Shown here: positions 1 through 64,000 of the stretch, piece by piece | How positions within the stretch are numbered: position 1 is the stretch's first letter | Layout of the letters: the number at the start of each line of letters is the position of its first letter | Assembly (NCBI RefSeq): GCF_030816965.1 | Contig: NZ_JAUSYQ010000002.1 | Location: forward strand, 10,344,001 to 10,408,000 | Origin: Streptomyces canus | GTDB lineage: Bacteria > Actinomycetota > Actinomycetes > Streptomycetales > Streptomycetaceae | DNA length: 64,000 nucleotides | Direction of reading: 5' to 3' | Made by a program: the position numbers and the translations under genes | Notes under the pieces: generated by a model | What the model was told of the DNA's origin: nothing | What the model saw: only the letters and a program-made list of their open reading frames with translations | The model's database searches: none

Positions 1-32
1 CGGCAGGCAGGTCGTGACGTTGCGGGCCTTGT
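1..32 (-). pseudogene. IS256-family transposase, downstream stub cut by ISAzo13 copy 1
   Basis: Read on the minus strand, these bases encode K-A-R-N-V-T-T-C-L-P in the same frame that ends with C-W-V-H at 2207. In IS256-family transposases the run RHQRCWVHK is continuous, so this is the continuation of the gene at 2207-2991, separated from it by the inserted element at 33-2206. The rest lies outside the window. Confidence 0.75.
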
Positions 33-55
33 GAAGCCGTCAAGAATCAACCTGT
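33..55 (+). repeat. ISAzo13 copy 1 left terminal inverted repeat
   Basis: The 23 bases are the exact reverse complement of 2184-2206 and identical to 50850-50872. Confidence 0.93.
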
Positions 56-86
56 TGCTTCGCGATCAGCGGCTCGTTGGCCTGGT

Positions 87-2192
87 ATGGCGATCACGGA
101 CGAGATGCTGTCCCAACTCGACTGCCGTTTCGCGGTGTTGCTGCCCCATCTCAACGAGAGGCAGCGGCGTCTCGCGGTGGCGGCCGAGGCACGACTGCTG
201 GGCCACGGCGGGGTGCGCGCCGCCGCCCGGGCAGCGGCCGTCAGCGAGACCACCGTGCGCCGGGGGATCACGGAACTGGAAGCCGGCAGCGGGCCGCTGC
301 CCGGTGGGCGCATCCGTGCCGACGGCGGAGGCCGTAAACCGGTCGAGGAGGTCGACCCCGGCCTGGTGAACGCGCTGATGGCCCTGGTCGAGCCTGATGA
401 GCGCGGTGATCCGGAATCCCCGCTGCGGTGGACGACGAAGTCGCTGCGTCACCTGGCCGAGGAACTGACCAGGCAGGGGCACCCGGTCTCCGCGCCGACG
501 GTGGGTCGTCTGCTCAAACAGGCCGGTTTCAGCCTGCAGGGCAACGCCAAGACTCTCGAAGGCACCCAACACCCCGACCGCGACGCCCAGTTTCATTACC
601 TCAACGAGCAGGTCAAACGGCACCAGGCGGCAGGCGAGCCGGTGATCAGCGTTGACACCAAGAAGCGTGAGCAGATCGGACGCCTGCCCATGGCTGGACG
701 CGAGTGGCGTCCGAAGGGCGACCCGGTGCGGGTCGAGGACCATCACTTCTTCTTCAGCGGTCCGAACGTCGAGCAGGCGATCCCGTACGGAATCTACGAC
801 ATCGCCCACAACACCGGCTGGGTCAACGTCGGGGTCGACCACGACACCTCTACCTTCGCCGTGGAGTCGATCCGCCGCTGGTGGAAGGCTCGCGGGCACG
901 ATGACCATCCGCACGCCACCCGGCTACTGATCACCGCGGACGCCGGCGGCTCCAACGGCTACCGCTACCGGGTCTGGAAGAGCGAGCTGGCCGCCCTGGC
1001 CGCCGAGACCGGCCTGGCGATCACGGTCTGCCACTTCCCGCCGGGCACTTCGAAGTGGAACAAGATCGAGCACCGGCTGTTCTCCCACATCACTCACAAC
1101 TGGCGTGGTCGCCCTCTGACCAGCCACGATGTCGTCATCGAGACGATTGCCGCCACCCGGACCCGGGCCGGACTGCGTATCGAGGCCCGCCTGGACCCCG
1201 GCGACTACCCCACAGGCATCGCGATCAGCAAGGACCGCTTCGCCGCCCTGCCCCTGGTCAAGCATGAGGTGCACGGCCAGTGGAACTACACCCTGCTGCC
1301 TGAACCCGCCTCGGCGCAGGCCCAGCCCGCTGTCGGTGAGGCGCACGGCGTCGCCGACCGGCGCCACTCACTCCTGGCCCGTCTGGCCGACCCGCGGCTG
1401 ACAGGACTGAGTAGCACACAACTCGCCGACTTGTGCGTCGAGTTGGCCCCACTCCAGGCCGCGCGGGCTCAAGAACGCTACAGCGAACAGCGCGGCGGAC
1501 GCGCCCGTCGGGCTACCGGCAAACTGCGCGGCAGCAAGCCGGTGTTCGACGACGCGGCCCGGGTGATACTCACCCTCCTCTACCAGCGGCAGGTCTGCTC
1601 GATGAAGCTGCTGAGCGACATGCTGGAGGTCACCCCCAACTGCATCGGCCACCTCGTCGCCGAAACCCGGCGCGTCCTGGAAGACCACGGTCACCAGCCC
1701 GGATACGCCCCCACCCGCTTCACCACCGAGGCCGAGCTGCTGGCCTTCCTCGACACGGCAACGACTCCGCCGCGCACCCAGATCATGGAGAGCCTGTCCC
1801 ATCCGCGCCTGACCGGCATGTCCCATGAGGGCCTCGACACACTCGCCCGGCGCCTCGCCCCACGCCAACTCGCTCAGATCGAACGCGCCTCCTACCAGCG
1901 CCGGGGCGCCGACCGCCAGCCGGGCAGCCGCGGCGGCATCTTCCCCCAGAAGATCGGCGACAAAGAACGCGTCATCCTCGCCGTCCTCTACCTGCGCAAG
2001 CTCTGCACCCTGGACGTCCTCGCCGACGCGCTGGGCGACGTGAGCCGGTCCTTGATCGGCAACGTCGTCCGTGAGATCCGACCCCTGCTCATGGAAGCCG
2101 GGCACCTCCCGCCACCGGCCACCACCCGCTACCGCACCGCCGCCGACCTCCTCGCAGCAGCACACAGCGAAGACGACACACCGACAGGTTGA
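87..2192 (+). CDS. ISAzo13-family DDE transposase with duplicated C-terminal module
   Basis: 701 residues. A helix-turn-helix-like region lies near residues 35-65 (GGVRAAARAAAVSETTVRR). The DDE catalytic core follows: D190 in SVDTKKREQ, D285 in TADAGGSNG and E328 in GTSKWNKIEHR, the pattern of the Rhodopirellula/ISAzo13 transposase family. Family proteins usually end near residue 400-420. This one continues with two related modules at about 432-555 and 570-690, each starting with PRLTG and containing ARVILTLLYQ or ERVILAVLY, then a predicted helical DNA-binding-like segment and a TRF/TRY-TEA/TAA-LLA tail. The stop codon lies inside the right terminal repeat. Start: ATG at 87; no strong ribosome site is visible. 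The protein is identical to the one at 50904-53009. Confidence 0.93.
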   Translation: MAITDEMLSQLDCRFAVLLPHLNERQRRLAVAAEARLLGHGGVRAAARAAAVSETTVRRGITELEAGSGPLPGGRIRADGGGRKPVEEVDPGLVNALMALVEPDERGDPESPLRWTTKSLRHLAEELTRQGHPVSAPTVGRLLKQAGFSLQGNAKTLEGTQHPDRDAQFHYLNEQVKRHQAAGEPVISVDTKKREQIGRLPMAGREWRPKGDPVRVEDHHFFFSGPNVEQAIPYGIYDIAHNTGWVNVGVDHDTSTFAVESIRRWWKARGHDDHPHATRLLITADAGGSNGYRYRVWKSELAALAAETGLAITVCHFPPGTSKWNKIEHRLFSHITHNWRGRPLTSHDVVIETIAATRTRAGLRIEARLDPGDYPTGIAISKDRFAALPLVKHEVHGQWNYTLLPEPASAQAQPAVGEAHGVADRRHSLLARLADPRLTGLSSTQLADLCVELAPLQAARAQERYSEQRGGRARRATGKLRGSKPVFDDAARVILTLLYQRQVCSMKLLSDMLEVTPNCIGHLVAETRRVLEDHGHQPGYAPTRFTTEAELLAFLDTATTPPRTQIMESLSHPRLTGMSHEGLDTLARRLAPRQLAQIERASYQRRGADRQPGSRGGIFPQKIGDKERVILAVLYLRKLCTLDVLADALGDVSRSLIGNVVREIRPLLMEAGHLPPPATTRYRTAADLLAAAHSEDDTPTG

Positions 2193-2206
2193 TTCTTGAC
2201 GGCTTC
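2184..2206 (-). repeat. ISAzo13 copy 1 right terminal inverted repeat
   Basis: Exact reverse complement of 33-55. It overlaps the last codons and stop of the transposase gene. Confidence 0.93.
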
Positions 2207-2991
2207 TGTGGACCCAGCAGCGCTGGTGGCGGGCTGCGGGGAAGACCTCGGCGAGGGCCTTCCACAGGCTCATCGCGCCGTCACCGAGGACCAGCTCGGG
2301 GTCGCGCATGCCGCGTCGGCGGCAGTCGCGCAGCAGGTCTGCCCATGACTCGGTGGACTCCCGCAGGCCCTCGGCGAGCGCGATGAGTTCCTTGGTGCCG
2401 TCCAGACGCACCCCGAGCAGGACCAGCACGCACGAGTGGGCCTGCCCGAGCCGGATCTTCGGGTGCACACCGTCGGCCCACACATAGACGAAGTCCCGGT
2501 CCGACAGGTCCCGGTCCTGGAAGGCGGAGTGGTCGTCGGCCCACTGCTTCCTCAGGCGGGTCACCGTCGCCGGCGACAGGCCAGCCATGCCGCCGAGGAA
2601 CTGTTCCAGGGCCGGGACGAAGTCCCCGGACGACAGTCCGTGCAGGTAGAGCAGCGGCAGTCACCTCGAGATCTTCGGCGACTTGCGGCACCACGGCGCA
2701 AGGATCTTCGAGGAGAACTGCTTGCGCTCGCCGGTCGCCTCGTCCACCCGCCGGTCATTCACCCGCGGTGCCCTGACCTCGATTGGTCCAGCCGCAGTGA
2801 CCACGGTCCGGGCCCGGTGGTGGCCGTTACGGACGACGCGGCGCTGACCGCACTCGTCGGTTCCGGCAGCCAACTCGGCTATGTACTGGTTGACTTCCGC
2901 CTCCAGGGCGGCGGCGGGCGCCTTCGCGGACGATCTCGTCGATCAAGGAGCGAGACTGGGTGGAGCCGTCGTCGGTGACTACGCTGAGCAC
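2207..2991 (-). pseudogene. IS256-family (Mutator) transposase, 5' part, frameshifted and interrupted
   Basis: Minus-strand fragments in order: SRSLIDEIVREGARR (N-terminus), AAALEAEVNQYIAELA in another frame, TDECGQRRVVRNGHHRAR, KQFSSKILAPWCRKSPKIS, then MAGLSPATVTRLRKQW through DGVHPKIRLG and LGDGAMSLWKALAEVF to RHQRCWVH. These follow the usual order of an IS256 transposase, including the first two acidic catalytic residues (DGVH and LGDG). There are at least two frameshifts, one after EGARR and one after KSPKIS, so the gene was dead regardless of the ISAzo13 insertion at its C-W-V-H codons. The start is probably GTG at 2991. Confidence 0.88.
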
Positions 2992-3165
2992 GGGTGTGCC
3001 GTCATCGAAAGCAGTGGACAACACCGCCGCAGTGTGGGGACTTGCACCTCGAAGTGCCTTGCCGATCCAGCGTGTTGAAAGCCTAAAGAACTCCCCTCAC
3101 CACAGTTCGCAAGGCACTTCCTCGTCGCCCGAAGAGCCATCCACAACCATCACATCGGTGGGTGC
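2992..3165. other. Short intergenic stretch, probable IS256 end remnant
   Basis: No gene is seen. This should hold the outer end of the decayed IS256 element, but no clear terminal repeat partner is visible because the other end lies outside the window. Confidence 0.4.
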
Positions 3166-3627
3166 TCAGCCGCAGCCCCCCGGCATACGCCCCACTGTGG
3201 ACTGCGGGTCTGCGTCGGGACGAGCGGGGTACTGCGGTACGTCGAGCGCTGCGGTCCAGGAGATGCGGCGCGCCGTGAAGATCTCCATGAGCGGCGGCTT
3301 GACGCTTTCAGGGTCGTCGAGGCTGCCGAGCATCACGAACACCTGGCCCGGGAATCCCGAAAGCTTGTCGGTGAAGACCCGGGCTCCGCAATCAGGGCAG
3401 AAGTTGCGTTCCAGCGTGTTCCCGCTGTCGGCCACATAGGGATAGGAACGCGGCTTTCCGCTCAGGAGCTTGAAGTCGTCCTGGGCGACGCTGAAGTAGG
3501 ACGCCATGACGCCGCCAGACGATCTCTGACAGTCCTTGCAATAGCAGTTCGCGATGAATTCGGGTGCGTTGCTGAACTCGTATGTGAGGGCGCCGCACTC
3601 GCAGCGTCCCGTGAACTTGTTGGACAC
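3166..3627 (-). CDS. GFA-family zinc protein (CENP-V/GFA domain)
   Basis: 153 residues, normal for the family. Zinc-ligand motifs characteristic of GFA/CENP-V proteins are present: GRCECGAL near the N-terminus, CYCKDCQR at about 28-35, and NFCPDCGARV near 80. Family members include a protein once called glutathione-dependent formaldehyde-activating enzyme, but most have no proven reaction, so only a zinc-binding fold is safe. Start is GTG at 3627, behind AAGGAG with 6-7 bases of spacing. It is a single gene. Upstream, at 3706-3745, is an element shared with wrbA (36123-36725) and the duplicated hydrolase gene, which suggests coordinated regulation. Confidence 0.9.
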   Translation of the reverse strand: MSNKFTGRCECGALTYEFSNAPEFIANCYCKDCQRSSGGVMASYFSVAQDDFKLLSGKPRSYPYVADSGNTLERNFCPDCGARVFTDKLSGFPGQVFVMLGSLDDPESVKPPLMEIFTARRISWTAALDVPQYPARPDADPQSTVGRMPGGCG

Positions 3628-3673
3628 GTCTTACTCCTTTGTCTACCGATGCCGCCCTAGACGCAGCTTGGGC

Positions 3674-3753
3674 TGGACCAGACTGCCTCCTTGAGCCGGT
3701 CGGGGCCCCTCAGTAATGGGCAGGAACCCCACGGATCGGGACGTCCTGCCCGG
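3674..3753 (-). promoter_or_regulatory. Conserved upstream element, GFA copy
   Basis: In gene direction the core (3745-3706) contains GATCCGTGGGGTTCCTGCCC followed by ATTACTGAGGGG. The same 40-base core, with one base changed, is at 36868-36907 upstream of wrbA, and similarity extends over about 80 bases (GACCAGACTGC side included). A more diverged version with the same internal spacing lies upstream of both hydrolase copies. The core is 79-118 bp before the GFA start. It may be a promoter, operator or leader; sequence alone cannot decide. Confidence 0.6.
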
Positions 3754-4030
3754 ATCTGTCCGGACCACCGACGAGAGGTGGGGATGGCGGGCAACGCACC
3801 TCGAAGGGTCATACACATACATCACACCGATGGATCAAGACGTGGCTGCGCACATCCCCACACGCCGGGGGTGGGAGCTGAGTCACGGGGGAGAGGGCGC
3901 CGCCTGTGAACTCAGGCAACGAGGGGTTGCTCGCTGTTTGTTCCATTGGCCACTTACACTTCACTGTGCTCTCAACAGAGTCAATGGCGACCACCCGTTA
4001 CGCGAGCACATGATGTGCTGAGGAGTGATC

Positions 4031-5935
4031 GTGGCGCCCGTGAACTCGCCGATGACCGGGCAGACCGGCTGTGGCACCAAACCTCGCAGCCCGCTGCGCG
4101 CCTTCATGCATACCGAGACCGGCAGTGCCGTCGCCCTGCTGGCGGCCACCGCCGCAGCACTGGTGTGGGCCAACATCGCGCCAGGCGCATATGACACGTG
4201 GTGGCACACTCAGGTATCCCTGCGGTTCGGTCAGGCCGGTATCACCCTGGACCTGCGGGACTGGGTGAACAGTGGGCTGATGGCCCTGTTCTTCTTTGTC
4301 GTGGGCCTCGAAGCCCGGCGCGAGTTCGACCTCGGTGAGCTACGCGAACGCCGGCGGCTGGCCCTGCCGTTCATCGCTGGCCTCAGCGGCATGCTCGTCC
4401 CCATCGCTCTCTTCCTCGCCGTCAACGCGGGCCAGACCTCGGTGCACGGCTGGGGCACCGCCATGTCCACCGACACGGCGTTCGCGCTCGGTATCCTCGC
4501 CGTCTTCGGCGACCGGCTGCCCGGCCGCCTCCGCGTCTTCCTGCTCACGGTCGCAGTCGCCGACGATTTCCTCGCCCTGGTGGTCATTGCGGTCGCCTAC
4601 AGCGGGCCCCTCGATCTTCCCGCCCTAGCCGCCGCATTTGCAGTGCTTGCCGCGCTCCTGGCGCTGCGCCTGGCCGGTGTGCGGATCTCGGCCGTCTATG
4701 CGCTGTTGTCCCTGGTGCTGTGGGGAGCACTGCTGCAGTCCGGGGTGGATCCCGTGGTCAGTGGTCTCATCATGGGCTTGTTGACCTACGCGCACCCGGC
4801 CGAGCGACAGGCCTTGGAGAACGTCAGCGGCCTGTTCCGGCGCTTTCGTGAGCAACCGACAGCGGAACTGGAACGCACCCTGCGCCGCGGGCTGTCCTCG
4901 ACGATGTCCCCCAACGAACGACTCCAACGGATGTTCCATCCCTGGACGAGCTTCGTCATCGTTCCGGTCTTCGCGCTGGCCAATGCCGGCATCACCGTCA
5001 GTGCCGACCAACTCACCGACGCCGCCACCTCCCCCCTGACCCTGGGGATCGTGCTCGCATACGTAGCGGGCAAGCCCATCGGTATCTTCGCCACCACCTG
5101 GCTCGCGGTGCGCGTCGGCCGGGGCCGCCTGCGCCCGCCGGTCGGCTGGGGTGCCGTCGCCGCCGGCGGCAGCCTGGCGGGAGTCGGCTTCACCGTGTCG
5201 CTGCTGATCGCCGACCTCGCCTTCACCGGCGTCCAACTCGAAGAGGCGAAAATCGGCATCCTGGCTGCCGTCATCTGCTCGTTCATCCTCACCTGGCTGG
5301 CCACCCGGCTGCTGGCACTGCTTCCTCCGCGGCGGCGGGCCCGTGCACTGCTCGGCGAGGAGCAGACGATCGTCGACCTCGTCGAACCGGTGGATGCCGA
5401 GCGCGACCACATCCGCGGACCCCTCGACGCGCCGGTCACGCTCGTCGAGTACGGCGACTTCGAGTGCCCCTACTGCGGCCTGGCGGAACCGGTGGTGCGC
5501 GAACTGCTCGCCGCTTTCGGCGACGAGGTGCGTTACGTCTGGAGGCATCTGCCCCTGTCGGACGTCCACCCCAACGCCCAGCTGGCGGCCGAGGCGGCCG
5601 AAGCCGCCACACTGCAGGGCGGGTACTGGCAGATGCACGACATGCTGTTGACCCACCAGGGTGCCCTCCAGCTCAAGCACCTGCTGGCCTACGCGGAGCA
5701 GATCGGGCTGGACAGCGATCGGTTCCGCAACGACCTGCGAAATCGGGTGGGCGCCGAGCGGGTTGCCGAAGATTTGGAGTCCGCGGACCTCAGTGGTGTC
5801 TCAGGGACACCGACATTCTTCGTCAACGGCCGTCACCACTACGGCGCCTACGACATCGCCACCCTGTCGGCCGCAGTACGCACCGCCCGGGCACAGGCTG
5901 CGCTGGGCTATCGAAGCGGCTCGCTGTCTCAGTGA
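4031..5935 (+). CDS. nhaA: NhaA-type Na+/H+ antiporter fused to DsbA-like thioredoxin domain
   Basis: 634 residues in two parts. Residues 1 to about 440 are an NhaA antiporter with many membrane helices: [18 protein letters not shown], a [11 protein letters not shown] helix, and the paired Asp residues needed for ion exchange in NhaA ([12 protein letters not shown]178-D179). From about 455 is a DsbA-family domain with redox motif C479-P-Y-C482 in [10 protein letters not shown] and a cis-Pro loop GTPTFFVNG. NhaA exchanges Na+ for H+ at the cytoplasmic membrane. Such fusions are known in actinobacteria, but what the thioredoxin domain does is not established. Start: GTG 4031 is preferred because GAGGAG precedes it by 5-7 bases; GTG 4025 in the same frame lies within that site. 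No operon partner. Confidence 0.92.
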
Positions 5936-6112
5936 CGCCTCAGGGATATGAGCGTGTCCGACAGTCGACACAAACACCAGGCCCCGACAGGGTGCCCCGG
6001 TGCGGCGTGGCAGACACACGTACACCCCTGGCGCCAGAGCACCGGCAACGATGGTTGCGTCCGCCAGGACATGTCGTCGGGGCGCGCTGTTGAGCCAGGT
6101 CTAGGGCACCGT

Positions 6113-6382
6113 CTAGCTCCATGACAGACCCAGGACACTCTCCGTAGCCCATGCCTCATTCGTGGCCCTGTGCCAGATCACCTTCGCTTCGGCGTGGTCC
6201 AGGTCCCGCAATGGCCCCACCATTTTAGGTGCCTTAAGCGGCGCATTCGCGGCAAAGCGTTTCATCAGATCGGCGCGCACGTAGACTGCGAAATTCACAG
6301 ATTGGGCAAGGATACCGGTGCGCACGAACGTGCCATGCACGGAATAGGGCTCGGCCTTACTCGGCCTAGCCGGTTCGTTCAA
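6113..6382 (-). CDS. Possible small protein of unknown function
   Basis: An 89-residue minus-strand frame starting at TTG 6382, just after the stop of the ATPase-fold gene at 6393. The composition looks protein-like (VHGTFVRTGILAQSVNFAVY, DLDHAEAKVIW), but GC bias at third positions is weak, no family is recognised and there is no clear ribosome site. It could be a decayed or horizontally acquired fragment, or chance. The flanking bases 5936-6112 hold nothing I can identify. Confidence 0.25.
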   Translation of the reverse strand: MNEPARPSKAEPYSVHGTFVRTGILAQSVNFAVYVRADLMKRFAANAPLKAPKMVGPLRDLDHAEAKVIWHRATNEAWATESVLGLSWS

Positions 6383-6392
6383 TCGTGATCTG

Positions 6393-6854
6393 TCACCTGG
6401 GCGAGGCGTTTCGGAAAACCGCGGTCACGGCCTTTCCGCCATCCGGGACGGGTTGGGCGCGCCAGGAATCGGACAGGGCATCGACAAGGCGCATACCGCG
6501 GCCCGTCTCGGCCAATGGATTCGCTTCGGCCACACGTGGCCAATTCGACGTTCCACCCTTGTCCTGAACCTCCAGTTCAGTGACGTCATCGCCATGGTGG
6601 AGCACCAGATTCCCGACGCCGGCTGTGTGTGACGCCGCGTTCGCCACTAGCTCACTGACCACGAGGAGGGCGTCCGGCAACCGTGTACCTAGCCATTCCG
6701 AGCACCCGCTCCGCACTGCTTCCCGAGCCTTTTGCTCGGGACGCTCAGAGTCAGCGAGATTAATAACCTGGCACACACGTGCTGAGGACTCGTTGCACCC
6801 CTTCAGTGCAGGTGAGCAAACGATTTCCCGATCCGGACTGAGTGTTCTGTTCAC
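6393..6854 (-). CDS. ATP-binding protein, anti-sigma-factor kinase fold (RsbW/SpoIIAB-like)
   Basis: 153 residues. The GHKL/HATPase motifs are in order: N-box ELVANAASHT, G1 box VQDKGG and G2 box GRGMRLVDALSD. Streptomyces encodes dozens of these small proteins. Some are anti-sigma factors or partners of SpoIIE/STAS proteins; most are untested. Start: GTG at 6854, preceded by GAAAGAG, which gives the usual length for the family. The frame remains open further upstream, but those residues are not family-like. No sigma factor or STAS partner is seen nearby. Confidence 0.8.
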   Translation of the reverse strand: MNRTLSPDREIVCSPALKGCNESSARVCQVINLADSERPEQKAREAVRSGCSEWLGTRLPDALLVVSELVANAASHTAGVGNLVLHHGDDVTELEVQDKGGTSNWPRVAEANPLAETGRGMRLVDALSDSWRAQPVPDGGKAVTAVFRNASPR

Positions 6855-7870
6855 GGGACTCTTTCGTCGGAGTGTCGGCGGCTGGTGCTGCCTGCGCGCC
6901 CGCGACAGCCCGTCGCATGCGTCGCCAAGGAGGCGCCATGACCTTCCCATTCCCGGCCGCCATTGCCACACAAGGTCACTGGCCAGAAGAACCAATACAA
7001 CCAGTGCGCTATTCCAGCCGAGTTGCGCTACCAGGGGATCTGACAGCACCAGCGTCCAAAGCCGCTGGACGACAGCCCTCCCGGCCCATCAGAAACAGCA
7101 CCGCAACCGCGATGCGGTACACCAGCAGTGACAAGTGTCCTTGCACCTACTGGTCCAGCAGAACCATGCGGACTCCACTGCAGTCCGTGGAGGTACCAGT
7201 GGGTTCATCATCCGCCAACGTCTGAAGACCAACCGGCACGGACACAGCCCGCAGCAAGGCGAAAGACATGTCGGACTCGTCCCCGAAACCGCCTTCCCCA
7301 GCATCCAAATACACCGTGCTCACCGGGACGCCGTCCCGGCGCGCTGTATCGGCGTACTGGAGGGGGAGCATCTCGACGGTCGTCCTGGGCGACACACCGC
7401 CGCTGATCTCACGGTTCGCCACCGGTGAGCGGAGCGCGCGGCGGGAGGAGTGACCGCGAAGCCGTGGGCCAAGCCTCGCGGCAGCGGGGCAAGTCCACGG
7501 CACCGACACCGCGCACCTGGCTGCCCACGGAGTATGGGACCGCTGATGCCGTCAGACAGGGAAGTCACATATTTCCTCGATTCCGAACAGCAGGAAACGA
7601 GCACCCATCGTGGCGCTGCGCTGCCCGAGAATCGAGTCCGTACGGCGATATCCGGAATCCGCGCTGACACGGGGCCGCCAACGCTCTCGCGAGGTGTGGA
7701 GAGTGAATGCCCATCGACCGATAGGGGTGACGAGCAAGGCGTGAGGGAACGCCACCAGGCTGTTGGCCAAGATATGTATCGATGTAAGTGGGCGGCGGGA
7801 ACCTGACGAGCCTGCGAAGGCGGGCGGGGCTACCAGGGCTCTGACGGATTGGGGCGGACTCTTCGGCGGG
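6855..7870. other. About 1 kb without a recognisable gene
   Basis: Only short frames in both directions. A 120-residue minus-strand frame at 7147-7509 (containing GVPVSTVYLDAG) has no recognised family and no convincing ribosome site. I regard the stretch as decayed sequence. Confidence 0.4.
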
Positions 7871-8125
7871 TCACCGCGTGCCGTCACGCCTGACGACGGT
7901 ATTGGCCAACGCTTCGCCTCGTGCGTAACGGTGCAGCTGCTGTACCAGAAAGCTCCGCGATGATTCCTCAAAAAGGATACGCACCTCCGCGGGGTTGCCG
8001 GGAAGCATGTCGTCCTGACCGTCCCAGTAGCCCTAGGAGAACTGTTCTGGCAGCCCAAGCCCATCGAGTTCTTTCGGCTCGTAGGGGAGCCAGACCACCG
8101 CGTCGGCGGTCAAAGGCGTCGTCAT
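7871..8125 (-). pseudogene. Decayed D-2-hydroxyacid dehydrogenase-like gene
   Basis: Minus-strand frame from ATG 8125: MTTPLTADAVVWLPYEP, then LPEQFS, an in-frame TAG, then GYWDGQDDMLPGNPAEVRIL joined directly to FLVQQLHRYARGEALANTVV. The first half resembles the N-terminus and the last part the C-terminus of actinobacterial D-isomer 2-hydroxyacid dehydrogenases (LRRYxxGExLxNVV tail). The NAD-binding centre is missing. So the gene has a nonsense codon and a large internal deletion. It is divergent from the HxlR remnant, a common regulator-target arrangement. Family assignment is from recall of conserved end motifs only. Confidence 0.5.
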
Positions 8126-8430
8126 GCAAGCTCCTTCGGGGGTCGAGCAGCGTCCTCGGGAAGCGCTGGACGGGCCCGATCATGTCGGTACTCAGCAACG
8201 GGCCCGTGTACTTCGTCGACCTACGCAAGGCCGTCCCCGACATCAGCGAACGAATGCTCTCGACCGCCTGGCCGAACTGGGTGCCGCCCGCCTTCTGGTG
8301 CGTGAGGTCAACGAGGAGCCTCCGCTGCGGGTCTCTTACCGACTCACGAAGTCGGGTGAGGCGCTGAGTCCCGCACTGCGATCGCTTGGGCGGTGGGCCA
8401 GGGAACACCTGCCGGACGCGGAGCGGAGTT
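8100..8430 (+). pseudogene. HxlR-type winged-helix regulator, frameshifted
   Basis: The plus strand reads VLGKRWTGPIMSVLSNGP, YFVDLRKAVPDISERMLS, then shifts frame by one base near 8255 to DRLAELGAARLLVREV, PPLRVSYRLTKSGEAL and LGRWAREHLPD. This is the order of an HxlR DNA-binding domain (WT-LIL, DLR--LPGIS-RML--RL-EL, V-YRLT--G). The N-terminus also lacks the usual Cys-containing start. The single-base shift makes it a probable pseudogene unless it is a sequencing error. Confidence 0.65.
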
Positions 8431-8587
8431 CGCCGTCTCGAGAACCTCGGCGCGCAGGCGCACGAAGGGCTGACTGGAGCAGGCCGATCGGGGCCCGGCC
8501 ACCCACCAACGGCTCGGCCCGAAGACGAGCCGCACGTCGCCCAGCAGCTTCCCGCCGCCTTAGCTCAGAGCGAGGCCGGCGACATGG

Positions 8588-9583
8588 CTAGACGTGCACG
8601 GGTGTTCTCGGCGGCGGTGTGGCACCGTCCTGCTTGCGGACTTCCTTGCGGTAGCTGCCCGGTGGTATGCCGAGCTCGCGTTTGAATGCAAGGGCGAAGG
8701 ATGCCTCGGAGCGGTAGCCAACGGCGTCCGCGATGACGGCGATCGTCTGGTCCGTTACGGCGAGGCGGTGTGCGCCCAGTTCGATACGCCACTTCGTGAG
8801 GTACTCGAGCGGCCCTTGTCCGACGGCGGTCTTGAAGCGTGCGGCGAGGGTGGAGCGGGAGACGAGTGCAGCGTCCGCGAGGAGCTGTACTGTCCACCGG
8901 CGCGCCGGATCGGCATGGATGGCGCGCAAAGCTGCAGAGACGACCGGGTCACCGAGCCCTTGCAGCCAGCCGGCCCGGTCCGGGTGGTGGGTGAGGTGAC
9001 AACGCAGAACATCGACGAGCAGGACGACCGCCAGGTGCTCGCTGACCACGTGTGCACCGATGCCGGCGATGCGGGCCTCACGATCGATGCGGTTCAGCAG
9101 GTGAGGGACCATCGCCGCGCCCTCGGCGTGGGCAGGCAGGTAAATCAGCGGCGGGAGCGTGTCCAGCAGCAATTCGCGGGCGCGACGGCCGAAGGCGAAG
9201 CTACCACCTACCAGACGCGCGCTCACCGGTTGCTCCAGGGGGCCGACCTCGATACTCGTACCTGCCGTGGCACGGAAGATGGGGGAGGCCTGCTGGACGC
9301 TGGCATGGGCCGAGGTGAACAGGACGAACTCCTGCGGGCGGTTCAGGAGGAAGGAGTCACCCGTGCGGAGCAGGAGCGGCCTCTCCAGCCCGGGCGTGTC
9401 GATCACGCAGGATCCGGACAGCACCGCGTTGAACTTCGCGCCGGCGGATGCCGGGAACCGCAAGGCCCAGTCACCGTGCCCGGTCAGCGTGGACGCCTGC
9501 TGCGCACGGACCTCGACCAGAGCAAGAACTTCTTCGAGAGGGTCCACGCCAGGTGGACCATCTATAGGTTCGTTAGAACTCAT
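8588..9583 (-). CDS. AraC-family transcriptional regulator with cupin-like sensor
   Basis: 331 residues. The N-terminal half is an AraC-binding/cupin domain (GSCVIDTPG, LLRTGDSFLLN). The C-terminal 100 residues are the double helix-turn-helix AraC domain (LLADAALVSRSTLAARF, YLTKWRIELGAHRLA, IADAVGYRSEASFALAFKR). These regulators usually control an adjacent divergent oxidoreductase or efflux gene. Here the divergent position holds only a 21-codon stub at 9649. Start ATG 9583 is chosen because homologous sequence begins soon after; in-frame ATG and other starts up to 9646 are possible. Confidence 0.9.
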   Translation of the reverse strand: MSSNEPIDGPPGVDPLEEVLALVEVRAQQASTLTGHGDWALRFPASAGAKFNAVLSGSCVIDTPGLERPLLLRTGDSFLLNRPQEFVLFTSAHASVQQASPIFRATAGTSIEVGPLEQPVSARLVGGSFAFGRRARELLLDTLPPLIYLPAHAEGAAMVPHLLNRIDREARIAGIGAHVVSEHLAVVLLVDVLRCHLTHHPDRAGWLQGLGDPVVSAALRAIHADPARRWTVQLLADAALVSRSTLAARFKTAVGQGPLEYLTKWRIELGAHRLAVTDQTIAVIADAVGYRSEASFALAFKRELGIPPGSYRKEVRKQDGATPPPRTPVHV

Positions 9584-9648
9584 TATGTTTGAGAGTCTAC
9601 TGCGCGGCCCCTGTCTTGTACTCATCAAGACCATCTCAAGGAGCAAAA

Positions 9649-9714
9649 GTGGCTGACTTCATGGAGCACCTCGCCCAGCGACAGCACGTGGCCACAGGCC
9701 GCCCGGTTGCCTAA
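9649..9714 (+). pseudogene. Truncated gene start divergent from araC-type regulator
   Basis: A GTG codon behind a good AAGGAG site begins a 21-codon frame (VADFMEHLAQRQ) ending at TAA 9712. The strong ribosome site and the position divergent from the regulator suggest the first codons of its former target gene. The rest is gone. No gene follows until the minus-strand gene at 9892. Confidence 0.4.
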
Positions 9715-9891
9715 GGGTCATAGGCTTGAGGGCCGTCAACTGGCTGATGGACGGCTCCTGGAACGTGAGGAGACCGTTGCAGAGCACTCCGGCCCGCTCC
9801 GCGCACATGCGCAGGACGGGCTGGCGGCAGGTGCCTGTGTAGGGCAGACCATGACGCGGGGTTACCCGGATCGTCGATTGTGGGGGCGAGG

Positions 9892-10260
9892 TCAGCTGCC
9901 GGTGACCACCCGGTAGCTCACCGCCGCATAGGGGAACTGGCCCGTGTGTAGGCTTCCCAGGGCGAAGTAGGAGTCACCGGCCGCGCCGGGCAGGCCCGGC
10001 TGGCAGTTTGCGTTGTAGTAGACATACACGTTGGACTCGGACACGTTCATTGCCGACAGGGCCGGCTGGGACAGGTTCTGGCAGCCGGATGCGTTCAGGT
10101 CGGCGACCATCCTCATGCCGGTCAGGTTCTTGCCGGTGAAGAACGAGACCCCGGAGTCCGTAGCCGCCGAAGCCGAGGGGGCCATGGCCGTACAGGCGAA
10201 CAGGGCGGCTCCGCCAGCAGCCGTAGCAGCAACGATCCGTCGCGCTTTGCGATTCACCAT
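9892..10260 (-). CDS. Small secreted protein, peptidase inhibitor I36 / crystallin-like
   Basis: 122 residues. A Sec signal peptide is clear: MVNRKARRIVAATAAGG, then a hydrophobic stretch and cleavage near SASA-ATD. The mature part (about 85 residues) has two Cys residues and a beta-rich pattern (FFTGKNLTGMRMVADL, VYVYYNANC, GQFPYAAVSYRVV) reminiscent of the I36/beta-gamma-crystallin-like secreted proteins of Streptomyces, some of which inhibit metalloproteases. The function is inferred from this weak resemblance. Start ATG 10260 follows GAGGTG with 8-base spacing; GTG 10269 is the alternative. Confidence 0.72.
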   Translation of the reverse strand: MVNRKARRIVAATAAGGAALFACTAMAPSASAATDSGVSFFTGKNLTGMRMVADLNASGCQNLSQPALSAMNVSESNVYVYYNANCQPGLPGAAGDSYFALGSLHTGQFPYAAVSYRVVTGS

Positions 10261-10566
10261 GCGTGACACACCTCATCAGTGGGAAGAAGGGCGGTGCAAC
10301 ACGGTGGAGGCCGCTCCACCAACGCCCAGCAAGATTATTGCGTTTTAAAATACCCGGCGTCAGGTGCGAATGAGCCATTGACATCTGCAGACGCGCAACA
10401 CCTCCGACAAGATACGTTTGACAACAGGTTGCTGGGCGGAAGCCCAGACATGATCTGGACGAACTCAGAAGTACACACGCCGACCACAGGGCACGGCATA
10501 TCGCATCCGGCACCGACATCGCCTCATTGTCCAGTCAAATCAGCGCATCCGGCACGCTGCCGACCC
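10261..10566. other. Intergenic, AT-richer than average, no gene seen
   Basis: Contains the promoter region of the secreted protein and locally low GC (around 10330-10350). No other feature is recognised. Confidence 0.4.
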
Positions 10567-11133
10567 CTAAACGGAATTTGCCGTCACCGATTCGCTCACT
10601 GAGTACATGACCGATCGTCCCTGCTTGTGCCGCCGGACGTGGCCCTTGGCGACGAGTCCTTCGATCGTGTTACGGACCACCTGCACGGAGGGCTGCCGGG
10701 CCGGATGCTTCCGCAGGAACTCCTCATGCACCTCCCTGGCCAGGCGCGGCTCGTCATGGGTTCGCAGTAGGTCCAGAACGAGGTCTCTGAGCAGGGGCTG
10801 TTTGGCGCCGGCCTTCGGGGCGGCCCCCTTCTCGGACCGATGGCGACCGCTCGCCGACAAGTCCGGGGAGGGCTCAGTAGGGTGCTGTCCCCCAAGCACG
10901 GAAACATCTGCAGAGGCGCCTTCCTGCACCTGACCTGGTGTAGGTCCCCCGAGAGGCCCCACCGCAGACTGCCCTGTGAGGTTGCAGATATGCACCAATA
11001 GGGCCTCCTCTTCCCGCAGTGCCTCCACGTGGCTCATCAGTTCTGCTTGCCGACGGCGGTTCTCCTCCAGGTCGGCGTGGGCTAGTTCCGCGTAGCGCGA
11101 CTTGAGTGGGCCGGAGGCCGGTTCGTTAGGCAC
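10567..11133 (-). CDS. Winged-helix-like regulatory protein with N-terminal coiled coil
   Basis: 188 residues. Residues 10-50 are strongly helical with charged heptads (RYAELAHADLEENRRRQ). A Pro/Gly/Ser-rich linker follows. From about 110 is a compact DNA-binding-like domain (LLRDLVLDLLRTHDEPRLA, VVRNTIEGLVAKGHVRRHKQ, RSVMYSV), typical of winged-helix proteins of the BlaI/PadR type. Start GTG 11133 lies 8 bases after AAGGGAG. No partner gene is adjacent, and its target is unknown. Confidence 0.7.
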   Translation of the reverse strand: MPNEPASGPLKSRYAELAHADLEENRRRQAELMSHVEALREEEALLVHICNLTGQSAVGPLGGPTPGQVQEGASADVSVLGGQHPTEPSPDLSASGRHRSEKGAAPKAGAKQPLLRDLVLDLLRTHDEPRLAREVHEEFLRKHPARQPSVQVVRNTIEGLVAKGHVRRHKQGRSVMYSVSESVTANSV

Positions 11134-11530
11134 AGCCGTTGCTCCCTTGTGTGTGGATGACGCTGCGCATGGTACTCACGGGCTCAGTCAGAGACGAGCC
11201 GCGGGAACGCACCAAAGATGCACGATAGAGCCAGTATGCCTCTCAACCGGCCGCCCGCACGATAACCGGCATCGCGTGATGCCGACAGGCAGGCCTTTCG
11301 ACACCTGTGCACGAGCCTGGCAGTTGTGATGTAGATATACGCCGAACGGCACGGCCCTGGCATGAGCCCACCGAGCCTGCGGTGCATGTGCGCTATCGAT
11401 ACGGCCGGGCACTTCGACGAATCACGAAGCAACTCACTCCGTATGTCCTTGTCCCCCCGCTGACCATAGCTCTGTTAAGAACAGGTAAGGTGTGCCGCAA
11501 AGGGCCTCTGACGGCGGGGTGAGGAGAACG
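11134..11530. other. Divergent intergenic region
   Basis: About 400 bp between the minus-strand winged-helix gene and the plus-strand TetR gene. It should carry both promoters. A TAAGGT-like hexamer at 11485-11490, about 40 bp before the TetR start, could be part of a -10 region, but this is weak. Confidence 0.3.
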
Positions 11531-12163
11531 GTGAGCACCAGAAGTTACCGCTCCCCGCGGCGTATGCACTCAGCTGCTGAGACCCGCGCCGCGATCCTGA
11601 GGGCGGCCGAGGAACTCTTTATCACCCACGGTTACTCCAATGTTACCGTGGGAAGGATTGCCGCGACCGCTCGAGTAGCGACGCAGACCGTCTACAGCAG
11701 TACCGGCGGCAAAGCGGACATTCTCATGGAACTGCTCACTCCCGCGATCGAAGACCCGAGTGTTGAGCGCACGATGCGCAGGATCACCGAGACCGAGGAT
11801 CCGCGTGAAGTCATCAACGCCACTGCGCAGGGAACCCGGCAGGCACACGAGGGGCACTGGCGGATGCTGGAGGCCCTGGTACCCCAATGCCATGCCGAGC
11901 CGAGCGCCGCAGCCGTGCTGGCGGCAGGCAATGTGGAGTTCATGAAGGTGCTCACAATGATCGCTGAGCGGCTGAGCGGCCTTGATGCCCTGCGTCCGGG
12001 CTTGACCACGGACAAAGCCGCCGATCTGCTCTGGTTTCACCTGGGCCAGGACGCCTGGTTCAGTCTGGTCAGCCACCGGCAGTGGAGTTTCGATGATGCC
12101 GAGGAGTGGCTGGCAAGGGCGGCAAGGTGGGCCCTGCTTGCAGATCCTGAGGCCGAACAGTAG
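11531..12163 (+). CDS. TetR/AcrR-family transcriptional regulator
   Basis: 210 residues. The N-terminal helix-turn-helix is clear: TRAAILRAAEELFITHGYSNVTVGRIAATARVATQTVY, spanning about residues 17-55. The C-terminal ligand domain is not diagnostic. Start GTG 11531 follows GAGGAG by four bases; the frame is open upstream to 11492 but without family-like sequence. No adjacent target gene is evident: the next 630 bp lack genes and the following gene is on the other strand. Confidence 0.88.
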   Translation: MSTRSYRSPRRMHSAAETRAAILRAAEELFITHGYSNVTVGRIAATARVATQTVYSSTGGKADILMELLTPAIEDPSVERTMRRITETEDPREVINATAQGTRQAHEGHWRMLEALVPQCHAEPSAAAVLAAGNVEFMKVLTMIAERLSGLDALRPGLTTDKAADLLWFHLGQDAWFSLVSHRQWSFDDAEEWLARAARWALLADPEAEQ

Positions 12164-12794
12164 CGGCACAACCCGCCAGCTCGGACCAAGACCTCCCTTC
12201 TCACCGGAGGCAAGACAGACACGCGGCACAGCAAGAAAGCGCGCTCGAGCACGTTCTGAGCGATGGCACCCGCGATTCTCGCGACAACCTTCCGAACGCC
12301 CTGCTGGCGTTGACGCTGCAAGACATCCCGTGACTGGGCGACAGCTCACGCGCACAGCACCCGCCTGGCGGGCCCTCGCACGCCTGCCGATGGGACGGCA
12401 TTCGCCAACAACGCTCACCCCGGGCACTTCACAAAAACAGCAACACCCGCGCTGATGGCCGCAGGCCACCAGGTCACGCACCACGCCCGCCGCATGGACT
12501 CGAGGTGCCGGCCACGACCGGTACACCGACGATGGGCATACGCCGTCGTGTGTCCGCTGCAACGTATAGACGCAGCGCTGGATCGAGCGACCCAGGTCGT
12601 CGTGGCACCGGTAGACCGAGCCCGCTCATACCCTGGTGTGTGCACGCCGACCGCATGCGGATACACCTAGCACGCGGCCCAAGCGGCAGCGTCCTCGCCG
12701 CGGCACCGGCATGGACGATCCGCTATAGCGGGGTGCTGCTGGACCCGCCCGGGGTGCCCAGGAGGACCGGCCCCCTGAGCCCGAGGGGAGCCGT
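12164..12794. other. About 630 bp without a recognisable gene
   Basis: Frames here are antisense or compositional artefacts. No transposase or tRNA signature is seen. Confidence 0.4.
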
Positions 12795-13430
12795 TCAGCT
12801 CATGTCCGCACCAGAAAGTACCGCGAGCGATGCCCGGGCCTGTTCCCGCATGACCGGTACCAACTCCAATGCAGGCGCAGGAAGTCCAGACAGGATGAGA
12901 CTTACCTCCTCGGGTGTCCCGACCTCATCGAAGAACCCCACGGTCAGGTGCGCCGCTTCCATCGGGGAGGTGGTGATGACCTCCTGTGAGAAGGCCGCCC
13001 AGCTTTCGGGCGGTAGCTTCTCCAGGGCGGGAAACAGGATGGGCTCCTCGTGCTCCAAGTGGCGATGGACGAGCTCACGCACAACATCGGCCGCCTGGTG
13101 CAGGCTCTCCCGGTCCGCGTCGCTTCCCGCCGGAGCAGCCTCCAGCGTATCAAGCGCCCCGTCCAACTGGTCGTGCTCCTTACTGAGGGCGGCGAGCTCT
13201 TCGGCCGCCTCCGGAGCAACGGCGGAGATCATCGGCCACAGCCGCCGATCCTCCGTCTCGTGATGATGGTGCAGGTTCTTAACCAGGTAGTCACGCAGTT
13301 CGGCGACAGCTGCGAGAGGTACTGACGGGCGACGCGCGGCCTGCGACAACAGGGTGGTAGCGCGACGGTGCAAGCCATGGGACAGGCGCGTCTCAGTGAC
13401 GGCGACGGCCTCCGTAACGGAATGGTTCAT
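12795..13430 (-). CDS. Hemerythrin-like (HHE cation-binding) protein
   Basis: 211 residues. Metal-ligand motifs of the HHE fold are present: HRRATTLL, HHHHETEDRRLWP, KEHDQLDGAL and HRHLEHEEPILFP, giving the His and carboxylate ligands of a four-helix bundle di-iron site. Such proteins bind O2, NO or iron, or act as sensors; the role here is unknown. Start ATG 13430 is chosen because homologous sequence begins there. An imperfect palindrome lies 18-33 bp upstream. Confidence 0.88.
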   Translation of the reverse strand: MNHSVTEAVAVTETRLSHGLHRRATTLLSQAARRPSVPLAAVAELRDYLVKNLHHHHETEDRRLWPMISAVAPEAAEELAALSKEHDQLDGALDTLEAAPAGSDADRESLHQAADVVRELVHRHLEHEEPILFPALEKLPPESWAAFSQEVITTSPMEAAHLTVGFFDEVGTPEEVSLILSGLPAPALELVPVMREQARASLAVLSGADMS

Positions 13431-13447
13431 GGCGACCACTCTAATCG

Positions 13448-13463
13448 ATAGATACCTACCTAT
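13448..13463. promoter_or_regulatory. Candidate operator before the hemerythrin gene
   Basis: ATAGATA-CC-TACCTAT is an inverted repeat of 7-base half-sites with one mismatch, in an AT-rich patch unusual for this sequence, just upstream of the hemerythrin start. It may be a regulator binding site. No regulator is identified. Confidence 0.35.
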
Positions 13464-13859
13464 GGAAATCTTCGCAGCTTGCAGGGCGCACGTGCACGCA
13501 CCCATGGCCGTGCGCGAGCGGGCCCCACATCTCAACGTCGCGGACCCGTCGCTGACGATGTGTCAGCTTCGCTGCGCCGGGGGAGGACGTGGGATGCGCA
13601 AGGGTATGACAGCACGATTGCCGGTGTTCGAAGAAACTATCCGCGCCCGGGAGCCGGGCGGCGCGCTACAGCGATCCTCGCACCACGGCGGTTGCGGCGG
13701 CCATGCCGACAGGGAGTGCGGAGACCGTGGGCCGGCTGGAGTGGCCGCGCACCTAGTCGTCCAGGAAGCGGGCGGTGGTCTCAAGGCCCTAGCGGGGCGG
13801 CACGCCCTCGCGTCAAAGGCATTCCGCAAGGGATGGGCGCAGGAGAAGGACAAGCGCTC

Positions 13860-14125
13860 GGCCGGAGGTCCCGGCCAAGCGCTCTGCATGGGCGTGTCCA
13901 GGCTGGTGAAGACCGTGTCGAGGTCAATTCAGGCGTGCCTGGACATGCCCAAACACATGGGAACGTGCTGCCGCAGCAGACCGTCGGTGCGGCCGTTGGA
14001 CCACCGCTGCCAGGGTTTGCAGGGTGCAGAAACTGACATCTGCGTGGCGGTGACGAAGGCGTTGGCCATCTCGTTGCCTTGCTCCCAGGTGAGGACACGG
14101 CTGTAGCGGGTGGTGGTCCGGGGCC
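13860..14125 (-). pseudogene. IS30-family transposase, decayed C-terminal fragment
   Basis: The minus strand reads SRVLTWEQGNEMANAF, then PWQRWSNGRTDGLLRQHVP, an in-frame stop, and IDLDTVFTSLDT. The order LTW-QG-EM / PWQRGSNENTNGLLRQYFP / DLD-V is the IS30 core carrying the third catalytic residue, here degraded (N-E-N changed to N-G-R). The catalytic Glu of the family appears lost. Confidence 0.6.
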
Positions 14126-14246
14126 GCCACCCGCCGTCGGTGCCTACACCGAGCGTGGTAGCCAGGACGTCGCGAATGCACTGTCGGCCATTGCGGAGGC
14201 TGTGCCCAGACCGGTCAGTACACAGCCCTTGTCTGTGCTGGCATCG

Positions 14247-14690
14247 TCATCCCTGCGCTTCGCGGAGCAGCCGGCGCACGAGCCGGTCGTCGTACAGCCC
14301 CCGGTAGGAGTGGATAAGTCCGTCTTGACCGACTTCCAACCGGTCGTCTCCGTGAAACGCGATGGCTCGGTCGCCCCCCTTCGGGGTTCCCTCAAAGCGC
14401 CACGCCACAACGATCGCGTCACGCTCCACCTCTACGTACAGTCCCATACGTGTGAAGGAGGATGAGCCTCGCGGGAAAGTCTGCGCCATGCTCAGCACGT
14501 GCTGGCGGACATGCTCGCGGCCACGACGCGTGTCTCCGAGCGCAGGTTCGTCGTACAGCAGGTCCTCCGCGCACAGCGCTGCGACCGCATCACCGTCCAA
14601 ATCAGTCCAAGCCTTCTCCCATTGGTCACAGAGCGTTGCGAAGCGCGCCATGCGAGCGGTGTTAGCGGTGTTGGCGGAAATTGTGGTCAC
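14247..14690 (-). CDS. NTF2-like / SnoaL-fold protein
   Basis: 147 residues from GTG 14690. The pattern is typical of the NTF2/SnoaL cone fold: WEKAWTDLDGDAVAALCAED, then RGREHVRQHVLSM, VEVERDAIVVAWRFEGTPKG, FHGDDRLEVGQDGLIHSYRG and YDDRLV. Family members are enzymes (isomerases, cyclases) or ligand-binding proteins, so no reaction can be named. The start is uncertain: GTG 14690 overlaps its only purine-rich site; ATG (MARFATL) 14 codons later is the alternative. Confidence 0.75.
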   Translation of the reverse strand: MTTISANTANTARMARFATLCDQWEKAWTDLDGDAVAALCAEDLLYDEPALGDTRRGREHVRQHVLSMAQTFPRGSSSFTRMGLYVEVERDAIVVAWRFEGTPKGGDRAIAFHGDDRLEVGQDGLIHSYRGLYDDRLVRRLLREAQG

Positions 14691-14849
14691 TCCCTTGATC
14701 GCGGGTGGGTTGGGGCGGGCCGGACTCCGTCCATGGTGAAAGCGTCTTGAGACGCTGCGGCCGTGCGCCCGCGAACTGGGCACAGCGACTGTGGGGCGGT
14801 TTCGGCCGGGTGCAGGTAGCGACGACCGCCTGAGCGTTGGCTGTCAGGC

Positions 14850-15995
14850 TCATGTTGCAGCGTCTGCCGGGTGGTACATCGTCAGTTCCTTGTGAATGGG
14901 AGTGTCCGAAACCCGGAGTGAGGCCCCGCTTCCGCCGTGCCGCAAGGCGACTATTTCGGCGACGATGGACACGGCTGTCTCTTCGGGTGTGCGGGCACCG
15001 AGATCCAGACCGATGGGTGAATGGAGTCTTGCCAGCTCATGATCGCTGAGCCCGGCTTCATACAACCTGCGCTGGCGGTCGGCGTGCGTGCTTCGAGAGC
15101 CCATGGCGCCGACATAGGCGACGGGAAGCCGTAGGGCGAGCTGAAGGAGCGGTATGTCGAATTTTGCCTCATGTGTGAGGACACAGAGCACGGTGCGTTC
15201 ATCCGTGTGTGTGTTTGCCAGGTATCGCTGCGGCCAGTCGGTGACGACCTCATCGGCCGCGGGGAAGCGGGCGGCTGTGGAGAAAACAGGACGGGCATCG
15301 CACACCGTCACGTGGTAGCCAAGGAGCTTCCCTGCTGCAACCAGCGCGGCAGCGAAGTCCGTGGCACCGAAGACGATCATTCGTGGCGCCTGGACGCGCA
15401 CCTCCACCAGCAAGGTGAGCGGCGCGCCGTAATACGAGCCGTCGGTGGGGACGACCACCGTGCCTGTCCGCCCTGTCGTCAAGGCAGTGCGCGCTGCAGC
15501 CACAGCGGACGCTTGCAGATCCGGATGGTCACCGAAACCGCCTTGGTGCGACCCGTCGGGCAGGACCAGCAGTCCACGCCCCCTCAGCTCAGCCGGGCCT
15601 CTTGCCACCCGTGCTACCGCGGCCGCCTTACCCAGGGCGGCAACAGCTGCAGCGGACGCGAGGACCGTCCGTGCGGCATCCGTCCTTCGTATCGGGGTGA
15701 CCAATACATCAATGCTGCCACCGCAGGTCAGTCCTACTGCAAAGGCGTCCTCGTCGCTGTAGCCGAAATGCTCCAGCACGGATTCACCATCGTGCAGGGC
15801 CTGTTGACACAGATCGTAGACAGCGCCTTCTACGCAGCCGCCGGAGACCGATCCGACGACAGTTCCGTCGGTAGCTACCGCAAGGGCGGCGCCCGGCGCG
15901 CGGGGAGCGCTGCCGCTGACAGCGGTAACGGTCGCTACCGCGAAGTCCCGGTCCTCGCTGATCCACCGGTACAAGTCCTCGGCGATGTCCAGCAT
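14850..15995 (-). CDS. xdhC: XdhC/CoxI-family molybdenum-cofactor maturation protein
   Basis: 381 residues. N-terminal XdhC/CoxI domain with APGAALAV, GSVSGGCVEGAVYD and LTCGGSIDVLV. C-terminal Rossmann-like XdhC domain with MIVFGATDFAAAL, VLTHEAKFDIPLL, YVGAMGSRST, and ending in IGLDLGARTPEETAVSI. XdhC proteins insert or sulfurate molybdenum cofactor for xanthine-dehydrogenase-type enzymes. The likely client is the molybdenum hydroxylase operon at 22634-26312, about 6.6 kb away on the same strand. Start ATG 15995. Confidence 0.92.
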   Translation of the reverse strand: MLDIAEDLYRWISEDRDFAVATVTAVSGSAPRAPGAALAVATDGTVVGSVSGGCVEGAVYDLCQQALHDGESVLEHFGYSDEDAFAVGLTCGGSIDVLVTPIRRTDAARTVLASAAAVAALGKAAAVARVARGPAELRGRGLLVLPDGSHQGGFGDHPDLQASAVAAARTALTTGRTGTVVVPTDGSYYGAPLTLLVEVRVQAPRMIVFGATDFAAALVAAGKLLGYHVTVCDARPVFSTAARFPAADEVVTDWPQRYLANTHTDERTVLCVLTHEAKFDIPLLQLALRLPVAYVGAMGSRSTHADRQRRLYEAGLSDHELARLHSPIGLDLGARTPEETAVSIVAEIVALRHGGSGASLRVSDTPIHKELTMYHPADAAT

Positions 15996-16559
15996 CCAGT
16001 CTCCTGCAAATAGTGAAGGCGGCTCTCGGTGCGCCCTGGGTCACGCTGGTGGCGTGTTCATGGCTCTATCCAGCTGCGCGCCGTGCACGATTCAACTGCC
16101 GGGGGTGGGGGCAGGCATGCGGTAGAGGCTGTCTGGCACGGGGTGTGTGGGACGACCTGGGCGCTGGGCGTGACGGCAGGGTTGGCCTGCCGGCCGGTGC
16201 GTTGGGGCAGCAGGGATCCGGTTCGGCCCGCTCGTTTCCGCTGGACTCTTCCGGTTTGGACGGGTAGTGAATGTCGGCCCGCCTGCGTGAAGGGGAACTG
16301 CGCTTCTTCGGCGGGACGTGCAGCCTCGGTCGGCCTGCTCGAGAAGCCTACACGTTTCGCATGTGTCTGCTCTCGCTAGGTGCTGTCTCTGGGGATGCGG
16401 GTGCAGGGTGAAAGCTGGGCCGCGCGTGAAGTGGACCGAGACAATGTTCTGGCCGTCATTGCGGGGACTCGTGTCACCAAGCGCAGACTGGAATCGGGTC
16501 GTTCTCCTCTGGGACACTGCAAGCACAGTCGGCGGAACCGGCAGCGACTCACATGCGTT
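15996..16559. other. About 560 bp without a recognisable gene
   Basis: No supported frame, repeat or structural RNA seen. Confidence 0.4.
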
Positions 16560-17525
16560 CTACGCCACCTTCTTGAACCGGTGCTGGTAGGCCCGCGGTG
16601 AGATTCCCAAGCGGTTGATGAAGGCACGCCGCAGAGTTTCCATGCTTCCGAACCCTGACATGTAGGCGGTATTGGTGACCGATTCGCCGTTGTCGAGAAG
16701 CGAGCGGGCGCTGTCGAAGCGCACCTGCTCCACGAACTTGGCAGGTGTCGTCTGCACTTCTTCCTGGAAGAGGCGGCAGAGGTGGCGAGGGCTGACGGCT
16801 GCGCGGTGTGCGAGGTCCGCCAGCGTGTACTGCGCAGTGGGGTCTGCGAGAATCTCCTCGGTCAGCTTGCGGACCAGAGGGTTGCGGGGGGTGAGTGTTG
16901 CTGCACCATCGACATCGTTGTCCGGTGGTTGGTAGACGACAAGATCCCGGGCGACCACGTTGTGTACCTTGTCGCCCTGGTCCTCTTTGAGGAGATGCAG
17001 AGTCAGCGCGATTCCGGCGCTTTCGCCGGCTGAGGTGATGAAGTTGCCGTCTGTGACGAGGTCGCTGTCATGGACGACATCGGCTTTCGGATAGCGGTCC
17101 TGCAGCCGTTGGGTGTGGTTCCAGTGCGTCGTGACCTTGCGGCCGTCGAGGAGGCCGGCGGCTCCCAGGACGAAGGTGCCCGTGCACAGGCTCGCCACGC
17201 GTCTTGCGCGTCCTGCCAGATGGCGTGCTGCCGAAACGTGTTCGGGAGTGAGGGTGCGGGTGGGCAAACTGCAGCCGCCCGCGATGATCACCGTGTCGAG
17301 GGGGCCTTCATCGTGGGCGTTGGAGTCGGCGTGAAGAGAGAGGCCGCTGCCGGTCTTGACATCTTTGCCGTCGGGGGAACAGACGACGAGCTCGTAGTTG
17401 CTGCTTGCGTGCCGTGACTCGGCGAAGACTTCCGACGGTGCCGCAACATCCAGCATGGATACACCGTCTACCACAAGAAGGGCGATCCTGCGTGTTCCGG
17501 TCATATCCGGTATCGATGCGTTCAT
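16560..17525 (-). CDS. GlxA-type regulator (DJ-1/PfpI domain plus AraC helix-turn-helix)
   Basis: 321 residues. The N-terminal DJ-1/PfpI-like domain has ALLVVDGVSMLDVAAPSEVF and the nucleophile-elbow-like ASLCTGTFVLGAAGLLDG, followed by TTHWNH. The C-terminal AraC domain has LADLAHRAAVSPRHLCRLF and AYMSGFGSMETLRRAF. GlxA-family members sense metabolites, and their targets are often neighbouring oxidoreductases. Start ATG 17525; an in-frame TTG at 17561 is less likely. Confidence 0.9.
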   Translation of the reverse strand: MNASIPDMTGTRRIALLVVDGVSMLDVAAPSEVFAESRHASSNYELVVCSPDGKDVKTGSGLSLHADSNAHDEGPLDTVIIAGGCSLPTRTLTPEHVSAARHLAGRARRVASLCTGTFVLGAAGLLDGRKVTTHWNHTQRLQDRYPKADVVHDSDLVTDGNFITSAGESAGIALTLHLLKEDQGDKVHNVVARDLVVYQPPDNDVDGAATLTPRNPLVRKLTEEILADPTAQYTLADLAHRAAVSPRHLCRLFQEEVQTTPAKFVEQVRFDSARSLLDNGESVTNTAYMSGFGSMETLRRAFINRLGISPRAYQHRFKKVA

Positions 17526-18677
17526 GGGGTGATCGTAGGAAGCAACTGAATGATGTGTCAATTGGTCAGAGGCATCTCTACCTGCTCACCTGTCGTCCAT
17601 ACATGCCTCCAGCGCCCCGCCCTGAGGGTAGAAAATACCCCGCCATCATCATCCGGCCAGGGTCTCCAGGAGACCAGGGTGGTCACTGGTCGAGTCCCTG
17701 GGGTGACGCGGGCCCACACCGGGTCGCGCGGGCCGGCGGAGATCACACAATGACGGAAATGACGGGACGCGTGAACCAGCGAGGCCAGCCCTTGACCTTG
17801 GGATATGTCGTCACTGGGGTCGGTCTTTGGAGACGATGAATCGCGATGGACCAGGGAAGGATGTCCAGGTGGGGCGCAGCCTTCGGTGACCAGCGCAGGT
17901 ACCTGGCGGTAGCCATCACCTGTCAACACCGCGCTCCTGCCCCTCCGCGCCTGAAGGAGCACCAGTGGCGCTGGGCCCCCGCCCACGTGTGGTGCCGGCG
18001 CGACAGACCCGAGCTGGGTGGCGGGACGGCCCGCGCATCCTGGCCAAGTGGACAAGCAGGTGAACTGTTGTTTCTCGCCCCCGACTTCCCGGGGATGAGA
18101 CACTCCACTGCGGCCCTTTCGCCCGGCGGCGCATGTCGACGGCAGGAGGCCGGCCAGGTACTTTATGACGTCAACGACGAGGCGTCGCGCATGCGGCGCG
18201 GATGGCATCTGGGCCCAAGGCGTCTTGTCCTAGCCTCTGCGGCAGTTGACCTCCCAAGGGAGCGCCACCGATGCAGCGGCTGGCGCGGAAGCCGCACGTT
18301 CGAAGTAACGGCGGCCGACCTGAGGTGGCACTCAAGGCCGTCTGCGGGCCGACTTCCGTTCGGCCAGATCCTTCACAGGCGTTACCCAACCTGGAGCGGT
18401 CCGGATCATCCTCGGTCGACTGTCTCCCGTATGGGCCAGAAAGTACTCGCCGACCGGCAAGGGTGGTGGGATGCGCGGCAGGCTCGGCTTTGCCGTTCCC
18501 GACGCCGACCCGTAAGGGTATGGGCAGACCACGACTGCCGCTTCTCCACGGGCTGGCCGACAGCAGTCAGCCGCCGTGAAGGTGCCGCCCCGTAGGGTGT
18601 GTGTCCCTCTGGAGGTGGAGAAGCAACGTCCGGCGGAATGACGTATTCACCTGCCCCAGACCGTCAGGATCTCAGGT
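17526..18677. other. About 1.15 kb without a supported gene
   Basis: Long overlapping frames exist in both directions (17558-18208 minus, 17846-18595 plus), but none shows a family motif or a ribosome site. I treat them as composition artefacts. Confidence 0.4.
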
Positions 18678-19418
18678 ATGAACGAACATCTTCTCGAGAT
18701 ACGTAACCTCAGCAAAGTCATGCCTGCAGCCACGAGCCAGGCACCGGTGCCAGTACTGCGAGGTATCTCACTCGACGTCGCGCGCGGCGAGTTCGTCGCC
18801 ATCGTGGGACCGAGCGGCTCAGGAAAATCCACCCTGCTGTACTGCATGTCGGGACTGCAGCCGCCCACCGAGGGGACGGTCCGCCTGCTCGGAAACGATC
18901 TGAGTGCCCTTGACCGCAAGGCGCAGGCACGGCTGCGACGCGACCATGTGGGCTTCGTTTTCCAGTCCTACAATCTCATCCCCTCGCTGACCGCATCGGA
19001 GAACGTTGCCCTACCCGCCCGACTGGCCCGTCGCAAGGCAGGCCTCGAACGGGTCGACGCTGCGCTGGCCGCTGTCGGCCTGAGCGGGCAAGCCCAGCAG
19101 AAGCCGGGGACACTGTCGGGCGGGCAGCAGCAACGGGTGGCCATTGCCCGAGTCCTGGCGATGAGCCCGGACATTGTGTTCGCTGACGAACCGACCGGAG
19201 CCTTGGACACCGAGGCAGGCACACAGGTCCTGGCCCTCTTGCGGGACACCGCAGCCCAGGACTGCTCGGTGGTGATGGTGACGCACGACCTGCAGGCGGC
19301 CGCCCGCGCTGACCGGGTCCTGGTCCTGCGAGACGGCGCTGTCCATCACGAGTTGCTCCGCCCGAGCGCCGAGGAAGTCTTCGACGCGGTGACAGACCGC
19401 GGAAGCCAGGTGGCCTGA
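18678..19418 (+). CDS. ABC transporter ATP-binding protein (MacB/LolD type)
   Basis: 246 residues. Walker A GPSGSGKST at 44-52, Q-loop FVFQSYNLIPSLTA, signature LSGGQQQRVAIAR near 143, Walker B IVFADEPTGALD and switch His in VMVTHDL. The Q-loop and D-loop sequence are typical of the MacB/FtsE-LolD group, which pairs with FtsX-type permeases to move peptides or lipoproteins by a mechanotransmission cycle at the membrane. The stop at 19418 is one base before the GTG of the permease gene, so the two are translationally coupled. Confidence 0.93.
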   Translation: MNEHLLEIRNLSKVMPAATSQAPVPVLRGISLDVARGEFVAIVGPSGSGKSTLLYCMSGLQPPTEGTVRLLGNDLSALDRKAQARLRRDHVGFVFQSYNLIPSLTASENVALPARLARRKAGLERVDAALAAVGLSGQAQQKPGTLSGGQQQRVAIARVLAMSPDIVFADEPTGALDTEAGTQVLALLRDTAAQDCSVVMVTHDLQAAARADRVLVLRDGAVHHELLRPSAEEVFDAVTDRGSQVA

Positions 19419-19419
19419 C

Positions 19420-20727
19420 GTGATTCGTCTGATCCTCGGCGACCTCATCGACAATCTACGCATTTGGCTCGGTGCCGCGCTGATCGCTGCCGTGGCCGCC
19501 GTCGTGGGCGCGATTGTCGCAAGCGACATCCAGACCGCCACGCAGGTCGGTGGCACCGCCGGCCTTGCTCTGTACGGGATCAGCGGCACCGTCATCCTCT
19601 TCAGCGCCGTCACCTCCGTAGTTGTGCTCGGATCGATCACCAACCTGACAGTCGCCCTGCATCAGCGCTCCTACGCGCTATGGCAGCTGGTCGGGCTCGG
19701 CCCGCAGCAGGTGCGCAGGGTGGTCAAGGCCCAGCTCGCGCTCATGGCTCTGATCGGAGGCGCCGCCGGATGCGCGGCCGCCGTGCCGTTGCTGCGCCCG
19801 CTCTTTGCCTTCTGCTTCGCTGATGTGCCGCAACTGAGGGACATAACGCCCGCGTTCAGTCCGGTTGCAGCCGGCGCAGTGATCGCATACGTGCTCGTTA
19901 CGGTGCTTCTGGGGGGTTCACGCGGTGCCCGCCGCGCTGCCCAGACACCCGCGATCCAGGCGCTGCGCGAACCCGAGGCACCCACCAAGGGCATGAGCAC
20001 GACGCGCTGGCTCACCGGCGCGGCCCTCTTTCTCATCCTGATCGGCACCGTCGTGAGCCTGCCGGGGGCAGAACCGGAGAAGGCGGCAACGTCGCTCATG
20101 CTGATCGGTCCCCTCACGGCTGGGCTTCTGTCCGCTCTCAGCCCGGTGTTCATGGTGGCGCTCCTGCGCACGTGGACTGCGGTAGTGCCGCTGTCCCTGC
20201 CCGGTTGGTGGCACCTGGCCCGGCAGGCCACCGCACACCACGCCAGTCAGAGCAGCGCCGTCATTACCCCCCTCGTCATGGCCGTGTCCCTCGTGGGAGG
20301 CCTGTATGCCTCACAAGGCACCGCCTCGGGCGGGGACACGCTTTCTACCGGCGGGGTCGTGCTGCTGCTGGGAGGACCGCTCCTGTTGTCCCTGACCGGT
20401 GCAACGGTCACGCTGTTCATGGCAGGACGCCAGCGAGACCGCGAGGTCGCCCTCCTGCTCGTGAGCGGCGGCACAACAGCGACGGTCGTGGCGGCAGTTG
20501 TGTCCGAGGCCGTCATCTACGTGACCACAGCCGTACTGCTCGCCGTTCCGACCGTGCTGGCCACCGGTCTCATCGGCGCGTGGGCGCTCGATGTGCCACC
20601 CGTGTTCGGTCTCGGCGCCGCGGCGACAGTCGTCGTTGCAAGTCTCGTCCTTATCGCGACCGCTGCTGTCGTGCCGGCGCTGCTGGCCCTGCGCAAGAAC
20701 ACCGTGCGTATGCTCGCCGCCGAGTGA
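19420..20727 (+). CDS. FtsX-like ABC permease
   Basis: 435 residues with about eight hydrophobic helices arranged as two FtsX/MacB-like sets of four: LIAAVAAVVGAIVAS at the N-terminus, a helix pair around 80-170, then repeated in the second half. QRSYALWQLVGLGPQQVRRVV and RQRDREVALLLVSGGTTATV are the typical cytoplasmic loops after the first helices of each set. It is the membrane partner of the preceding ATPase. Exporters of this layout in Streptomyces often give peptide-antibiotic resistance, but no two-component pair is adjacent, so the substrate is unknown. Confidence 0.88.
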   Translation: MIRLILGDLIDNLRIWLGAALIAAVAAVVGAIVASDIQTATQVGGTAGLALYGISGTVILFSAVTSVVVLGSITNLTVALHQRSYALWQLVGLGPQQVRRVVKAQLALMALIGGAAGCAAAVPLLRPLFAFCFADVPQLRDITPAFSPVAAGAVIAYVLVTVLLGGSRGARRAAQTPAIQALREPEAPTKGMSTTRWLTGAALFLILIGTVVSLPGAEPEKAATSLMLIGPLTAGLLSALSPVFMVALLRTWTAVVPLSLPGWWHLARQATAHHASQSSAVITPLVMAVSLVGGLYASQGTASGGDTLSTGGVVLLLGGPLLLSLTGATVTLFMAGRQRDREVALLLVSGGTTATVVAAVVSEAVIYVTTAVLLAVPTVLATGLIGAWALDVPPVFGLGAAATVVVASLVLIATAAVVPALLALRKNTVRMLAAE

Positions 20728-21259
20728 AACCAAGTGGGGCCTCCTGCACGCCCGTACTATCTGCGCCGTCCACGCGCGAGAGATCTGTCGGTACGGGCAA
20801 GCAGGGGGATCCCGCGCACAGACAAGGACAAACGGGGTCTCGGTACCGAGTGACTCCTGTGTGACGCTCGTAGCCGACGGTTGTGCACAGCGTGGCCGAG
20901 TGGCTGGCACCCACGCTGAGGGTGAAGCGCACGGCAGGCGCAATTGCTGCTCTGTACCTCGCCACCAAAGTCGAACGAGGCCGGCCTGCTGCCTTCCATT
21001 GGCTTCACGGACGAGAACCGGCCCTTCCTTCGCGCGGGTCTTTGCCTCGCCTGGCAGCTGGCGATGGGGGAATCGGGAATGAGCAGCGGCCCCGCCCCTG
21101 CGGGGCCCGGCCTGGTCGACGGGTGGGGCCAGGACTCGCTGGAACCGGCTTCCCTGAATGTGCCGGTGGGACCGCCGCTCGTCCGTAAGCGGGGCCGGAG
21201 TCGCTCCCGGAGCCACTGCCGCTGAGCGACGCCGTGCACAGAGCGTTCAAAAGCGTATA
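20728..21259. other. About 530 bp between converging genes, no gene seen
   Basis: The ABC genes end from the left, and the NmrA-type gene ends from the right behind a terminator. No supported frame. Confidence 0.4.
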
Positions 21260-21299
21260 AAAACGGCAGTGCCTGTCCATCTGGACAGGCACTTGCCGC
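21260..21299 (-). terminator. Rho-independent terminator of the NmrA-type gene
   Basis: AGTGCCTGTCC and GGACAGGCACT form a perfect 11-bp stem with loop ATCT, extended by five more pairs past a single bulge. On the minus strand it is followed by TTTTTATA, the expected U-rich tail. It lies just after the stop at 21310. Confidence 0.85.
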
Positions 21300-21309
21300 A
21301 GGGGGCCCG

Positions 21310-22203
21310 TCAGCCGTCCGTGGGCTTTTGGGTCTGAGTGAAGTCCGCGACGTGGTCCCGCGCGAAGTCGGTGATGGTACGGGGCGGGTTGCCGGTCACC
21401 TTCTCCACGGTGTCGGTGATGCCGGCGCCGTAGCCCTGACGCAGGATGCCGTCGTAGAGGGTGGCGATGTCCTCCGCGTACTCGGCCGTGTTGCCATCGG
21501 CCGTGTAGCGGCGAAGGAAGTCTTCCCGGGTGGCGTCGAGGTGGCTGAGAGAGTGACCGATGACCTCCCCCACCCGTGCCAGCGCCTGGTCGATGGTGAG
21601 CGCTTCCGGGCCGGTCAGCACCAGGTCGTGGTTTTCCGTGGAGTCGGTCGTGAGCTCGGCCGCGGCGACATCGGCGATGTCACGGGAGTTGATCATCGAC
21701 ATGGCGCCATCGCCCGTCGGTAGGGGGAGGCGGCCCGAGGAGTCGATCCAGGGAATGTACTGCAGCAGGTTGTCCATGAAGAACGAAGGCCGCAGCACGG
21801 TGTACGTGAGGCCACTGGCCGCCAGTTCCTGCTCTGCCGCATGATGGACACGGGCCAGGGCCAGCGGGGCGTCAGGTGAGGCGCCGCCGACGCTGAGCTT
21901 GACCAGACGTCGTACCTTCGCCGCGGAGGCCGCCCGGATCACGAACAGTTCCTGGTCGAGCTGGTCGGGCGCATTGGCCGCCACCAGGAACACCGCATCG
22001 ATGCCGTCCATCAGTGGAGCAACGGCCGCTTCATTCGCCAGATCGGCGACCACGACCTCAAGGTCCGGCAGTTCCTGGCCGCGCAAGGCGGTGGCACTCT
22101 GCTGGCGGCGCACGACGCCCCGAACCGGCACGCCCTGCTCGGCGAGCCTGCGCACCACGAGATTGCCGACGGTGCCTGAGGCCCCGGTGACGAGTACCTT
22201 CAT
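21310..22203 (-). CDS. NmrA-like NAD(P)-binding reductase
   Basis: 297 residues, normal for NmrA/atypical SDR proteins. Dinucleotide-binding motif MKVLVTGASGTVGNLVVRRL at the N-terminus, DLEVVVADLAN, GIDAVFLVAANAP, then YTVLRPSFFMDNLLQY and the C-terminal LTGPEALTIDQALARVG and ITDFARDHVADF. Such proteins reduce quinones or other electrophiles, or act as redox sensors; which applies is unknown. It is transcribed alone, with a strong terminator. A C-terminal fragment of a related gene is at 53461-53725. Confidence 0.9.
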   Translation of the reverse strand: MKVLVTGASGTVGNLVVRRLAEQGVPVRGVVRRQQSATALRGQELPDLEVVVADLANEAAVAPLMDGIDAVFLVAANAPDQLDQELFVIRAASAAKVRRLVKLSVGGASPDAPLALARVHHAAEQELAASGLTYTVLRPSFFMDNLLQYIPWIDSSGRLPLPTGDGAMSMINSRDIADVAAAELTTDSTENHDLVLTGPEALTIDQALARVGEVIGHSLSHLDATREDFLRRYTADGNTAEYAEDIATLYDGILRQGYGAGITDTVEKVTGNPPRTITDFARDHVADFTQTQKPTDG

Positions 22204-22633
22204 GTCGTTCCTCCTCCTATCTGCGACAGCCCGTGCGCGACCTGCTGTTGTCGGCTGTGGCTGCCGTGTGAAGACCCCGTCGGCTGAACGCCGAAACGGA
22301 GCAATACATTCGGATCCGCCAGTCAGCCCCGCAGGACATGCCAGGTGAGACTGGACGGTTCCGCCGTGTGCCTGCGAGCACCCACCGTTTTACGTGTACG
22401 TGTTCGGCTGGGGCGTGTATGTACCGACGAGCCGTCCTCCCGAAGGCCGGTGCCTGCCGGTGCGTCAGGCGGCTCCTCGTCGAGACACCCGCCCCGCCCT
22501 TTACAGGGGGCACCTGGATGCATCGGTAACGCGGACACAGCGACATCCGTCTGTGCCGACGTGTAGTCGGCGCCCCGGGGGAGAACCGGGAGCGGTACCG
22601 CGCAGACTCGCGCCGCCAGTGCCGCTTTCCAGC
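22204..22633. other. About 430 bp intergenic, no gene seen
   Basis: Lies between the NmrA-type gene start and the end of the molybdenum hydroxylase operon. No supported frame. Confidence 0.4.
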
Positions 22634-24763
22634 TCATCGCGGGCCCACGTAGGAATTCCTGCCGTCACGCGCAGCATCGCGCACATCCTCCAGGCGCAGC
22701 GGCAGGTTCCGGAAACGATGGCCCGTCGCGTGGTGCACGGCGTTGGCGATGGCCGCTGCTGCACCGACGACGCCGATCTCGCCGATCCCCTTGCCGCCGA
22801 CCGGGCTGAGTTCGTCGTCTGCCTCAGGAAGCATGACGATGTCGATGTCGCCGACATCGGCGTGCGTCGGGAAGTGATAGCCGGCCAGGTCGGACTGGAC
22901 GAAGTCTCCGAAGGCCTCGTCGATGTCCGCCGCTTCCATCAGGGCACCGCCGATGCCCATGATCATGCCGCCGATCAGCTGGGAGCGGGCAGTGCGCGGG
23001 TTGATGATGCGGCCGGCGGCGAAGACGCCGAGCATCCTTTCCACCCGTATCTGGCCCGTGACGGTATCGACCTTGACCTCGGCGAACTGAGCTCCGTAGG
23101 CGTTGCGGCTGACGTCCCGCATGGCGCTCACCTCCGCGGTCGTGTCAACGTCCACCACTGTCCCCAGCGGTGCGCCGTCGCGGAGTCTGGCTTTCAGAGT
23201 GCGGCCGGCTTTCTCTACCGCCCACCCCCAGGAAGCGGTGCCCAGGGAAGCCCCGGCGAACGCGGCCACGCTGTAGGAGGCACGGCCGAGGTCGAGGCGT
23301 ATCCGATCGACGGGGACTTCGAGTGCGTCCGCAGCGATCTGCGCGAGCACCGTCCGTGACCCTGTACCGATGTCCACCGCACCGATTGCAACGGTGAAGG
23401 TGCCGTCGGTCTCGGCGGTGGCGGATGCGCGGCTCGGCACCGTGAAGACGGGATAGCGGGAAGCTGCCACACCCGTGCCGACAAGCCACCGGCCGTACCG
23501 GCGGGTGCCCGGCCGCCTGTCGCGGTCGGCCCAGCCGAATTGCTCCGCTCCCTTTTGCAGGCACGCGAGCAGGTTGCGGCTGCTGAACGGCTTGCCGTCG
23601 GAGGGATCGACCTCGGGCTCGTTGCGGATCCGCAGTTCGATGGGGTCCAGGTCCAGGCGATAGGCGAGTTCGTCCATCGCGCACTCGAGGCCGAACATGC
23701 CCGGCGTCTCACCGGGCCCGCGCATCCAGCCTGCCGAGGGAACATCGAGCCGCACCGCCGTGCCGGTGGTCCGAGCGTGTTCGGCGGCATACATCATGCG
23801 GGCGGAGCTTGCCGTCTGATCCACGTAGTCGGACAGTGCCGACGTCATGTGCTGAGCCTCATGCACGATGGCGCCCAGCTTTCCGTTGCCGTCAGCTCCG
23901 AGCCTGATGCGCTGGATCGTCGGCGACCGGTAGGTCGCGTGCGCGGTCATCAACCGGCGATTCCACGCGACCTTGACGGGCCGGTCGACCAACTTCGCGG
24001 CAAGGACCGCCAGCACGGCAGGCGGCCGCGGGGATGCCTTGGCGCCGAAGCCTCCGCCAACGTAGTCACAGACCACTTCGACGTCGTCAGCATCCATGGC
24101 GAGCAGGGCGGCGAACGCCTGACTGGTGTTGGAGGGCCCCTGCTCGGAGCTGTAGAGCGTCAGCCGCCCGTCCGTCCATCTGGCGAGGGTGGAGTGCGGT
24201 TCCATCGGATGGGGATGCTGGGCCGGCGTGGTGTAGGCCACGTCGACGACGACCTCGGCGGTCTCCAGGGCGGCATCCGCATCACCGCGGCTGACGTTTC
24301 CCGGGCCCAGGTCACCGAGCATGGCCGGCACGTAGGCACGCGGATCCTGAGCTCGGAAGACGACGTCGTACGCCTGTTCCTCGTAGCGGACGAGCAGGTT
24401 CTCCGCACCTTCGCGGGCCGCCTCGGCCGAGGTCGCGATGACCGCGGCAACGATCTGACCGCGATAGGCGACCTTGTCCGACTGGAGCACGTACAGCTCC
24501 GGAACGGACGCCTGCTGCACAGGGCCGAGGTCGATGTCTGTCTCGAGCCGGGCAGCGTTGCCCGCGTGCAGGACAGCCACGACCCCCGGCGTGACCATCG
24601 CTGAGTCCACGTCGATGTCCTCGACGCGTCCCCTGGCAATGGTCGAGGTCACCGGCCACGCGTACAGCACACCGTCGACGCGGTGTTCGTAGGCGTACGT
24701 GGCCGCGCCGGTGACTTTGGCCCGTGCGTCCTGGCGTTCGATCGGCGTACCAACCGAGGTCAT
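22634..24763 (-). CDS. Molybdenum hydroxylase large subunit, PaoC-like
   Basis: 709 residues. Features of the xanthine dehydrogenase molybdopterin subunit: N-terminal TGAATYAYEHRVDGVLYAWP, the cofactor-binding GGGFGAKAS, AGWMRGPGETPG, DIGTGSRTVLAQIAADALEV and the active-site Glu region GGKGIGEIGVVGAAAAIANA near the C-terminus. The closest type I recognise is PaoC/YagR, an aldehyde oxidoreductase that takes many aromatic aldehydes. The substrate here is untested. The start ATG 24763 overlaps the stop of the FAD subunit (ATGA), so translation is coupled. XdhC at 14850 is the probable maturation factor. Confidence 0.93.
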   Translation of the reverse strand: MTSVGTPIERQDARAKVTGAATYAYEHRVDGVLYAWPVTSTIARGRVEDIDVDSAMVTPGVVAVLHAGNAARLETDIDLGPVQQASVPELYVLQSDKVAYRGQIVAAVIATSAEAAREGAENLLVRYEEQAYDVVFRAQDPRAYVPAMLGDLGPGNVSRGDADAALETAEVVVDVAYTTPAQHPHPMEPHSTLARWTDGRLTLYSSEQGPSNTSQAFAALLAMDADDVEVVCDYVGGGFGAKASPRPPAVLAVLAAKLVDRPVKVAWNRRLMTAHATYRSPTIQRIRLGADGNGKLGAIVHEAQHMTSALSDYVDQTASSARMMYAAEHARTTGTAVRLDVPSAGWMRGPGETPGMFGLECAMDELAYRLDLDPIELRIRNEPEVDPSDGKPFSSRNLLACLQKGAEQFGWADRDRRPGTRRYGRWLVGTGVAASRYPVFTVPSRASATAETDGTFTVAIGAVDIGTGSRTVLAQIAADALEVPVDRIRLDLGRASYSVAAFAGASLGTASWGWAVEKAGRTLKARLRDGAPLGTVVDVDTTAEVSAMRDVSRNAYGAQFAEVKVDTVTGQIRVERMLGVFAAGRIINPRTARSQLIGGMIMGIGGALMEAADIDEAFGDFVQSDLAGYHFPTHADVGDIDIVMLPEADDELSPVGGKGIGEIGVVGAAAAIANAVHHATGHRFRNLPLRLEDVRDAARDGRNSYVGPR

Positions 24764-25767
24764 CGTGTCACCTTCCGGTCCCCTGCGGGATGAGCGAGAT
24801 CTGTGAGCAGGCCGGCCGTCACATCCTTGACGAGGTCCACCTTGAACTCGTTTTGCGGCAGAGGTGTGGCATGGCGCAGTTCGGCTCGCAGGGCCCGCTC
24901 GAAGAGTTCCGGGGAGGGTTTGTGACCGCGGAGCTCGGCTTCGGCAAGAAGGGCACGCCACGGCCGCGGGGCCACCCCGCCCCAGGCGATGCGGGCCTGC
25001 TCGATCCGCCCGTGGGCGTCCATCACCACTACTGCGGCCACACTGATCACCGCGAAGGCGTAGGACCAGCGGTCACGTACCTTGTGGTAACGCGATACCG
25101 CCCCTTCGGGCAGGGCCGGAAGTGCTACCTGCGTGATGAGTTCGCCGTGCTCCAGGACGGTCTCACGGTGGGGGGTCGTGCCCGGTGCCACATAGAAGTC
25201 CTGCAGCTTCACCGTGCGCTCACCGGTGGCACTGCGCAGGCTCACGGTGGTGTCCAGCGCCGAGAGAGCAACGGCCATGTCGGAGGGCTGGGTTGCAATG
25301 CAGGAGGTGGAGACGCCGAGGATGCCGAGATCGCGGTGCGCGCCGGCACGAGCCGGACAGCCCGACCCTGGGGCCCGCTTGTTGCAGGGCTTGCTCACAT
25401 CCTGGAAGTACGCGCAGCGGGTCTTCTGCAGCAGATTCCCTGCCGTGCTCGCGCTGTTGCGCAGCTGCCCGGATGCGCCTGCCAGGATGCTTTCGGACAG
25501 CACCGGGAAGTTGGCGCGGATGACGGGGTCGCCGGCGACGGCAGCGTTCGTCGCCATCGCGCCGATGACGGTGTGGCCGTCCTGGTGCGTCAGGTGGTCC
25601 AGGGGCAGGCGTGAGATGTCCACCAGGGCCTGCGGGCGGCTGACTCCGAGCTTCATCAGGTCAACGAGGTTGGTACCGCCGGCGAGGTAGACCGTCTCGG
25701 GATGGCCGGCGACCGCCAAGACGGCTTCGTCGACGCTCGTGGCACGCTGGTAGGCGAAGGGCTTCAT
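24760..25767 (-). CDS. Molybdenum hydroxylase FAD subunit, PaoB-like
   Basis: 335 residues. FAD-binding PCMH domain with YLAGGTNLVDLMK and GASGQLRNSASTAGNLLQKTRC. It then has the Cys-rich insertion CAYFQDVSKPCNKR ... SGCPARAG ... STSCIATQPSD, which in PaoB-type subunits binds an extra 4Fe-4S cluster. This supports the PaoABC assignment over plain xanthine dehydrogenase. ATGA overlaps join it to both neighbours, giving the conserved order 2Fe-2S, FAD, Mo. Confidence 0.92.
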   Translation of the reverse strand: MKPFAYQRATSVDEAVLAVAGHPETVYLAGGTNLVDLMKLGVSRPQALVDISRLPLDHLTHQDGHTVIGAMATNAAVAGDPVIRANFPVLSESILAGASGQLRNSASTAGNLLQKTRCAYFQDVSKPCNKRAPGSGCPARAGAHRDLGILGVSTSCIATQPSDMAVALSALDTTVSLRSATGERTVKLQDFYVAPGTTPHRETVLEHGELITQVALPALPEGAVSRYHKVRDRWSYAFAVISVAAVVVMDAHGRIEQARIAWGGVAPRPWRALLAEAELRGHKPSPELFERALRAELRHATPLPQNEFKVDLVKDVTAGLLTDLAHPAGDRKVTR

Positions 25768-26312
25768 CGGTTGCTCCCCGTTGCCGCCCGAGCGATGGCG
25801 GCAATGATTCCGTGGTGAGCGCCGCACCGGCAGAGATTGCCGCTCATGCGTTCGCGGATCTCGTCCGCTTCAAGGGCGGACGCCGATTCGACACCTGCGG
25901 CCACATCGGGGGTGACGTGGCTTGGCCATCCTTTGTCCGCTTCCGCCAGTGCCCCCAGGGCAGAGCAGATCTGTCCTGGTGTGCAGTAGCCGCACTGCAT
26001 GGCGTCATTGGCGACGAACGCTTCCTGCAGCGGGTGCAGACCGTCGCCCTCGGCGAGATCGGCGACCCCTTCGATGGTGACGACTGTGGCACCGTCGGCA
26101 GCGACCGCCAGCTTCAGACAGCTGTTGACCCGCTGCCCGTTCAACAGCACCGTGCACGCGCCGCACTGGCCGTGGTCGCACCCCTTCTTCGTCCCGGTGA
26201 GACCGAGATGCTCGCGCAGCAGGTCGAGGAGCGTGACGCGGTGATCCACCAACAGCGTCTTTTCGGTGCCGTTGATCTGCAGGGTGACTTCGCTTGCGTT
26301 GACTGTGTTCAT
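25764..26312 (-). CDS. Molybdenum hydroxylase 2Fe-2S subunit, PaoA-like
   Basis: 182 residues. The plant-ferredoxin-type cluster motif GCDHGQCGACTVLLNG is followed by CLKLAV, and the second 2Fe-2S cluster by MQCGYCTPGQI and SGNLCRCGAHHGI. Eight cluster Cys are present. Escherichia coli PaoA has a Tat signal; this protein begins MNTVNASEVTLQING with no signal, so the complex is probably cytoplasmic. Start ATG 26312 follows GAGAGG closely. It is 29 bp downstream of the MFS gene, so one operon is likely. Confidence 0.93.
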   Translation of the reverse strand: MNTVNASEVTLQINGTEKTLLVDHRVTLLDLLREHLGLTGTKKGCDHGQCGACTVLLNGQRVNSCLKLAVAADGATVVTIEGVADLAEGDGLHPLQEAFVANDAMQCGYCTPGQICSALGALAEADKGWPSHVTPDVAAGVESASALEADEIRERMSGNLCRCGAHHGIIAAIARAATGSNR

Positions 26313-26341
26313 TGGCCTCTCGGTTTCACATCCGGGCGCCG

Positions 26342-27661
26342 CTACGCCGACTGCACGTCAGGACGCGACACTGCCGATCCCTGTGTATGGCGGCGCAGTC
26401 GCGTGGCCGCGATCAAAACCGCGACGACCGCGGGGAGCGCGAAGACGGTGTAGTCGGCTCGCAGGCCGAAACGGTCGACGAACAGGCCTCCGACGAAGGA
26501 GCCTGTCGCCAGGGACAGCTGGCTGACGGTCACGAACAGCGCAAGCCCGCCCTCTGCCGTGGTCCCGCGCATCATGTAGGTCTGCAGGGAGATGGGGATG
26601 GCTCCGTAGCCGATCCCCCACAGGAACAGCGCGACGACGGCTGCGTGTTGGGAGTGCCACTGACCGAGGACGAGTACCGACGCTGCCAGCACCGCTGCTG
26701 CGGTGCCCAGCGTGGCGGGAAGACTGCGATCGAGCGTGGCTCCGGCCGCGAAGTTGCCGACAAACCCCGCGACACCGTAGAGCAGCAGGAGTCCACCGAC
26801 GGTTGTAGCGGAGAAGCGGGCCTGGTCCGTCAGGAACGACGAGACGAAGGTGTAGGCCCCGAAGTGGCCGAAGAAGAGCAGCGCAGACAGCAGCAGTCCG
26901 ACCCGGACTTTCGGTCGGTGCAGCAGCCCGAAGACGTCCCCGGCGTGCAGGGTGCCCGCAGCGGGCATCCTTGGCAGGGTACGCAGCTGAACCAGCAGGA
27001 CCGAGACGCTCAGGACACTCGCGGCCGCCAAGGCCGACCGCCAACCCCAGTACTGAGCCACGATGTTGCCCAGGGGCAGGCTCACCACCGTGCCGGCAGA
27101 GATGCCGGCCATGACCAATGAGGTGGCCCGCGTCACCTGCGTCGGCGCCACGAGCCGACGGCCCACGCCGACTCCCATCGTCCAGAAGGCGCCGATTGCG
27201 CCGCCCAGCACCAGACGGGCCACCATGAGGGTGCCGAAGTTGGGAGCGAGGGCCGCGATCACATCCGACACAGCGATGATCGCTGTCAGACCCCACAGGG
27301 CGACACGCCGGTCAAGCTGCCCGAAGGCCAGCGTGAGAACGGGTGCGGCCACGGCGGCGAGAAGACCGGGCAGGACGAGGGCCAAGCCCGCTCTGCCGGC
27401 CGAGACATCGAACTGCTCCATGACGTCAGGCAGGACAGCGACCATGACGAATTGGGACAGAACGAGCGCGAAGGATGCGGCGGCAACCGAGCTGACGGCG
27501 ATCCACCCGCCGCGCCCGTGCCCAGCCGCGACGGGCTGCGCAGCGGCTTCGTGTGAACCGTGGCAAGCGGGAAGGGTGCTTCTGGCGTGCTGAATCACTG
27601 TTTGGTTGCCGTCCCTCGCCGGAGGACCGACCTGTAGCGGTTCGGGCTTTTGCTGGGACAC
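26342..27661 (-). CDS. Major facilitator superfamily transporter
   Basis: 439 residues with about 12 hydrophobic segments beginning near residue 50 after a hydrophilic N-terminal tail. Loop motifs AFGQLDRRVALWGL (between helices 2 and 3) and ATLDRSLPATLG fit the drug/arabinose-efflux group. First gene of the predicted MFS-PaoA-PaoB-PaoC operon, so it may export the aldehyde or its acid product, or import the substrate; this is inference. Start GTG 27661 follows GAGAGG by 7 bases; the frame is open to 27733. Confidence 0.88.
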   Translation of the reverse strand: MSQQKPEPLQVGPPARDGNQTVIQHARSTLPACHGSHEAAAQPVAAGHGRGGWIAVSSVAAASFALVLSQFVMVAVLPDVMEQFDVSAGRAGLALVLPGLLAAVAAPVLTLAFGQLDRRVALWGLTAIIAVSDVIAALAPNFGTLMVARLVLGGAIGAFWTMGVGVGRRLVAPTQVTRATSLVMAGISAGTVVSLPLGNIVAQYWGWRSALAAASVLSVSVLLVQLRTLPRMPAAGTLHAGDVFGLLHRPKVRVGLLLSALLFFGHFGAYTFVSSFLTDQARFSATTVGGLLLLYGVAGFVGNFAAGATLDRSLPATLGTAAAVLAASVLVLGQWHSQHAAVVALFLWGIGYGAIPISLQTYMMRGTTAEGGLALFVTVSQLSLATGSFVGGLFVDRFGLRADYTVFALPAVVAVLIAATRLRRHTQGSAVSRPDVQSA

Positions 27662-28122
27662 CGATGGGCCTCTCGTCAGGAAAGTTTCGCCGTAGACGGC
27701 AAGCGCGGCGGACAGGTACAGCTGCTCTGGCACGGGGCTTGTACTGGCCAGTGCGGAAACCGACTGCGGCGCCTTGAGGGACTATCCACAGCCGTCCTGC
27801 AGGTGTGATGTATGCGCAAGAGGAGACTTGCAGCATGCTTGCGGCTGCATTCATATGTTGCCGAGGGTAAGTGATAGGGGTTACGTGTAGCAACCTCGTT
27901 GAATTCATACATATCGATGTAGAGCTGCACTGGTCGATGCCCCTGGCCGTCAAAGCCTCGTGCGCAGCAGGAGCAGGTGATTCAAGGCGCGCTCCGGTCG
28001 GCAAGCCGGGCTGCGACCCGGGGAAGACCCAGGTGTGCCCGCCGCAAGCTGCACGGTCCTCATCGAGGAACGTGGTCGGACAGTGCAGGGGTGGCGCGTG
28101 TGGCTGGCGAGTGGTCCAGCGC
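27662..28122. other. About 460 bp intergenic
   Basis: Should carry the promoter of the MFS/molybdenum hydroxylase operon. An AT-rich patch lies at about 27840-27930 (TTGAATTCATACATATCGAT). No gene is seen. Confidence 0.4.
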
Positions 28123-28920
28123 TTACACAGACCCTGCTGCTCGGCTTAACACGGCGTTGAGTTCGGCCCGCTGGAGAGCCTGGCCGACCGCCTCCTTCAC
28201 GCTTCCGTAATGCGCCGGTCCGTGTCCTGGCAGGATCGTGTCGGCGTCGATTCCCCCGAGTGCGACCAGGGACGTGAGGGCCCGGTCGCGGTCCGCGTGG
28301 AACATGTCGGGGAGAAGCTGGGGACCGGAGATCCGGGAAGTTGGGTGGCCGGTGACCAGGGCGTCACCGCTGACAAGTATGCCGCTGCCGGGCAGGTGGT
28401 AGGCGCAGTGCCCCAGCGTGTGTCCGGGTGTGTGGATAGGAGTGGGAGCCCCGGGGAGGTCGAGAGGGCCGGGCGTGGGAAAGGGGCGCGGACTGTGGAC
28501 AGGCACATGGTAGGTTCCGCCGGCCCGCAGCGCGTGGATCGCCCAGGGCAGGACGCCAGAGTGTAGAGCCTGTGTGAGGACCTGACCGGCGGATACCTGC
28601 TGCAGGAAGTCCCGGCGGGCATGCGGAACCTCTTCCTCATGCATGAGAACAGGAATGTTGTGCAACGCCCGCATGCGCTCGGCTGCCCCGATATGGTCGT
28701 TGTGGGCATGAGTGACCAGCAGGGCGTTCACGGCGCCCTGGTGCAGTCCGAGAGTGGCGAGCGAGGCGAGCAGTCGTTCATAGTCGGCCGGGTAGCCGCT
28801 GTCGATGAGGGTCGCGCTGTCACCCTCTTTGACCACGACCCAGTTGGTATTGCTGCCTGAGACCAGGTACACCTCGTCGCGAATGTGGACAATGTCATCG
28901 TCTCGGAATTTGTTCTGCAC
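28123..28920 (-). CDS. Metallo-beta-lactamase-fold hydrolase
   Basis: 265 residues. Zinc-binding motif THAHNDHIG (HxHxDH), later PGHTLGHCAYHL, GDALV and the final His in ILPGHGPAHYG. This is the standard order of ligands. The fold covers lactonases, glyoxalase II-like thioesterases and many unknown enzymes; no substrate can be assigned. Start GTG 28920 follows AAGGGA by 6 bases. It is separated from the upstream SDR gene by 136 bp on the same strand. Confidence 0.9.
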   Translation of the reverse strand: MQNKFRDDDIVHIRDEVYLVSGSNTNWVVVKEGDSATLIDSGYPADYERLLASLATLGLHQGAVNALLVTHAHNDHIGAAERMRALHNIPVLMHEEEVPHARRDFLQQVSAGQVLTQALHSGVLPWAIHALRAGGTYHVPVHSPRPFPTPGPLDLPGAPTPIHTPGHTLGHCAYHLPGSGILVSGDALVTGHPTSRISGPQLLPDMFHADRDRALTSLVALGGIDADTILPGHGPAHYGSVKEAVGQALQRAELNAVLSRAAGSV

Positions 28921-29056
28921 GCGTTTCCCTTCTGGTTGACCTGTCACAGACGAGACGAGCGACGAGCTGCACAATCACCACGCTGGCCGGGGAAGACTGC
29001 CGCCGAATTAGTCGGAATCAGCCCCGCGCTGCGATGGCGCAGCCAGTCCGCGCCCC

Positions 29057-30019
29057 TTATTGCGAGATGGCGTCAGTGGCGTAGTCCCACAGGCGGTCTG
29101 CGACTTCCGGATCGACGGCATGCGCGGCAACACCGCTGGCCTCGCCCTTGTCACCGGAGACGAGCACGGCCTCCTGGTTGTCCTCGAAGTAACGGCCGGT
29201 CACGCCGGCCAGCAAGGGAGAGCCGGCAAGCAGCACCGACCCTGCAGCTCCCTGCGAAGGGGTCTTGTAGTAGGGCAGCGGCTTCACCTTGCCGTCGTCG
29301 TCCATCACGCCGAAGGAACGCATGGTGTCGTCGTCGAGATGCCGCTGCAGGTTGGTCAGCACGTAGCCGGGGTTGACCGCGTTGGCCGTGATGCCATCGC
29401 TCCACCAGCGGCGCGCACCGACGGCAAGGAGAACGTCGGCCGACTTGGACTGTCCATAAGCCGCCCACGGGTCATAGGGCCGTTGCTCGAACTGCGGGTC
29501 CGCCAAGTCGAGAGGAAAAGCGCGGTGCGCTCCCGAGCTCACGATCACGATGCGGGCCGAACCAGATGCCTGCATCGATGGCAAAAGCGCGCTCGCCAGC
29601 GCAAAATGCCCCAGGTAGTTGGTGGCCAGCTGCATTTCCCAGCCCTCTGCGCTAGTCACCCGCTGCGGCAGGGCCATGATTCCGGCGTTGGCTACGAGGA
29701 TGTCCAACGGGCCCTGCCACTCCTTGGCGAAATTGCGCACAGAAGAGAGATCAGACAGCTCCAGCGCCTGGGCGCGCACGGGCCCGGCGCCCGAGACACC
29801 GGACAGCTCGCTGACAAGCAGTCCCGCCGTCTCAGGACGGCGGGTGGCCACGGTGACCTCAGCGCCGGCCAGGGCAAGAGCCCTGACGGTCTCCGCACCG
29901 ATGCCAGAGGTGCCACCGGTGACCACGGCACGGCGCCCCGCCAGGTCGACACCGTCGATCACCTCACGGGCGCTCGAGTCAGGGGCGAAGGGAGTCGTCA
30001 CCCGGGGTGATGCGTTCAC
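29057..30019 (-). CDS. Short-chain dehydrogenase/reductase
   Basis: 320 residues. NAD(P)-binding TGGTSGIGAETVRALALAG, NAGIM motif (LVANAGIMALP), catalytic Ser in IVIVSSGAHR, and YGQSK as the catalytic Y-x-x-x-K, then NPGYVLTNL. The long C-terminus (GRYFEDNQEAV, VADRLWDYATDAI) is typical of retinol-dehydrogenase-like SDRs. Start GTG 30019 follows GGAG. A fragment closely matching the last 50 codons lies at 45992-46145. Confidence 0.92.
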   Translation of the reverse strand: MNASPRVTTPFAPDSSAREVIDGVDLAGRRAVVTGGTSGIGAETVRALALAGAEVTVATRRPETAGLLVSELSGVSGAGPVRAQALELSDLSSVRNFAKEWQGPLDILVANAGIMALPQRVTSAEGWEMQLATNYLGHFALASALLPSMQASGSARIVIVSSGAHRAFPLDLADPQFEQRPYDPWAAYGQSKSADVLLAVGARRWWSDGITANAVNPGYVLTNLQRHLDDDTMRSFGVMDDDGKVKPLPYYKTPSQGAAGSVLLAGSPLLAGVTGRYFEDNQEAVLVSGDKGEASGVAAHAVDPEVADRLWDYATDAISQ

Positions 30020-30326
30020 AAGGGACTCCTTGGAAAAAATGTGAGCATGTTGAACACCCGAAGTTACTGACGCACCGGTGGACGCTCCATCGTCGACTGT
30101 CCGACATACATACGCGATCGTCCAAACTGCGCATGTATCGCGAAGCCATGAGTGGCTGCGCCCGGCCCTGAAGACGCCCCTCGGCTGGTCCTCTACGTGC
30201 CCTCAGACAGGCCGTCTTCCTGTGGACCGCCCGCCGATCATCGAACCCGGCACGGGGTGCGAGCACGAGGTTTCGTGAGACGTCGCTCGCACACCGATGT
30301 CGCCGAAGCCGGTGCCGATGTGCTGG
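30020..30326. other. Intergenic, no gene seen
   Basis: Lies between the SDR promoter and the left arm of the large inverted repeat. No supported frame. Confidence 0.4.
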
Positions 30327-30377
30327 GGTGTCGTGGCGGCCGCCTGGGTGGTGTGTGGTGGCCGCCGTCGGTACGGG

Positions 30378-31349
30378 TCAGGCGGTGGTGTTGAGGGCTT
30401 CGTTGAGGCTGGCGACGGCGAGGAGGACGGCGTGCTTGGCGGCTTCGGTGTCGTGCAGGCCGTTGACCATGACGAAGTCGTGGACGATGCCGCCGAAGCG
30501 GGCGTTGGTCGCGGCGACGCCGGCCTGGCGAAGCCGGGCGGCGTAGGCCTCGCCCTCGTCGCGCAGCACGTCGGCCTCGGCGGTGATGATCAGTGCGGAG
30601 GGAAGGCCGGCGAGGTCCTCGAGGCTGGCACGCAGGGGTGAGACGGTGATCTGGCCGCGCTCCTCCTCGCTGAGGGTGTACTGGTCCCAGAACCACTTCA
30701 TGCCCTCGCGGGAGAGGAAGTAGCCCTCGGCGAACTGCTCGTAGGAGTCGGTGTCGAACGCCGCGTCGGTCACCGGGTAGAACAGCACCTGCTTGACGAA
30801 GCGCACGTCGCCGCGTTCCTTGGCGAGCAGGGTCAGCGCGGTGGCCATGTTGCCGCCCACCGAGTCGCCCGAGACGGCGATCCGTGTGGCGTCCAGGTTC
30901 TTGTCCGCGCCGTTGCTGACCACCCACTGCGCCGCCGCGTAGCTCTGCTCGAGTGCGACCGGGTAGCCGACCTCCGGGGAGCGGTCGTACTCGGGGAAGA
31001 CGACCGCGGCGTTCGCCCCGATGGCCAGGTCCCGCACGAGCCGGTCGTGGGTGTGGGCGTTGCCGAACACCCAGCCCGCACCGTGCACGTACAGGATGAC
31101 CGGAAGCGTGGCGCCGGTCGAGCCCGCCGGGCGCACGATGCGCACCTTGACGCTGCCGGTCGGGCCGCCCAGTACCTCCACCCACTCCTCATCGATCTCC
31201 GGCTTGAAGATCGGGGCGTCCTGGACCTGGTCGACGGTCTTGCGGCCGTCCTCCGGGGTCATCTGGTAGAGGAACGGGGGCTTTGAGGTCGCGTCCACGA
31301 AGGCCTGCGCAGCGGGCTCCAGAGCGATGTTGCGAGGGTTACCGGTCAT
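30378..31349 (-). CDS. Alpha/beta-hydrolase fold esterase (HSL type), copy A
   Basis: 323 residues. Oxyanion-hole motif LYVHGAGW (the HGG-like motif of the hormone-sensitive lipase family), nucleophile elbow SGDSVGGNM, then AEADVLRDEG for the acid and IVHDFVM for the His, so a Ser-Asp-His triad is present. The second base of the oxyanion motif is Ala (H-G-A-G) instead of Gly. Likely an esterase of unknown substrate. Start ATG 31349 after AGGGAG. The protein is identical to copy B at 37665-38636. Confidence 0.92.
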   Translation of the reverse strand: MTGNPRNIALEPAAQAFVDATSKPPFLYQMTPEDGRKTVDQVQDAPIFKPEIDEEWVEVLGGPTGSVKVRIVRPAGSTGATLPVILYVHGAGWVFGNAHTHDRLVRDLAIGANAAVVFPEYDRSPEVGYPVALEQSYAAAQWVVSNGADKNLDATRIAVSGDSVGGNMATALTLLAKERGDVRFVKQVLFYPVTDAAFDTDSYEQFAEGYFLSREGMKWFWDQYTLSEEERGQITVSPLRASLEDLAGLPSALIITAEADVLRDEGEAYAARLRQAGVAATNARFGGIVHDFVMVNGLHDTEAAKHAVLLAVASLNEALNTTA

Positions 31350-31413
31350 GACGTACTCCCTGGTCAATGTGGGCTTCAACACCCACAATCCTGGTCCCCC
31401 ACCCCACCGAAAG

Positions 31414-31453
31414 CCCCTCAGATCAAGGCGGAAACCCCACGGATTGGGACGCG
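31414..31453 (-). promoter_or_regulatory. Conserved upstream element, hydrolase copy A
   Basis: In gene direction it contains ATCCGTGGGGTTTCCGCC, then TTGATCTGAGGGGC. The CCGTGGGGTT and CTGAGGGGC blocks have exactly the spacing seen upstream of the GFA and wrbA genes. It is 65-104 bp upstream of the hydrolase start. Confidence 0.5.
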
Positions 31454-31984
31454 ATCGCTCAGCTCCGAACACAGCCGAGGGCACGAAAGGAGGCATGGGG
31501 GACCGTGCACGGTACGTAGAGCCGACCCGGCCGCCGGGCGGCCGGTCTGCCACGGGTGTGGCGGCCGGTAGCCGACCGTGCACCTATCCCGTGCAGGGTC
31601 CGGGAGAAGGCGAGGTGGGGCCGGCAGCGACTGGAGCCAGCCGCGGAAGACCAAGCGGATGTGCCAGGTTCGGCGACGCGTAACCTACGCTGCGGCGGCC
31701 GATGGATCCCCAAGTAAGGGTGGCCGGCATGACCACTGTCAGCCCTCAGCCGTGGCTATAGAGGCGGCGACAGGCTCCGCGTCTGCAAGCGGCGGGCGGC
31801 ATGCATGCAGAGCAGTTGTCGGCGGTTACGCCGTAGCGGATCACACCGAGCATCACGCCGTGGCCATGGCCGTCTGATCCTCCAGCAGGCAGGGCTGGGT
31901 ACGCCGCCCGGTGGACCGGTCACCAGCTCTGCCATGTCGAGCCCGCAGCAGGGGCGCAGTCCGAAGAACGAGTGGGACTTCAGT

Positions 31985-32065
31985 TATGCGAGTACAACAG
32001 ACAGGGCCTCCTGGTGCTATGTCGGGTTCGTACGCCCGAGCTACCAAGAGGCCCTGCTGGCAAGC
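31985..32065 (+). mobile_element. End remnant of an IS5-like element
   Basis: CAGACAGGGCCTCCTGGT and, 30 bases on, ACCAAGAGGCCCTG form an inverted repeat. The same design (CAGACAGGGCCCCTC with GAAGGGGCCCTG) stands just before the transposase fragment at 49145-49497. This is therefore probably the left end of a related element. No transposase sequence beyond a few codons follows. The rest of 31456-32140 holds nothing recognisable. Confidence 0.45.
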
Positions 32066-32140
32066 GCCAGTCCGTACGATCACCCGATCAGGGACCCGTC
32101 CGGCCAGGCCACCTCCGGTGGTGCACAAATCAACGGCAGG

Positions 32141-33799
32141 TCAAGCCTGTTGCAGAATTCCCGACACCAGGGTCGACGGGGTGAGGTGCTTGTAGCCGAC
32201 GCTGGCGAAGTAGACGAGGAGTTCGTGGTCGTCCTGGCTGAGCAGGTGTCCCTCTCCCCAGAGCCGGTGCTGTACGGGAGTACTGCCGTCGATGACGACT
32301 GGACGGCGCGTGGGCGTCCTCTCCGGCGCGTGGTCGTTGTCACAGTTTCCGCAAGGTGCTGTGTAGGTTTCACCGAAGTACGCGAGCAGTTCCGCCCGCC
32401 TGCAGCGCGTTGTTTCCGCATAGTGGCGCGCCGCATCAAGACGGCTCGCCACTATCGCCTGACGCCGCATGTCCCGTGTCAGGAGTTGTCCGATCAGTCC
32501 GGCGGAGCGATGCGGACGGCGCTGCGGCACGAGGACGCGGTGGTGACCAGAGCCGAGCACCTGGACGATTCCCATGTCCGCCAGCTCGTTGACGACACGG
32601 TCGGTGCTGTGGGCGGAAATATCGGCGGACCGGGCCAAGTCCGCGACGGCGATGTCACAGCCCACGTTCTCCAAGGCGTCGACAACACGGTGAAGTGTTG
32701 CTTCCCCCAGGTGATTTCGTGCTGCGAGGCTGCGTGGAATGCGAACGGTGCGCGCGTCATGCACCAGGACCGCGGTCGCTGGTCGTCCGTCCCGGCCCGC
32801 TCTGCCGATTTCTTGGTAATAGTCGTCGATGCTCGCCGGCACGCCCGCATGCACCACGGTCCGGATGTCAGGTTTGTCTACGCCGAGGCCAAACGCGCTG
32901 GTAGCGACTACAACGTCGAGGCTGCCTGCGAAGAAGGCGTCCTGAACGTCGGCTCGGGTACGGGAGGCAAGACCGCCGTGGTACGGAGCCGCTCGCAGAC
33001 CTTTGAGTCGCAGGCGGGCGGCGAGAGCCTCGCACCGGGCGTGGGTCAGCGCGTACACCAGTGCAGGGGTCTCCTGCTGCATGAGGACCTCGACGCAGCG
33101 TTCATCGATCGCTCGCGGTTCGGTACTGGCCGGCTCGGTGTAGCGCATAGCCAGCGAGATGTTCGGGCGGTCGAAACCGCCCACCACCACATGCGGCGTA
33201 CGCATGCCCAATCGACGGGTGATGTTCGACTGGACAGGAGGTGAGGCCGTCGCGGTCAGGGCAAGGACAGGCGGGCTTCCCAAATTGGTCACCGCGTCCA
33301 CCAGACGCAGGTACTCAGGGCGGAACTCCTGGCCCCACTCGCTGACGAGGTGCGCCTCGTCGACGCAGAACAAGCCGACGGCACGAGCTCCGGTACGGAC
33401 TGCGGCCGCGGTTTCAGCGTTCGCGAGTTGCTCGGGCCCAATGAGGAGGAAATCCAGGTCACCCCTGGCGAGGAGGTCCAAGGTTTCCCGCCGGTCGCGA
33501 ATAGATTGCGCCGAGTTCAGCAAGGCCGCCTTGACAGGGCGTGATGCGTAACGGCGGCCTGTGATGGATCGCACCTGGTCCCGCTGCAACGCTATGAGCG
33601 GCGAGACGACCAGGGTCAGCCCTCCGATCACCATCCCCGCAACCTGGTAAATCGCACTCTTGCCGCTGCCGGTCGGTAGAACGGCGAGCGTGTCCTGGCC
33701 CTCGACCACCGCGTGGACAGCCTGCTCCTGCGAGGGCCGCAGAGTGAAGCCGAACAGCGAGCGCGCTACTGCGGATGCCGTACGTTGCGATGCGGACAT
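32141..33799 (-). CDS. recQ: RecQ-family ATP-dependent DNA helicase
   Basis: 552 residues. Helicase motifs in order: aromatic/Q motif FTLRPSQEQAV, Walker A LPTGSGKSAIYQ, SPLIALQRDQV, DEAHLVSEWGQEFRPEY (DEAH box and RecQ loop), ALTATAS, YHGGLASRTRADVQ, ATSAFGLGVDKPDIR and QEIGRAGRDG. A RecQ zinc-binding region follows, but the last ligand is altered: CGNCDND instead of CGxCDNC. No HRDC domain is present. This is the compact RecQ form frequent in actinobacterial accessory regions. It lies within the segment bracketed by the inverted repeats. Start ATG 33799. Confidence 0.92.
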   Translation of the reverse strand: MSASQRTASAVARSLFGFTLRPSQEQAVHAVVEGQDTLAVLPTGSGKSAIYQVAGMVIGGLTLVVSPLIALQRDQVRSITGRRYASRPVKAALLNSAQSIRDRRETLDLLARGDLDFLLIGPEQLANAETAAAVRTGARAVGLFCVDEAHLVSEWGQEFRPEYLRLVDAVTNLGSPPVLALTATASPPVQSNITRRLGMRTPHVVVGGFDRPNISLAMRYTEPASTEPRAIDERCVEVLMQQETPALVYALTHARCEALAARLRLKGLRAAPYHGGLASRTRADVQDAFFAGSLDVVVATSAFGLGVDKPDIRTVVHAGVPASIDDYYQEIGRAGRDGRPATAVLVHDARTVRIPRSLAARNHLGEATLHRVVDALENVGCDIAVADLARSADISAHSTDRVVNELADMGIVQVLGSGHHRVLVPQRRPHRSAGLIGQLLTRDMRRQAIVASRLDAARHYAETTRCRRAELLAYFGETYTAPCGNCDNDHAPERTPTRRPVVIDGSTPVQHRLWGEGHLLSQDDHELLVYFASVGYKHLTPSTLVSGILQQA

Positions 33800-34419
33800 G
33801 AAGCAGGCTGTACCTTTCTGTAACGAGCTATCATCGAGACCTTTATCCCGTTGTTCGCTCGTTCTCGTCTCTCATTTCGCCTTGGACGGCGCGAGGTGCG
33901 CTGTCCGGCTTCTCAGCAGCTCACCACGGCGTAAGCCCGCAACTCGCAGCCGTCTATTCTTACGCGCTCCTGAGACGGCGGTGGCCGCTGCCCTCGCAGA
34001 CAATGTATGAGCGGGCATCATTGCGTATGTGGCAACCGTTGTGGCGGCCCTGCTTATCTCAAGAAAACGGCACCGTTGCAACTGCCGAACTAGAGATCCG
34101 GACGCCGACTGGGCTCTAACTGCAGGCGCCGAAGCTGGGCGGTACCGGGAGCCGTTTGCGAGCCACACCGGGAACGACGCCGTGCTCCCCATGTGGATGT
34201 CGGGCAACGAGAACGTGGAAATGGTCGATGTCGACCCGTCTTACGTCTGACGAGCATGCTTCCGTCCGACGTTGTCGTCCTACGGCGGCATCAGCCACAG
34301 ATCAGTAGACCCATCCGCAGGGGCGACTGTGTTCAATCGCGCATGCTCATTACTGGCAGCCGCAGATTTCGGTTTCAACTGACTGTTCTGAGCCGAACAG
34401 GCGGCGCGCCAACCTCAGT
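33800..34419. other. About 620 bp without a supported gene
   Basis: Includes the recQ promoter region, with an AT-rich patch at 33815-33860. Frames here lack family motifs. Confidence 0.4.
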
Positions 34420-34893
34420 TCAATAGTCGGGGGAGGTTTCAGCATCGGGTATGAGGTGGATGGCGGCCTCCTCTGCCGACGCGCCGGCACCGTCCAGCCC
34501 TTGATCGAAAGCCAGCAGGTCGGTCTCTGTGTTCTGTCGCGTTCCCTCGTCGAGTGCAACGAGACGTCCAGCTCGCTCGTATCCGACCTCGTCGTCGCGA
34601 GGTTCGCCGTCCGTGTCCCAGGCGTCTCCGATGCCATCACCTGCAGGCACTCCGACGTCCGGTACTTCCTCCGCGAGGCGCTCGTCCAGAGTTTCCCCTC
34701 GGTGCTGCTCCGACGCCGTGACGCCACTGTGTTCGACGCCCCATGGCCTCTCCGGGGGCGAATACCCCTCATCGAGCGCTTCGTCACCGGCCCTGTAGTC
34801 CAGGGTGTCCAAGGCATCCAGGACTCCGGCGTCGTCCTGGACCTCCGCCCCGTCCGGCTGGTAGACGTCGTCTCCCATACCTTCGCCTATCAA
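34420..34893 (-). CDS. DUF5709 family protein
   Basis: 157 residues, very acidic. Contains the family pattern DDVYQPDGAEVQDDAG near the N-terminus, LDEGYSPPERPWGV, ETLDERLAEEVPDVG and a Glu/Asp-rich tail with AAIHLIPD near the end. The function is unknown; such proteins are common and often stress-induced in actinobacteria. Start 34893; an ATG five codons in (MGDDVYQP) is also possible. Confidence 0.85.
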   Translation of the reverse strand: MIGEGMGDDVYQPDGAEVQDDAGVLDALDTLDYRAGDEALDEGYSPPERPWGVEHSGVTASEQHRGETLDERLAEEVPDVGVPAGDGIGDAWDTDGEPRDDEVGYERAGRLVALDEGTRQNTETDLLAFDQGLDGAGASAEEAAIHLIPDAETSPDY

Positions 34894-35024
34894 TGCTGCT
34901 CCTTCATCGAACGAGGGCCAAAGGACCCGCCGTGTGCGTTAGTTGGTGCGCTACAGCGCCGTATGCGGCAGAGAACCTCAACTCATCCGGCGTTGGAGAG
35001 TTCCGGATGCGCGGTCGAATCCGC

Positions 35025-35981
35025 TCAGACGATGAGCACCGGCAGACCGGACAGTTGCCTGGCCGCGATGTCTTCATGAGCGCGGGCCGCGTCGGTGAAT
35101 GCGTAGCGAGTGATACCAAGATCGTGGAAGAGTCCGTCCCTCATCGCCTGGAACAACTGGCCCGACGCATCACCGACGGTAGCCGAGTTCACATGGTCCT
35201 GAACGCCCCCGCTCACCACCTTGATGCCGCGCCGGGCCACCTCCGCGGCATCCGGCTGCGACTGACCGGACGCGGCACCGATGGCGACGATCTCTCCGCC
35301 GGACCGCACCGCCGCCGCCGACAGCTCCGCCATGGCGTTCCCCACAAAGTCGAAGACGACGTCGACACCATCTGGAGCAATCGCCCGTATCTTGGCGAGA
35401 GCTTCCGGATCCTGCGCGTAAAGAGCCTGATCGGCGCCGGCCCGCACCTTCTCAAGCTTGCCCTTCGATCCGGCTACACCGATGACGGTCGCGCCGAGCG
35501 CCTTTGCCCAGCGGGACAGGATGGATCCGACGTTGCCGGACGCGCCTGACACGAGCACTACTTCACCGGGAGCGATGTCATGGAGAGCTCGCAGCCCCAT
35601 CCACGCCGTCAGGCCCTTGGCCAGGAATGCCGCAGCCTGTTCGTTGCTGATGTCCTGGGGCAGTGCGATGAGGGAGCGTGCGTCGATCAGCCGCTCGCTC
35701 GCGTAGGCGCCCATGGATGCGAAGTAGGCGACCCGGTCACCGACACGGAATTCCGCTGTATCCGCACCTACGGCTTCCACGACACCCGAACCTTCGGAAC
35801 CCAGCACCATGGGGAGAGGTCCGTTGACGCGCCCGTCACGCAGCATCGTGTCGAAGAAGTTCACGCCGATTGCTTCTTGCCTGATCTTCACCTCCCCGGG
35901 CCCGGGCTCTGCGATGTCCGCTGCCTCGACCCTCAGCACCGAGGGCTCTCCGTGCTCGTATATACGGATGATCTTGGCCAT
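35025..35981 (-). CDS. NAD(P)H:quinone oxidoreductase, zeta-crystallin type
   Basis: 318 residues. GroES-like N-terminal domain (GPGEVKIRQEAIGVNFFDTM) without zinc-ligand Cys, GSEGSGVVEAVG, then the Rossmann motif VLVSGASGNVGSILSRWAKALGA, DVVFDFVG and GGEIVAIGAASGQ. Proteins of this MDR subgroup reduce quinones with NADPH by one electron, or reduce activated alkenes. Start ATG 35981; GTG 35990 overlaps the ribosome site. Confidence 0.92.
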   Translation of the reverse strand: MAKIIRIYEHGEPSVLRVEAADIAEPGPGEVKIRQEAIGVNFFDTMLRDGRVNGPLPMVLGSEGSGVVEAVGADTAEFRVGDRVAYFASMGAYASERLIDARSLIALPQDISNEQAAAFLAKGLTAWMGLRALHDIAPGEVVLVSGASGNVGSILSRWAKALGATVIGVAGSKGKLEKVRAGADQALYAQDPEALAKIRAIAPDGVDVVFDFVGNAMAELSAAAVRSGGEIVAIGAASGQSQPDAAEVARRGIKVVSGGVQDHVNSATVGDASGQLFQAMRDGLFHDLGITRYAFTDAARAHEDIAARQLSGLPVLIV

Positions 35982-36122
35982 GGTTGACACTCTTCCCTTG
36001 TGCGAAACGGTCGGCCGCAGGACCGACCACTGGACTGCATACCTAACGGAGGCTGGGCCGTCGGCCTACCTTGTCCCGAAGCGCACACGGCTTCGGGAGT
36101 CGGCGCATTGCGGCGCGGTGCG

Positions 36123-36725
36123 TCAGCCGCGGAGGCGGTCGGCTATGTCCGCAAGATGGCGGCCCTGATAGCGGGCCGCTTCGAGTGTGGCCTGGTCAGG
36201 ACCCTCGCCGCCACCACTGGGCCAGCTGGTGCCGTAAGGGTTGCCGCCCGACGCAAACAGGAGAGGGTCGGTGTACCCGGGGGGCACGATGATGGAGCCC
36301 CAGTGGTAGAAGACGTTGTTCAGGGCGAGGAGCGTGGACTCCTGGCCGCCGTGGCGGTTCATTGCCGAGGTGAAGCTGGTTGCCGGCTTGTTGTGGAAGA
36401 CGCCGGCCTGCCACAGGCCGCCGGTCGAGTCGATGAACTGCTTCAGCTGCGAGGCGACGTTCCCGAACCGGGTGGGCGTCCCGAAGGCGTACGCCGTGGC
36501 CCACTCGAGGTCCTCCAAAGTCGCTTCGGGCACCTCGTGCTTGGTGGCATCCGTGTGCGCGCGCCAGGCGGGATTGGCGTCAACGGCGCTGTCGGGCGCC
36601 AGCTCGGGTACGCGACGCAGACGGACGTCCGCGTTGCGACTGCTGGCACCCTCCGCCACGGCTTGGGCAAGTTGGTGCACATTGCCGGTGGCGCTGTAGT
36701 AGATCACTGCAACTCGCGTACCCAT
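36123..36725 (-). CDS. wrbA: WrbA-type NAD(P)H:quinone oxidoreductase (flavodoxin fold)
   Basis: 200 residues, as for WrbA. The FMN phosphate-binding loop is YYSATGNVHQLA. FGTPTRFGNVASQLKQFID, GLWQAGVFHNKPATSF and HGGQESTLLAL are WrbA signature blocks, with GGNPYGTS near the end. WrbA reduces quinones by two electrons, avoiding semiquinone radicals. Start ATG 36725 follows AGGAG. The shared upstream element is at 36868-36907. Confidence 0.94.
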   Translation of the reverse strand: MGTRVAVIYYSATGNVHQLAQAVAEGASSRNADVRLRRVPELAPDSAVDANPAWRAHTDATKHEVPEATLEDLEWATAYAFGTPTRFGNVASQLKQFIDSTGGLWQAGVFHNKPATSFTSAMNRHGGQESTLLALNNVFYHWGSIIVPPGYTDPLLFASGGNPYGTSWPSGGGEGPDQATLEAARYQGRHLADIADRLRG

Positions 36726-36834
36726 GGTCGACTCCTGCTGTATGCGTCTTGGGGTTGTGTACCGGTTCGTGGCTCGGACGCTGCAATGCGACGTCGTACT
36801 TTCGAGCGGCGGACTCGGATGCGCCAGCATCTGG

Positions 36835-36917
36835 CCTGACCAGACTGCAACCTTGATCCGCTCGATGCCCCTCAGTAATGGGCAGGAACCCCACGGATCA
36901 GGACGTCTTTCCCGGGT
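36835..36917 (-). promoter_or_regulatory. Conserved upstream element, wrbA copy
   Basis: The core at 36868-36907 differs from the GFA copy (3706-3745) at one base within 40, and about 80 bases are clearly related in total. It is 143-182 bp before the wrbA start. Confidence 0.6.
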
Positions 36918-37558
36918 CGGTGCAACGCGGCCGTGCAGGGCGACGTTCATGGCGTCGTGGCCGGATCCACCACCGCTTGATCTGGCCTCTCCCCGCTGTC
37001 ACGGAGCCTGAGCTGACGGGCCCGGACATCCAGGCCGGTGGTCAGGCTGCAGGGCGCACCTCTCTTGCCCCGGCAGCACCCTGCGCGCGTTGAGGCAGCA
37101 GCGAAGGGGCCGGATGAACTCGACGGCCTGGACACGGTTCCATAGCTGTGCGTGGCATATGAGGACACGCAACAGTGTTTGATCCCGCTGTTGCGTGACC
37201 CCCTATCGCAAGACACCTATCTTGCCTTGATGCCGCAGAACGAGCCATGCGACCCACCTTCAGCGGCACTGCACGGCTACGTCGTCCAGTGCGGGAGCAC
37301 TTCCACGTAGCTCGCCTGAGCAACCCTGGATTCAGGCGGCAGAACGCGAACCGTGTCGGACCCTTGAACTCTCTGGCGACGCGCCGCTCGCGCCCGTTGC
37401 CGCCTCTTGTGCTGTGAAAGGAGCCACCGGCAACCGGCCGCCGCAAGGCTTGGACCTGAAGGCAGCACAGGGGAGGGGCCGTAACCCCCCCAGGGCTTCT
37501 GCCTCGCCAGGGCTTCTGCCTCGCCTTTCGACGCATCTCCTGAGGGGAAGCTCGGCGA
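36918..37558. other. About 640 bp without a supported gene
   Basis: Between the wrbA upstream region and the right arm of the inverted repeat. No family motif is seen in any frame. Confidence 0.4.
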
Positions 37559-37560
37559 AT

Positions 37561-37600
37561 CGCGTCCCAATCCGTGGGGTTTCCGCCTTGATCTGAGGGG
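37561..37600 (+). promoter_or_regulatory. Conserved upstream element, hydrolase copy B
   Basis: Identical to the element of copy A because it is inside the repeat arm: CCGTGGGGTTTCCGCC followed by TTGATCTGAGGGG, 65-104 bp upstream of the start at 37665. Confidence 0.5.
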
Positions 37601-37664
37601 CTTTCGGTGGGGTGGGGGACCAGGATTGTGGGTGTTGAAGCCCACATTGACCAGGGAGTACGTC

Positions 37665-38636
37665 ATGACCGGTAACCCTCGCAACATCGCTCTGGAGCCC
37701 GCTGCGCAGGCCTTCGTGGACGCGACCTCAAAGCCCCCGTTCCTCTACCAGATGACCCCGGAGGACGGCCGCAAGACCGTCGACCAGGTCCAGGACGCCC
37801 CGATCTTCAAGCCGGAGATCGATGAGGAGTGGGTGGAGGTACTGGGCGGCCCGACCGGCAGCGTCAAGGTGCGCATCGTGCGCCCGGCGGGCTCGACCGG
37901 CGCCACGCTTCCGGTCATCCTGTACGTGCACGGTGCGGGCTGGGTGTTCGGCAACGCCCACACCCACGACCGGCTCGTGCGGGACCTGGCCATCGGGGCG
38001 AACGCCGCGGTCGTCTTCCCCGAGTACGACCGCTCCCCGGAGGTCGGCTACCCGGTCGCACTCGAGCAGAGCTACGCGGCGGCGCAGTGGGTGGTCAGCA
38101 ACGGCGCGGACAAGAACCTGGACGCCACACGGATCGCCGTCTCGGGCGACTCGGTGGGCGGCAACATGGCCACCGCGCTGACCCTGCTCGCCAAGGAACG
38201 CGGCGACGTGCGCTTCGTCAAGCAGGTGCTGTTCTACCCGGTGACCGACGCGGCGTTCGACACCGACTCCTACGAGCAGTTCGCCGAGGGCTACTTCCTC
38301 TCCCGCGAGGGCATGAAGTGGTTCTGGGACCAGTACACCCTCAGCGAGGAGGAGCGCGGCCAGATCACCGTCTCACCCCTGCGTGCCAGCCTCGAGGACC
38401 TCGCCGGCCTTCCCTCCGCACTGATCATCACCGCCGAGGCCGACGTGCTGCGCGACGAGGGCGAGGCCTACGCCGCCCGGCTTCGCCAGGCCGGCGTCGC
38501 CGCGACCAACGCCCGCTTCGGCGGCATCGTCCACGACTTCGTCATGGTCAACGGCCTGCACGACACCGAAGCCGCCAAGCACGCCGTCCTCCTCGCCGTC
38601 GCCAGCCTCAACGAAGCCCTCAACACCACCGCCTGA
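37665..38636 (+). CDS. Alpha/beta-hydrolase fold esterase (HSL type), copy B
   Basis: Protein identical to copy A (323 residues: HGAGW oxyanion motif, SGDSVGG nucleophile elbow). ATG 37665 follows AGGGAG. Both copies keep the same upstream 200 bp, so both should be expressed alike. It is 104 bp before the GNAT gene on the same strand, and may be read through into it. Confidence 0.92.
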   Translation: MTGNPRNIALEPAAQAFVDATSKPPFLYQMTPEDGRKTVDQVQDAPIFKPEIDEEWVEVLGGPTGSVKVRIVRPAGSTGATLPVILYVHGAGWVFGNAHTHDRLVRDLAIGANAAVVFPEYDRSPEVGYPVALEQSYAAAQWVVSNGADKNLDATRIAVSGDSVGGNMATALTLLAKERGDVRFVKQVLFYPVTDAAFDTDSYEQFAEGYFLSREGMKWFWDQYTLSEEERGQITVSPLRASLEDLAGLPSALIITAEADVLRDEGEAYAARLRQAGVAATNARFGGIVHDFVMVNGLHDTEAAKHAVLLAVASLNEALNTTA

Positions 38637-38740
38637 CCCGTCCCGACGGCGGCCACCACACACCACCCAGGCGGCCGCCACGACACCACCCCCCAGCGGG
38701 CGCGACGGAAAATACCCGACGAGCAACGGTTAGGACCAGC

Positions 38741-39061
38741 ATGAGCGACTCGCAGACGCATACTGCACAGATTATCGACAACGTAGAGGCGAACAGGTAT
38801 GAAGCCTTCGTCGACGGTGAGCTGGCCGGTATTGCTGAGTACATTCGCACCAAGAACCTCATCGCCTTCGTGCACACGGAGGTATCCGCGGGCTACGAAG
38901 GCCAGGGCATCGGCGCAGCGTTGGTCCGCTCCTCACTGGACACGGCACGTACTGCCGGCCTTGCTGTGCTGCCCGTCTGCCCCTTCTATGCAGGCTGGAT
39001 CGCCCGGCACCCCGAGTACCGGGAACTCGTCTACAGCAGCAGAAGCAAAGTGAACGACTGA
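38741..39061 (+). CDS. GNAT-family acetyltransferase, YjdJ type
   Basis: 106 residues, the short form of GNAT (as in YjdJ). NRYEAFVDGELAGIAEYI, then HTEVSAGYEGQGIGAALVR with the acetyl-CoA pyrophosphate loop, and the C-terminal VLPVCPFYAGWIARHPEY motif with Cys, diagnostic of this subgroup. Start ATG 38741. The stop overlaps the next start (TGATG), and the YjdJ-YjdI pairing is also known in Escherichia coli. Confidence 0.9.
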   Translation: MSDSQTHTAQIIDNVEANRYEAFVDGELAGIAEYIRTKNLIAFVHTEVSAGYEGQGIGAALVRSSLDTARTAGLAVLPVCPFYAGWIARHPEYRELVYSSRSKVND

Positions 39062-39507
39062 TGTCTGCACCACCTCCTGATTCTGAAGATCGCACATGGC
39101 GGACCGGATCCAAACGCTACGAGATTGCTGGCATCGCCGTCAGCTATGAGTCGCGAATCTGCCTGCACCAGGCTGAGTGCGTGAAAGGCCTGCCGACAGT
39201 ATTCGACGTCGCACGCAGGCCATGGATCGACGTCGGCGCTGAGCCCGCAGAAGACATAGCCGCAGTAGTGCGGCGTTGTCCCAGCGGAGCTCTGCAGTAC
39301 CGCCTGGCCGGGGAGCGTGATGAGGAACCATCACGGCCCACTCGAATACAGCGCCATTCGGACGGAACACTTTACGTGCGGGGTGACCTGCAGATAGAGA
39401 CATCTGCGGGTGACCGCCATGAGACGAGGGCCATGCTGTGCGGATGCGGCCTGTCCGCCAATCAGCCTTTCTGCGACCACAGTGGACGCTGTGCGGAACA
39501 CTCTTGA
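39061..39507 (+). CDS. 4Fe-4S mono-cluster (YjdI-like) protein fused to a CDGSH-like domain
   Basis: 148 residues. The first 75 carry the divergent 4Fe-4S mono-cluster domain (YESRICLHQAECVKG ... VRRCPSGALQY). A second domain at about 110-148 has MLCGCGLSANQPFCDHSG, the CDGSH pattern C-x-C-x2-S-x3-P-x-C-D. The usual C-D-G-S/T-H end reads C-D-H-S-G, so the His cluster ligand is displaced. Translationally coupled to the acetyltransferase gene. Likely an electron carrier or redox sensor; the partner is unknown. Confidence 0.85.
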   Translation: MSAPPPDSEDRTWRTGSKRYEIAGIAVSYESRICLHQAECVKGLPTVFDVARRPWIDVGAEPAEDIAAVVRRCPSGALQYRLAGERDEEPSRPTRIQRHSDGTLYVRGDLQIETSAGDRHETRAMLCGCGLSANQPFCDHSGRCAEHS

Positions 39508-39559
39508 ATATCTTCAGATAGCGGGACCGTTGGGATCCGCCGTCTCGGATGGTGGACAT

Positions 39560-40033
39560 ATGGATGAAAAATCTCCTCAGCTATCAGACACTCAAACGCA
39601 GGCATGGCGCGGGCTGCTGCAGATGAACGAACTGCTGGTCAGCCGCACGAATCGTCCCATCCAAAATGAGTTCGGACTGTCCGAAGCTGATTGCGCTGTG
39701 CTGACGGAGTTAACTCAAGATCCTGAGGGATGGATTCGAATATCCGATCTGGTCGGCAACCTGGGATGGGAAAAAAGTCGGCTTTCGCACCAGCTCGGCC
39801 GCATGGCGAAGCGAGGGCTCGTCGTCAGGAAGGAGTACGCTGCCGACAGGCGAGGGGCCATTATCGCTGCCACCGACAAAGGTCGATCGGCTATCACTGT
39901 AGCCGCTCCTCGCCACACCGAGGAAATTCGCAGGCTATTTTTCGACCATCTTTCTCCCCGTCAAATAGTTCTGCTTATGGAAATCACCGACCGCATCATC
40001 AAGGTGATTCACGCCGATACCACAGCTCCATGA
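39560..40033 (+). CDS. MarR-family transcriptional regulator
   Basis: 157 residues. Winged helix of the MarR fold: LSEADCAVLTELTQDPEG, IRISDLVGNLGWEKSRLSHQLGRMAKRGLV, then DRRGAIIAATDKGR as the wing. It stands between the GNAT/CDGSH pair and the TrxR-type operon, all on one strand, so it probably regulates one or both. Start ATG 39560 is preferred, 52 bp after the preceding stop. MarR proteins often respond to oxidants or phenolics. Confidence 0.9.
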   Translation: MDEKSPQLSDTQTQAWRGLLQMNELLVSRTNRPIQNEFGLSEADCAVLTELTQDPEGWIRISDLVGNLGWEKSRLSHQLGRMAKRGLVVRKEYAADRRGAIIAATDKGRSAITVAAPRHTEEIRRLFFDHLSPRQIVLLMEITDRIIKVIHADTTAP

Positions 40034-40065
40034 ACGCTCTATATGCCCGACAGTATGGGGGGAAA

Positions 40066-41742
40066 ATGACACAGGCCACCGAGACGCCACGGACCGTCAT
40101 CATGACCGTGGACGATGACCCGGGAGTCTCCCGTGCTGTCGCCCGGGACCTGCGGCGGCGCTACGGCGCTTCCTACCGGATCGTGCGCGCGGAGTCCGGC
40201 GAATCCGCACTGCAGGCACTGCGCGAACTGAAGCTCCGCGGCGACCTAGTGGCTGTACTCATGGCCGACCACCGCATGCCGCAGATGAACGGCATCGAAT
40301 TCCTCGAACAGGCCATGGACATATACCCGACTGCGCGGCGCGTCCTGCTGACCGCATACGCGGACACCAACGCGGCGATCGATGCGATCAACGTCGTCGA
40401 CCTCGACCACTACCTGCTCAAGCCCTGGGATCCACCGGAAGAAAAGCTCTACCCGGTCCTGGACGACCTGCTCCAAGCATGGCACAAAGGCGACCACAGG
40501 TCGGCACCCAGCATCAAACTGATCGGACACCGCTGGTCGGCCCAATCCTCCGAAACGCGCGAATTCCTGGCCCGCAATCAGGTGCCCTACCGCTGGTACT
40601 CGGCCGATGAACCCGAGGGGCAGCGGCTGCTGTCCGCCGCGGACCAGGACGGGCAACGACTGCCCGTCGTGATTACCCCGGACGGCACGCCGCTGGTCGA
40701 GCCGGACACCCGCGACCTCGCCGCCCGGGTGGGCCTGGCAACCACCCCGGCCACCGACTTCTACGACCTGATTGTCATCGGAGGCGGCCCGGCCGGCCTG
40801 GGCGCGGCCGTCTACGGAGCCTCCGAAGGGCTGCGGACAGTGCTGGTGGAGCGCTCGGCGACCGGCGGGCAGGCCGGGCAGAGCTCACGGATCGAAAACT
40901 ACCTGGGCTTTCCCGACGGTGTCTCCGGCGGCCAGCTCACCGACCGTGCACGCAGGCAGGCGGCCAAGTTCGGTGCCGAGATCCTTACCGCCCGCGAGGT
41001 GACAGGACTCGAGGCCAACGGCGCGGCGCGCATCGTGCGCTTCTCCGACGGCTCAGCGATCGCCGCCCACAGCGTCATCCTCGCGACAGGCGTGTCCTAC
41101 CGACAGCTTCCCGCCCGGGGCGCGGACGAATTGACCGGCCGCGGCGTCTTTTACGGCTCGGCGCTGACCGAGGCAGCCTCCTGCGAAGGCCACGACGTGT
41201 ACATCGTTGGCGGCGCCAACTCCGCAGGCCAGGCAGCAATGTACCTACAACGCAACGCCAAGTCGGTGACACTGCTGGTGCGTGGATCGTCCTTGACAGC
41301 ATCGATGTCGCACTATTTGATCCAGCAGATCGAGCAAACCCCCAACATCCAAGTCCGCTGCGGCACGCTCGTCGAGGCCGCACACGGCTCCGGCCACCTG
41401 CAGCAGCTCACCTTGCGTGACACGCAGACCGGTCACAGCGAACTCGTCGACGCTCAATGGCTGTTCGTCTTCATCGGCGCCGCCCCGCGCACCGACTGGC
41501 TCAACGACACCGTGCTGCGGGACAAGCGCGGCTTCATCCTGGCCGGGCCCGACCTCACCCCTGACGGACGGCCCCCCGCCAACTGGGAGCTGGACCGGCC
41601 GCCGTATCACCTGGAAACCAGCATTCCCGGCGTCTTCGTCGCGGGCGACGCACGCGCAGAATCCGCCAAACGCGTCGCCTCTGCCGTCGGCGAGGGAGCC
41701 ATGGCCGTCATGCTCGTCCACCGCTACCTGGAGCAGTCATGA
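40066..41742 (+). CDS. Response-regulator receiver domain fused to thioredoxin-reductase-like flavoprotein
   Basis: 558 residues. Residues 10-135 form a receiver domain (IMTVDDDPGVSRAVA, VLMADHRMPQMNGIEF with the phosphoacceptor Asp, LLTAYAD, YLLKPWDPPEE). A glutaredoxin-like spacer region follows (about 150-225). Then a TrxR-like part: FAD motif LIVIGGGPAGLGAAVYGASEG, ERSATGGQAGQSSRIENYLGF and NADPH motif VYIVGGANSAGQAAMYL, ending VFVAGDARAE. The redox C-x-x-C of true thioredoxin reductases is absent, leaving SCEG. It is the first gene of a three-gene operon. Start ATG 40066. Confidence 0.92.
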   Translation: MTQATETPRTVIMTVDDDPGVSRAVARDLRRRYGASYRIVRAESGESALQALRELKLRGDLVAVLMADHRMPQMNGIEFLEQAMDIYPTARRVLLTAYADTNAAIDAINVVDLDHYLLKPWDPPEEKLYPVLDDLLQAWHKGDHRSAPSIKLIGHRWSAQSSETREFLARNQVPYRWYSADEPEGQRLLSAADQDGQRLPVVITPDGTPLVEPDTRDLAARVGLATTPATDFYDLIVIGGGPAGLGAAVYGASEGLRTVLVERSATGGQAGQSSRIENYLGFPDGVSGGQLTDRARRQAAKFGAEILTAREVTGLEANGAARIVRFSDGSAIAAHSVILATGVSYRQLPARGADELTGRGVFYGSALTEAASCEGHDVYIVGGANSAGQAAMYLQRNAKSVTLLVRGSSLTASMSHYLIQQIEQTPNIQVRCGTLVEAAHGSGHLQQLTLRDTQTGHSELVDAQWLFVFIGAAPRTDWLNDTVLRDKRGFILAGPDLTPDGRPPANWELDRPPYHLETSIPGVFVAGDARAESAKRVASAVGEGAMAVMLVHRYLEQS

Positions 41743-43196
41743 GCAGGCGGCCCATGCCGTGCAGCGTCCATGAGATCTGGCAACTGTTCCTGTTCGAGAA
41801 GCTGACGCCCCAGCAACTGGGACGGCTCTGCGCCGAAGGCCGGGTGGAGCTGTTCGAGCCGGGCCTCGTCTACACCGAGGGGCAGCCCGCAACGTGCTTC
41901 TACGTACTGCTCGAGGGCACCGTCGTCCTCTCTCGCAGAGTCGGCGGAGACGACATAGAAGTCAACCGCACCAGCCGCCCCGGTGTGTATGCGGGCGCCA
42001 TGCAGGCCTACCTCGGGGACCGGACGCCACAGGTCTACAACAACACCCTGCGTATCACCGAGCCGACGCGGTTCTTCGTGCTGCCGGCCCACACGTTCGC
42101 GGGCGTCATCCAGGAATGGTTCCCCATGGCCGTCCACCTGTTGGAGGGCCTGTTCTTCGGGGTGAAAAACACGCAGCAGGCCATCGGACAACGAGAACGG
42201 CTGCTGGCGTTGGGATCGCTGTCAGCAGGCCTCACCCACGAACTGAACAATCCGGCCGCGGCGGCCGCCCGGGCCACCGCCACGCTGCGTGAACGTTTGG
42301 CCAACACGCGTCACAAACTCGCCGTGGTCACCGAAGGTCCGTTCACTCGAGAGGCGCTCGCGGAACTGATCCGCTTGCAGGAGCAGGCCGCCGAACGGAC
42401 AGACACAACGCCGTCACTCAGTCCGCTGCAAGCAGCCGACTGGGAGGACGCCCTCACCAAGTGGCTGGAGGACCACGACATCGAGCAGAGCTGGCAGATG
42501 GCGCCCACCTTCGTTCAGGCCGGCCTGGACAATGAATGGCTGGACCGCGTCGCAACGATGGTGGACAAACAAACCCTGCCGGCGGCGATCGGCTGGCTCC
42601 ACTCCGCCGTCGAGACCGAACTGCTCATGGACGAGATCACGGACTCCACCGCTCGCATCTCGCACCTCGTCGACGCCGCCAAGCAGTACTCCCAGCTGGA
42701 CCGAGCTCCCTTCCGCATGACCGACGTCCACGAACTGCTCGACAGCACCCTTCTGATGCTGACCGGCAAGATCGGATCCCGGATCAGGGTCGTCAAGCAG
42801 TACGACAAATCGCTCCCGAGGGTCCCCGCCTACCCCGCTGAGCTCAACCAGGTGTGGACCAATCTGATCGACAACGCAGTCGCCGCCATGAACAGCACCG
42901 GCCGAGACGGCACCCTCACCGTGCGGACTGCGCGGGCCAACGACCAGCTGTTGGTGGAAATCCAGGACACCGGCACTGGTATTGACGCCGAGATCCGCGA
43001 CCGGATCTTCGACCCGTTCTTCACCACCAAACCAGTGGGCGAAGGCACCGGTCTCGGCCTGGACATCACCTGGCGCATCGTCGCCAACAAGCACCATGGA
43101 AGCCTTCACGTTGAGTCCAGTCCCGGCGACACGCGCTTCCAGGTACTACTTCCGATCACCGTTGCTCAACCGGACCCGACCCAGGAGCCAGCATGA
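41739..43196 (+). CDS. Histidine kinase with N-terminal cyclic-nucleotide-binding-type domain
   Basis: 485 residues. Residues 15-145 form a cNMP-binding/Crp-like beta barrel ([32 protein letters not shown]). The H-box [18 protein letters not shown] has the phospho-accepting His near 167. The ATPase domain has [16 protein letters not shown] (N), IQDTGTGI (G1) and [13 protein letters not shown] (G2). No membrane helix, so cytoplasmic. ATGA overlap with the preceding gene suggests the kinase phosphorylates the receiver domain of that flavoprotein. Confidence 0.92.
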
Positions 43197-43546
43197 CCAG
43201 CAACACCGCAATCGATCCCACCGCTGCGCCGAGTGGCACCGGCTGTGTCGAGTGCCTAGCGACGAATGGTTGGTGGTTCCACCTCAGACGCTGCGCGTTG
43301 TGCGGGCACGTCGGCTGCTGCGACAGCTCACAGGGCCAGCATGCCACCGCTCACTACAAAGCGACAGGACACCCAATTGTCCAGAGCTTCGAACCTGGCG
43401 AGGACTGGTTCTGGGACTATGCCGAGAACGACGTGCGAGACTCCGGACCCGTCCTCGCCCCGCCCACCAGCCACCCCGACAACCAGCCCGCCCCAGGACC
43501 GGCAGGACGGGTACCCGCCAACTGGGTGCGGCTGCTCCACCGCTAG
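43193..43546 (+). CDS. UBP-type zinc-finger protein
   Basis: 117 residues. Cys/His ligands of a ZnF-UBP domain: GCVECLATNGWWFHLRRC, LCGHVGCCDSSQGQHATAHY, GHPIVQSFEPGEDWFW. In bacteria this domain recurs next to the TrxR-like/kinase pair and no ubiquitin is involved; its ligand is unknown. ATGA overlap with the kinase stop makes it the third coupled gene. Confidence 0.9.
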   Translation: MTSNTAIDPTAAPSGTGCVECLATNGWWFHLRRCALCGHVGCCDSSQGQHATAHYKATGHPIVQSFEPGEDWFWDYAENDVRDSGPVLAPPTSHPDNQPAPGPAGRVPANWVRLLHR

Positions 43547-43805
43547 GACCCGGCCCCGCTCGATGCGTGCCGACCTCCCGCGCACCATGGAGACCCTGCA
43601 AAAGTCGCTGACCGTCCACCCGCCACAACAACCTGGCGCAACTGGCCGACCATGTCGAGCGATACATGTGAAGGCCAGGTTTGCACATGGGTGACAAGCC
43701 GAGATACTCCACATACATGACAGTATGCAGGTGTCTCAGATCATACGCGCTGCGTGATCAATGGACATGCGAGCGTTGCACACCGCACAGAAGAAGGAGG
43801 CTCAA
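43547..43805. other. Intergenic, no gene seen
   Basis: About 260 bp. A short run reads NNLAQLADHVERYM then stops, possibly the tail of a lost gene. No family can be named. Confidence 0.3.
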
Positions 43806-44252
43806 ATGCCACTGGTGGGCGAGTACGAACCGAGTCCGGAGGCCTGGGTGCGCGAGCAGGTCGAACTCTATGAAAGCTCTGGCGGCAAGGAGGGAACCAC
43901 GCTGCGCGGCAAGCCCGTGATCCTTCTGACGACGCGCGGCGCAAAGAGCGGAAAAATCCGCAAGTCTCCCCTTATGCGTGTAGAACACGACGGGCGCTAC
44001 GCCGCGATAGCGTCGCTGGGAGGCGCGCCGAAGCACCCGGTCTGGTACCACAATCTCCTTGCGGATCCCAGGGTCGAGGTTCAGGACGGCCCTGACCGCT
44101 GGGACATGAAGGCACGCGAGGTACACGGCGAGGAAAAGGCCCTGTGGTGGGAGCGCGCGGTCGAGGCCTGGCCCGACTACGCGGACTATCAGACAAAGAC
44201 CGACCGCCAGATTCCGGTCTTTGTACTGGAACCGGTGCCCGAGGGTCACTGA
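43806..44252 (+). CDS. Deazaflavin(F420)-dependent nitroreductase-family protein
   Basis: 148 residues. Family signature: [63 protein letters not shown], and PVFVLEPVP at the end. These split-barrel proteins use F420 to reduce quinones, nitro compounds and related electrophiles (Ddn type). Start ATG 43806 follows AAGGAGG. Separate from the upstream operon by 260 bp. Confidence 0.92.
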
Positions 44253-44430
44253 GTACCAGTTCCCGAATCGGCGCGTCCGCCACCCGGCGCCAACAGCACC
44301 GCGGCAGCGAAAACAGGCTACGGCGAAGCGCACCCGTACTCCTCGGGCGATAACCACCGGTCGACACGGCCCCCAGTCGCGCATCTACTGAACGGCGATG
44401 CGAGGCAGGCAGCGACATGCATAGCCAACG

Positions 44431-44463
44431 CAGTGGCCCGGCGGCCTCCCCGCCGGGCCACTG
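44431..44463. terminator. Strong GC-rich hairpin, probable terminator
   Basis: CAGTGGCCCGGCGG and CCGCCGGGCCACTG form a perfect 14-bp stem around a 5-base loop, 178 bp after the deazaflavin-dependent gene. No U-rich tail follows, which is common for streptomycete terminators. Confidence 0.65.
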
Positions 44464-44577
44464 GCAGGCACGGCATGTCGAGTCGACAGTGGGTTACGGC
44501 AGCCACTCGGACACTGTCAACGTGAGTGCTCGCCAAGACTGCGCCCCAAGTCTTCACACGAATCGCGAGGACATCTT

Positions 44578-44700
44578 GTGAACAAGAGCGACGAATACCG
44601 GTCCCTGTATCTATCCTATTTGCAGCGTTGCAACGAGCGTGATTTCGACGGTATGGCCTCGTTCTGCACTCCAACCATCAAGGTTGTTTCGATGTATTAA
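44578..44700 (+). pseudogene. SnoaL-like protein, N-terminal stub
   Basis: GTG 44578 begins 40 codons: MNKSDEYRSLYLSYLQRC, NERDFDGMASFCTPTIKV, then TAA. This matches the first helices of NTF2/SnoaL-fold proteins, which should run about 130 residues. The gene is truncated. The following 180 bp hold no recognisable gene. Confidence 0.55.
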
Positions 44701-44886
44701 TGCAAGCGACGGCCGTTGCCGGTCTGTTCGCCCCCGTAACCACCGCGTTCCCCGAGGGCGCCTGAGTCCGCGTCTCTCCGGCGCTACCCAGTCTGGCAGC
44801 GTCAGGGCACAGATGCCGGTGACTTGGCCACGCAGGGTGAACCCCATACTGTGACCGAGGTCTGCTGCCGAAACCAGCGAGGTGAT

Positions 44887-45516
44887 TCAGAACGCCTCGT
44901 TCACACCTGGGTTCTTGGGATTGGCCAGGTGGGCAGCGAGCAGCCCACCTGGCCAACTGGCCGCCGGGGCCTTGCTGGGACGCATCACGGCTTGTGCAAC
45001 AACAGCATTGCCGAGCACGAGCTCGATATCGGCGCGGGGAAACTGTCGAAGGAGACCGAGCAGTTCTTTATCAGCTTCGCCGACGTTGCCGCTGAAATCT
45101 ACTGTGACTCCCAAGCGGACGAGCCGGGTCAACGGGCCCATCCTCTCAGCAATTCCTGGAGAAGTATGCAGAGCGATGGCTTCCCACACCTGTTTGCGAA
45201 GCGTAGGATCGAAACCTCGTTCGGCTAGGAAATCAGAAGCCGCATCGGCCCCCTCAACTTCGAATCTCTGAGGCCCGTCATATTCGGTCGCTGTACCGGC
45301 ATCGTGGAAGAGGCATGCGACGGCCAGGGCATCACACTCCTCCGTTGTAAGAGAAAGACCGGCAGCGGCATTATTGGCGATTATCCAAACTCGGATGCTG
45401 TGATTAAAAATAGCAGGGTGCAACAGACCCCGCACATGCTCGTAAGCGTCCTTACCTGCAGAGCCGCCAAAGGTCACGTCCATACAGTCCAACCTGTGTT
45501 GCGATCCAAATTTCAT
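44887..45516 (-). CDS. HD-domain phosphohydrolase-like protein
   Basis: 209 residues. Metal ligands: NHSIRVWII (first His), ACLFHDAGTA (the HD pair) and AIALHTSPGIAERMGP with the following helices VRLGVTVDF. This is the HD fold as in cyanamide-hydratase-like proteins. Substrate unknown. Start is uncertain: ATG 45516 or ATG 45483 (MDVTFGGSAG). The codon use is less biased than that of its neighbours (for example TTA/TTG-type codons in the first half), which suggests recent transfer. Confidence 0.8.
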   Translation of the reverse strand: MKFGSQHRLDCMDVTFGGSAGKDAYEHVRGLLHPAIFNHSIRVWIIANNAAAGLSLTTEECDALAVACLFHDAGTATEYDGPQRFEVEGADAASDFLAERGFDPTLRKQVWEAIALHTSPGIAERMGPLTRLVRLGVTVDFSGNVGEADKELLGLLRQFPRADIELVLGNAVVAQAVMRPSKAPAASWPGGLLAAHLANPKNPGVNEAF

Positions 45517-45618
45517 GGATCTTTTAATGCAGCGACTGCGCGCGCCGCCTGTCGAGAATACCCGGCGCCCGCAGTCAGCGGACCAGGGAGATCGAGGCGC
45601 GCCTCCAGTAGTGCTTGG

Positions 45619-45905
45619 TCATGTTGGTGTGAGGTTCGGCATGTCGCGGTGGCAGGTGGGGCGGGCGCCGGTCCAAATCACGAGGAGTAGCTGCCGCTCG
45701 TGAACGACTCGGTGGAGGCTCAGGCCAGCGCCGTCTCTTTTGGGGATTGGCTCAGTTGCTGCAGGGTGCAGAAGGTATGGGCGATTGAGACGAGGGTGAC
45801 GTGGTGGTGACAGCCTGCCAGGTTGGCCTTCGAAGTGGGCCATGTCCAGGGTCTGTTTCATCTCACGGTAGTCGTTCCCCATGCGCCAGAGAAGCTTCGC
45901 TGGCG
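45619..45905 (-). pseudogene. IS701-type transposase C-terminal remnant
   Basis: The minus strand reads AKLLWRMGNDYREMKQTLD, MAHFEGQ, then after frame changes HAATEPIP, LSLHRVVHERQLLLVIWTG and RPTCHRDMPN. This is the usual C-terminus of IS701 transposases (W-x-E-x-DYRE-K signature, then a C-T-CHRDMP tail). The Glu of the signature is replaced by Gly-Asn, and there are several frameshifts. Confidence 0.7.
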
Positions 45906-45991
45906 GGCCGCGCAGAAGACTTGCTGACCGGGATAGGCCGGGGTGCACGGCCGTACCACCCCGGGTTGCGCGGTGGTGCAGCCAGGTCCGC

Positions 45992-46145
45992 GCGAGTTGC
46001 AGCGAGACGTCAGCGGCGTCGTCCCACAGGCGGTCTGCGACTGCTGAACTTACAGGTGCGCCGCAACGCCGCTGGCTTCGCCCACGTCGCAGAGGCACGG
46101 TCACGGCCTCCTGGTTGTCTTCGCAGCAGGGGCCGGTCCTGCCTG
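45992..46145 (-). pseudogene. Fragment of an SDR gene (C-terminus)
   Basis: The minus strand reads EDNQEAVTV, then (frameshift) VGEASGVAAHL, then VADRLWDDAADVS, matching the last 50 codons of the intact SDR at 29057-30019 (EDNQEAVLV, KGEASGVAAHAV, VADRLWDYATDA). It lies between two IS701 remnants, so it was probably brought in or cut by one of them. Confidence 0.7.
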
Positions 46146-47300
46146 CAAGGCAGGGCCACGAGCGGTCTTGGTGTCGTTCTGCTGGGCAGAGGTCGGTGGC
46201 AGGTGGTGCAGATGCCGGTCCCAGCAGTTCAGCAGGTCTTGGAGGGTGTCGAGGATCTGGTGGAGGGTGAGTCCGGTGTGTCGGCTTTTGGGACCAGCCG
46301 CTGCTCGGTGAGGAAGGCGTGGGCAGCGGTGACCAGGGGGGCGTGGTGGTGCCAGTCCGGCCAGGAGCCTCGAAGCGGTCCAGGCCCAGGCCGTGCTTGA
46401 GTTCTCGGTAGTCGTGCTCGATGCGCCAGCGGATCTTCGCCAGGCGGACCAGGTCGGCGACCGGAGTGCCATCAGGCAGGTCGGACAGCCAGAAGCGGGT
46501 CGGCCCGTCCTCACCCTCGGGCCCTCGGCCGGCAGTCGCGCCTGGGGCAGGACTCCGTCCCACCGGCCGTGCTCGGCCACCGCGGCCTGCTGGGCCAGCC
46601 GACGCGGCCGCACTCCAGCCGGCCGGACCCGCACCGCGAGGAAGCGGGAGGTCATCAGGCCGCGAGAGCCTTCCCGCCAGGTCACCTCAGGAAGGCTCCC
46701 TGTCCAGCGGCCGCGGCGAGTTCCGCCACCGTCACCGGTGGCTGCCGGTAGCGGGAAACCGGCGGGCGTCCGGTGCCGGAGAACGCCGGGGCGGCGGGGT
46801 GCGCGTCATGCGGCTGGACGGTCAGATCGCCACGAATGCCGACCACATACGCGATGTCCCGCTCGGCCAGGGCGGCACGGAAGTCGGCGTTCTGGCCGTA
46901 GCCGGCGTCGGCCACCACGACCGGCGGCACCAGTTGCCAGGTGGCCAGGTCATCCAGGGCGTCCAGTGCCAGCCGCCACTTCTCCCGGTGCCCGACGTCT
47001 TCCGGGACTCCGGTCCGCCGGCGACGGACGGTGTCCCTGGCCCACTCCTTGGGCAGGAACAGCCGCCAGTTCAGCGGGCAGGAGGCCGTGTCGGAAACCG
47101 CGTGCACGCTGACCGCAACCTGGCAGTTGGCCTGCTTGCCCAGCGCACCGCAGTACTGGTGAGCGACGCCGACCGGGCCAGTTCGCCGAACTGGAGAAGG
47201 AGTTGGCGCTCGGGCCTGCCGAGCACGGCTGGGAAGATCAGCGGTGGACCCTGGCACCCCGCCGGCGGCTGGGCTTCGAGGCCGCCAGCACGGTGGGAGC
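46146..47300 (-). pseudogene. IS701-family transposase, frameshifted
   Basis: From the upstream side, the minus strand reads VGVAHQYCGALGKQANCQ, AVSVHAVSDTASCPLNWRLF, LPKEWARDT, PPVVVADAGYGQNADFR and YVVGIRGDLT (second catalytic Asp in VADAGYG). After a frameshift near 46685 it continues with RFWLSDLPDGTPVADLVRLA and KIRWRIEHDYRELKHGLGLD (catalytic Glu). The N-terminal third is missing, and a further shift follows the E signature. Not functional. Confidence 0.85.
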
Positions 47301-47519
47301 ACATCCTGAGGGCTGCATAACATCGCAAATCTGCGATGTTCCACGCTAGATCTGTGCACGGCTGCTGCATGCAATTCCCGCGCCTGCGCTGCTCACCACC
47401 CGTCCTACTGCAGTTTCCCCTCCTGGGGAACGATGTACGCACTCCTCACACGGGGGCATGCAGGCGCAGCTCGTCCGCCGTTTGGGTCGGGGCGTGACGA
47501 ACAGGCTGGTTCGGTGTGG
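47301..47519. other. Intergenic, no gene seen
   Basis: Remnant sequence between the IS701 debris and the sortase gene end. Confidence 0.3.
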
Positions 47520-48191
47520 TCACGTCACCGCGGTCAGCGTCGCGTAGACCACGACATTGCCCTGGTAACCAATTCCTTCCGCGTATTCACCCCCACAGGT
47601 GATCACGCGTAGTTCGGGCCGGTGGGATCTGCCGTAGACCTTCTCGTCCGGAAACGCCTCCTTGTCGTAGAGCTCTACGGCGTCGACCGCGAAGACTGCT
47701 GTGCGCCGGTCTGCCCGGGTGATCTCGATAGTGTCGCCCTTGGCCAGTGCCCCGAGCCGGTAGAAAACCCCGGGGCCTTCTTGCGTGTCGACATGTCCCG
47801 TCGTGATGGCTGTCCCCACTGAGCCGGGAGTCGTGCCGTCGCCGTACCACCCGGCAAAGGCCGGCTTATCTGCCGATGGTGGACGCAGTGCCCCTGTCCC
47901 GTCGAGGGTCAATTCCGTCATTGGGGCATTCACGCCGATGGCGGGGATCCGCAGCCGGACAGGCTCAGACGGGGGCAGCGCCGACACGGAGGAGTAGTGG
48001 GCCGAGGCGGTGTTGCTGGGACCGGACCGTAGGGAGGGGGAGTAGGACTGCGCGGGCGAAGGCTGCGGAGGCTGTCCGCCCCGGAGCGCCGTTATCACCA
48101 GCATCAAGCCCGCCAGCATGGTGTAGGCGAGAAATTTGATGGAGGGGGTGAACGGGGGAGAAGGATCGACGGGTTCGTCGCCGGGTGCCAT
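47520..48191 (-). CDS. Class F sortase
   Basis: 223 residues. An N-terminal membrane anchor (FLAYTMLAGLMLVITAL, about 17-33) is followed by a Pro/Ser-rich stalk and a sortase barrel: RLRIPAIGVNAPMTEL, the catalytic His in ITTGHVDTQ, GDTIEITRADRRTAVF, and the catalytic Cys in LRVITCGGEY with the later Arg/basic region shortened. Class F sortases attach or process surface proteins. Start ATG 48191 follows GGAGG by 10 bases. It is 103 bp downstream of the gene for a secreted membrane-tailed protein on the same strand. Confidence 0.9.
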   Translation of the reverse strand: MAPGDEPVDPSPPFTPSIKFLAYTMLAGLMLVITALRGGQPPQPSPAQSYSPSLRSGPSNTASAHYSSVSALPPSEPVRLRIPAIGVNAPMTELTLDGTGALRPPSADKPAFAGWYGDGTTPGSVGTAITTGHVDTQEGPGVFYRLGALAKGDTIEITRADRRTAVFAVDAVELYDKEAFPDEKVYGRSHRPELRVITCGGEYAEGIGYQGNVVVYATLTAVT

Positions 48192-48294
48192 CGCTCTGGC
48201 GCCTCCGCTTCGCGGCCGAAATGAGTGGAGACGGGGTGCGACTCGAGCCCCCGAACCGACACGGGCCCGGGGGCTGAGCCGATAGAGGGGAGCG

Positions 48295-48795
48295 TCAGGT
48301 GCGGGCACCGGCCGGGCGGCGGCGCACCTTGATCACTCCTCCGGCGGCGGCTCCGGCGATCAGCAGCGCCCCTAGGGCAAGCTGTGTGCCCTTGTCGTTG
48401 CCCGCCCCGAAACCAGCATTGACCGCTCCGCTGGGGTTGCCGGTGCCGACGAGGTACGTGCCTGTGACTTTGACGCGGGGCGGGCACTTCAGGGTGACGG
48501 TGTAAGCACCGGGCTCGGTTCCACTCGGCACCTGGAATTCGCCGGTCAGTACGCCTTTGCGGTCGTCTGGGAAGAGGTGAAACTTCCCTCCTGCCTCAGC
48601 CTCGCCCTTCCCATAGGTTTCCGAGCCACAGGCTGTGGTGCTGACGCTGACGGTAGAGCCTGGGGCGGCGTGTCTCGTGCTGATGTGGATACCTGAATCT
48701 CCAATGGGGCCGCTCCCGGCTGCTGCGGCTGGGCTCGACAGAACGACGGCACCGAGAACCAGACCGATGCCGGCGCCTGCACACTTGATATGCAT
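48295..48795 (-). CDS. Secreted protein with C-terminal membrane tail, probable sortase-linked substrate
   Basis: 166 residues. Signal peptide MHIKCAGAGIGLVLGAVVLSS with cleavage after AAAA. The mature Ig-like beta domain contains APGSTVSVSTTACGSETYG and GAYTVTLKCPPR with two Cys. It ends with a hydrophobic helix (LALGALLIAGAAAGGVI) and a basic tail KVRRRPAGART. No LPxTG/LAxTG motif is visible, so anchoring may be by membrane insertion. Start ATG 48795 follows GGAGG by 6 bases. Located before the class F sortase. Confidence 0.85.
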   Translation of the reverse strand: MHIKCAGAGIGLVLGAVVLSSPAAAAGSGPIGDSGIHISTRHAAPGSTVSVSTTACGSETYGKGEAEAGGKFHLFPDDRKGVLTGEFQVPSGTEPGAYTVTLKCPPRVKVTGTYLVGTGNPSGAVNAGFGAGNDKGTQLALGALLIAGAAAGGVIKVRRRPAGART

Positions 48796-49144
48796 GAAGT
48801 TCCTCCGGGGAAGCAGTGGCCGGCCGGAATGCGCGGCACGTGGTTGTGTTCCGCTCATGAGAACATCGACAGACCGTCAGGGCTGCAACACGACATACGG
48901 ACGGATGGGTTACCCGGCCCCACCCAGCGACCGCACTCCTTTGCTCATTTACGCAGGTGAGCGACCCCGAGGGCGAGATTGAAAAATTCACCGCACAGGT
49001 GACGAAGGATCAGCGCCCGAGTTCTTGGGCCTTCCCCCGTGAAGGTGGGCACGCGGTTATTGATCACGCGGCGAGTGTGAGTTACTGAGCCTCTTTCATC
49101 TTGTGCTGGAGGGTGAAATGGGCTGGTCAGCTGGTGCGGTGACC
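48796..49144. other. Intergenic, no gene seen
   Basis: Promoter region of the secreted protein. No supported frame. Confidence 0.35.
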
Positions 49145-49497
49145 AGACAGGGCCCCTCGTCGTTGGCGTGTGATTCCACTCAGCACACCGGCGACCGAAG
49201 GGGCCCTGTTGGTTCCGTATCGAGCCATGCTCGACGTCCCGCACGAGCTGGTTGAGCATGTTTCCTGGCTGCTGTACGAGCACCGCCGGGCCCGCAACAC
49301 CCGCTGGCGTAAGCTCGGTTGCTTCAAGCAGGCGCTGCTCGCCCTTGTCCATCTGCGCAAGAATGAGACGTTCTCGCAGCTCGGGGCCGGATTCGGGATA
49401 TCCCAGGCCACTGCCTGGCGGTACGTCGACGAAGCCCTGGAGGTGCTGGCCTCCTGGGCGCCCGGCCTCCATGAAGCCCTTACCGGCCTCGGCCGGG
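49145..49497 (+). mobile_element. IS5-like element, 5' remnant with truncated transposase
   Basis: It starts with CAGACAGGGCCCCTCGTCG and carries an internal inverted partner GAAGGGGCCCTG before the gene. The transposase fragment begins near 49170-49228: MLDVPHELVEHVSWLLYEHR, CFKQALLALVHLRKNETFSQ, LGAGFGISQATAWRYVDEAL, EVLASWAPGLH. This is the N-terminal helix-turn-helix of IS5-type (HTH_Tnp_4) transposases. It ends abruptly at about 49497, without the DDE domain. Confidence 0.75.
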
Positions 49498-49773
49498 GGT
49501 CAGCAGGGTGCGGGCCGGGCGGCCGAGCTGCCGGGCGGTGCTGTCGAGGAGATCGCGGCCTGCGGACTCGGAGAGTTGCTCGATGTGGTGACCTGGGTCG
49601 CGTTCCGGGTGGCCGCGGCCGAGGAGGCCGGCGAAGGCGCCGTGTGCAGTCTCGGCGAGCGTGTCGTCGTACACGTACAGCTGCACGATCTCCTCGCCTG
49701 CGCCCGCGCGGGTGAGCGTGGCGTCCACGCGGGCGGGCCAGGTGCCCTCGGTGATCCAGACGACGACGCTCAT
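49498..49773 (-). pseudogene. Universal-stress-protein-like gene, 3' truncated
   Basis: From ATG 49773, MSVVVWITEGTWPARVDATL, QLYVYDDTLAETAHGAF, LLGRGHPERDP and LLDSTARQLGRP. This resembles the USP-fold proteins found downstream of SLC13/ArsB-type permeases in Streptomyces. The frame runs straight into the IS5-like fragment and so lacks its end. Confidence 0.5.
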
Positions 49774-49799
49774 GGGCGGCTCCGGGGTTGTGACTTCGG

Positions 49800-49985
49800 C
49801 AGGTGCCGATGGTGTGCGGCATCCCCCACAACGCCACAGTGGACGCAAGGAGCGTGGTCGGCACGGTCACCAGGCCGAGCCGGGTGAAGTGGCCGAGATC
49901 GGCCTGGGTGTCGTGCTGGTGCAGGATGCGGCGCCACAGGAGGGTGGCGAGCGAGCCAGGGGTGGCTTTCTCCGGCCGGTCCTTG
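49800..49985 (-). pseudogene. SLC13/ArsB-type permease, C-terminal fragment
   Basis: The minus strand reads GSLATLLWRRILHQHDTQ, DLGHFTRLGLVTVPTTLLAS and TVALWGM, matching the last helix region of ArsB/SLC13-like transporters, a few bases before the USP-like gene. Only the tail remains, fused in frame to a DUF6262 fragment. Confidence 0.45.
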
Positions 49986-49989
49986 ATCG

Positions 49990-50221
49990 TCTGGCCCGCG
50001 GCCGACTCGGCCGCGTCCTCTACGAGCCGTCGCGCTTCGCCCTTCTGGTAGAGGAACGTGCGTGAGACGTCCGCCCCGCGGGCGACCGCGGCGAAGGCCA
50101 CCCGGGATCGTTCGCGGCGCAGCTGCCCGAGGACGTCGCGGACCCGGTCGAGCATGACGGCGGCGGCTTGCCGACGGGTCGCGACCGCGGCGGCGGTGCG
50201 TGGCTCGGGCTGCGTGGTCAC
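49990..50221 (-). pseudogene. DUF6262 protein, N-terminal fragment (transposon partner)
   Basis: From GTG 50221, AAAVMLDRVRDVLGQLRRER, RVAFAAVARGADVSRTFLYQ and EDAAESAAGQTIKDRPEK. DUF6262 proteins accompany tyrosine-type integrases in three-gene actinobacterial transposons (Tn554-like TnpC position). The second half is missing where it joins the permease tail. Confidence 0.65.
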
Positions 50222-50820
50222 GCAACCTCCCAAGGTTCAGCGCGTCCAGCTCGGTGTCGTCGGCGTCCTTGAGCTTCGCAAGGTCGGAGGCTCGGAAGGC
50301 GGTGCTCCACACGCGCTCGAAGTAGTCCTGGGGCCGTCGCAGGTCCAAGGAGAGCGCTTCTTCGAGCGGGCCCATGCCGGCCAGCGCCCGCTCCAGGCCG
50401 GCGATGGCGCGGGCGGTCGGCTCGAAGACGCTGTGGAGGTAGTCGGCCGTGGCGTCGTCGGGAGCCCGTTCGGCGAGCGAGCTCCACTGCTGCTGCTTGC
50501 GCCGCCAGTAGACGAGGCCGTCGCCCGAGAGCACGACCTTGTCGCAGTTCTCGCAGTCCAGGTTCCAGGGGCAGGCCCCGCCGTCGGCGACGGGCCGGAA
50601 AGTGCAGAAGCCGGACAGCAGCTCACCCGGCGGCCTCGTTGTAGTTGCCCACCTTCGTCTGGTCGTACCAGAGCACCGCCACGCTCCCGTAGCGGCCCGT
50701 GCAGTCCAGCCGGAGCCTGATCACTTCGGTGCAGCGGCGTCCGGTGAAGACCAGGAGCCTCCCAGATGTCGCGGTAGCCGCGGTCGTGCGGATCGAACTC
50801 CTCGCTGAGGTATTTCCGCG
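50222..50820 (-). pseudogene. Tyrosine-recombinase-like transposon integrase, 3' remnant
   Basis: The minus strand reads RKYLSEEFDPHDRGYRDIWE, LLVFTGRRCTEVIRLRLD (with a frameshift), LWYDQTKVGNYNEA, a deletion, then LDCENCDKVVLSGDGLVYWR, RKQQQWSSLAERAPDDATADY and DLRRPQDYFERVW up to the DUF6262 start. This is the C-terminal half of the integrase usually paired with DUF6262. The TGRRCTEV region carries the first catalytic Arg of tyrosine recombinases. Internal deletion and frameshift make it inactive. Confidence 0.65.
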
Positions 50821-50849
50821 GGCCAGGCACCAGAGGTGCTGGGTTCACA
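50801..50849 (+). pseudogene. IS256-family transposase, upstream stub cut by ISAzo13 copy 2
   Basis: The plus strand reads LAEVFPRARHQRCWVH, in frame with [16 protein letters not shown] at 53024 once the element and one ACA are removed. The 5' part of the gene is absent, replaced by the integrase remnant; the junction lies in 50801-50820. Confidence 0.75.
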
Positions 50850-50872
50850 GAAGCCGTCAAGAATCAACCTGT
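50850..50872 (+). repeat. ISAzo13 copy 2 left terminal inverted repeat
   Basis: Identical to 33-55; exact reverse complement of 53001-53023. Confidence 0.93.
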
Positions 50873-50903
50873 TGCTTCGCGATCAGCGGCTCGTTGGCCT
50901 GGT

Positions 50904-53009
50904 ATGGCGATCACGGACGAGATGCTGTCCCAACTCGACTGCCGTTTCGCGGTGTTGCTGCCCCATCTCAACGAGAGGCAGCGGCGTCTCGCGGTGGCGG
51001 CCGAGGCACGACTGCTGGGCCACGGCGGGGTGCGCGCCGCCGCCCGGGCAGCGGCCGTCAGCGAGACCACCGTGCGCCGGGGGATCACGGAACTGGAAGC
51101 CGGCAGCGGGCCGCTGCCCGGTGGGCGCATCCGTGCCGACGGCGGAGGCCGTAAACCGGTCGAGGAGGTCGACCCCGGCCTGGTGAACGCGCTGATGGCC
51201 CTGGTCGAGCCTGATGAGCGCGGTGATCCGGAATCCCCGCTGCGGTGGACGACGAAGTCGCTGCGTCACCTGGCCGAGGAACTGACCAGGCAGGGGCACC
51301 CGGTCTCCGCGCCGACGGTGGGTCGTCTGCTCAAACAGGCCGGTTTCAGCCTGCAGGGCAACGCCAAGACTCTCGAAGGCACCCAACACCCCGACCGCGA
51401 CGCCCAGTTTCATTACCTCAACGAGCAGGTCAAACGGCACCAGGCGGCAGGCGAGCCGGTGATCAGCGTTGACACCAAGAAGCGTGAGCAGATCGGACGC
51501 CTGCCCATGGCTGGACGCGAGTGGCGTCCGAAGGGCGACCCGGTGCGGGTCGAGGACCATCACTTCTTCTTCAGCGGTCCGAACGTCGAGCAGGCGATCC
51601 CGTACGGAATCTACGACATCGCCCACAACACCGGCTGGGTCAACGTCGGGGTCGACCACGACACCTCTACCTTCGCCGTGGAGTCGATCCGCCGCTGGTG
51701 GAAGGCTCGCGGGCACGATGACCATCCGCACGCCACCCGGCTACTGATCACCGCGGACGCCGGCGGCTCCAACGGCTACCGCTACCGGGTCTGGAAGAGC
51801 GAGCTGGCCGCCCTGGCCGCCGAGACCGGCCTGGCGATCACGGTCTGCCACTTCCCGCCGGGCACTTCGAAGTGGAACAAGATCGAGCACCGGCTGTTCT
51901 CCCACATCACTCACAACTGGCGTGGTCGCCCTCTGACCAGCCACGATGTCGTCATCGAGACGATTGCCGCCACCCGGACCCGGGCCGGACTGCGTATCGA
52001 GGCCCGCCTGGACCCCGGCGACTACCCCACAGGCATCGCGATCAGCAAGGACCGCTTCGCCGCCCTGCCCCTGGTCAAGCATGAGGTGCACGGCCAGTGG
52101 AACTACACCCTGCTGCCTGAACCCGCCTCGGCGCAGGCCCAGCCCGCTGTCGGTGAGGCGCACGGCGTCGCCGACCGGCGCCACTCACTCCTGGCCCGTC
52201 TGGCCGACCCGCGGCTGACAGGACTGAGTAGCACACAACTCGCCGACTTGTGCGTCGAGTTGGCCCCACTCCAGGCCGCGCGGGCTCAAGAACGCTACAG
52301 CGAACAGCGCGGCGGACGCGCCCGTCGGGCTACCGGCAAACTGCGCGGCAGCAAGCCGGTGTTCGACGACGCGGCCCGGGTGATACTCACCCTCCTCTAC
52401 CAGCGGCAGGTCTGCTCGATGAAGCTGCTGAGCGACATGCTGGAGGTCACCCCCAACTGCATCGGCCACCTCGTCGCCGAAACCCGGCGCGTCCTGGAAG
52501 ACCACGGTCACCAGCCCGGATACGCCCCCACCCGCTTCACCACCGAGGCCGAGCTGCTGGCCTTCCTCGACACGGCAACGACTCCGCCGCGCACCCAGAT
52601 CATGGAGAGCCTGTCCCATCCGCGCCTGACCGGCATGTCCCATGAGGGCCTCGACACACTCGCCCGGCGCCTCGCCCCACGCCAACTCGCTCAGATCGAA
52701 CGCGCCTCCTACCAGCGCCGGGGCGCCGACCGCCAGCCGGGCAGCCGCGGCGGCATCTTCCCCCAGAAGATCGGCGACAAAGAACGCGTCATCCTCGCCG
52801 TCCTCTACCTGCGCAAGCTCTGCACCCTGGACGTCCTCGCCGACGCGCTGGGCGACGTGAGCCGGTCCTTGATCGGCAACGTCGTCCGTGAGATCCGACC
52901 CCTGCTCATGGAAGCCGGGCACCTCCCGCCACCGGCCACCACCCGCTACCGCACCGCCGCCGACCTCCTCGCAGCAGCACACAGCGAAGACGACACACCG
53001 ACAGGTTGA
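50904..53009 (+). CDS. ISAzo13-family DDE transposase (copy 2)
   Basis: 701 residues, identical to the product of 87-2192, including D190, D285 and E328 and the two C-terminal modules. Since the target gene runs in the same direction, transcription of the dead IS256 gene could reach it, but only about 50 bp of that gene remain upstream. Confidence 0.93.
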   Translation: MAITDEMLSQLDCRFAVLLPHLNERQRRLAVAAEARLLGHGGVRAAARAAAVSETTVRRGITELEAGSGPLPGGRIRADGGGRKPVEEVDPGLVNALMALVEPDERGDPESPLRWTTKSLRHLAEELTRQGHPVSAPTVGRLLKQAGFSLQGNAKTLEGTQHPDRDAQFHYLNEQVKRHQAAGEPVISVDTKKREQIGRLPMAGREWRPKGDPVRVEDHHFFFSGPNVEQAIPYGIYDIAHNTGWVNVGVDHDTSTFAVESIRRWWKARGHDDHPHATRLLITADAGGSNGYRYRVWKSELAALAAETGLAITVCHFPPGTSKWNKIEHRLFSHITHNWRGRPLTSHDVVIETIAATRTRAGLRIEARLDPGDYPTGIAISKDRFAALPLVKHEVHGQWNYTLLPEPASAQAQPAVGEAHGVADRRHSLLARLADPRLTGLSSTQLADLCVELAPLQAARAQERYSEQRGGRARRATGKLRGSKPVFDDAARVILTLLYQRQVCSMKLLSDMLEVTPNCIGHLVAETRRVLEDHGHQPGYAPTRFTTEAELLAFLDTATTPPRTQIMESLSHPRLTGMSHEGLDTLARRLAPRQLAQIERASYQRRGADRQPGSRGGIFPQKIGDKERVILAVLYLRKLCTLDVLADALGDVSRSLIGNVVREIRPLLMEAGHLPPPATTRYRTAADLLAAAHSEDDTPTG

Positions 53010-53023
53010 TTCTTGACGGCTTC
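53001..53023 (-). repeat. ISAzo13 copy 2 right terminal inverted repeat
   Basis: Exact reverse complement of 50850-50872. Confidence 0.93.
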
Positions 53024-53453
53024 ACAAGGTTCGTAATGTCATGAACGCGCTACCGAAGTCGGCTCAGCCCGGCGCGAAGAAGGCCCTGCAGAAGATCTGC
53101 AACGCCGAGGACCGCGACCGCGCCGAGAAGGCGATCAAGGACTTCGAGCGTGCCTACGGAGCGAAGTGGCTGAAAGCGATCAAGAAGCTCGCCGACGAGG
53201 CCGACGAGCTCCTCGCGTTCTGCGACTTCCCGCCGAGTACTGGGACACCTGTGCACGACAAATCCCATCGAGTCCACTTTCAGCACCGTGAAGCTGAGGA
53301 CCAAGGCCCCCCCGCGGGGCCGGCAGCCCGGCCGCGGCCCTGGCGATTGTGTTCAAGCTCGTCGAGTCCGCCCAGTCCCGCTGGCGCGCTATCACCGCAC
53401 CCCACCTCGTCGCCCTCGTCCGCAACGGCGCCCACTTGAACCACAACTCTTGA
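53024..53453 (+). pseudogene. IS256-family transposase, 3' part, frameshifted
   Basis: The plus strand reads [40 protein letters not shown] and [13 protein letters not shown], then after frame changes [31 protein letters not shown] and [13 protein letters not shown], ending at TGA 53451. This is the normal C-terminus of IS256 transposases with the catalytic Glu of NPIES. Frameshifts around 53235-53340 show decay independent of the ISAzo13 insertion. Confidence 0.88.
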
Positions 53454-53460
53454 CAATCAC

Positions 53461-53725
53461 TCGACGGCCGGACGTACAGCCTCACTGGCCCCGAAGCCAT
53501 CACCTACGGCGCGGTTGCCGAGCGCCTGTCGCATGCTCTGGGCCGCCCTATCGCTTATGTGGCCGTCACGGACGATGCGGCGCTGACCGGGCCGGCACAG
53601 GCGGGGCTGCCACAGTGGGTCGTGGAGAAGATTGTGGCCGTCTTCGACGCACTGCGCGGGCGTGAACGCGTCCATCACCGACCGGGTACGAGAGCTGACC
53701 GACCGTCAGCCGCGCGGCATCGCGA
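53461..53725 (+). pseudogene. NmrA-like reductase, C-terminal fragment
   Basis: The plus strand reads YSLTGPEAITYGAVAERLSH, ALGRPIAYVAVTDDAAL, GLPQWVVEKIVAVFDALR, then (frameshift) ITDRVRELTDRQPRG. The LTGPEA block and the ITD-V-E-TG/DRxPR end match NmrA-type reductases such as the gene at 21310-22203. The N-terminal two thirds are missing. Confidence 0.7.
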
Positions 53726-53812
53726 TGACTTCGCATGCTGGGTCGCTCCCCTGCTGAGCGGTTCCCAGCGGTACCGGCCTGGCCGCCGCACACTCCGCAC
53801 GGCGGCGTCTCG

Positions 53813-55750
53813 TCAGCCGTTCGGTGTGCCGCGGTGAGCGTGCGGGGGCTCTGCGTGGTGCAGGCGGATGCGGCCCTTGCCGGCGGCTTTGGCCGCGTAC
53901 ATGGCCAGGTCGGCCTGGTGCAGCAGCTGGTCCGAAGTGATGCCCGGTACGGCCACTGCCATGCCGATGGAGGCCGAGACCTCTGCCTTCATGGTGCCGA
54001 TTGGGTACGGCTGCGTCAGCGCTGTCAGGATCCGCTCGGCGACCTCCTTGGCACTGGAGGGTGGTGCTCCCGCCTCCCACTCGAGGAGGGCCGCGAACTC
54101 GTCGCCGCCGAGGCGGGCCACGGTGTCCCCAGCCCGTACGGATGCCCGGAGCCGACGAGCGGCATGCCTCAGGACCGTGTCCCCTGCCGCGTGCCCTGCC
54201 GAGTCGTTTACCTCCTTGAAGCCGTCCAGGTCCATGAAGAGCACCACGGGCGGAGCTTCATCCGTGGTCCGCTTCCGCAGGGCGTGCGCGACCCTGTCGG
54301 CGAACAGAGCCCGGTTGGGCAGGTCGGTCAATGCGTCGTGGAAGGCCAGGTGCTCCAGCTGCACCTGCTGAGCAACCCGCTCGCTGACATCGCGACTGAT
54401 GAAGATCAGTCCATCGGGGTGGTGGTTGATCGTCGATTCGACGTGGCGCCAGCTTCCGTCGGCGCCCTGCACCCGGCATGACACCCGGCGGCCCGGCCCG
54501 CGGATGTCCGATTCGGCGTCCTGCCGCAGTATCTGGACGGCTTGCATCAGCGTCTCGCGGTCGTCCGGGTGGGTGTACAGGGGCAGGCGAGCGCCCACAA
54601 GGTCCTCGGGTCGGTAGCCGTAGACCCAGAGGGCGGCCGGGCTGACGTACAGCACACGCTCGTCCGGGGAGACGATCGTGATCACGTCGGAGGTGCGGTC
54701 GACCAGCGTTCGGTAGTGATCCTCGCGCACCACGGACTCATGGGTGATCCTCAGGTGGTCGGCGTGGATGACGCCCTGGCGGACGCCGAGCGCGAGAAGC
54801 ACTGAACCGGCCAATGCCGACATCACCGTATCGATGGGTCCGCCGGCGACGGTGTGGGCCGCGATGGCCAGCGCACAGAAGACCACGGGCACGAACGCCG
54901 CCACCACACCGATGACGGGCATCATCCGCTGGTTGAACCCCACGACGCTCACGCCGCCCGGCAGCCACGGGGCCACGGCGACGAGGAACAGCCCGACAAG
55001 TGAGCCTGCCGCGGCCAGGGGGATCCCGTCCCATGCGCCCGGCTCCGATGGCAGGATCCGAAGCACGTCGCCCGCGGCGAGAGCAGCGAGCGCCAGCACG
55101 GCCACCGTGGTCGCCGTGCGCTGGGCGTGCGGCAGGCAGAACCGCAGGGCGACCAGCAGCCCGAACACGAGGATGTCCGCAACCACGCGGCCGAGACCGA
55201 GGAACGATGCCGATCCGTCACCGCCCCGGTCGGCGCGGTGCAGCAGCAGGACCCAGCCCACCGTGAACAAGGACCCCGCGATCAGCCAGCCGTCCAGCAG
55301 CCGCCGCAACCGGATCAGGGTCGTACCGTTCTCCGTGGCTGCCATGACCATCGCAGCGACAGCGCCCCCCAGGCATGCGGCGATCCCGACGCATGCCAGC
55401 ACCCGGACGACGGGAGGGAAGACGCCCGCGGCATGGCGCGCCGCGCCCATCTGATCTACGAGGACATAGTGAAGGCCCCCTGCGGCAACCGAGATGGCGG
55501 ACAACGTGAGGCGTAGACCGACTCTGCCCGCGACGGTCCGGGCGCGTACGAGGAGGGAGACGGCGGCTGCTCCGTGTGCCGCTGGCACGGCGATGCCTGC
55601 CGGCGCGACGACGGCCACCACCACGCCGGCTACGACGGCGACGGCCACCAACACACCCTCGGACAGAGCCTGGCCGGCTTTCGTGACACGCAGCCGGCCG
55701 AGGCGAGCAGTGCGGCCAATCCGGTCACGACCGGCCGACGCCTGGATCAT
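53813..55750 (-). CDS. Membrane-bound PAS-GGDEF diguanylate cyclase
   Basis: 645 residues. About ten hydrophobic helices occupy residues 20-330. A PAS domain follows (YRTLVDRTSDVITIVSPDER, VYGYRPEDLVG) with its C-cap, then a GGDEF domain: HDALTDLPNRALFADRVAHA, MDLDGFKEVNDSAGHAAGD and the active motif ARLGGDEFAALL near 550. The RxxD inhibitory-site sequence before GGDEF (RAGD) may be present. No EAL domain. Makes cyclic di-GMP, a developmental signal in Streptomyces. Start ATG 55750 follows AGGGG; the frame is open to 55843. Confidence 0.92.
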   Translation of the reverse strand: MIQASAGRDRIGRTARLGRLRVTKAGQALSEGVLVAVAVVAGVVVAVVAPAGIAVPAAHGAAAVSLLVRARTVAGRVGLRLTLSAISVAAGGLHYVLVDQMGAARHAAGVFPPVVRVLACVGIAACLGGAVAAMVMAATENGTTLIRLRRLLDGWLIAGSLFTVGWVLLLHRADRGGDGSASFLGLGRVVADILVFGLLVALRFCLPHAQRTATTVAVLALAALAAGDVLRILPSEPGAWDGIPLAAAGSLVGLFLVAVAPWLPGGVSVVGFNQRMMPVIGVVAAFVPVVFCALAIAAHTVAGGPIDTVMSALAGSVLLALGVRQGVIHADHLRITHESVVREDHYRTLVDRTSDVITIVSPDERVLYVSPAALWVYGYRPEDLVGARLPLYTHPDDRETLMQAVQILRQDAESDIRGPGRRVSCRVQGADGSWRHVESTINHHPDGLIFISRDVSERVAQQVQLEHLAFHDALTDLPNRALFADRVAHALRKRTTDEAPPVVLFMDLDGFKEVNDSAGHAAGDTVLRHAARRLRASVRAGDTVARLGGDEFAALLEWEAGAPPSSAKEVAERILTALTQPYPIGTMKAEVSASIGMAVAVPGITSDQLLHQADLAMYAAKAAGKGRIRLHHAEPPHAHRGTPNG

Positions 55751-56109
55751 GCGAACCCCTGACGATGATTTAGCCCGGAAGAGCAGAGCCACACGACGTC
55801 CGGAACTGCTCGGGCGGTTACGAGAGTAGGACGATCGTTTCATGTGCCGCAGGGCAGCTTGAGGACTATCACCTGAAGTAGCGAGAGCTCCGCCCGTTGA
55901 GCATGACGATGCCCGGATACGGGTAACTAGTGGCCTGCGCCAGTAGTTGATCGTTAGTGCTGCAACGGTCTTTGCCGTGACTGCCGGCCAGCTCGGTCGT
56001 TGGTGTGGTTATGGGTGGGGACCTTGCTGATGTCAGATTGTGGGCGGGTGAACTGGGTGCTCTGCCTGACCGTCCTGCGGGCCCGACAGCTGGACACGGG
56101 CAAAGCAGA
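55751..56109. other. About 360 bp without a supported gene
   Basis: Promoter region of the diguanylate cyclase gene and decayed sequence. No family motif. Confidence 0.35.
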
Positions 56110-56286
56110 AACGGATCCTCCCCGCTCATCCAACTCAGCCTCGCCGAGATCAAACGTCTGATCACCCGCCTCACCGACCGCTGTCCCACCCCGGTCGACC
56201 ACATCCTGCCCTGGTCCCACTGGCGACGACGACGCCAGCACCAAGCCCGCATCAGCCACTACGAACGACGCGGGCACAGCCCCTGA
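56110..56286 (+). pseudogene. DDE transposase C-terminal fragment
   Basis: The plus strand reads LIQLSLAEIKRLITRLTDRC, VDHILPWSHWRRRRQHQARI and SHYERRG. This W-S-x-WRRxHQxxAxxxHYxRR tail is common at the end of IS701/IS4-type transposases in Streptomyces. Only the last 50-60 codons remain. Confidence 0.55.
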
Positions 56287-56871
56287 ACTGCCCAGCACTC
56301 AGAACAAGCACCGTTGCAGTACTAATCCGGGCGGGGCTCCTTCACCGGCGAAAAGCGGCGAACGCGTCATCATTAGGGAGCGGATACCTCCGGACGGACG
56401 GTTGCGCCCGGCAAGCCGGATAGTCCGGATGCTGCCCCCACCGACTGACTGCCGCCTGTACGGGACGCCGCGCCCAGCAGACCAGCCAGCTGGGCCATGG
56501 CCGGGTCCAGCAGCGTGTCAGCGACCGGCCACCACCTCGGGGAAGACGATCGCGTCCCGGCCCACGATCCGCCACCGCTCCAGAGCGCCCCCGGGGTTAC
56601 CGCCCGCGACCTGGTGCAGGCGCTGCGGCCAGAGGGTCTCCCGCTCCCAGTGCAAGGCACGCTCCCACCACCGCCTGCGCCAACGCTCCTGACCCCGTCA
56701 GCATCAGCCGCGTGTCCCGCCCAGATCAGCACTGACACGGCCTACTCGGGTCAGGCGTTCCCAGATTGGGAACGCCGCTCGTGGGGCAAACCACCCCTGT
56801 CCCGTCTCGCCGAAGTTTGACGAGTCTCAGCGATGTTTGACCGGCTGGGCGAGGTTGCGCACCCGCCACGC
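56287..56871. other. About 580 bp with an unidentified fragment
   Basis: The minus strand at about 56715-56580 reads ERETLWPQRLHQVAGG, then ALERWRIVGRDAIVFPEVVA and a stop. It looks like real protein sequence, but I do not recognise the family. The remainder holds nothing identifiable. Confidence 0.3.
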
Positions 56872-57993
56872 TCACACCCCGAGAATCCCTGCTCGTCGCC
56901 CCTGCAGTTCGGAGCGGACGAGTTCGAGGAGGCGCCCCGACCAGTTGCGGCCGCGTCCGGCATTGTCGCCCCAGAAGGACGAGTTCATGTCGTCGTAGAT
57001 CAGGGTGGCATCGTCCGTGGCGAGCAGGACCTCGGCCAGCTCGGGGTGTTGGCCGTACTTGGCGCGCAGCAGATGTGTCATGACGGCGGTTCGGGCGTGT
57101 TCCCAGTCCTCGCGGCGGGGGGTCTCGGCTGCGAGCGTGCGCGCTGCGGTGGCGGTCTCCGCCGTGGCGATCGCGTGCCGGGTTTCCAGGTCGGCGACCG
57201 ACAGGGCCCAGTAGGCGTGGGCGACGGAGGGGTAGGCGGTGCCTTCGAGGGTGATCGGGGCGGGGTAGTCGTGGCGCAGGGCGAGCTTGCCGGGATCGTC
57301 CACCGGCTGGGTCGGGAACGAGTGGTAGAGGTGGAGGGCCGGGGCGTGCGGTGTCGCCGGTCCGTCCCCGGGAACACGGGTGGCCCTCTCTGACCTCCAG
57401 TGGGCCCGTTCCTCGAAGTACGCGAGGGCGCTGTCGTAGTCCTTCTGCGTGACCGTTCCGTCGAACGGCAGGTAGGTCTGGCCGCCGGGCCCCGCCACCA
57501 GGATCCGCAGTGGCCGGTCCTTGCTGTCCATGTCGCCCAGCGCGTAGCGGCGCTGTGTCTCCGGGACTGCTAGGAACGCCTCGCGGGCCGCGGCCCGGTT
57601 CTCCTCGGTCCGGTCGGCGAGGAAGACGTCGACGGCGGCCAGGCAGCGGCCGGTCGAATCGGGCCGGCCATTCAGTTGGTCGATGGTGTCCCGGACTTCG
57701 GCGACCAGCAGTTCGGGCGTGATCCAGCTCTCCGGCTCGCTGAACTTCCAGTCCGCCAACTCGTGCGCGGAGGCGTCGCCGCCTTCGGGGAAGCTGGTGG
57801 CCACCCAGCCGGTGCGCAGCTTCTCCTCGAACTCCTCGACGGTGACCAGGCCCCAGCAGTCGATGAGCCCGTCGGCGTAGATGAAGAGGTCAGTGAGGAA
57901 GTAGTGGCCACCGTTGCGGATGAAGGCGTGGCGCCAGGTTCCGGGTATGCGGACGCCGTCCGCCGTGCGATGGGTGATCCGGTTGCCGATCAT
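56872..57993 (-). CDS. NADAR-family protein with N-terminal extension
   Basis: 373 residues. Residues 1 to about 165 form an N-terminal region (HAFIRNGGHYFLTDLFIYAD, GLIDCWGLVTVEEFEEKL) of unknown role. The NADAR (YbiA/DUF1768) domain covers about 170-365: FPTQPVDDPGKLALRHDYPA, PSVAHAYWALSVADLETRHA, AVMTHLLRAKYGQHPELAE and SFWGDNAGRGRNWSGRLLEL, the usual closing block with Trp/Gly-Asn. NADAR proteins act on N-glycosidic bonds or ADP-ribose-linked guanine. No DarT-like toxin is seen next to it. Confidence 0.85.
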   Translation of the reverse strand: MIGNRITHRTADGVRIPGTWRHAFIRNGGHYFLTDLFIYADGLIDCWGLVTVEEFEEKLRTGWVATSFPEGGDASAHELADWKFSEPESWITPELLVAEVRDTIDQLNGRPDSTGRCLAAVDVFLADRTEENRAAAREAFLAVPETQRRYALGDMDSKDRPLRILVAGPGGQTYLPFDGTVTQKDYDSALAYFEERAHWRSERATRVPGDGPATPHAPALHLYHSFPTQPVDDPGKLALRHDYPAPITLEGTAYPSVAHAYWALSVADLETRHAIATAETATAARTLAAETPRREDWEHARTAVMTHLLRAKYGQHPELAEVLLATDDATLIYDDMNSSFWGDNAGRGRNWSGRLLELVRSELQGRRAGILGV

Positions 57994-58106
57994 CCTGGGA
58001 TTGTGCCGCAGCGACTACGGAGCGGGCCGTGATTTTCCTCCAGGTCGGCCAGCGGTCAAACTTCGGCGAGACAACCGTAGATCAGTCAAACTTCATTGAG
58101 ACTGGT
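57994..58106. other. Intergenic junction between NADAR gene and IS110 debris
   Basis: Includes AGTCAAACTTCATTGAGACTG-like repeats near 58050-58115 (short repeats of GTCAAACTTC), possibly an insertion-element end. No gene. Confidence 0.3.
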
Positions 58107-58640
58107 CAAAGTTCCCTACGTTCTTCTTCCCTACGTTCTTCTCGAAGGTGAAACCGACGCCAAGGATGCAGCGGTCATTGCCGACCAGGCCCGTATCCGC
58201 CGCGACCTGCACCCCTTACGGGCTGGCGATGAGACTGTCACCGATCTGAAGATCCTCACCGGTCGGCGCATGGACCTGGTCGCCGACTGCACCCGCACCG
58301 TCAACCGGCTCCGCGCCCAACTCACCGGCATCTTCCGCGGCCTGGAGCGCGCACTCGACCTCACCAACACCGGCCCGCTCATCTTGCTGACCGGTTACCA
58401 AACGCCGACTGCCCTCCGCCGGGTCCGCCGCAAGAGGCTGGAAACGTGGCTGCGCAACCGCAAGGTCCACCGCGCCGACCAGCTGGCCGAGACACCCTTC
58501 CAGACCGCCGAGCGCCAGCACACCAGCCTGCGGGGCGAGAGGCTGACCGCCCGCGACCGCACCATGTCCTACGCCCGCCTGGTCGCCAAGCTGGAGCGCT
58601 ACGACGCCTACCGCAACACACCGGCGAGCGGGCGCACGGA
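58107..58640 (+). pseudogene. IS110-family transposase, internal fragment
   Basis: The plus strand reads GETDAKDAAVIADQARIRRD, LHPLRAGDETVTDLKILTGR, MDLVADCTRTVNRLRAQLTG, ILLTGYQTPTALRRVRRKRL and AETPFQTAERQHTSLRGERL. This is the N-terminal RuvC-like half (DAKDA motif) of an IS110 transposase. Both the first ~90 residues and the C-terminal serine-containing domain are missing. Confidence 0.85.
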
Positions 58641-58649
58641 GACGAGCAG

Positions 58650-58928
58650 CTGCTGAACGGCCGCGTCTACGGCGCGGAGCACGACGACCCCAACCCCGGC
58701 CCGCTCCCGCACCGGACCTACGCCGCACTGGTCGGCGGACCGCTGGACGGCCTGCTGCTGGACATCCACGGATGGCGGAGCGTGGAAGTCGACGACGGGG
58801 TGGCCCTGTCCACCGAACTCGGACAGTTCCCCGGCGGCCGCGCCCTGTACGACCCGCGCCCCGGCGAGGCACGTACGCCGGGCCCGGGCGTGAGCTGCCG
58901 CTTCTACTACTCCGGCGACACCCCCTGA
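58650..58928 (+). pseudogene. Fragment of an uncharacterised Streptomyces protein
   Basis: After the IS110 remnant the frame reads VYGAEHDDPNPGPLPHRTYA, ALVGGPLDGLLLDIHGWR, SVEVDDGVALSTELGQFPGG and YYSGDTP, ending at TGA 58926. The GGPLDGLLLD block and strong third-position GC look genuine. No start or ribosome site is seen, so it is probably the 3' part of a gene cut by IS110. Function unknown. Confidence 0.5.
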
Positions 58929-59324
58929 CCACAACCCCGACCACGGCAGGTCAGCGCGCTGCTCATTCGCCACCGGCCTACGACGATCTGCCTTCGGTCA
59001 GCTGACTGGCGGTGTTCTCGATCCACAGCAGCGTCCACTCGACACCGGCCTGCCACCCCGGCTCCGCGCCAGGCGTACCGGCCTTCGGCGTCGGCGCGGA
59101 TGCTGGCCGCGAGGGTGGCCGTCCCTTTTGCAGTCCGTGCCGCCGGGCCGTGTGGGCGGAAGCAGCGCCTCTGACCTGACGCGATGCTGTCTCGGCGCAA
59201 CGTCATTCCCGGGTCGGCTCACAGAAGCTGCCGGAGCCGCCGGAGCTGAAAACAGCCCCTGGGATCCGCCGGATGTGGCGTCGGTCGGTGGTGATCAGGA
59301 CGCGCGCCTGTCCACTGACGCACG
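58929..59324. other. About 400 bp without a supported gene
   Basis: No family motif in any frame. Confidence 0.35.
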
Positions 59325-59364
59325 GGCGCCGACGCGCACAAGAAGCTCTGTGCGCGTCGGCGCC
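59325..59364 (-). terminator. Hairpin terminator of the DNRLRE/FG-GAP gene
   Basis: GGCGCCGACGCGCACA and TGTGCGCGTCGGCGCC form a perfect 16-bp stem with an 8-base loop, 22 bp after the stop of the minus-strand gene. No U tract follows. Confidence 0.75.
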
Positions 59365-59385
59365 GCATCCAGTACTGGCCAGGCG

Positions 59386-62300
59386 TCAGCCGACCGTCAG
59401 CTTGCTCTTCCAGCCGATGCCGTCGCCGTTGCCGATGATCTCCGTACCGGAGCCGCTGAGGACCGTGCGGCTGCCTGGGTAGAAGCGCACGGTGCCATCG
59501 ACCCTGAGCGTCCAGATGTCGGGGATGCCGTCCCCGTTGGCGTCCGGAGTGCCGAAGAGCAGCCTGATGCTGGAACTGCTCCAGCCGGAGGCACCGTACT
59601 CGGTGTCCGTGCCTCCGGAGGAGGCGGCCGCGGAGCCGAGAGAACCGATGTCGACCCCGCCGGTCGCGGTGTTCTTGACCCCCTTGCGCAGCAGCAGCCG
59701 TCCGCTGGCATCCGAGCGGTAGACGAAGTCGGTGACGCCGTCGCCGGAGATGTCCTGGGCGGTGACGAGGTCACGGTCGGTCCAGGCCGACGCGGACAGA
59801 CGCCGGGCCTCGTCCACGGTGGCGCCGTTGTAGCCGATCAGCGCCCACAACGCGTCGCCCACCGTCAGGAAGAAGTCGGGCTTGCCGTCGCCCGTGGCAT
59901 CGCCGGCTGAGATGATCTGGGTGATCGTGGAGGGATCCGGTGCACCGGCCGGCAGCAGGATCTCGTGGCGCTTGCCGATGTCGACCGCGCCGTAGCCGTC
60001 CCCCGGGTACACCCACAGCCTGCCCGCGCGCACAGCGATGAGGTCCTGCAGGCCGTCACCGCCGTAGACGTCGCCGAGGTGGGTGATGAGGGTGTTCTTC
60101 CAGTAGCCGGAGGACGGACGGGAGTAGAGGGGCAGGTCGTCGCCGTTCGGGTCCTTGTCGCTGTTCTCCTGGTAGGCGCCGGACATGGAGTAGCCGAGCG
60201 CGCCGGTGCCCTTGGACCCGTCGACAGTGCCCCTGTCCGGGTACATGCGCAGATTGCCGTTGCCGTCCACGACCATGAGGTCGGGGAAACCGTCGCCGGT
60301 GAAGTCTCCCGGGGCGTCGGCCGTGTCGCGCGGGGTGACGTAGAAGAAGTACTTCCGCGGGTCCGACACGTTCCCGGCGTCGTCCACGGCCCGTACGTAG
60401 AGGACGTTCGGCCCGGCGAGCGGCGGCTTCGCGCCGGAGTAGGCGGTCAGGGTGGAGGTGGCGGCGCCGTTCGTCCGTGACACGGAACCGGTGTACGAGG
60501 CGGAGTTGTAGCCGTACTCGTACTTGACCACGTCGGTCTGCGAGGCCTTGAAGCTGAACGCCCCGACCGTGCCGAACTTGACGGTGGACCAGGTGGAGTC
60601 CTCGTCGGCGTTGCCGAAGCCGTCGTCCCTCGCGTCGGCGTCGGGGAAGGTCGTGGAGGTGACCACGGGCGGGGTGGGCCGGGAACTGTCGAAGACGAAC
60701 CGGCACGGCGTTTTCGACGGCGAGTAGCCCGAGGCCGTCCCGCGCTTGTCCACCGCCTTGACCCGCCAGGAGTACTTGACGCCGTTCTTCAGACCGCTGG
60801 TGGAGAACGGGTCGGTGTGCACGCGGGCCGAGTCGGTCTGACTGGCGACCGTGACCTTCGCCTTGCTGCCGAGCAGGTTGCCGCTGCCGCCGGTCGGCCA
60901 CAGCTCGAAGCGCAGTGAGGCCAGGTTGGCGTCCTTGTCGCTGCTGTTCGCCCAGAAGGTGATCGAGTCCGCGCCGACGTTGACGTAGGGCGAGGTGGTG
61001 TCGCAGGACAGGTCCGGGTCGAGGTCCAGGTGCGAGGGGGCGGCCGGCGGCCGGTTGTAGACAAGTTCGACGTACGGGTCGTTGCCGCCGTCCGCCTGGA
61101 ACTTCTTCCACGCGTACGCCGAGTCCTCGTCACCGGCCCGGAAGCCGATGGTGAGAGTGGACCAGCCGTGCACGATCGCCTTCTGCGCGGCCGTCTTGAC
61201 GTCGAACGCCTCGTAGTCGTCGGGGCAGCCCGAGGAACGGTAACCGTGCGCGAAGCTCTTGCTCGCGAGCTTGTTGCCCGCCGTCATCTTCGGGGCGCTG
61301 CGCCAGGTCGTCTTGTTGCTGATCGCCCCGGTCAGATACACGTTCATGGTGCGGGCGCTGCACGACCATGAGTAGGTCTCCAGCGCGTGCAGCTTGGCGC
61401 TGATGACGGTGGCGCCCTTGAGGTCCGGGTTCCAGTCGATGCTGAAGAACGACCGCGAGGTCCCCCAGGTGTCCGACTCGAAGCCGACACGCGCCTCGTG
61501 TGTGCCCTTGTTGAAGTTGCGCCCGTTGTAGAAGTTCGCGTTGGGGTGGCGGCTGTAGGCGGTGGTCCAGTCGTTGGTGTGCTTGCTGACCGACGGGTCG
61601 ATGAAGACCGGGTAGACGGTGTCGGCGTCTGTCAGGAAGTCCTGGTCCGGCGTCAGGGACCAGGTGGAACCGTTGAGGTCGGCCGTCACCACGGTGCCGC
61701 GGGAGTCGGGCTGCGGTCCGGCCAGCGAGGGCAGGTCCAGGGTGGCGGCCGCTCCCGTGTGAGTCGGCTCGGGCGAGGGCTCGGCGGGAACGGACGGTGC
61801 GGCGCTCTCGCTCTCCGCGGCCGAGGGGTCGGGAGCCTCGTCGGTCGCGTCGGGCAGCACCTCGTCGTCGACGTCGCCGTTGTCGCTGTCGTTCACGGAG
61901 TCGCTGGGTTCGGGGGAGGTGGTAGCCGACTCCGAGTCGTCAGGAGCGGCACTGGCGTCGCCGGACAGGCTCTCGGTGGCGGTCGGCGACGCGGTCGTGC
62001 CCGCCTGACCGTCGGTCAGGGCAGGAGTTCCGGAGCTGTCCCACATCAGCGGCGTCGGCGAGATCGCCGCCTCCTCGCCGTCGGCGTCCCGGCCGCTGAC
62101 GATGCCGGTGGTGGGGTCCAGGGAGAAGGTCAGGTCGGGGGAGGTCAGCCCGTAGGTCAGCTGCGCCACCCGCGGATCGGCCGCCGCCTGTCGGTTCTTG
62201 ACCACCAGTAGCTGGGCGAAGCCCCCGTCGTCCGCCGTCAGCATCAGATCGGCGCCGGGGATGATCTCCGGGTACAGCGCGCGCGAGCCGTCGATCACCG

Positions 62301-62853
62301 GCGGCGGGATGGTGCCCGGCCAGGTCAGCTGGAGGGTGTGCCCGCCGGTGGTGAGCGTCACCAGGGCGGTACCGGTGTCGGCGGTCGCGGCGACCAGTGA
62401 GACCCTCCGCACCCCAGCCCCCCGGTCGGCATGCGCAGAGGCGGAGCGGGAGCCCGCCGAGAAGGTGAGACCGACATTGGTGGCGCGCGGCGACCAGCCA
62501 TGTCCCGTGCGGACCAGCGAGGTGTCGATCGGCTGCCAGCGACCGTGGAGCTCGGCACGGACCGGCGTGGCGTGCACGCGCCGCTGCAACAGCCCGTCGG
62601 GCCGGGCCCAGGTCGTCTCGTACGCCGTGCGCAGCGCCGTCACCTCGACCGGTCTGCCGGACCTCGCCGCACGCGACCCGGCCTCGGCCTCGGTGACCGG
62701 TGCGGTCACGGGGGACGGATGGCCGGTGCCGTGGTGCCGGTCCCCGTCGGTGCCGGTCAGTCCGGCGTACGTAAGGCCGCAGGCCGTGGCCAGGGCCACG
62801 ACGGCCGCCACCGCGGCCCGGCGGGCACGCGGGCGCCGCCACTTGCTGGTCAT
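59386..62853 (-). CDS. Large secreted DNRLRE / FG-GAP repeat protein
   Basis: 1,155 residues. A basic N-terminus and signal-like helix (RAAVAAVVALATACGLTYAG) is followed by an N-terminal domain found in RHS-associated proteins. A Ser/Asp/Pro-rich low-complexity stretch spans about 290-375. A DNRLRE domain lies around 450-610 (SFFSIDWNPDLKGATVISAK, LHALETYSWSC), and Fn3-like regions follow. The C-terminus holds FG-GAP/VCBS beta-propeller repeats with Asp-rich calcium-type loops (GDFTGDGFPDLMVVDGNGN, GDATGDGKPDFFLTVGD, ISGDGVTDFVYRSD, PDANGDGIPDIWTL). Extracellular or wall-associated. Divergent from the RHS-type gene, a pairing often seen in Streptomyces. Start ATG 62853. Confidence 0.9.
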   Translation of the reverse strand: MTSKWRRPRARRAAVAAVVALATACGLTYAGLTGTDGDRHHGTGHPSPVTAPVTEAEAGSRAARSGRPVEVTALRTAYETTWARPDGLLQRRVHATPVRAELHGRWQPIDTSLVRTGHGWSPRATNVGLTFSAGSRSASAHADRGAGVRRVSLVAATADTGTALVTLTTGGHTLQLTWPGTIPPPVIDGSRALYPEIIPGADLMLTADDGGFAQLLVVKNRQAAADPRVAQLTYGLTSPDLTFSLDPTTGIVSGRDADGEEAAISPTPLMWDSSGTPALTDGQAGTTASPTATESLSGDASAAPDDSESATTSPEPSDSVNDSDNGDVDDEVLPDATDEAPDPSAAESESAAPSVPAEPSPEPTHTGAAATLDLPSLAGPQPDSRGTVVTADLNGSTWSLTPDQDFLTDADTVYPVFIDPSVSKHTNDWTTAYSRHPNANFYNGRNFNKGTHEARVGFESDTWGTSRSFFSIDWNPDLKGATVISAKLHALETYSWSCSARTMNVYLTGAISNKTTWRSAPKMTAGNKLASKSFAHGYRSSGCPDDYEAFDVKTAAQKAIVHGWSTLTIGFRAGDEDSAYAWKKFQADGGNDPYVELVYNRPPAAPSHLDLDPDLSCDTTSPYVNVGADSITFWANSSDKDANLASLRFELWPTGGSGNLLGSKAKVTVASQTDSARVHTDPFSTSGLKNGVKYSWRVKAVDKRGTASGYSPSKTPCRFVFDSSRPTPPVVTSTTFPDADARDDGFGNADEDSTWSTVKFGTVGAFSFKASQTDVVKYEYGYNSASYTGSVSRTNGAATSTLTAYSGAKPPLAGPNVLYVRAVDDAGNVSDPRKYFFYVTPRDTADAPGDFTGDGFPDLMVVDGNGNLRMYPDRGTVDGSKGTGALGYSMSGAYQENSDKDPNGDDLPLYSRPSSGYWKNTLITHLGDVYGGDGLQDLIAVRAGRLWVYPGDGYGAVDIGKRHEILLPAGAPDPSTITQIISAGDATGDGKPDFFLTVGDALWALIGYNGATVDEARRLSASAWTDRDLVTAQDISGDGVTDFVYRSDASGRLLLRKGVKNTATGGVDIGSLGSAAASSGGTDTEYGASGWSSSSIRLLFGTPDANGDGIPDIWTLRVDGTVRFYPGSRTVLSGSGTEIIGNGDGIGWKSKLTVG

Positions 62854-63145
62854 GAGCGAGTCTTCCTTCCCCCCTTGGACAAGGGTGCAGATCATGACCT
62901 ACCTGAAGGCGCCCGTCACGCCTGTGCCCTGAACTGACGGCCGCGGCAGGGCTTCCGGAAGGCCGGAGCGTCCCGATTGGTGTCTCCTTGACGGATACAT
63001 GACGTGATCATTACCACATCCGCACAGGGAACTCTGGATTTCTTCATGGCGTGAGCACAGAATCTGGCCGATCTTGAAGTGGCTTCACCTGCGGTCAACT
63101 CAGGCGCCGCTGCACCTTTTTCGGGTCGACCGGGGGAATTTCGCC
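62854..63145. promoter_or_regulatory. Divergent promoter region of two giant secreted-protein genes
   Basis: 292 bp between two divergent starts, with lower GC at 62980-63060. It must hold both promoters. No operator repeat is obvious to me. Confidence 0.4.
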
Positions 63146-64000
63146 GTGCCCTTCTTGCTGTCCGCGCACCGTCGCAGACGCCGCTCCGCCGTGCTCGCGC
63201 CGGTGGCCGTGGCCGTGACGCTCGCCCTGCTGCCCACTCAGGCGTTCGCCGCGCCGCCGGATCCCACCACCGCCGAGGCCCCGCGCGAAGACGTCGACCT
63301 GGTGAAGCTCGCCGACGACGAGGCGGTCGCCGGCACCACCCGGGACCCAGGCCTCGACAGCATCCGCACGGACCAGCCCACGGAGCAGACCGAGGCGCCG
63401 CCCGGCACCACCACCCCGGCCCCGTCCGGCACCGCCGCGGTCAGCTTCGGCACCACCGGTCAGCAGGCCGCCCTGCGTACCGGTGGCTCCGCCACCGCGG
63501 CGCAGACCGACTACGTGCCCGCCGGCACCCTCCCGGTCAAGTTGGGCCAGGTCCCCGACGCCCCCGCCCCCAGCGGCACCTGGCAGGTCGGGGTCTTCGA
63601 CCGCGCCGCTCCCGAGGCCCAGGGCGTGGACGGCACTCTCGTCAAGGTGACCGCGCCGGCCACGGGTTCGGTACCGGTCTCGGTCCAGCTGAGCTACCAG
63701 ACGTACGAGAACCTCTACGGCGCCGACTGGGCCTCCCGGCTGCAGTTCGTCCAGTTCCCCGAGTGCTACCTGACCACACCGGACGCCGAGGAGTGCCGGC
63801 AGTACACCGAGCTGGACACGGTCAACGACCCGGATACCAAGACCGTGACGGCCACCGTCGACACCGCGGCCGATGGGACGGTCAGCCAGGCCGTCACGAG
63901 CGGTTCCGGCTCCTCGGGCTCCGGCGTCGTGCAGGCGTCCTACGCGCAGCCGGCCGCCGCGAGCGGTGACAGCGCCGTCGTCGGGGCCGTCGACTCCGGG
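63146..64000 (+). CDS. RHS-repeat/polymorphic-toxin-type secreted protein, N-terminal part
   Basis: Runs past the window end (285 codons visible). Start GTG 63146 begins VPFLLSAHRRRRRSAVLAPV, followed by a hydrophobic segment (AVAVTLALLPTQAFAAPP), so it has a Sec signal. Next is a Pro/Ala/Thr linker, then the N-terminal beta domain common in actinobacterial RHS core proteins: GTWQVGVFDRAAPEAQGVDG, TLVKVTAPATG, VSVQLSYQTYENLYGADWAS, RLQFVQFPECYLTTP. Such proteins usually exceed 2,000 residues and end in RHS repeats plus a variable toxin domain, not visible here. Confidence 0.82.
   Translation, partial: MPFLLSAHRRRRRSAVLAPVAVAVTLALLPTQAFAAPPDPTTAEAPREDVDLVKLADDEAVAGTTRDPGLDSIRTDQPTEQTEAPPGTTTPAPSGTAAVSFGTTGQQAALRTGGSATAAQTDYVPAGTLPVKLGQVPDAPAPSGTWQVGVFDRAAPEAQGVDGTLVKVTAPATGSVPVSVQLSYQTYENLYGADWASRLQFVQFPECYLTTPDAEECRQYTELDTVNDPDTKTVTATVDTAADGTVSQAVTSGSGSSGSGVVQASYAQPAAASGDSAVVGAVDSG

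Follow-up and report, generated by a model that had tools for sequence, protein, structure and literature searches.

Two copies of an insertion sequence were found in a 64,000-nucleotide stretch of the Streptomyces canus genome (the window), each inside a gene for an IS256-type transposase. This locus raises the question of whether an element of the ISAzo13 family selects the transposase gene of another family as its target and, if so, which part of the element recognises it. We consider it very probable that a clade within the ISAzo13 family consists of site-specific insertion sequences, which use a conserved stretch of the IS256 transposase gene rather than TTA/TAA.

Identical copies and the IS256 genes they interrupt

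Copies 1 and 2 (Table 1) are both located on the + strand and are 2,174 bp each, with 0 mismatches between them. A third copy, the same over all 2,174 bp, was located outside the window (G000:C2:8557095-8559268), and a search of the 10.66-Mb genome with the terminal repeat (<=2 mismatches) returned these three copies, represented by six ends, and nothing else. The identical sequence and intact target-site duplications (TSDs) indicate that all three are recent. Their design, with terminal inverted repeats around one transposase gene, is that of the ISAzo13 family, as are the 3-bp TSDs (TGT, ACA and ACT/AGT at the three copies), and the transposase was assigned to this family by its score against NF033519 (574.9 bits, cut-off 200, residues 19-405). 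Non-coding DNA is confined to 54 + 14 bp flanking the transposase gene. The TTA/TAA target of most shorter ISAzo13 relatives was not observed at these copies (ACA/ACT); it is treated here as a trait of the shorter members sampled rather than as a family-defining feature.

Table 1. Features of the two element copies and of the interrupted genes in the window
Feature	Position	Strand	Remarks
ISAzo13-family element, copy 1	33..2206	+	22-bp perfect terminal inverted repeats GAAGCCGTCAAGAATCAACCTG
Transposase gene, copy 1	87..2192	+	701 aa; Pfam PF07592 at residues 97-405; NCBIfam NF033519
C-terminal repeat 1, about residues 426-560	1362..1766	+	HTH-like (homology); 43% identity with repeat 2
C-terminal repeat 2, about residues 563-701	1773..2189	+	HTH_Tnp_4, E 0.0022, 18 bits, under Pfam cut-off 27
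TSD TGT, left side of copy 1	30..32		
TSD TGT, right side of copy 1	2207..2209		ACA on target coding strand
IS256 transposase gene split by copy 1, 5' half	2207..2915	-	one in-frame stop
IS256 gene split by copy 1, 3' half	from 32 leftwards, beyond the window	-	
Target core CAG-N3-TGC, copy 1	2217..2225	-	7 bases from TSD
ISAzo13-family element, copy 2	50850..53023	+	identical to copy 1
Transposase gene, copy 2	50904..53009	+	701 aa
TSD ACA, left side of copy 2	50847..50849		
TSD ACA, right side of copy 2	53024..53026		
IS256 gene remnant upstream of copy 2	50801..50849 (start approximate)	+	ends ...RARHQRCWVH
IS256 gene, decayed rest downstream of copy 2	53024..53444 (end approximate)	+	
Target core CAG-N3-TGC, copy 2	50831..50839	+	7 bases from TSD

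Translation of the flanks revealed that copy 1 is antiparallel to a minus-strand gene (...ARHQRCWVH^KARNV), while copy 2 is parallel to a plus-strand gene (...ARHQRCWVH^KVRNV). This agrees with the original prediction that the two copies break the same codon position of two IS256-family transposase genes, in opposite orientations relative to the target and with ACA duplicated on its coding strand. The two targets also differ in decay, as had been claimed: without one TSD, the flanks of copy 1 form one unbroken IS256 domain (430 bits), whereas only a decayed part of the target of copy 2 is left, scoring 103 bits over the junction. Copy 3 interrupts a divergent IS256 gene at the equivalent codon (...QRCRTH^YARNL; TSD ACT), such that all three copies of this genome (3/3) occupy the same boundary, and pieces of all three split genes matched PF00872 (Mutator-type transposase domain) above the Pfam cut-off. 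The boundary immediately follows the His residue of C/D-x2-H, a motif that reads CWVH, CWVH and CRTH at copies 1, 2 and 3, respectively. This motif, C/D(2)H, follows the second catalytic Asp of the IS256 family (PMC3942029). The genome contains 13 IS256 Pfam matches, which we grouped into about seven loci, and random insertion at one given IS256 codon boundary has a probability of the order of 1e-6, so the three matches are not attributable to chance.

Extent of the targeting and the DNA at the target site

Among relatives with a long transposase (~700 aa), 54 of 63 non-redundant insertions of the first set were located at this same IS256 codon boundary, as were 12 of 13 new long-type loci from a later draw (30 loci, from which 12 without the long type and 5 repeats of first-set loci were removed). 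As judged from flanking sequences, insertion by this clade was shown to occur at a single codon boundary, in genes of four IS256 motif groups across actinobacteria, in both orientations (27 parallel, 24 antiparallel and 2 undetermined among 53 scored) and usually with a 3-bp TSD (44 two-ended IS256 insertions: 3 bp in 36, 4 bp in 2, none found in 6); the TSDs were mostly ACN/ATT. Conversely, none of 58 shorter relatives was found at the IS256 site and 45 of them exhibited TTA/TAA TSDs, in a set that includes duplicates and probably some misplaced ends. The flanks of other copies thus bear out the proposed true target selection into the transposase gene of another family, although as a property of the long-transposase clade and not of ISAzo13 as a whole.

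The nine off-IS256 insertions of the first set comprised two in ABC transporter genes, three in IS6-type, one in IS5 and one in IS110 elements, one beside a CPBP gene and one at an unknown target; IS701-like genes were also among the targets of some relatives. A TSD was searched for at L058, L076 and L215, and none was found. All target labels were set by hand. L027 and L154 were taken out of the long set as not being of the long type, L222, L223 and L225 were merged with L076 on account of a common flank, and L028, L061 and L065 were placed in the long set by hand, with L028 frameshifted and the long form only partly seen in L061 and L065, which end at contig ends. L192 gave no HMM match and was scored as IS256 by eye from some seven codons, and one end of L182 is insecure. 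L149, which falls between the classes and enters no count, also has a left flank ending at the IS256 site.

Most occupied sites share the arrangement CAG-N3-TGC-N7-[TSD]. A common target motif had been predicted and does exist, but not in the form GGGTYCACAAGG, which is too narrow since the site of copy 3 reads CCGAACCCACTACG. All six core bases were present at 28 of the 54 IS256 sites and five at 12, compared with 0.08% and 1.6%, respectively, of positions picked at random in the window; 14 sites scored <=4, some of them with only the wrong side available and some in decayed or recombined genes. In the S. canus genome, the uninterrupted core pattern (<=2 mismatches) was found only twice, both times in IS256, compared with 7 occurrences of a reversed control pattern.

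As the core was derived from these same sites, only insertions at other targets and those of the second draw put it to the test. Two off-IS256 insertions, L214 and L281 (the latter by eye), displayed 6/6 at the same spacing; L214 shares 98-99% protein identity with L216 and L217, and L281 shares 95% DNA identity over 2,154 bp with L183, all three of which lie in IS256. The recurrence of these six bases outside IS256, with unchanged spacing, indicates that target recognition probably reads the DNA encoding the motif. The remaining off-IS256 insertions of the first set scored 2-4 of 6, indicative of drifting specificity or of some misplaced ends.

The C-terminal repeats and competing explanations

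Two tandem C-terminal repeats of the transposase accompany IS256 targeting, and no relative lacking them or bearing a single one was found at the IS256 site. The repeats are similar to the HTH region at the N terminus of DDE_Tnp_4 (IS5-type) transposases and are more variable than the transposase core (mean majority fraction among 28 sequences of 0.61-0.62 and 0.84, respectively). These HTH-like repeats are likely to be the reader of the target DNA, their link to target choice being one of correlation. They would bind the CAG-N3-TGC core and thereby set the catalytic domain about 7 bp from it, while selection may have retained a site that encodes conserved amino acids in a multi-copy mobile gene and whose breakage costs the host little.

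A possible, though doubtful, alternative is that the target is recognised by the N-terminal HTH, the DDE core or a bound host protein, with the C-terminal repeats serving in end binding or multimerisation. Trees of 39 labelled proteins account for target class almost alike, with 7 changes on the N-terminal and 6 on the C-terminal tree. The terminal repeats of short and long forms differ (often GGGC... and GRAGCC..., respectively), which would allow for end binding by the extra repeats, and some pairs, such as L021 and L195, have a target in common despite diverged C-terminal parts (53% identity in this pair, compared with 80% for the N-terminal parts). However, it is the repeats that diverge while targets differ, the core having drifted little, and L210 and L215, with similar N-terminal parts (82%) and C-terminal parts of 51% identity, target IS256 and IS6, respectively (no TSD being found for L215).

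Three readings of lower probability must also be weighed. Guidance by RNA, in the manner of IS110/IS1111, would account for the precision, but is very unlikely given an ISAzo13 DDE-type transposase, the little space that the flanks of the gene leave for a guide RNA and the free orientation. The latter differs from that of an unrelated IS110 element in genome G590, all eight copies of which (8/8) are inserted in one orientation in IS256, about three codons upstream of the ISAzo13 site; at E <= 1e-60, a search of 121 genomes drawn from the same family returned relatives of this element from G590 itself only. Near-random insertion with persistence only in IS256 genes, which are dispensable and multi-copy, is extremely improbable: many other dispensable sequences are on offer, one codon boundary in 54/63 and 12/13 cases is beyond what survivorship can select, and all three S. 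canus copies occupy the site despite being recent. An equally remote reading is that a single ancestral IS256::ISAzo13 composite, inherited and copied, mimics repeated targeting. Composites do recur, one (3,588 bp, 99.86%) at two places in G1247 and two IS256::IS110 composites, each in three identical occurrences, in G590, but the orientations are near equal, four IS256 motif groups are occupied, and identical elements with intact TSDs are found in different IS256 genes, both in S. canus and in G1075 (L300, L302). Hitch-hiking of a nested copy on IS256 may account for the composites of G590 and G1247, but repeated site-specific insertion into identical IS256 copies would equally produce them; of the G1247 pair, just one composite showed, by eye, a matching 8-bp duplication.

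Beyond site-specific insertion as such, we give about even credence to a wider model, in which tandem HTH repeats, probably derived from another transposase family, were joined to a low-specificity ISAzo13 core as a protein-encoded, swappable targeting module. Divergence or exchange of this module would re-aim sister lineages (IS256 C-x2-H, ABC transporter signature, IS6, IS5, IS701-like), and the IS256 C-x2-H DNA would be a general landing pad at which ISAzo13 and IS110 arrived independently, offering a hyperparasite niche.

Relation to known elements and implications

Inteins and homing endonucleases tend to occupy conserved coding motifs. Inteins splice out and the host protein works on, whereas the IS256 target gene is split here. 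The present element apparently recognises DNA for a conserved protein motif and mostly breaks other parasites rather than host genes; that the IS256 gene is a dead-end-safe, abundant and mobile target, as originally suggested, is plausible.

The catalytic domain and terminal inverted repeats are shared with the ISAzo13 family (NF033519, PF07592), as is the TSD length of 3 bp (PMC10045372). Long-type elements differ from the rest of the family in the two extra C-terminal repeats and in ACN/ATT rather than TTA/TAA TSDs. Some relatives bear the name ISRop2 in PLSDB, a name of which no mention was found in the literature searched. No report of target choice was found in the passages on ISAzo13 of PMC9208149 and PMC10045372, nor of insertion into IS256 among the titles and abstract openings listed, with ISfinder and most subscription journals outside this scope.

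The closest published precedent found for targeting without accessory element proteins is ISAjo2 of the IS1202 family, which likewise has one DDE transposase and a specific target; it differs in inserting near dif/pdif sites, in one orientation and with a 5-bp TSD, and its authors suggest contact with XerC (PMC10132070). IS110/IS1111 elements also have specific targets, some in mobile DNA (Tn21-family ends, attC sites; PMC11187229), but employ a DEDD transposase and a seekRNA or bridge RNA with a set site and orientation (PMC11187229; PMC11208160), and their long non-coding guide-RNA region has no counterpart here. Another element that homes into an abundant insertion sequence, ISRm2011-2, is the group II intron RmInt1, which differs in moving by retrohoming and in recognising its target chiefly through base pairing (PMC8914252).

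For most autonomous transposing elements of bacteria, target selectivity is described as slight or absent (PMC11187229), in contrast to a whole clade that aims mainly at a single codon boundary in the transposase gene of an unrelated element. In practical terms, split IS256 genes may be mistaken for random decay. The finding makes it testable how high specificity arises in a DDE transposase with neither a guide RNA nor an accessory protein gene in evidence, whether exchange of appended HTH repeats can re-aim insertion, and whether the spread of IS256 is held back by parasites of mobile elements; natural relatives with other targets provide a comparison set.

Copies of the element in the Streptomyces canus genome

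The original prediction that the two ISAzo13 copies of the window split IS256-type (Mutator-type) transposase genes at the same codon was borne out, as both flank translations read RCWVH^K (^, insertion point) and both target coding strands read ...TGC TGG GTY CAC A|AG G. The copies are identical throughout, carry perfect terminal repeats of 22 bp and encode a 701-aa transposase assigned to the ISAzo13 family by profile match. The assembly (10.66 Mb in two contigs, with the window at C2:10344001-10408000) was found to contain three complete copies, the third being ~1.8 Mb distant and identical to the others over 2,174/2,174 bp; a terminal-repeat search of the assembly (≤2 mismatches) revealed no element ends beyond these six. 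The third copy lies at the homologous codon (RCRTH^Y) of a further IS256 gene, which belongs to a different motif group, and its target-site duplication (TSD) reads ACT on the coding strand. All three copies occupy the same IS256 codon. Immediately before this codon comes the His of the C/D(2)H motif. According to Guerillot et al. (PMC3942029), this motif is conserved in every Mutator-type homologue that they retrieved, lies 11-19 aa C-terminal to the second catalytic Asp and is of unknown function. About 100 kb separate the window from the end of contig C2 (10.5 Mb), near which IS256 fragments are also present (C2:10501359-10501841).

Insertion sites of ISAzo13-family relatives

Relatives were gathered by transposase similarity only, with flanks playing no part in the choice, from 392 genomes at genus level, the best 80 of 561 loci in a GTDB-based contig collection, 19 of 121 plasmid records, 293 genomes at order level (searched with the C-terminal part, 20 stretches being taken) and 394 genomes at class level; the sampling tracks similarity to a single transposase. 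Three transposase sizes were observed (about 410, 560 and 700 aa), the 560-aa form aligning with a single C-terminal repeat and two being present in the 700-aa (long) form. For the long form, 84 loci with at least one end were reduced to 65 by flank-identity de-duplication, to 64 by removal of one 560-type locus and to 63 by merging a further duplicate, although common ancestry may link some counted insertions that flank identity does not group. IS256 sequences were called with an HMM constructed locally from 27 IS256 proteins, and target classes were labelled by hand.

Reading the flanks of other element copies, the check proposed with the original prediction, placed 54 of the 63 long-form insertions in IS256 at the codon after His (53 by HMM, one by eye). 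The following residue was Lys in 12, Tyr in 17, Phe in 6 and Leu in 18, with one recombinant, and the boundary fell at HMM positions 274-275 with few deviations. Elements were parallel to the IS256 gene in 27, antiparallel in 24 and undetermined in 2 of 53 cases, while the 44 two-ended cases displayed a TSD of 3 bp (36) or 4 bp (2), none being found in 6. Named hosts include Streptomyces, Nonomuraea, Actinomadura, Micromonospora, Pseudonocardia, Planotetraspora, Sphaerisporangium, Actinacidiphila, Blastococcus, Rhodococcus and Nocardia. At four loci (L022, L187, L224 and L275), the element is flanked on both sides by one and the same half of IS256 genes, a pattern that recombination or inversion between oppositely oriented copies is expected to produce.

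A second draw of 297 genomes from another order yielded 27 loci, or 30 with three further stretches, of which 18 were of the long type with two ends; five were identical to earlier loci, leaving 13. Under the same rules and HMM, IS256 was present at the junction in 12 of these and absent from that of the thirteenth (L281). Two loci, L283 and L303, have 3,588 bp in common and may represent a single event. No new long-type loci were found in 35 genomes of another family. The genome harbouring L283 and L303 (G1247) contains two separately located copies of one IS256::ISAzo13 composite (3,588 bp, 99.86%); an 8-bp duplication that matches (CTCCACCC, judged by eye) flanks one of them and is lacking from the other.

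The remaining nine of the 63 insertions lie outside IS256 (see table), those in ABC transporter genes being located directly past the signature motif in the same codon phase.

Window copies and long-form insertions outside IS256
Insertion	Position or insertion point	Target	TSD	Remarks
Copy 1	33-2206	IS256-type gene	TGT	2,174 bp; antiparallel to target gene
Copy 2	50850-53023	IS256-type gene	ACA	2,174 bp; parallel to target gene
L024	GRQWQRLGIA^R	ABC transporter		Pfam ABC_tran 20 bits, below cut-off of 25, scanned half only
L028	GGQWQKIGLA^R	ABC transporter		Pfam ABC_tran 90 bits
L215		In or adjoining IS6-type transposase sequence	None found	Pfam and NCBIfam
L196		In or adjoining IS6-type transposase sequence		By eye; 65-aa piece without any model match
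L076		In or adjoining IS6-type transposase sequence	None found	By eye
L197		IS5-type gene
L058		IS110-type gene	None found	Above Pfam cut-off, below NCBIfam cut-off
L214	~100 bp before PLSDB-annotated start of CPBP-family protease	Early part of open frame		No match in Pfam scan of target piece; element labelled ISRop2 in PLSDB
L182		No class label		One insecure end

As a control, 120 other loci provided 58 short-form insertions with recognisable ends and a 3-bp TSD, a set that is not free of duplicates and in which some ends are probably misplaced. Not one of the 58 was located at the IS256 codon; one (L174) lay close to the 5' end of an IS256 gene. Their TSDs were TTA or TAA in 45 of 58 cases (31/41 for frames above 480 aa, 14/17 for shorter ones). 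A small group of 560-aa forms (L086, L089 and L186 from the control, and L124, whose ends were determined separately) was observed to interrupt genes for DDE_5 (IS701-like) transposases in the region of QYSGTAG^R. Conserved transposase codons have therefore become targets, by new origin or by re-aiming, on more than one occasion. In other 560-aa forms (L038, L039, L045/L070 and L064), flanks similar to GAGATC(C/G)TGTTACGAGCTCTTA recur; these may be a palindromic repeat or mark where another element ends.

A core motif and its putative reader

Upstream of the TSD, most occupied sites were shown to carry CAG, three bases, TGC and seven further bases. Scored on the better side, this core was complete (6/6) at 28 of the 54 IS256 sites, reached 5 at 12 and was ≤4 at 14, several of which had only the other side available or a decayed or recombined gene; random window positions scored 6 in 0.08%, 5 in 1.6% and 4 in 9.4% of cases. 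As the core was derived from the occupied sites themselves, the off-targets are the informative part. The core is complete at L214 (CAGTCTTGC, seven bases, ATT) and exact at L281 (CAGCGCTGC, seven bases, GAA; by eye), while the other eight non-IS256 sites scored 2-4. The L214 element is 98-99% identical in protein to those of L216 and L217, and the L281 element shares 95% DNA identity over 2,154 bp with that of L183, all three relatives being inserted in IS256. Because these off-targets combine the core with near-twins in IS256, they argue for recognition of the target as DNA and against a requirement for a whole IS256 gene. In the S. canus genome, a pattern based on the three occupied sites (≤2 mismatches) matched two uninterrupted sequences, both IS256 genes or fragments; the reversed control pattern gave seven matches.

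From its N-terminal region, the transposase continues into a DDE core that ends at approximately residue 405, followed by a linker and by two repeats of ~130 aa, which are 43% identical to each other. Repeat 2 matches HTH_Tnp_4 weakly, below the cut-off. A C-terminal repeat can also be aligned over ~130 aa, at 37% identity, with the N-terminal part of a protein of 326 aa that has HTH_Tnp_4 and DDE_Tnp_4 domains, and this suggests that the repeats arose when a DNA-binding domain was captured. Outside the transposase gene the element has only 54 and 14 bases, which offers little space in which a guide RNA could be encoded. The C-terminal repeats may bind the core, in which case the catalytic domain would cut at a fixed distance from it. 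The best single natural comparison for the repeats as target reader is that of L210 and L215, whose N parts are 82% and C parts 51% identical, and whose targets are IS256 and IS6, respectively; counting against this role, L021 and L195 (N parts 80%, C parts 53% identical) have the same target. Across the whole tree, neither part was favoured as an explanation of the target.

Possible convergence and relationship to known targeted elements

Eight copies of an unrelated element of the IS110 family (406 aa, NCBIfam NF033542) are present in a single genome (G590; L255-L261 and L264), all inserted in IS256 genes at VQT^C and in one orientation, about three codons upstream of the ISAzo13 site at C-x2-H. 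The IS110 element and the ISAzo13 long form may represent convergence on one IS256 region. At least four IS256 sequences have been struck in G590; two IS256::IS110 composites with IS256 ends occur three times each, with differing outer flanks, and may either have moved as composites or have been struck repeatedly.

Elements of the IS1202 family are reported to choose dif sites as their target (PMC10132070), target choice in IS110/IS1111 is reported as RNA-guided (PMC11187229), and the intron RmInt1 is described as homing into an insertion sequence (PMC8914252). The long form resembles the IS1202 family as a single-transposase DDE element that chooses its target, that of IS1202 being dif sites. 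In the literature searched, no account was found of ISAzo13 elements that are directed to IS256. Targeted elements as such are already known; here, a conserved codon of other transposases serves as the target.
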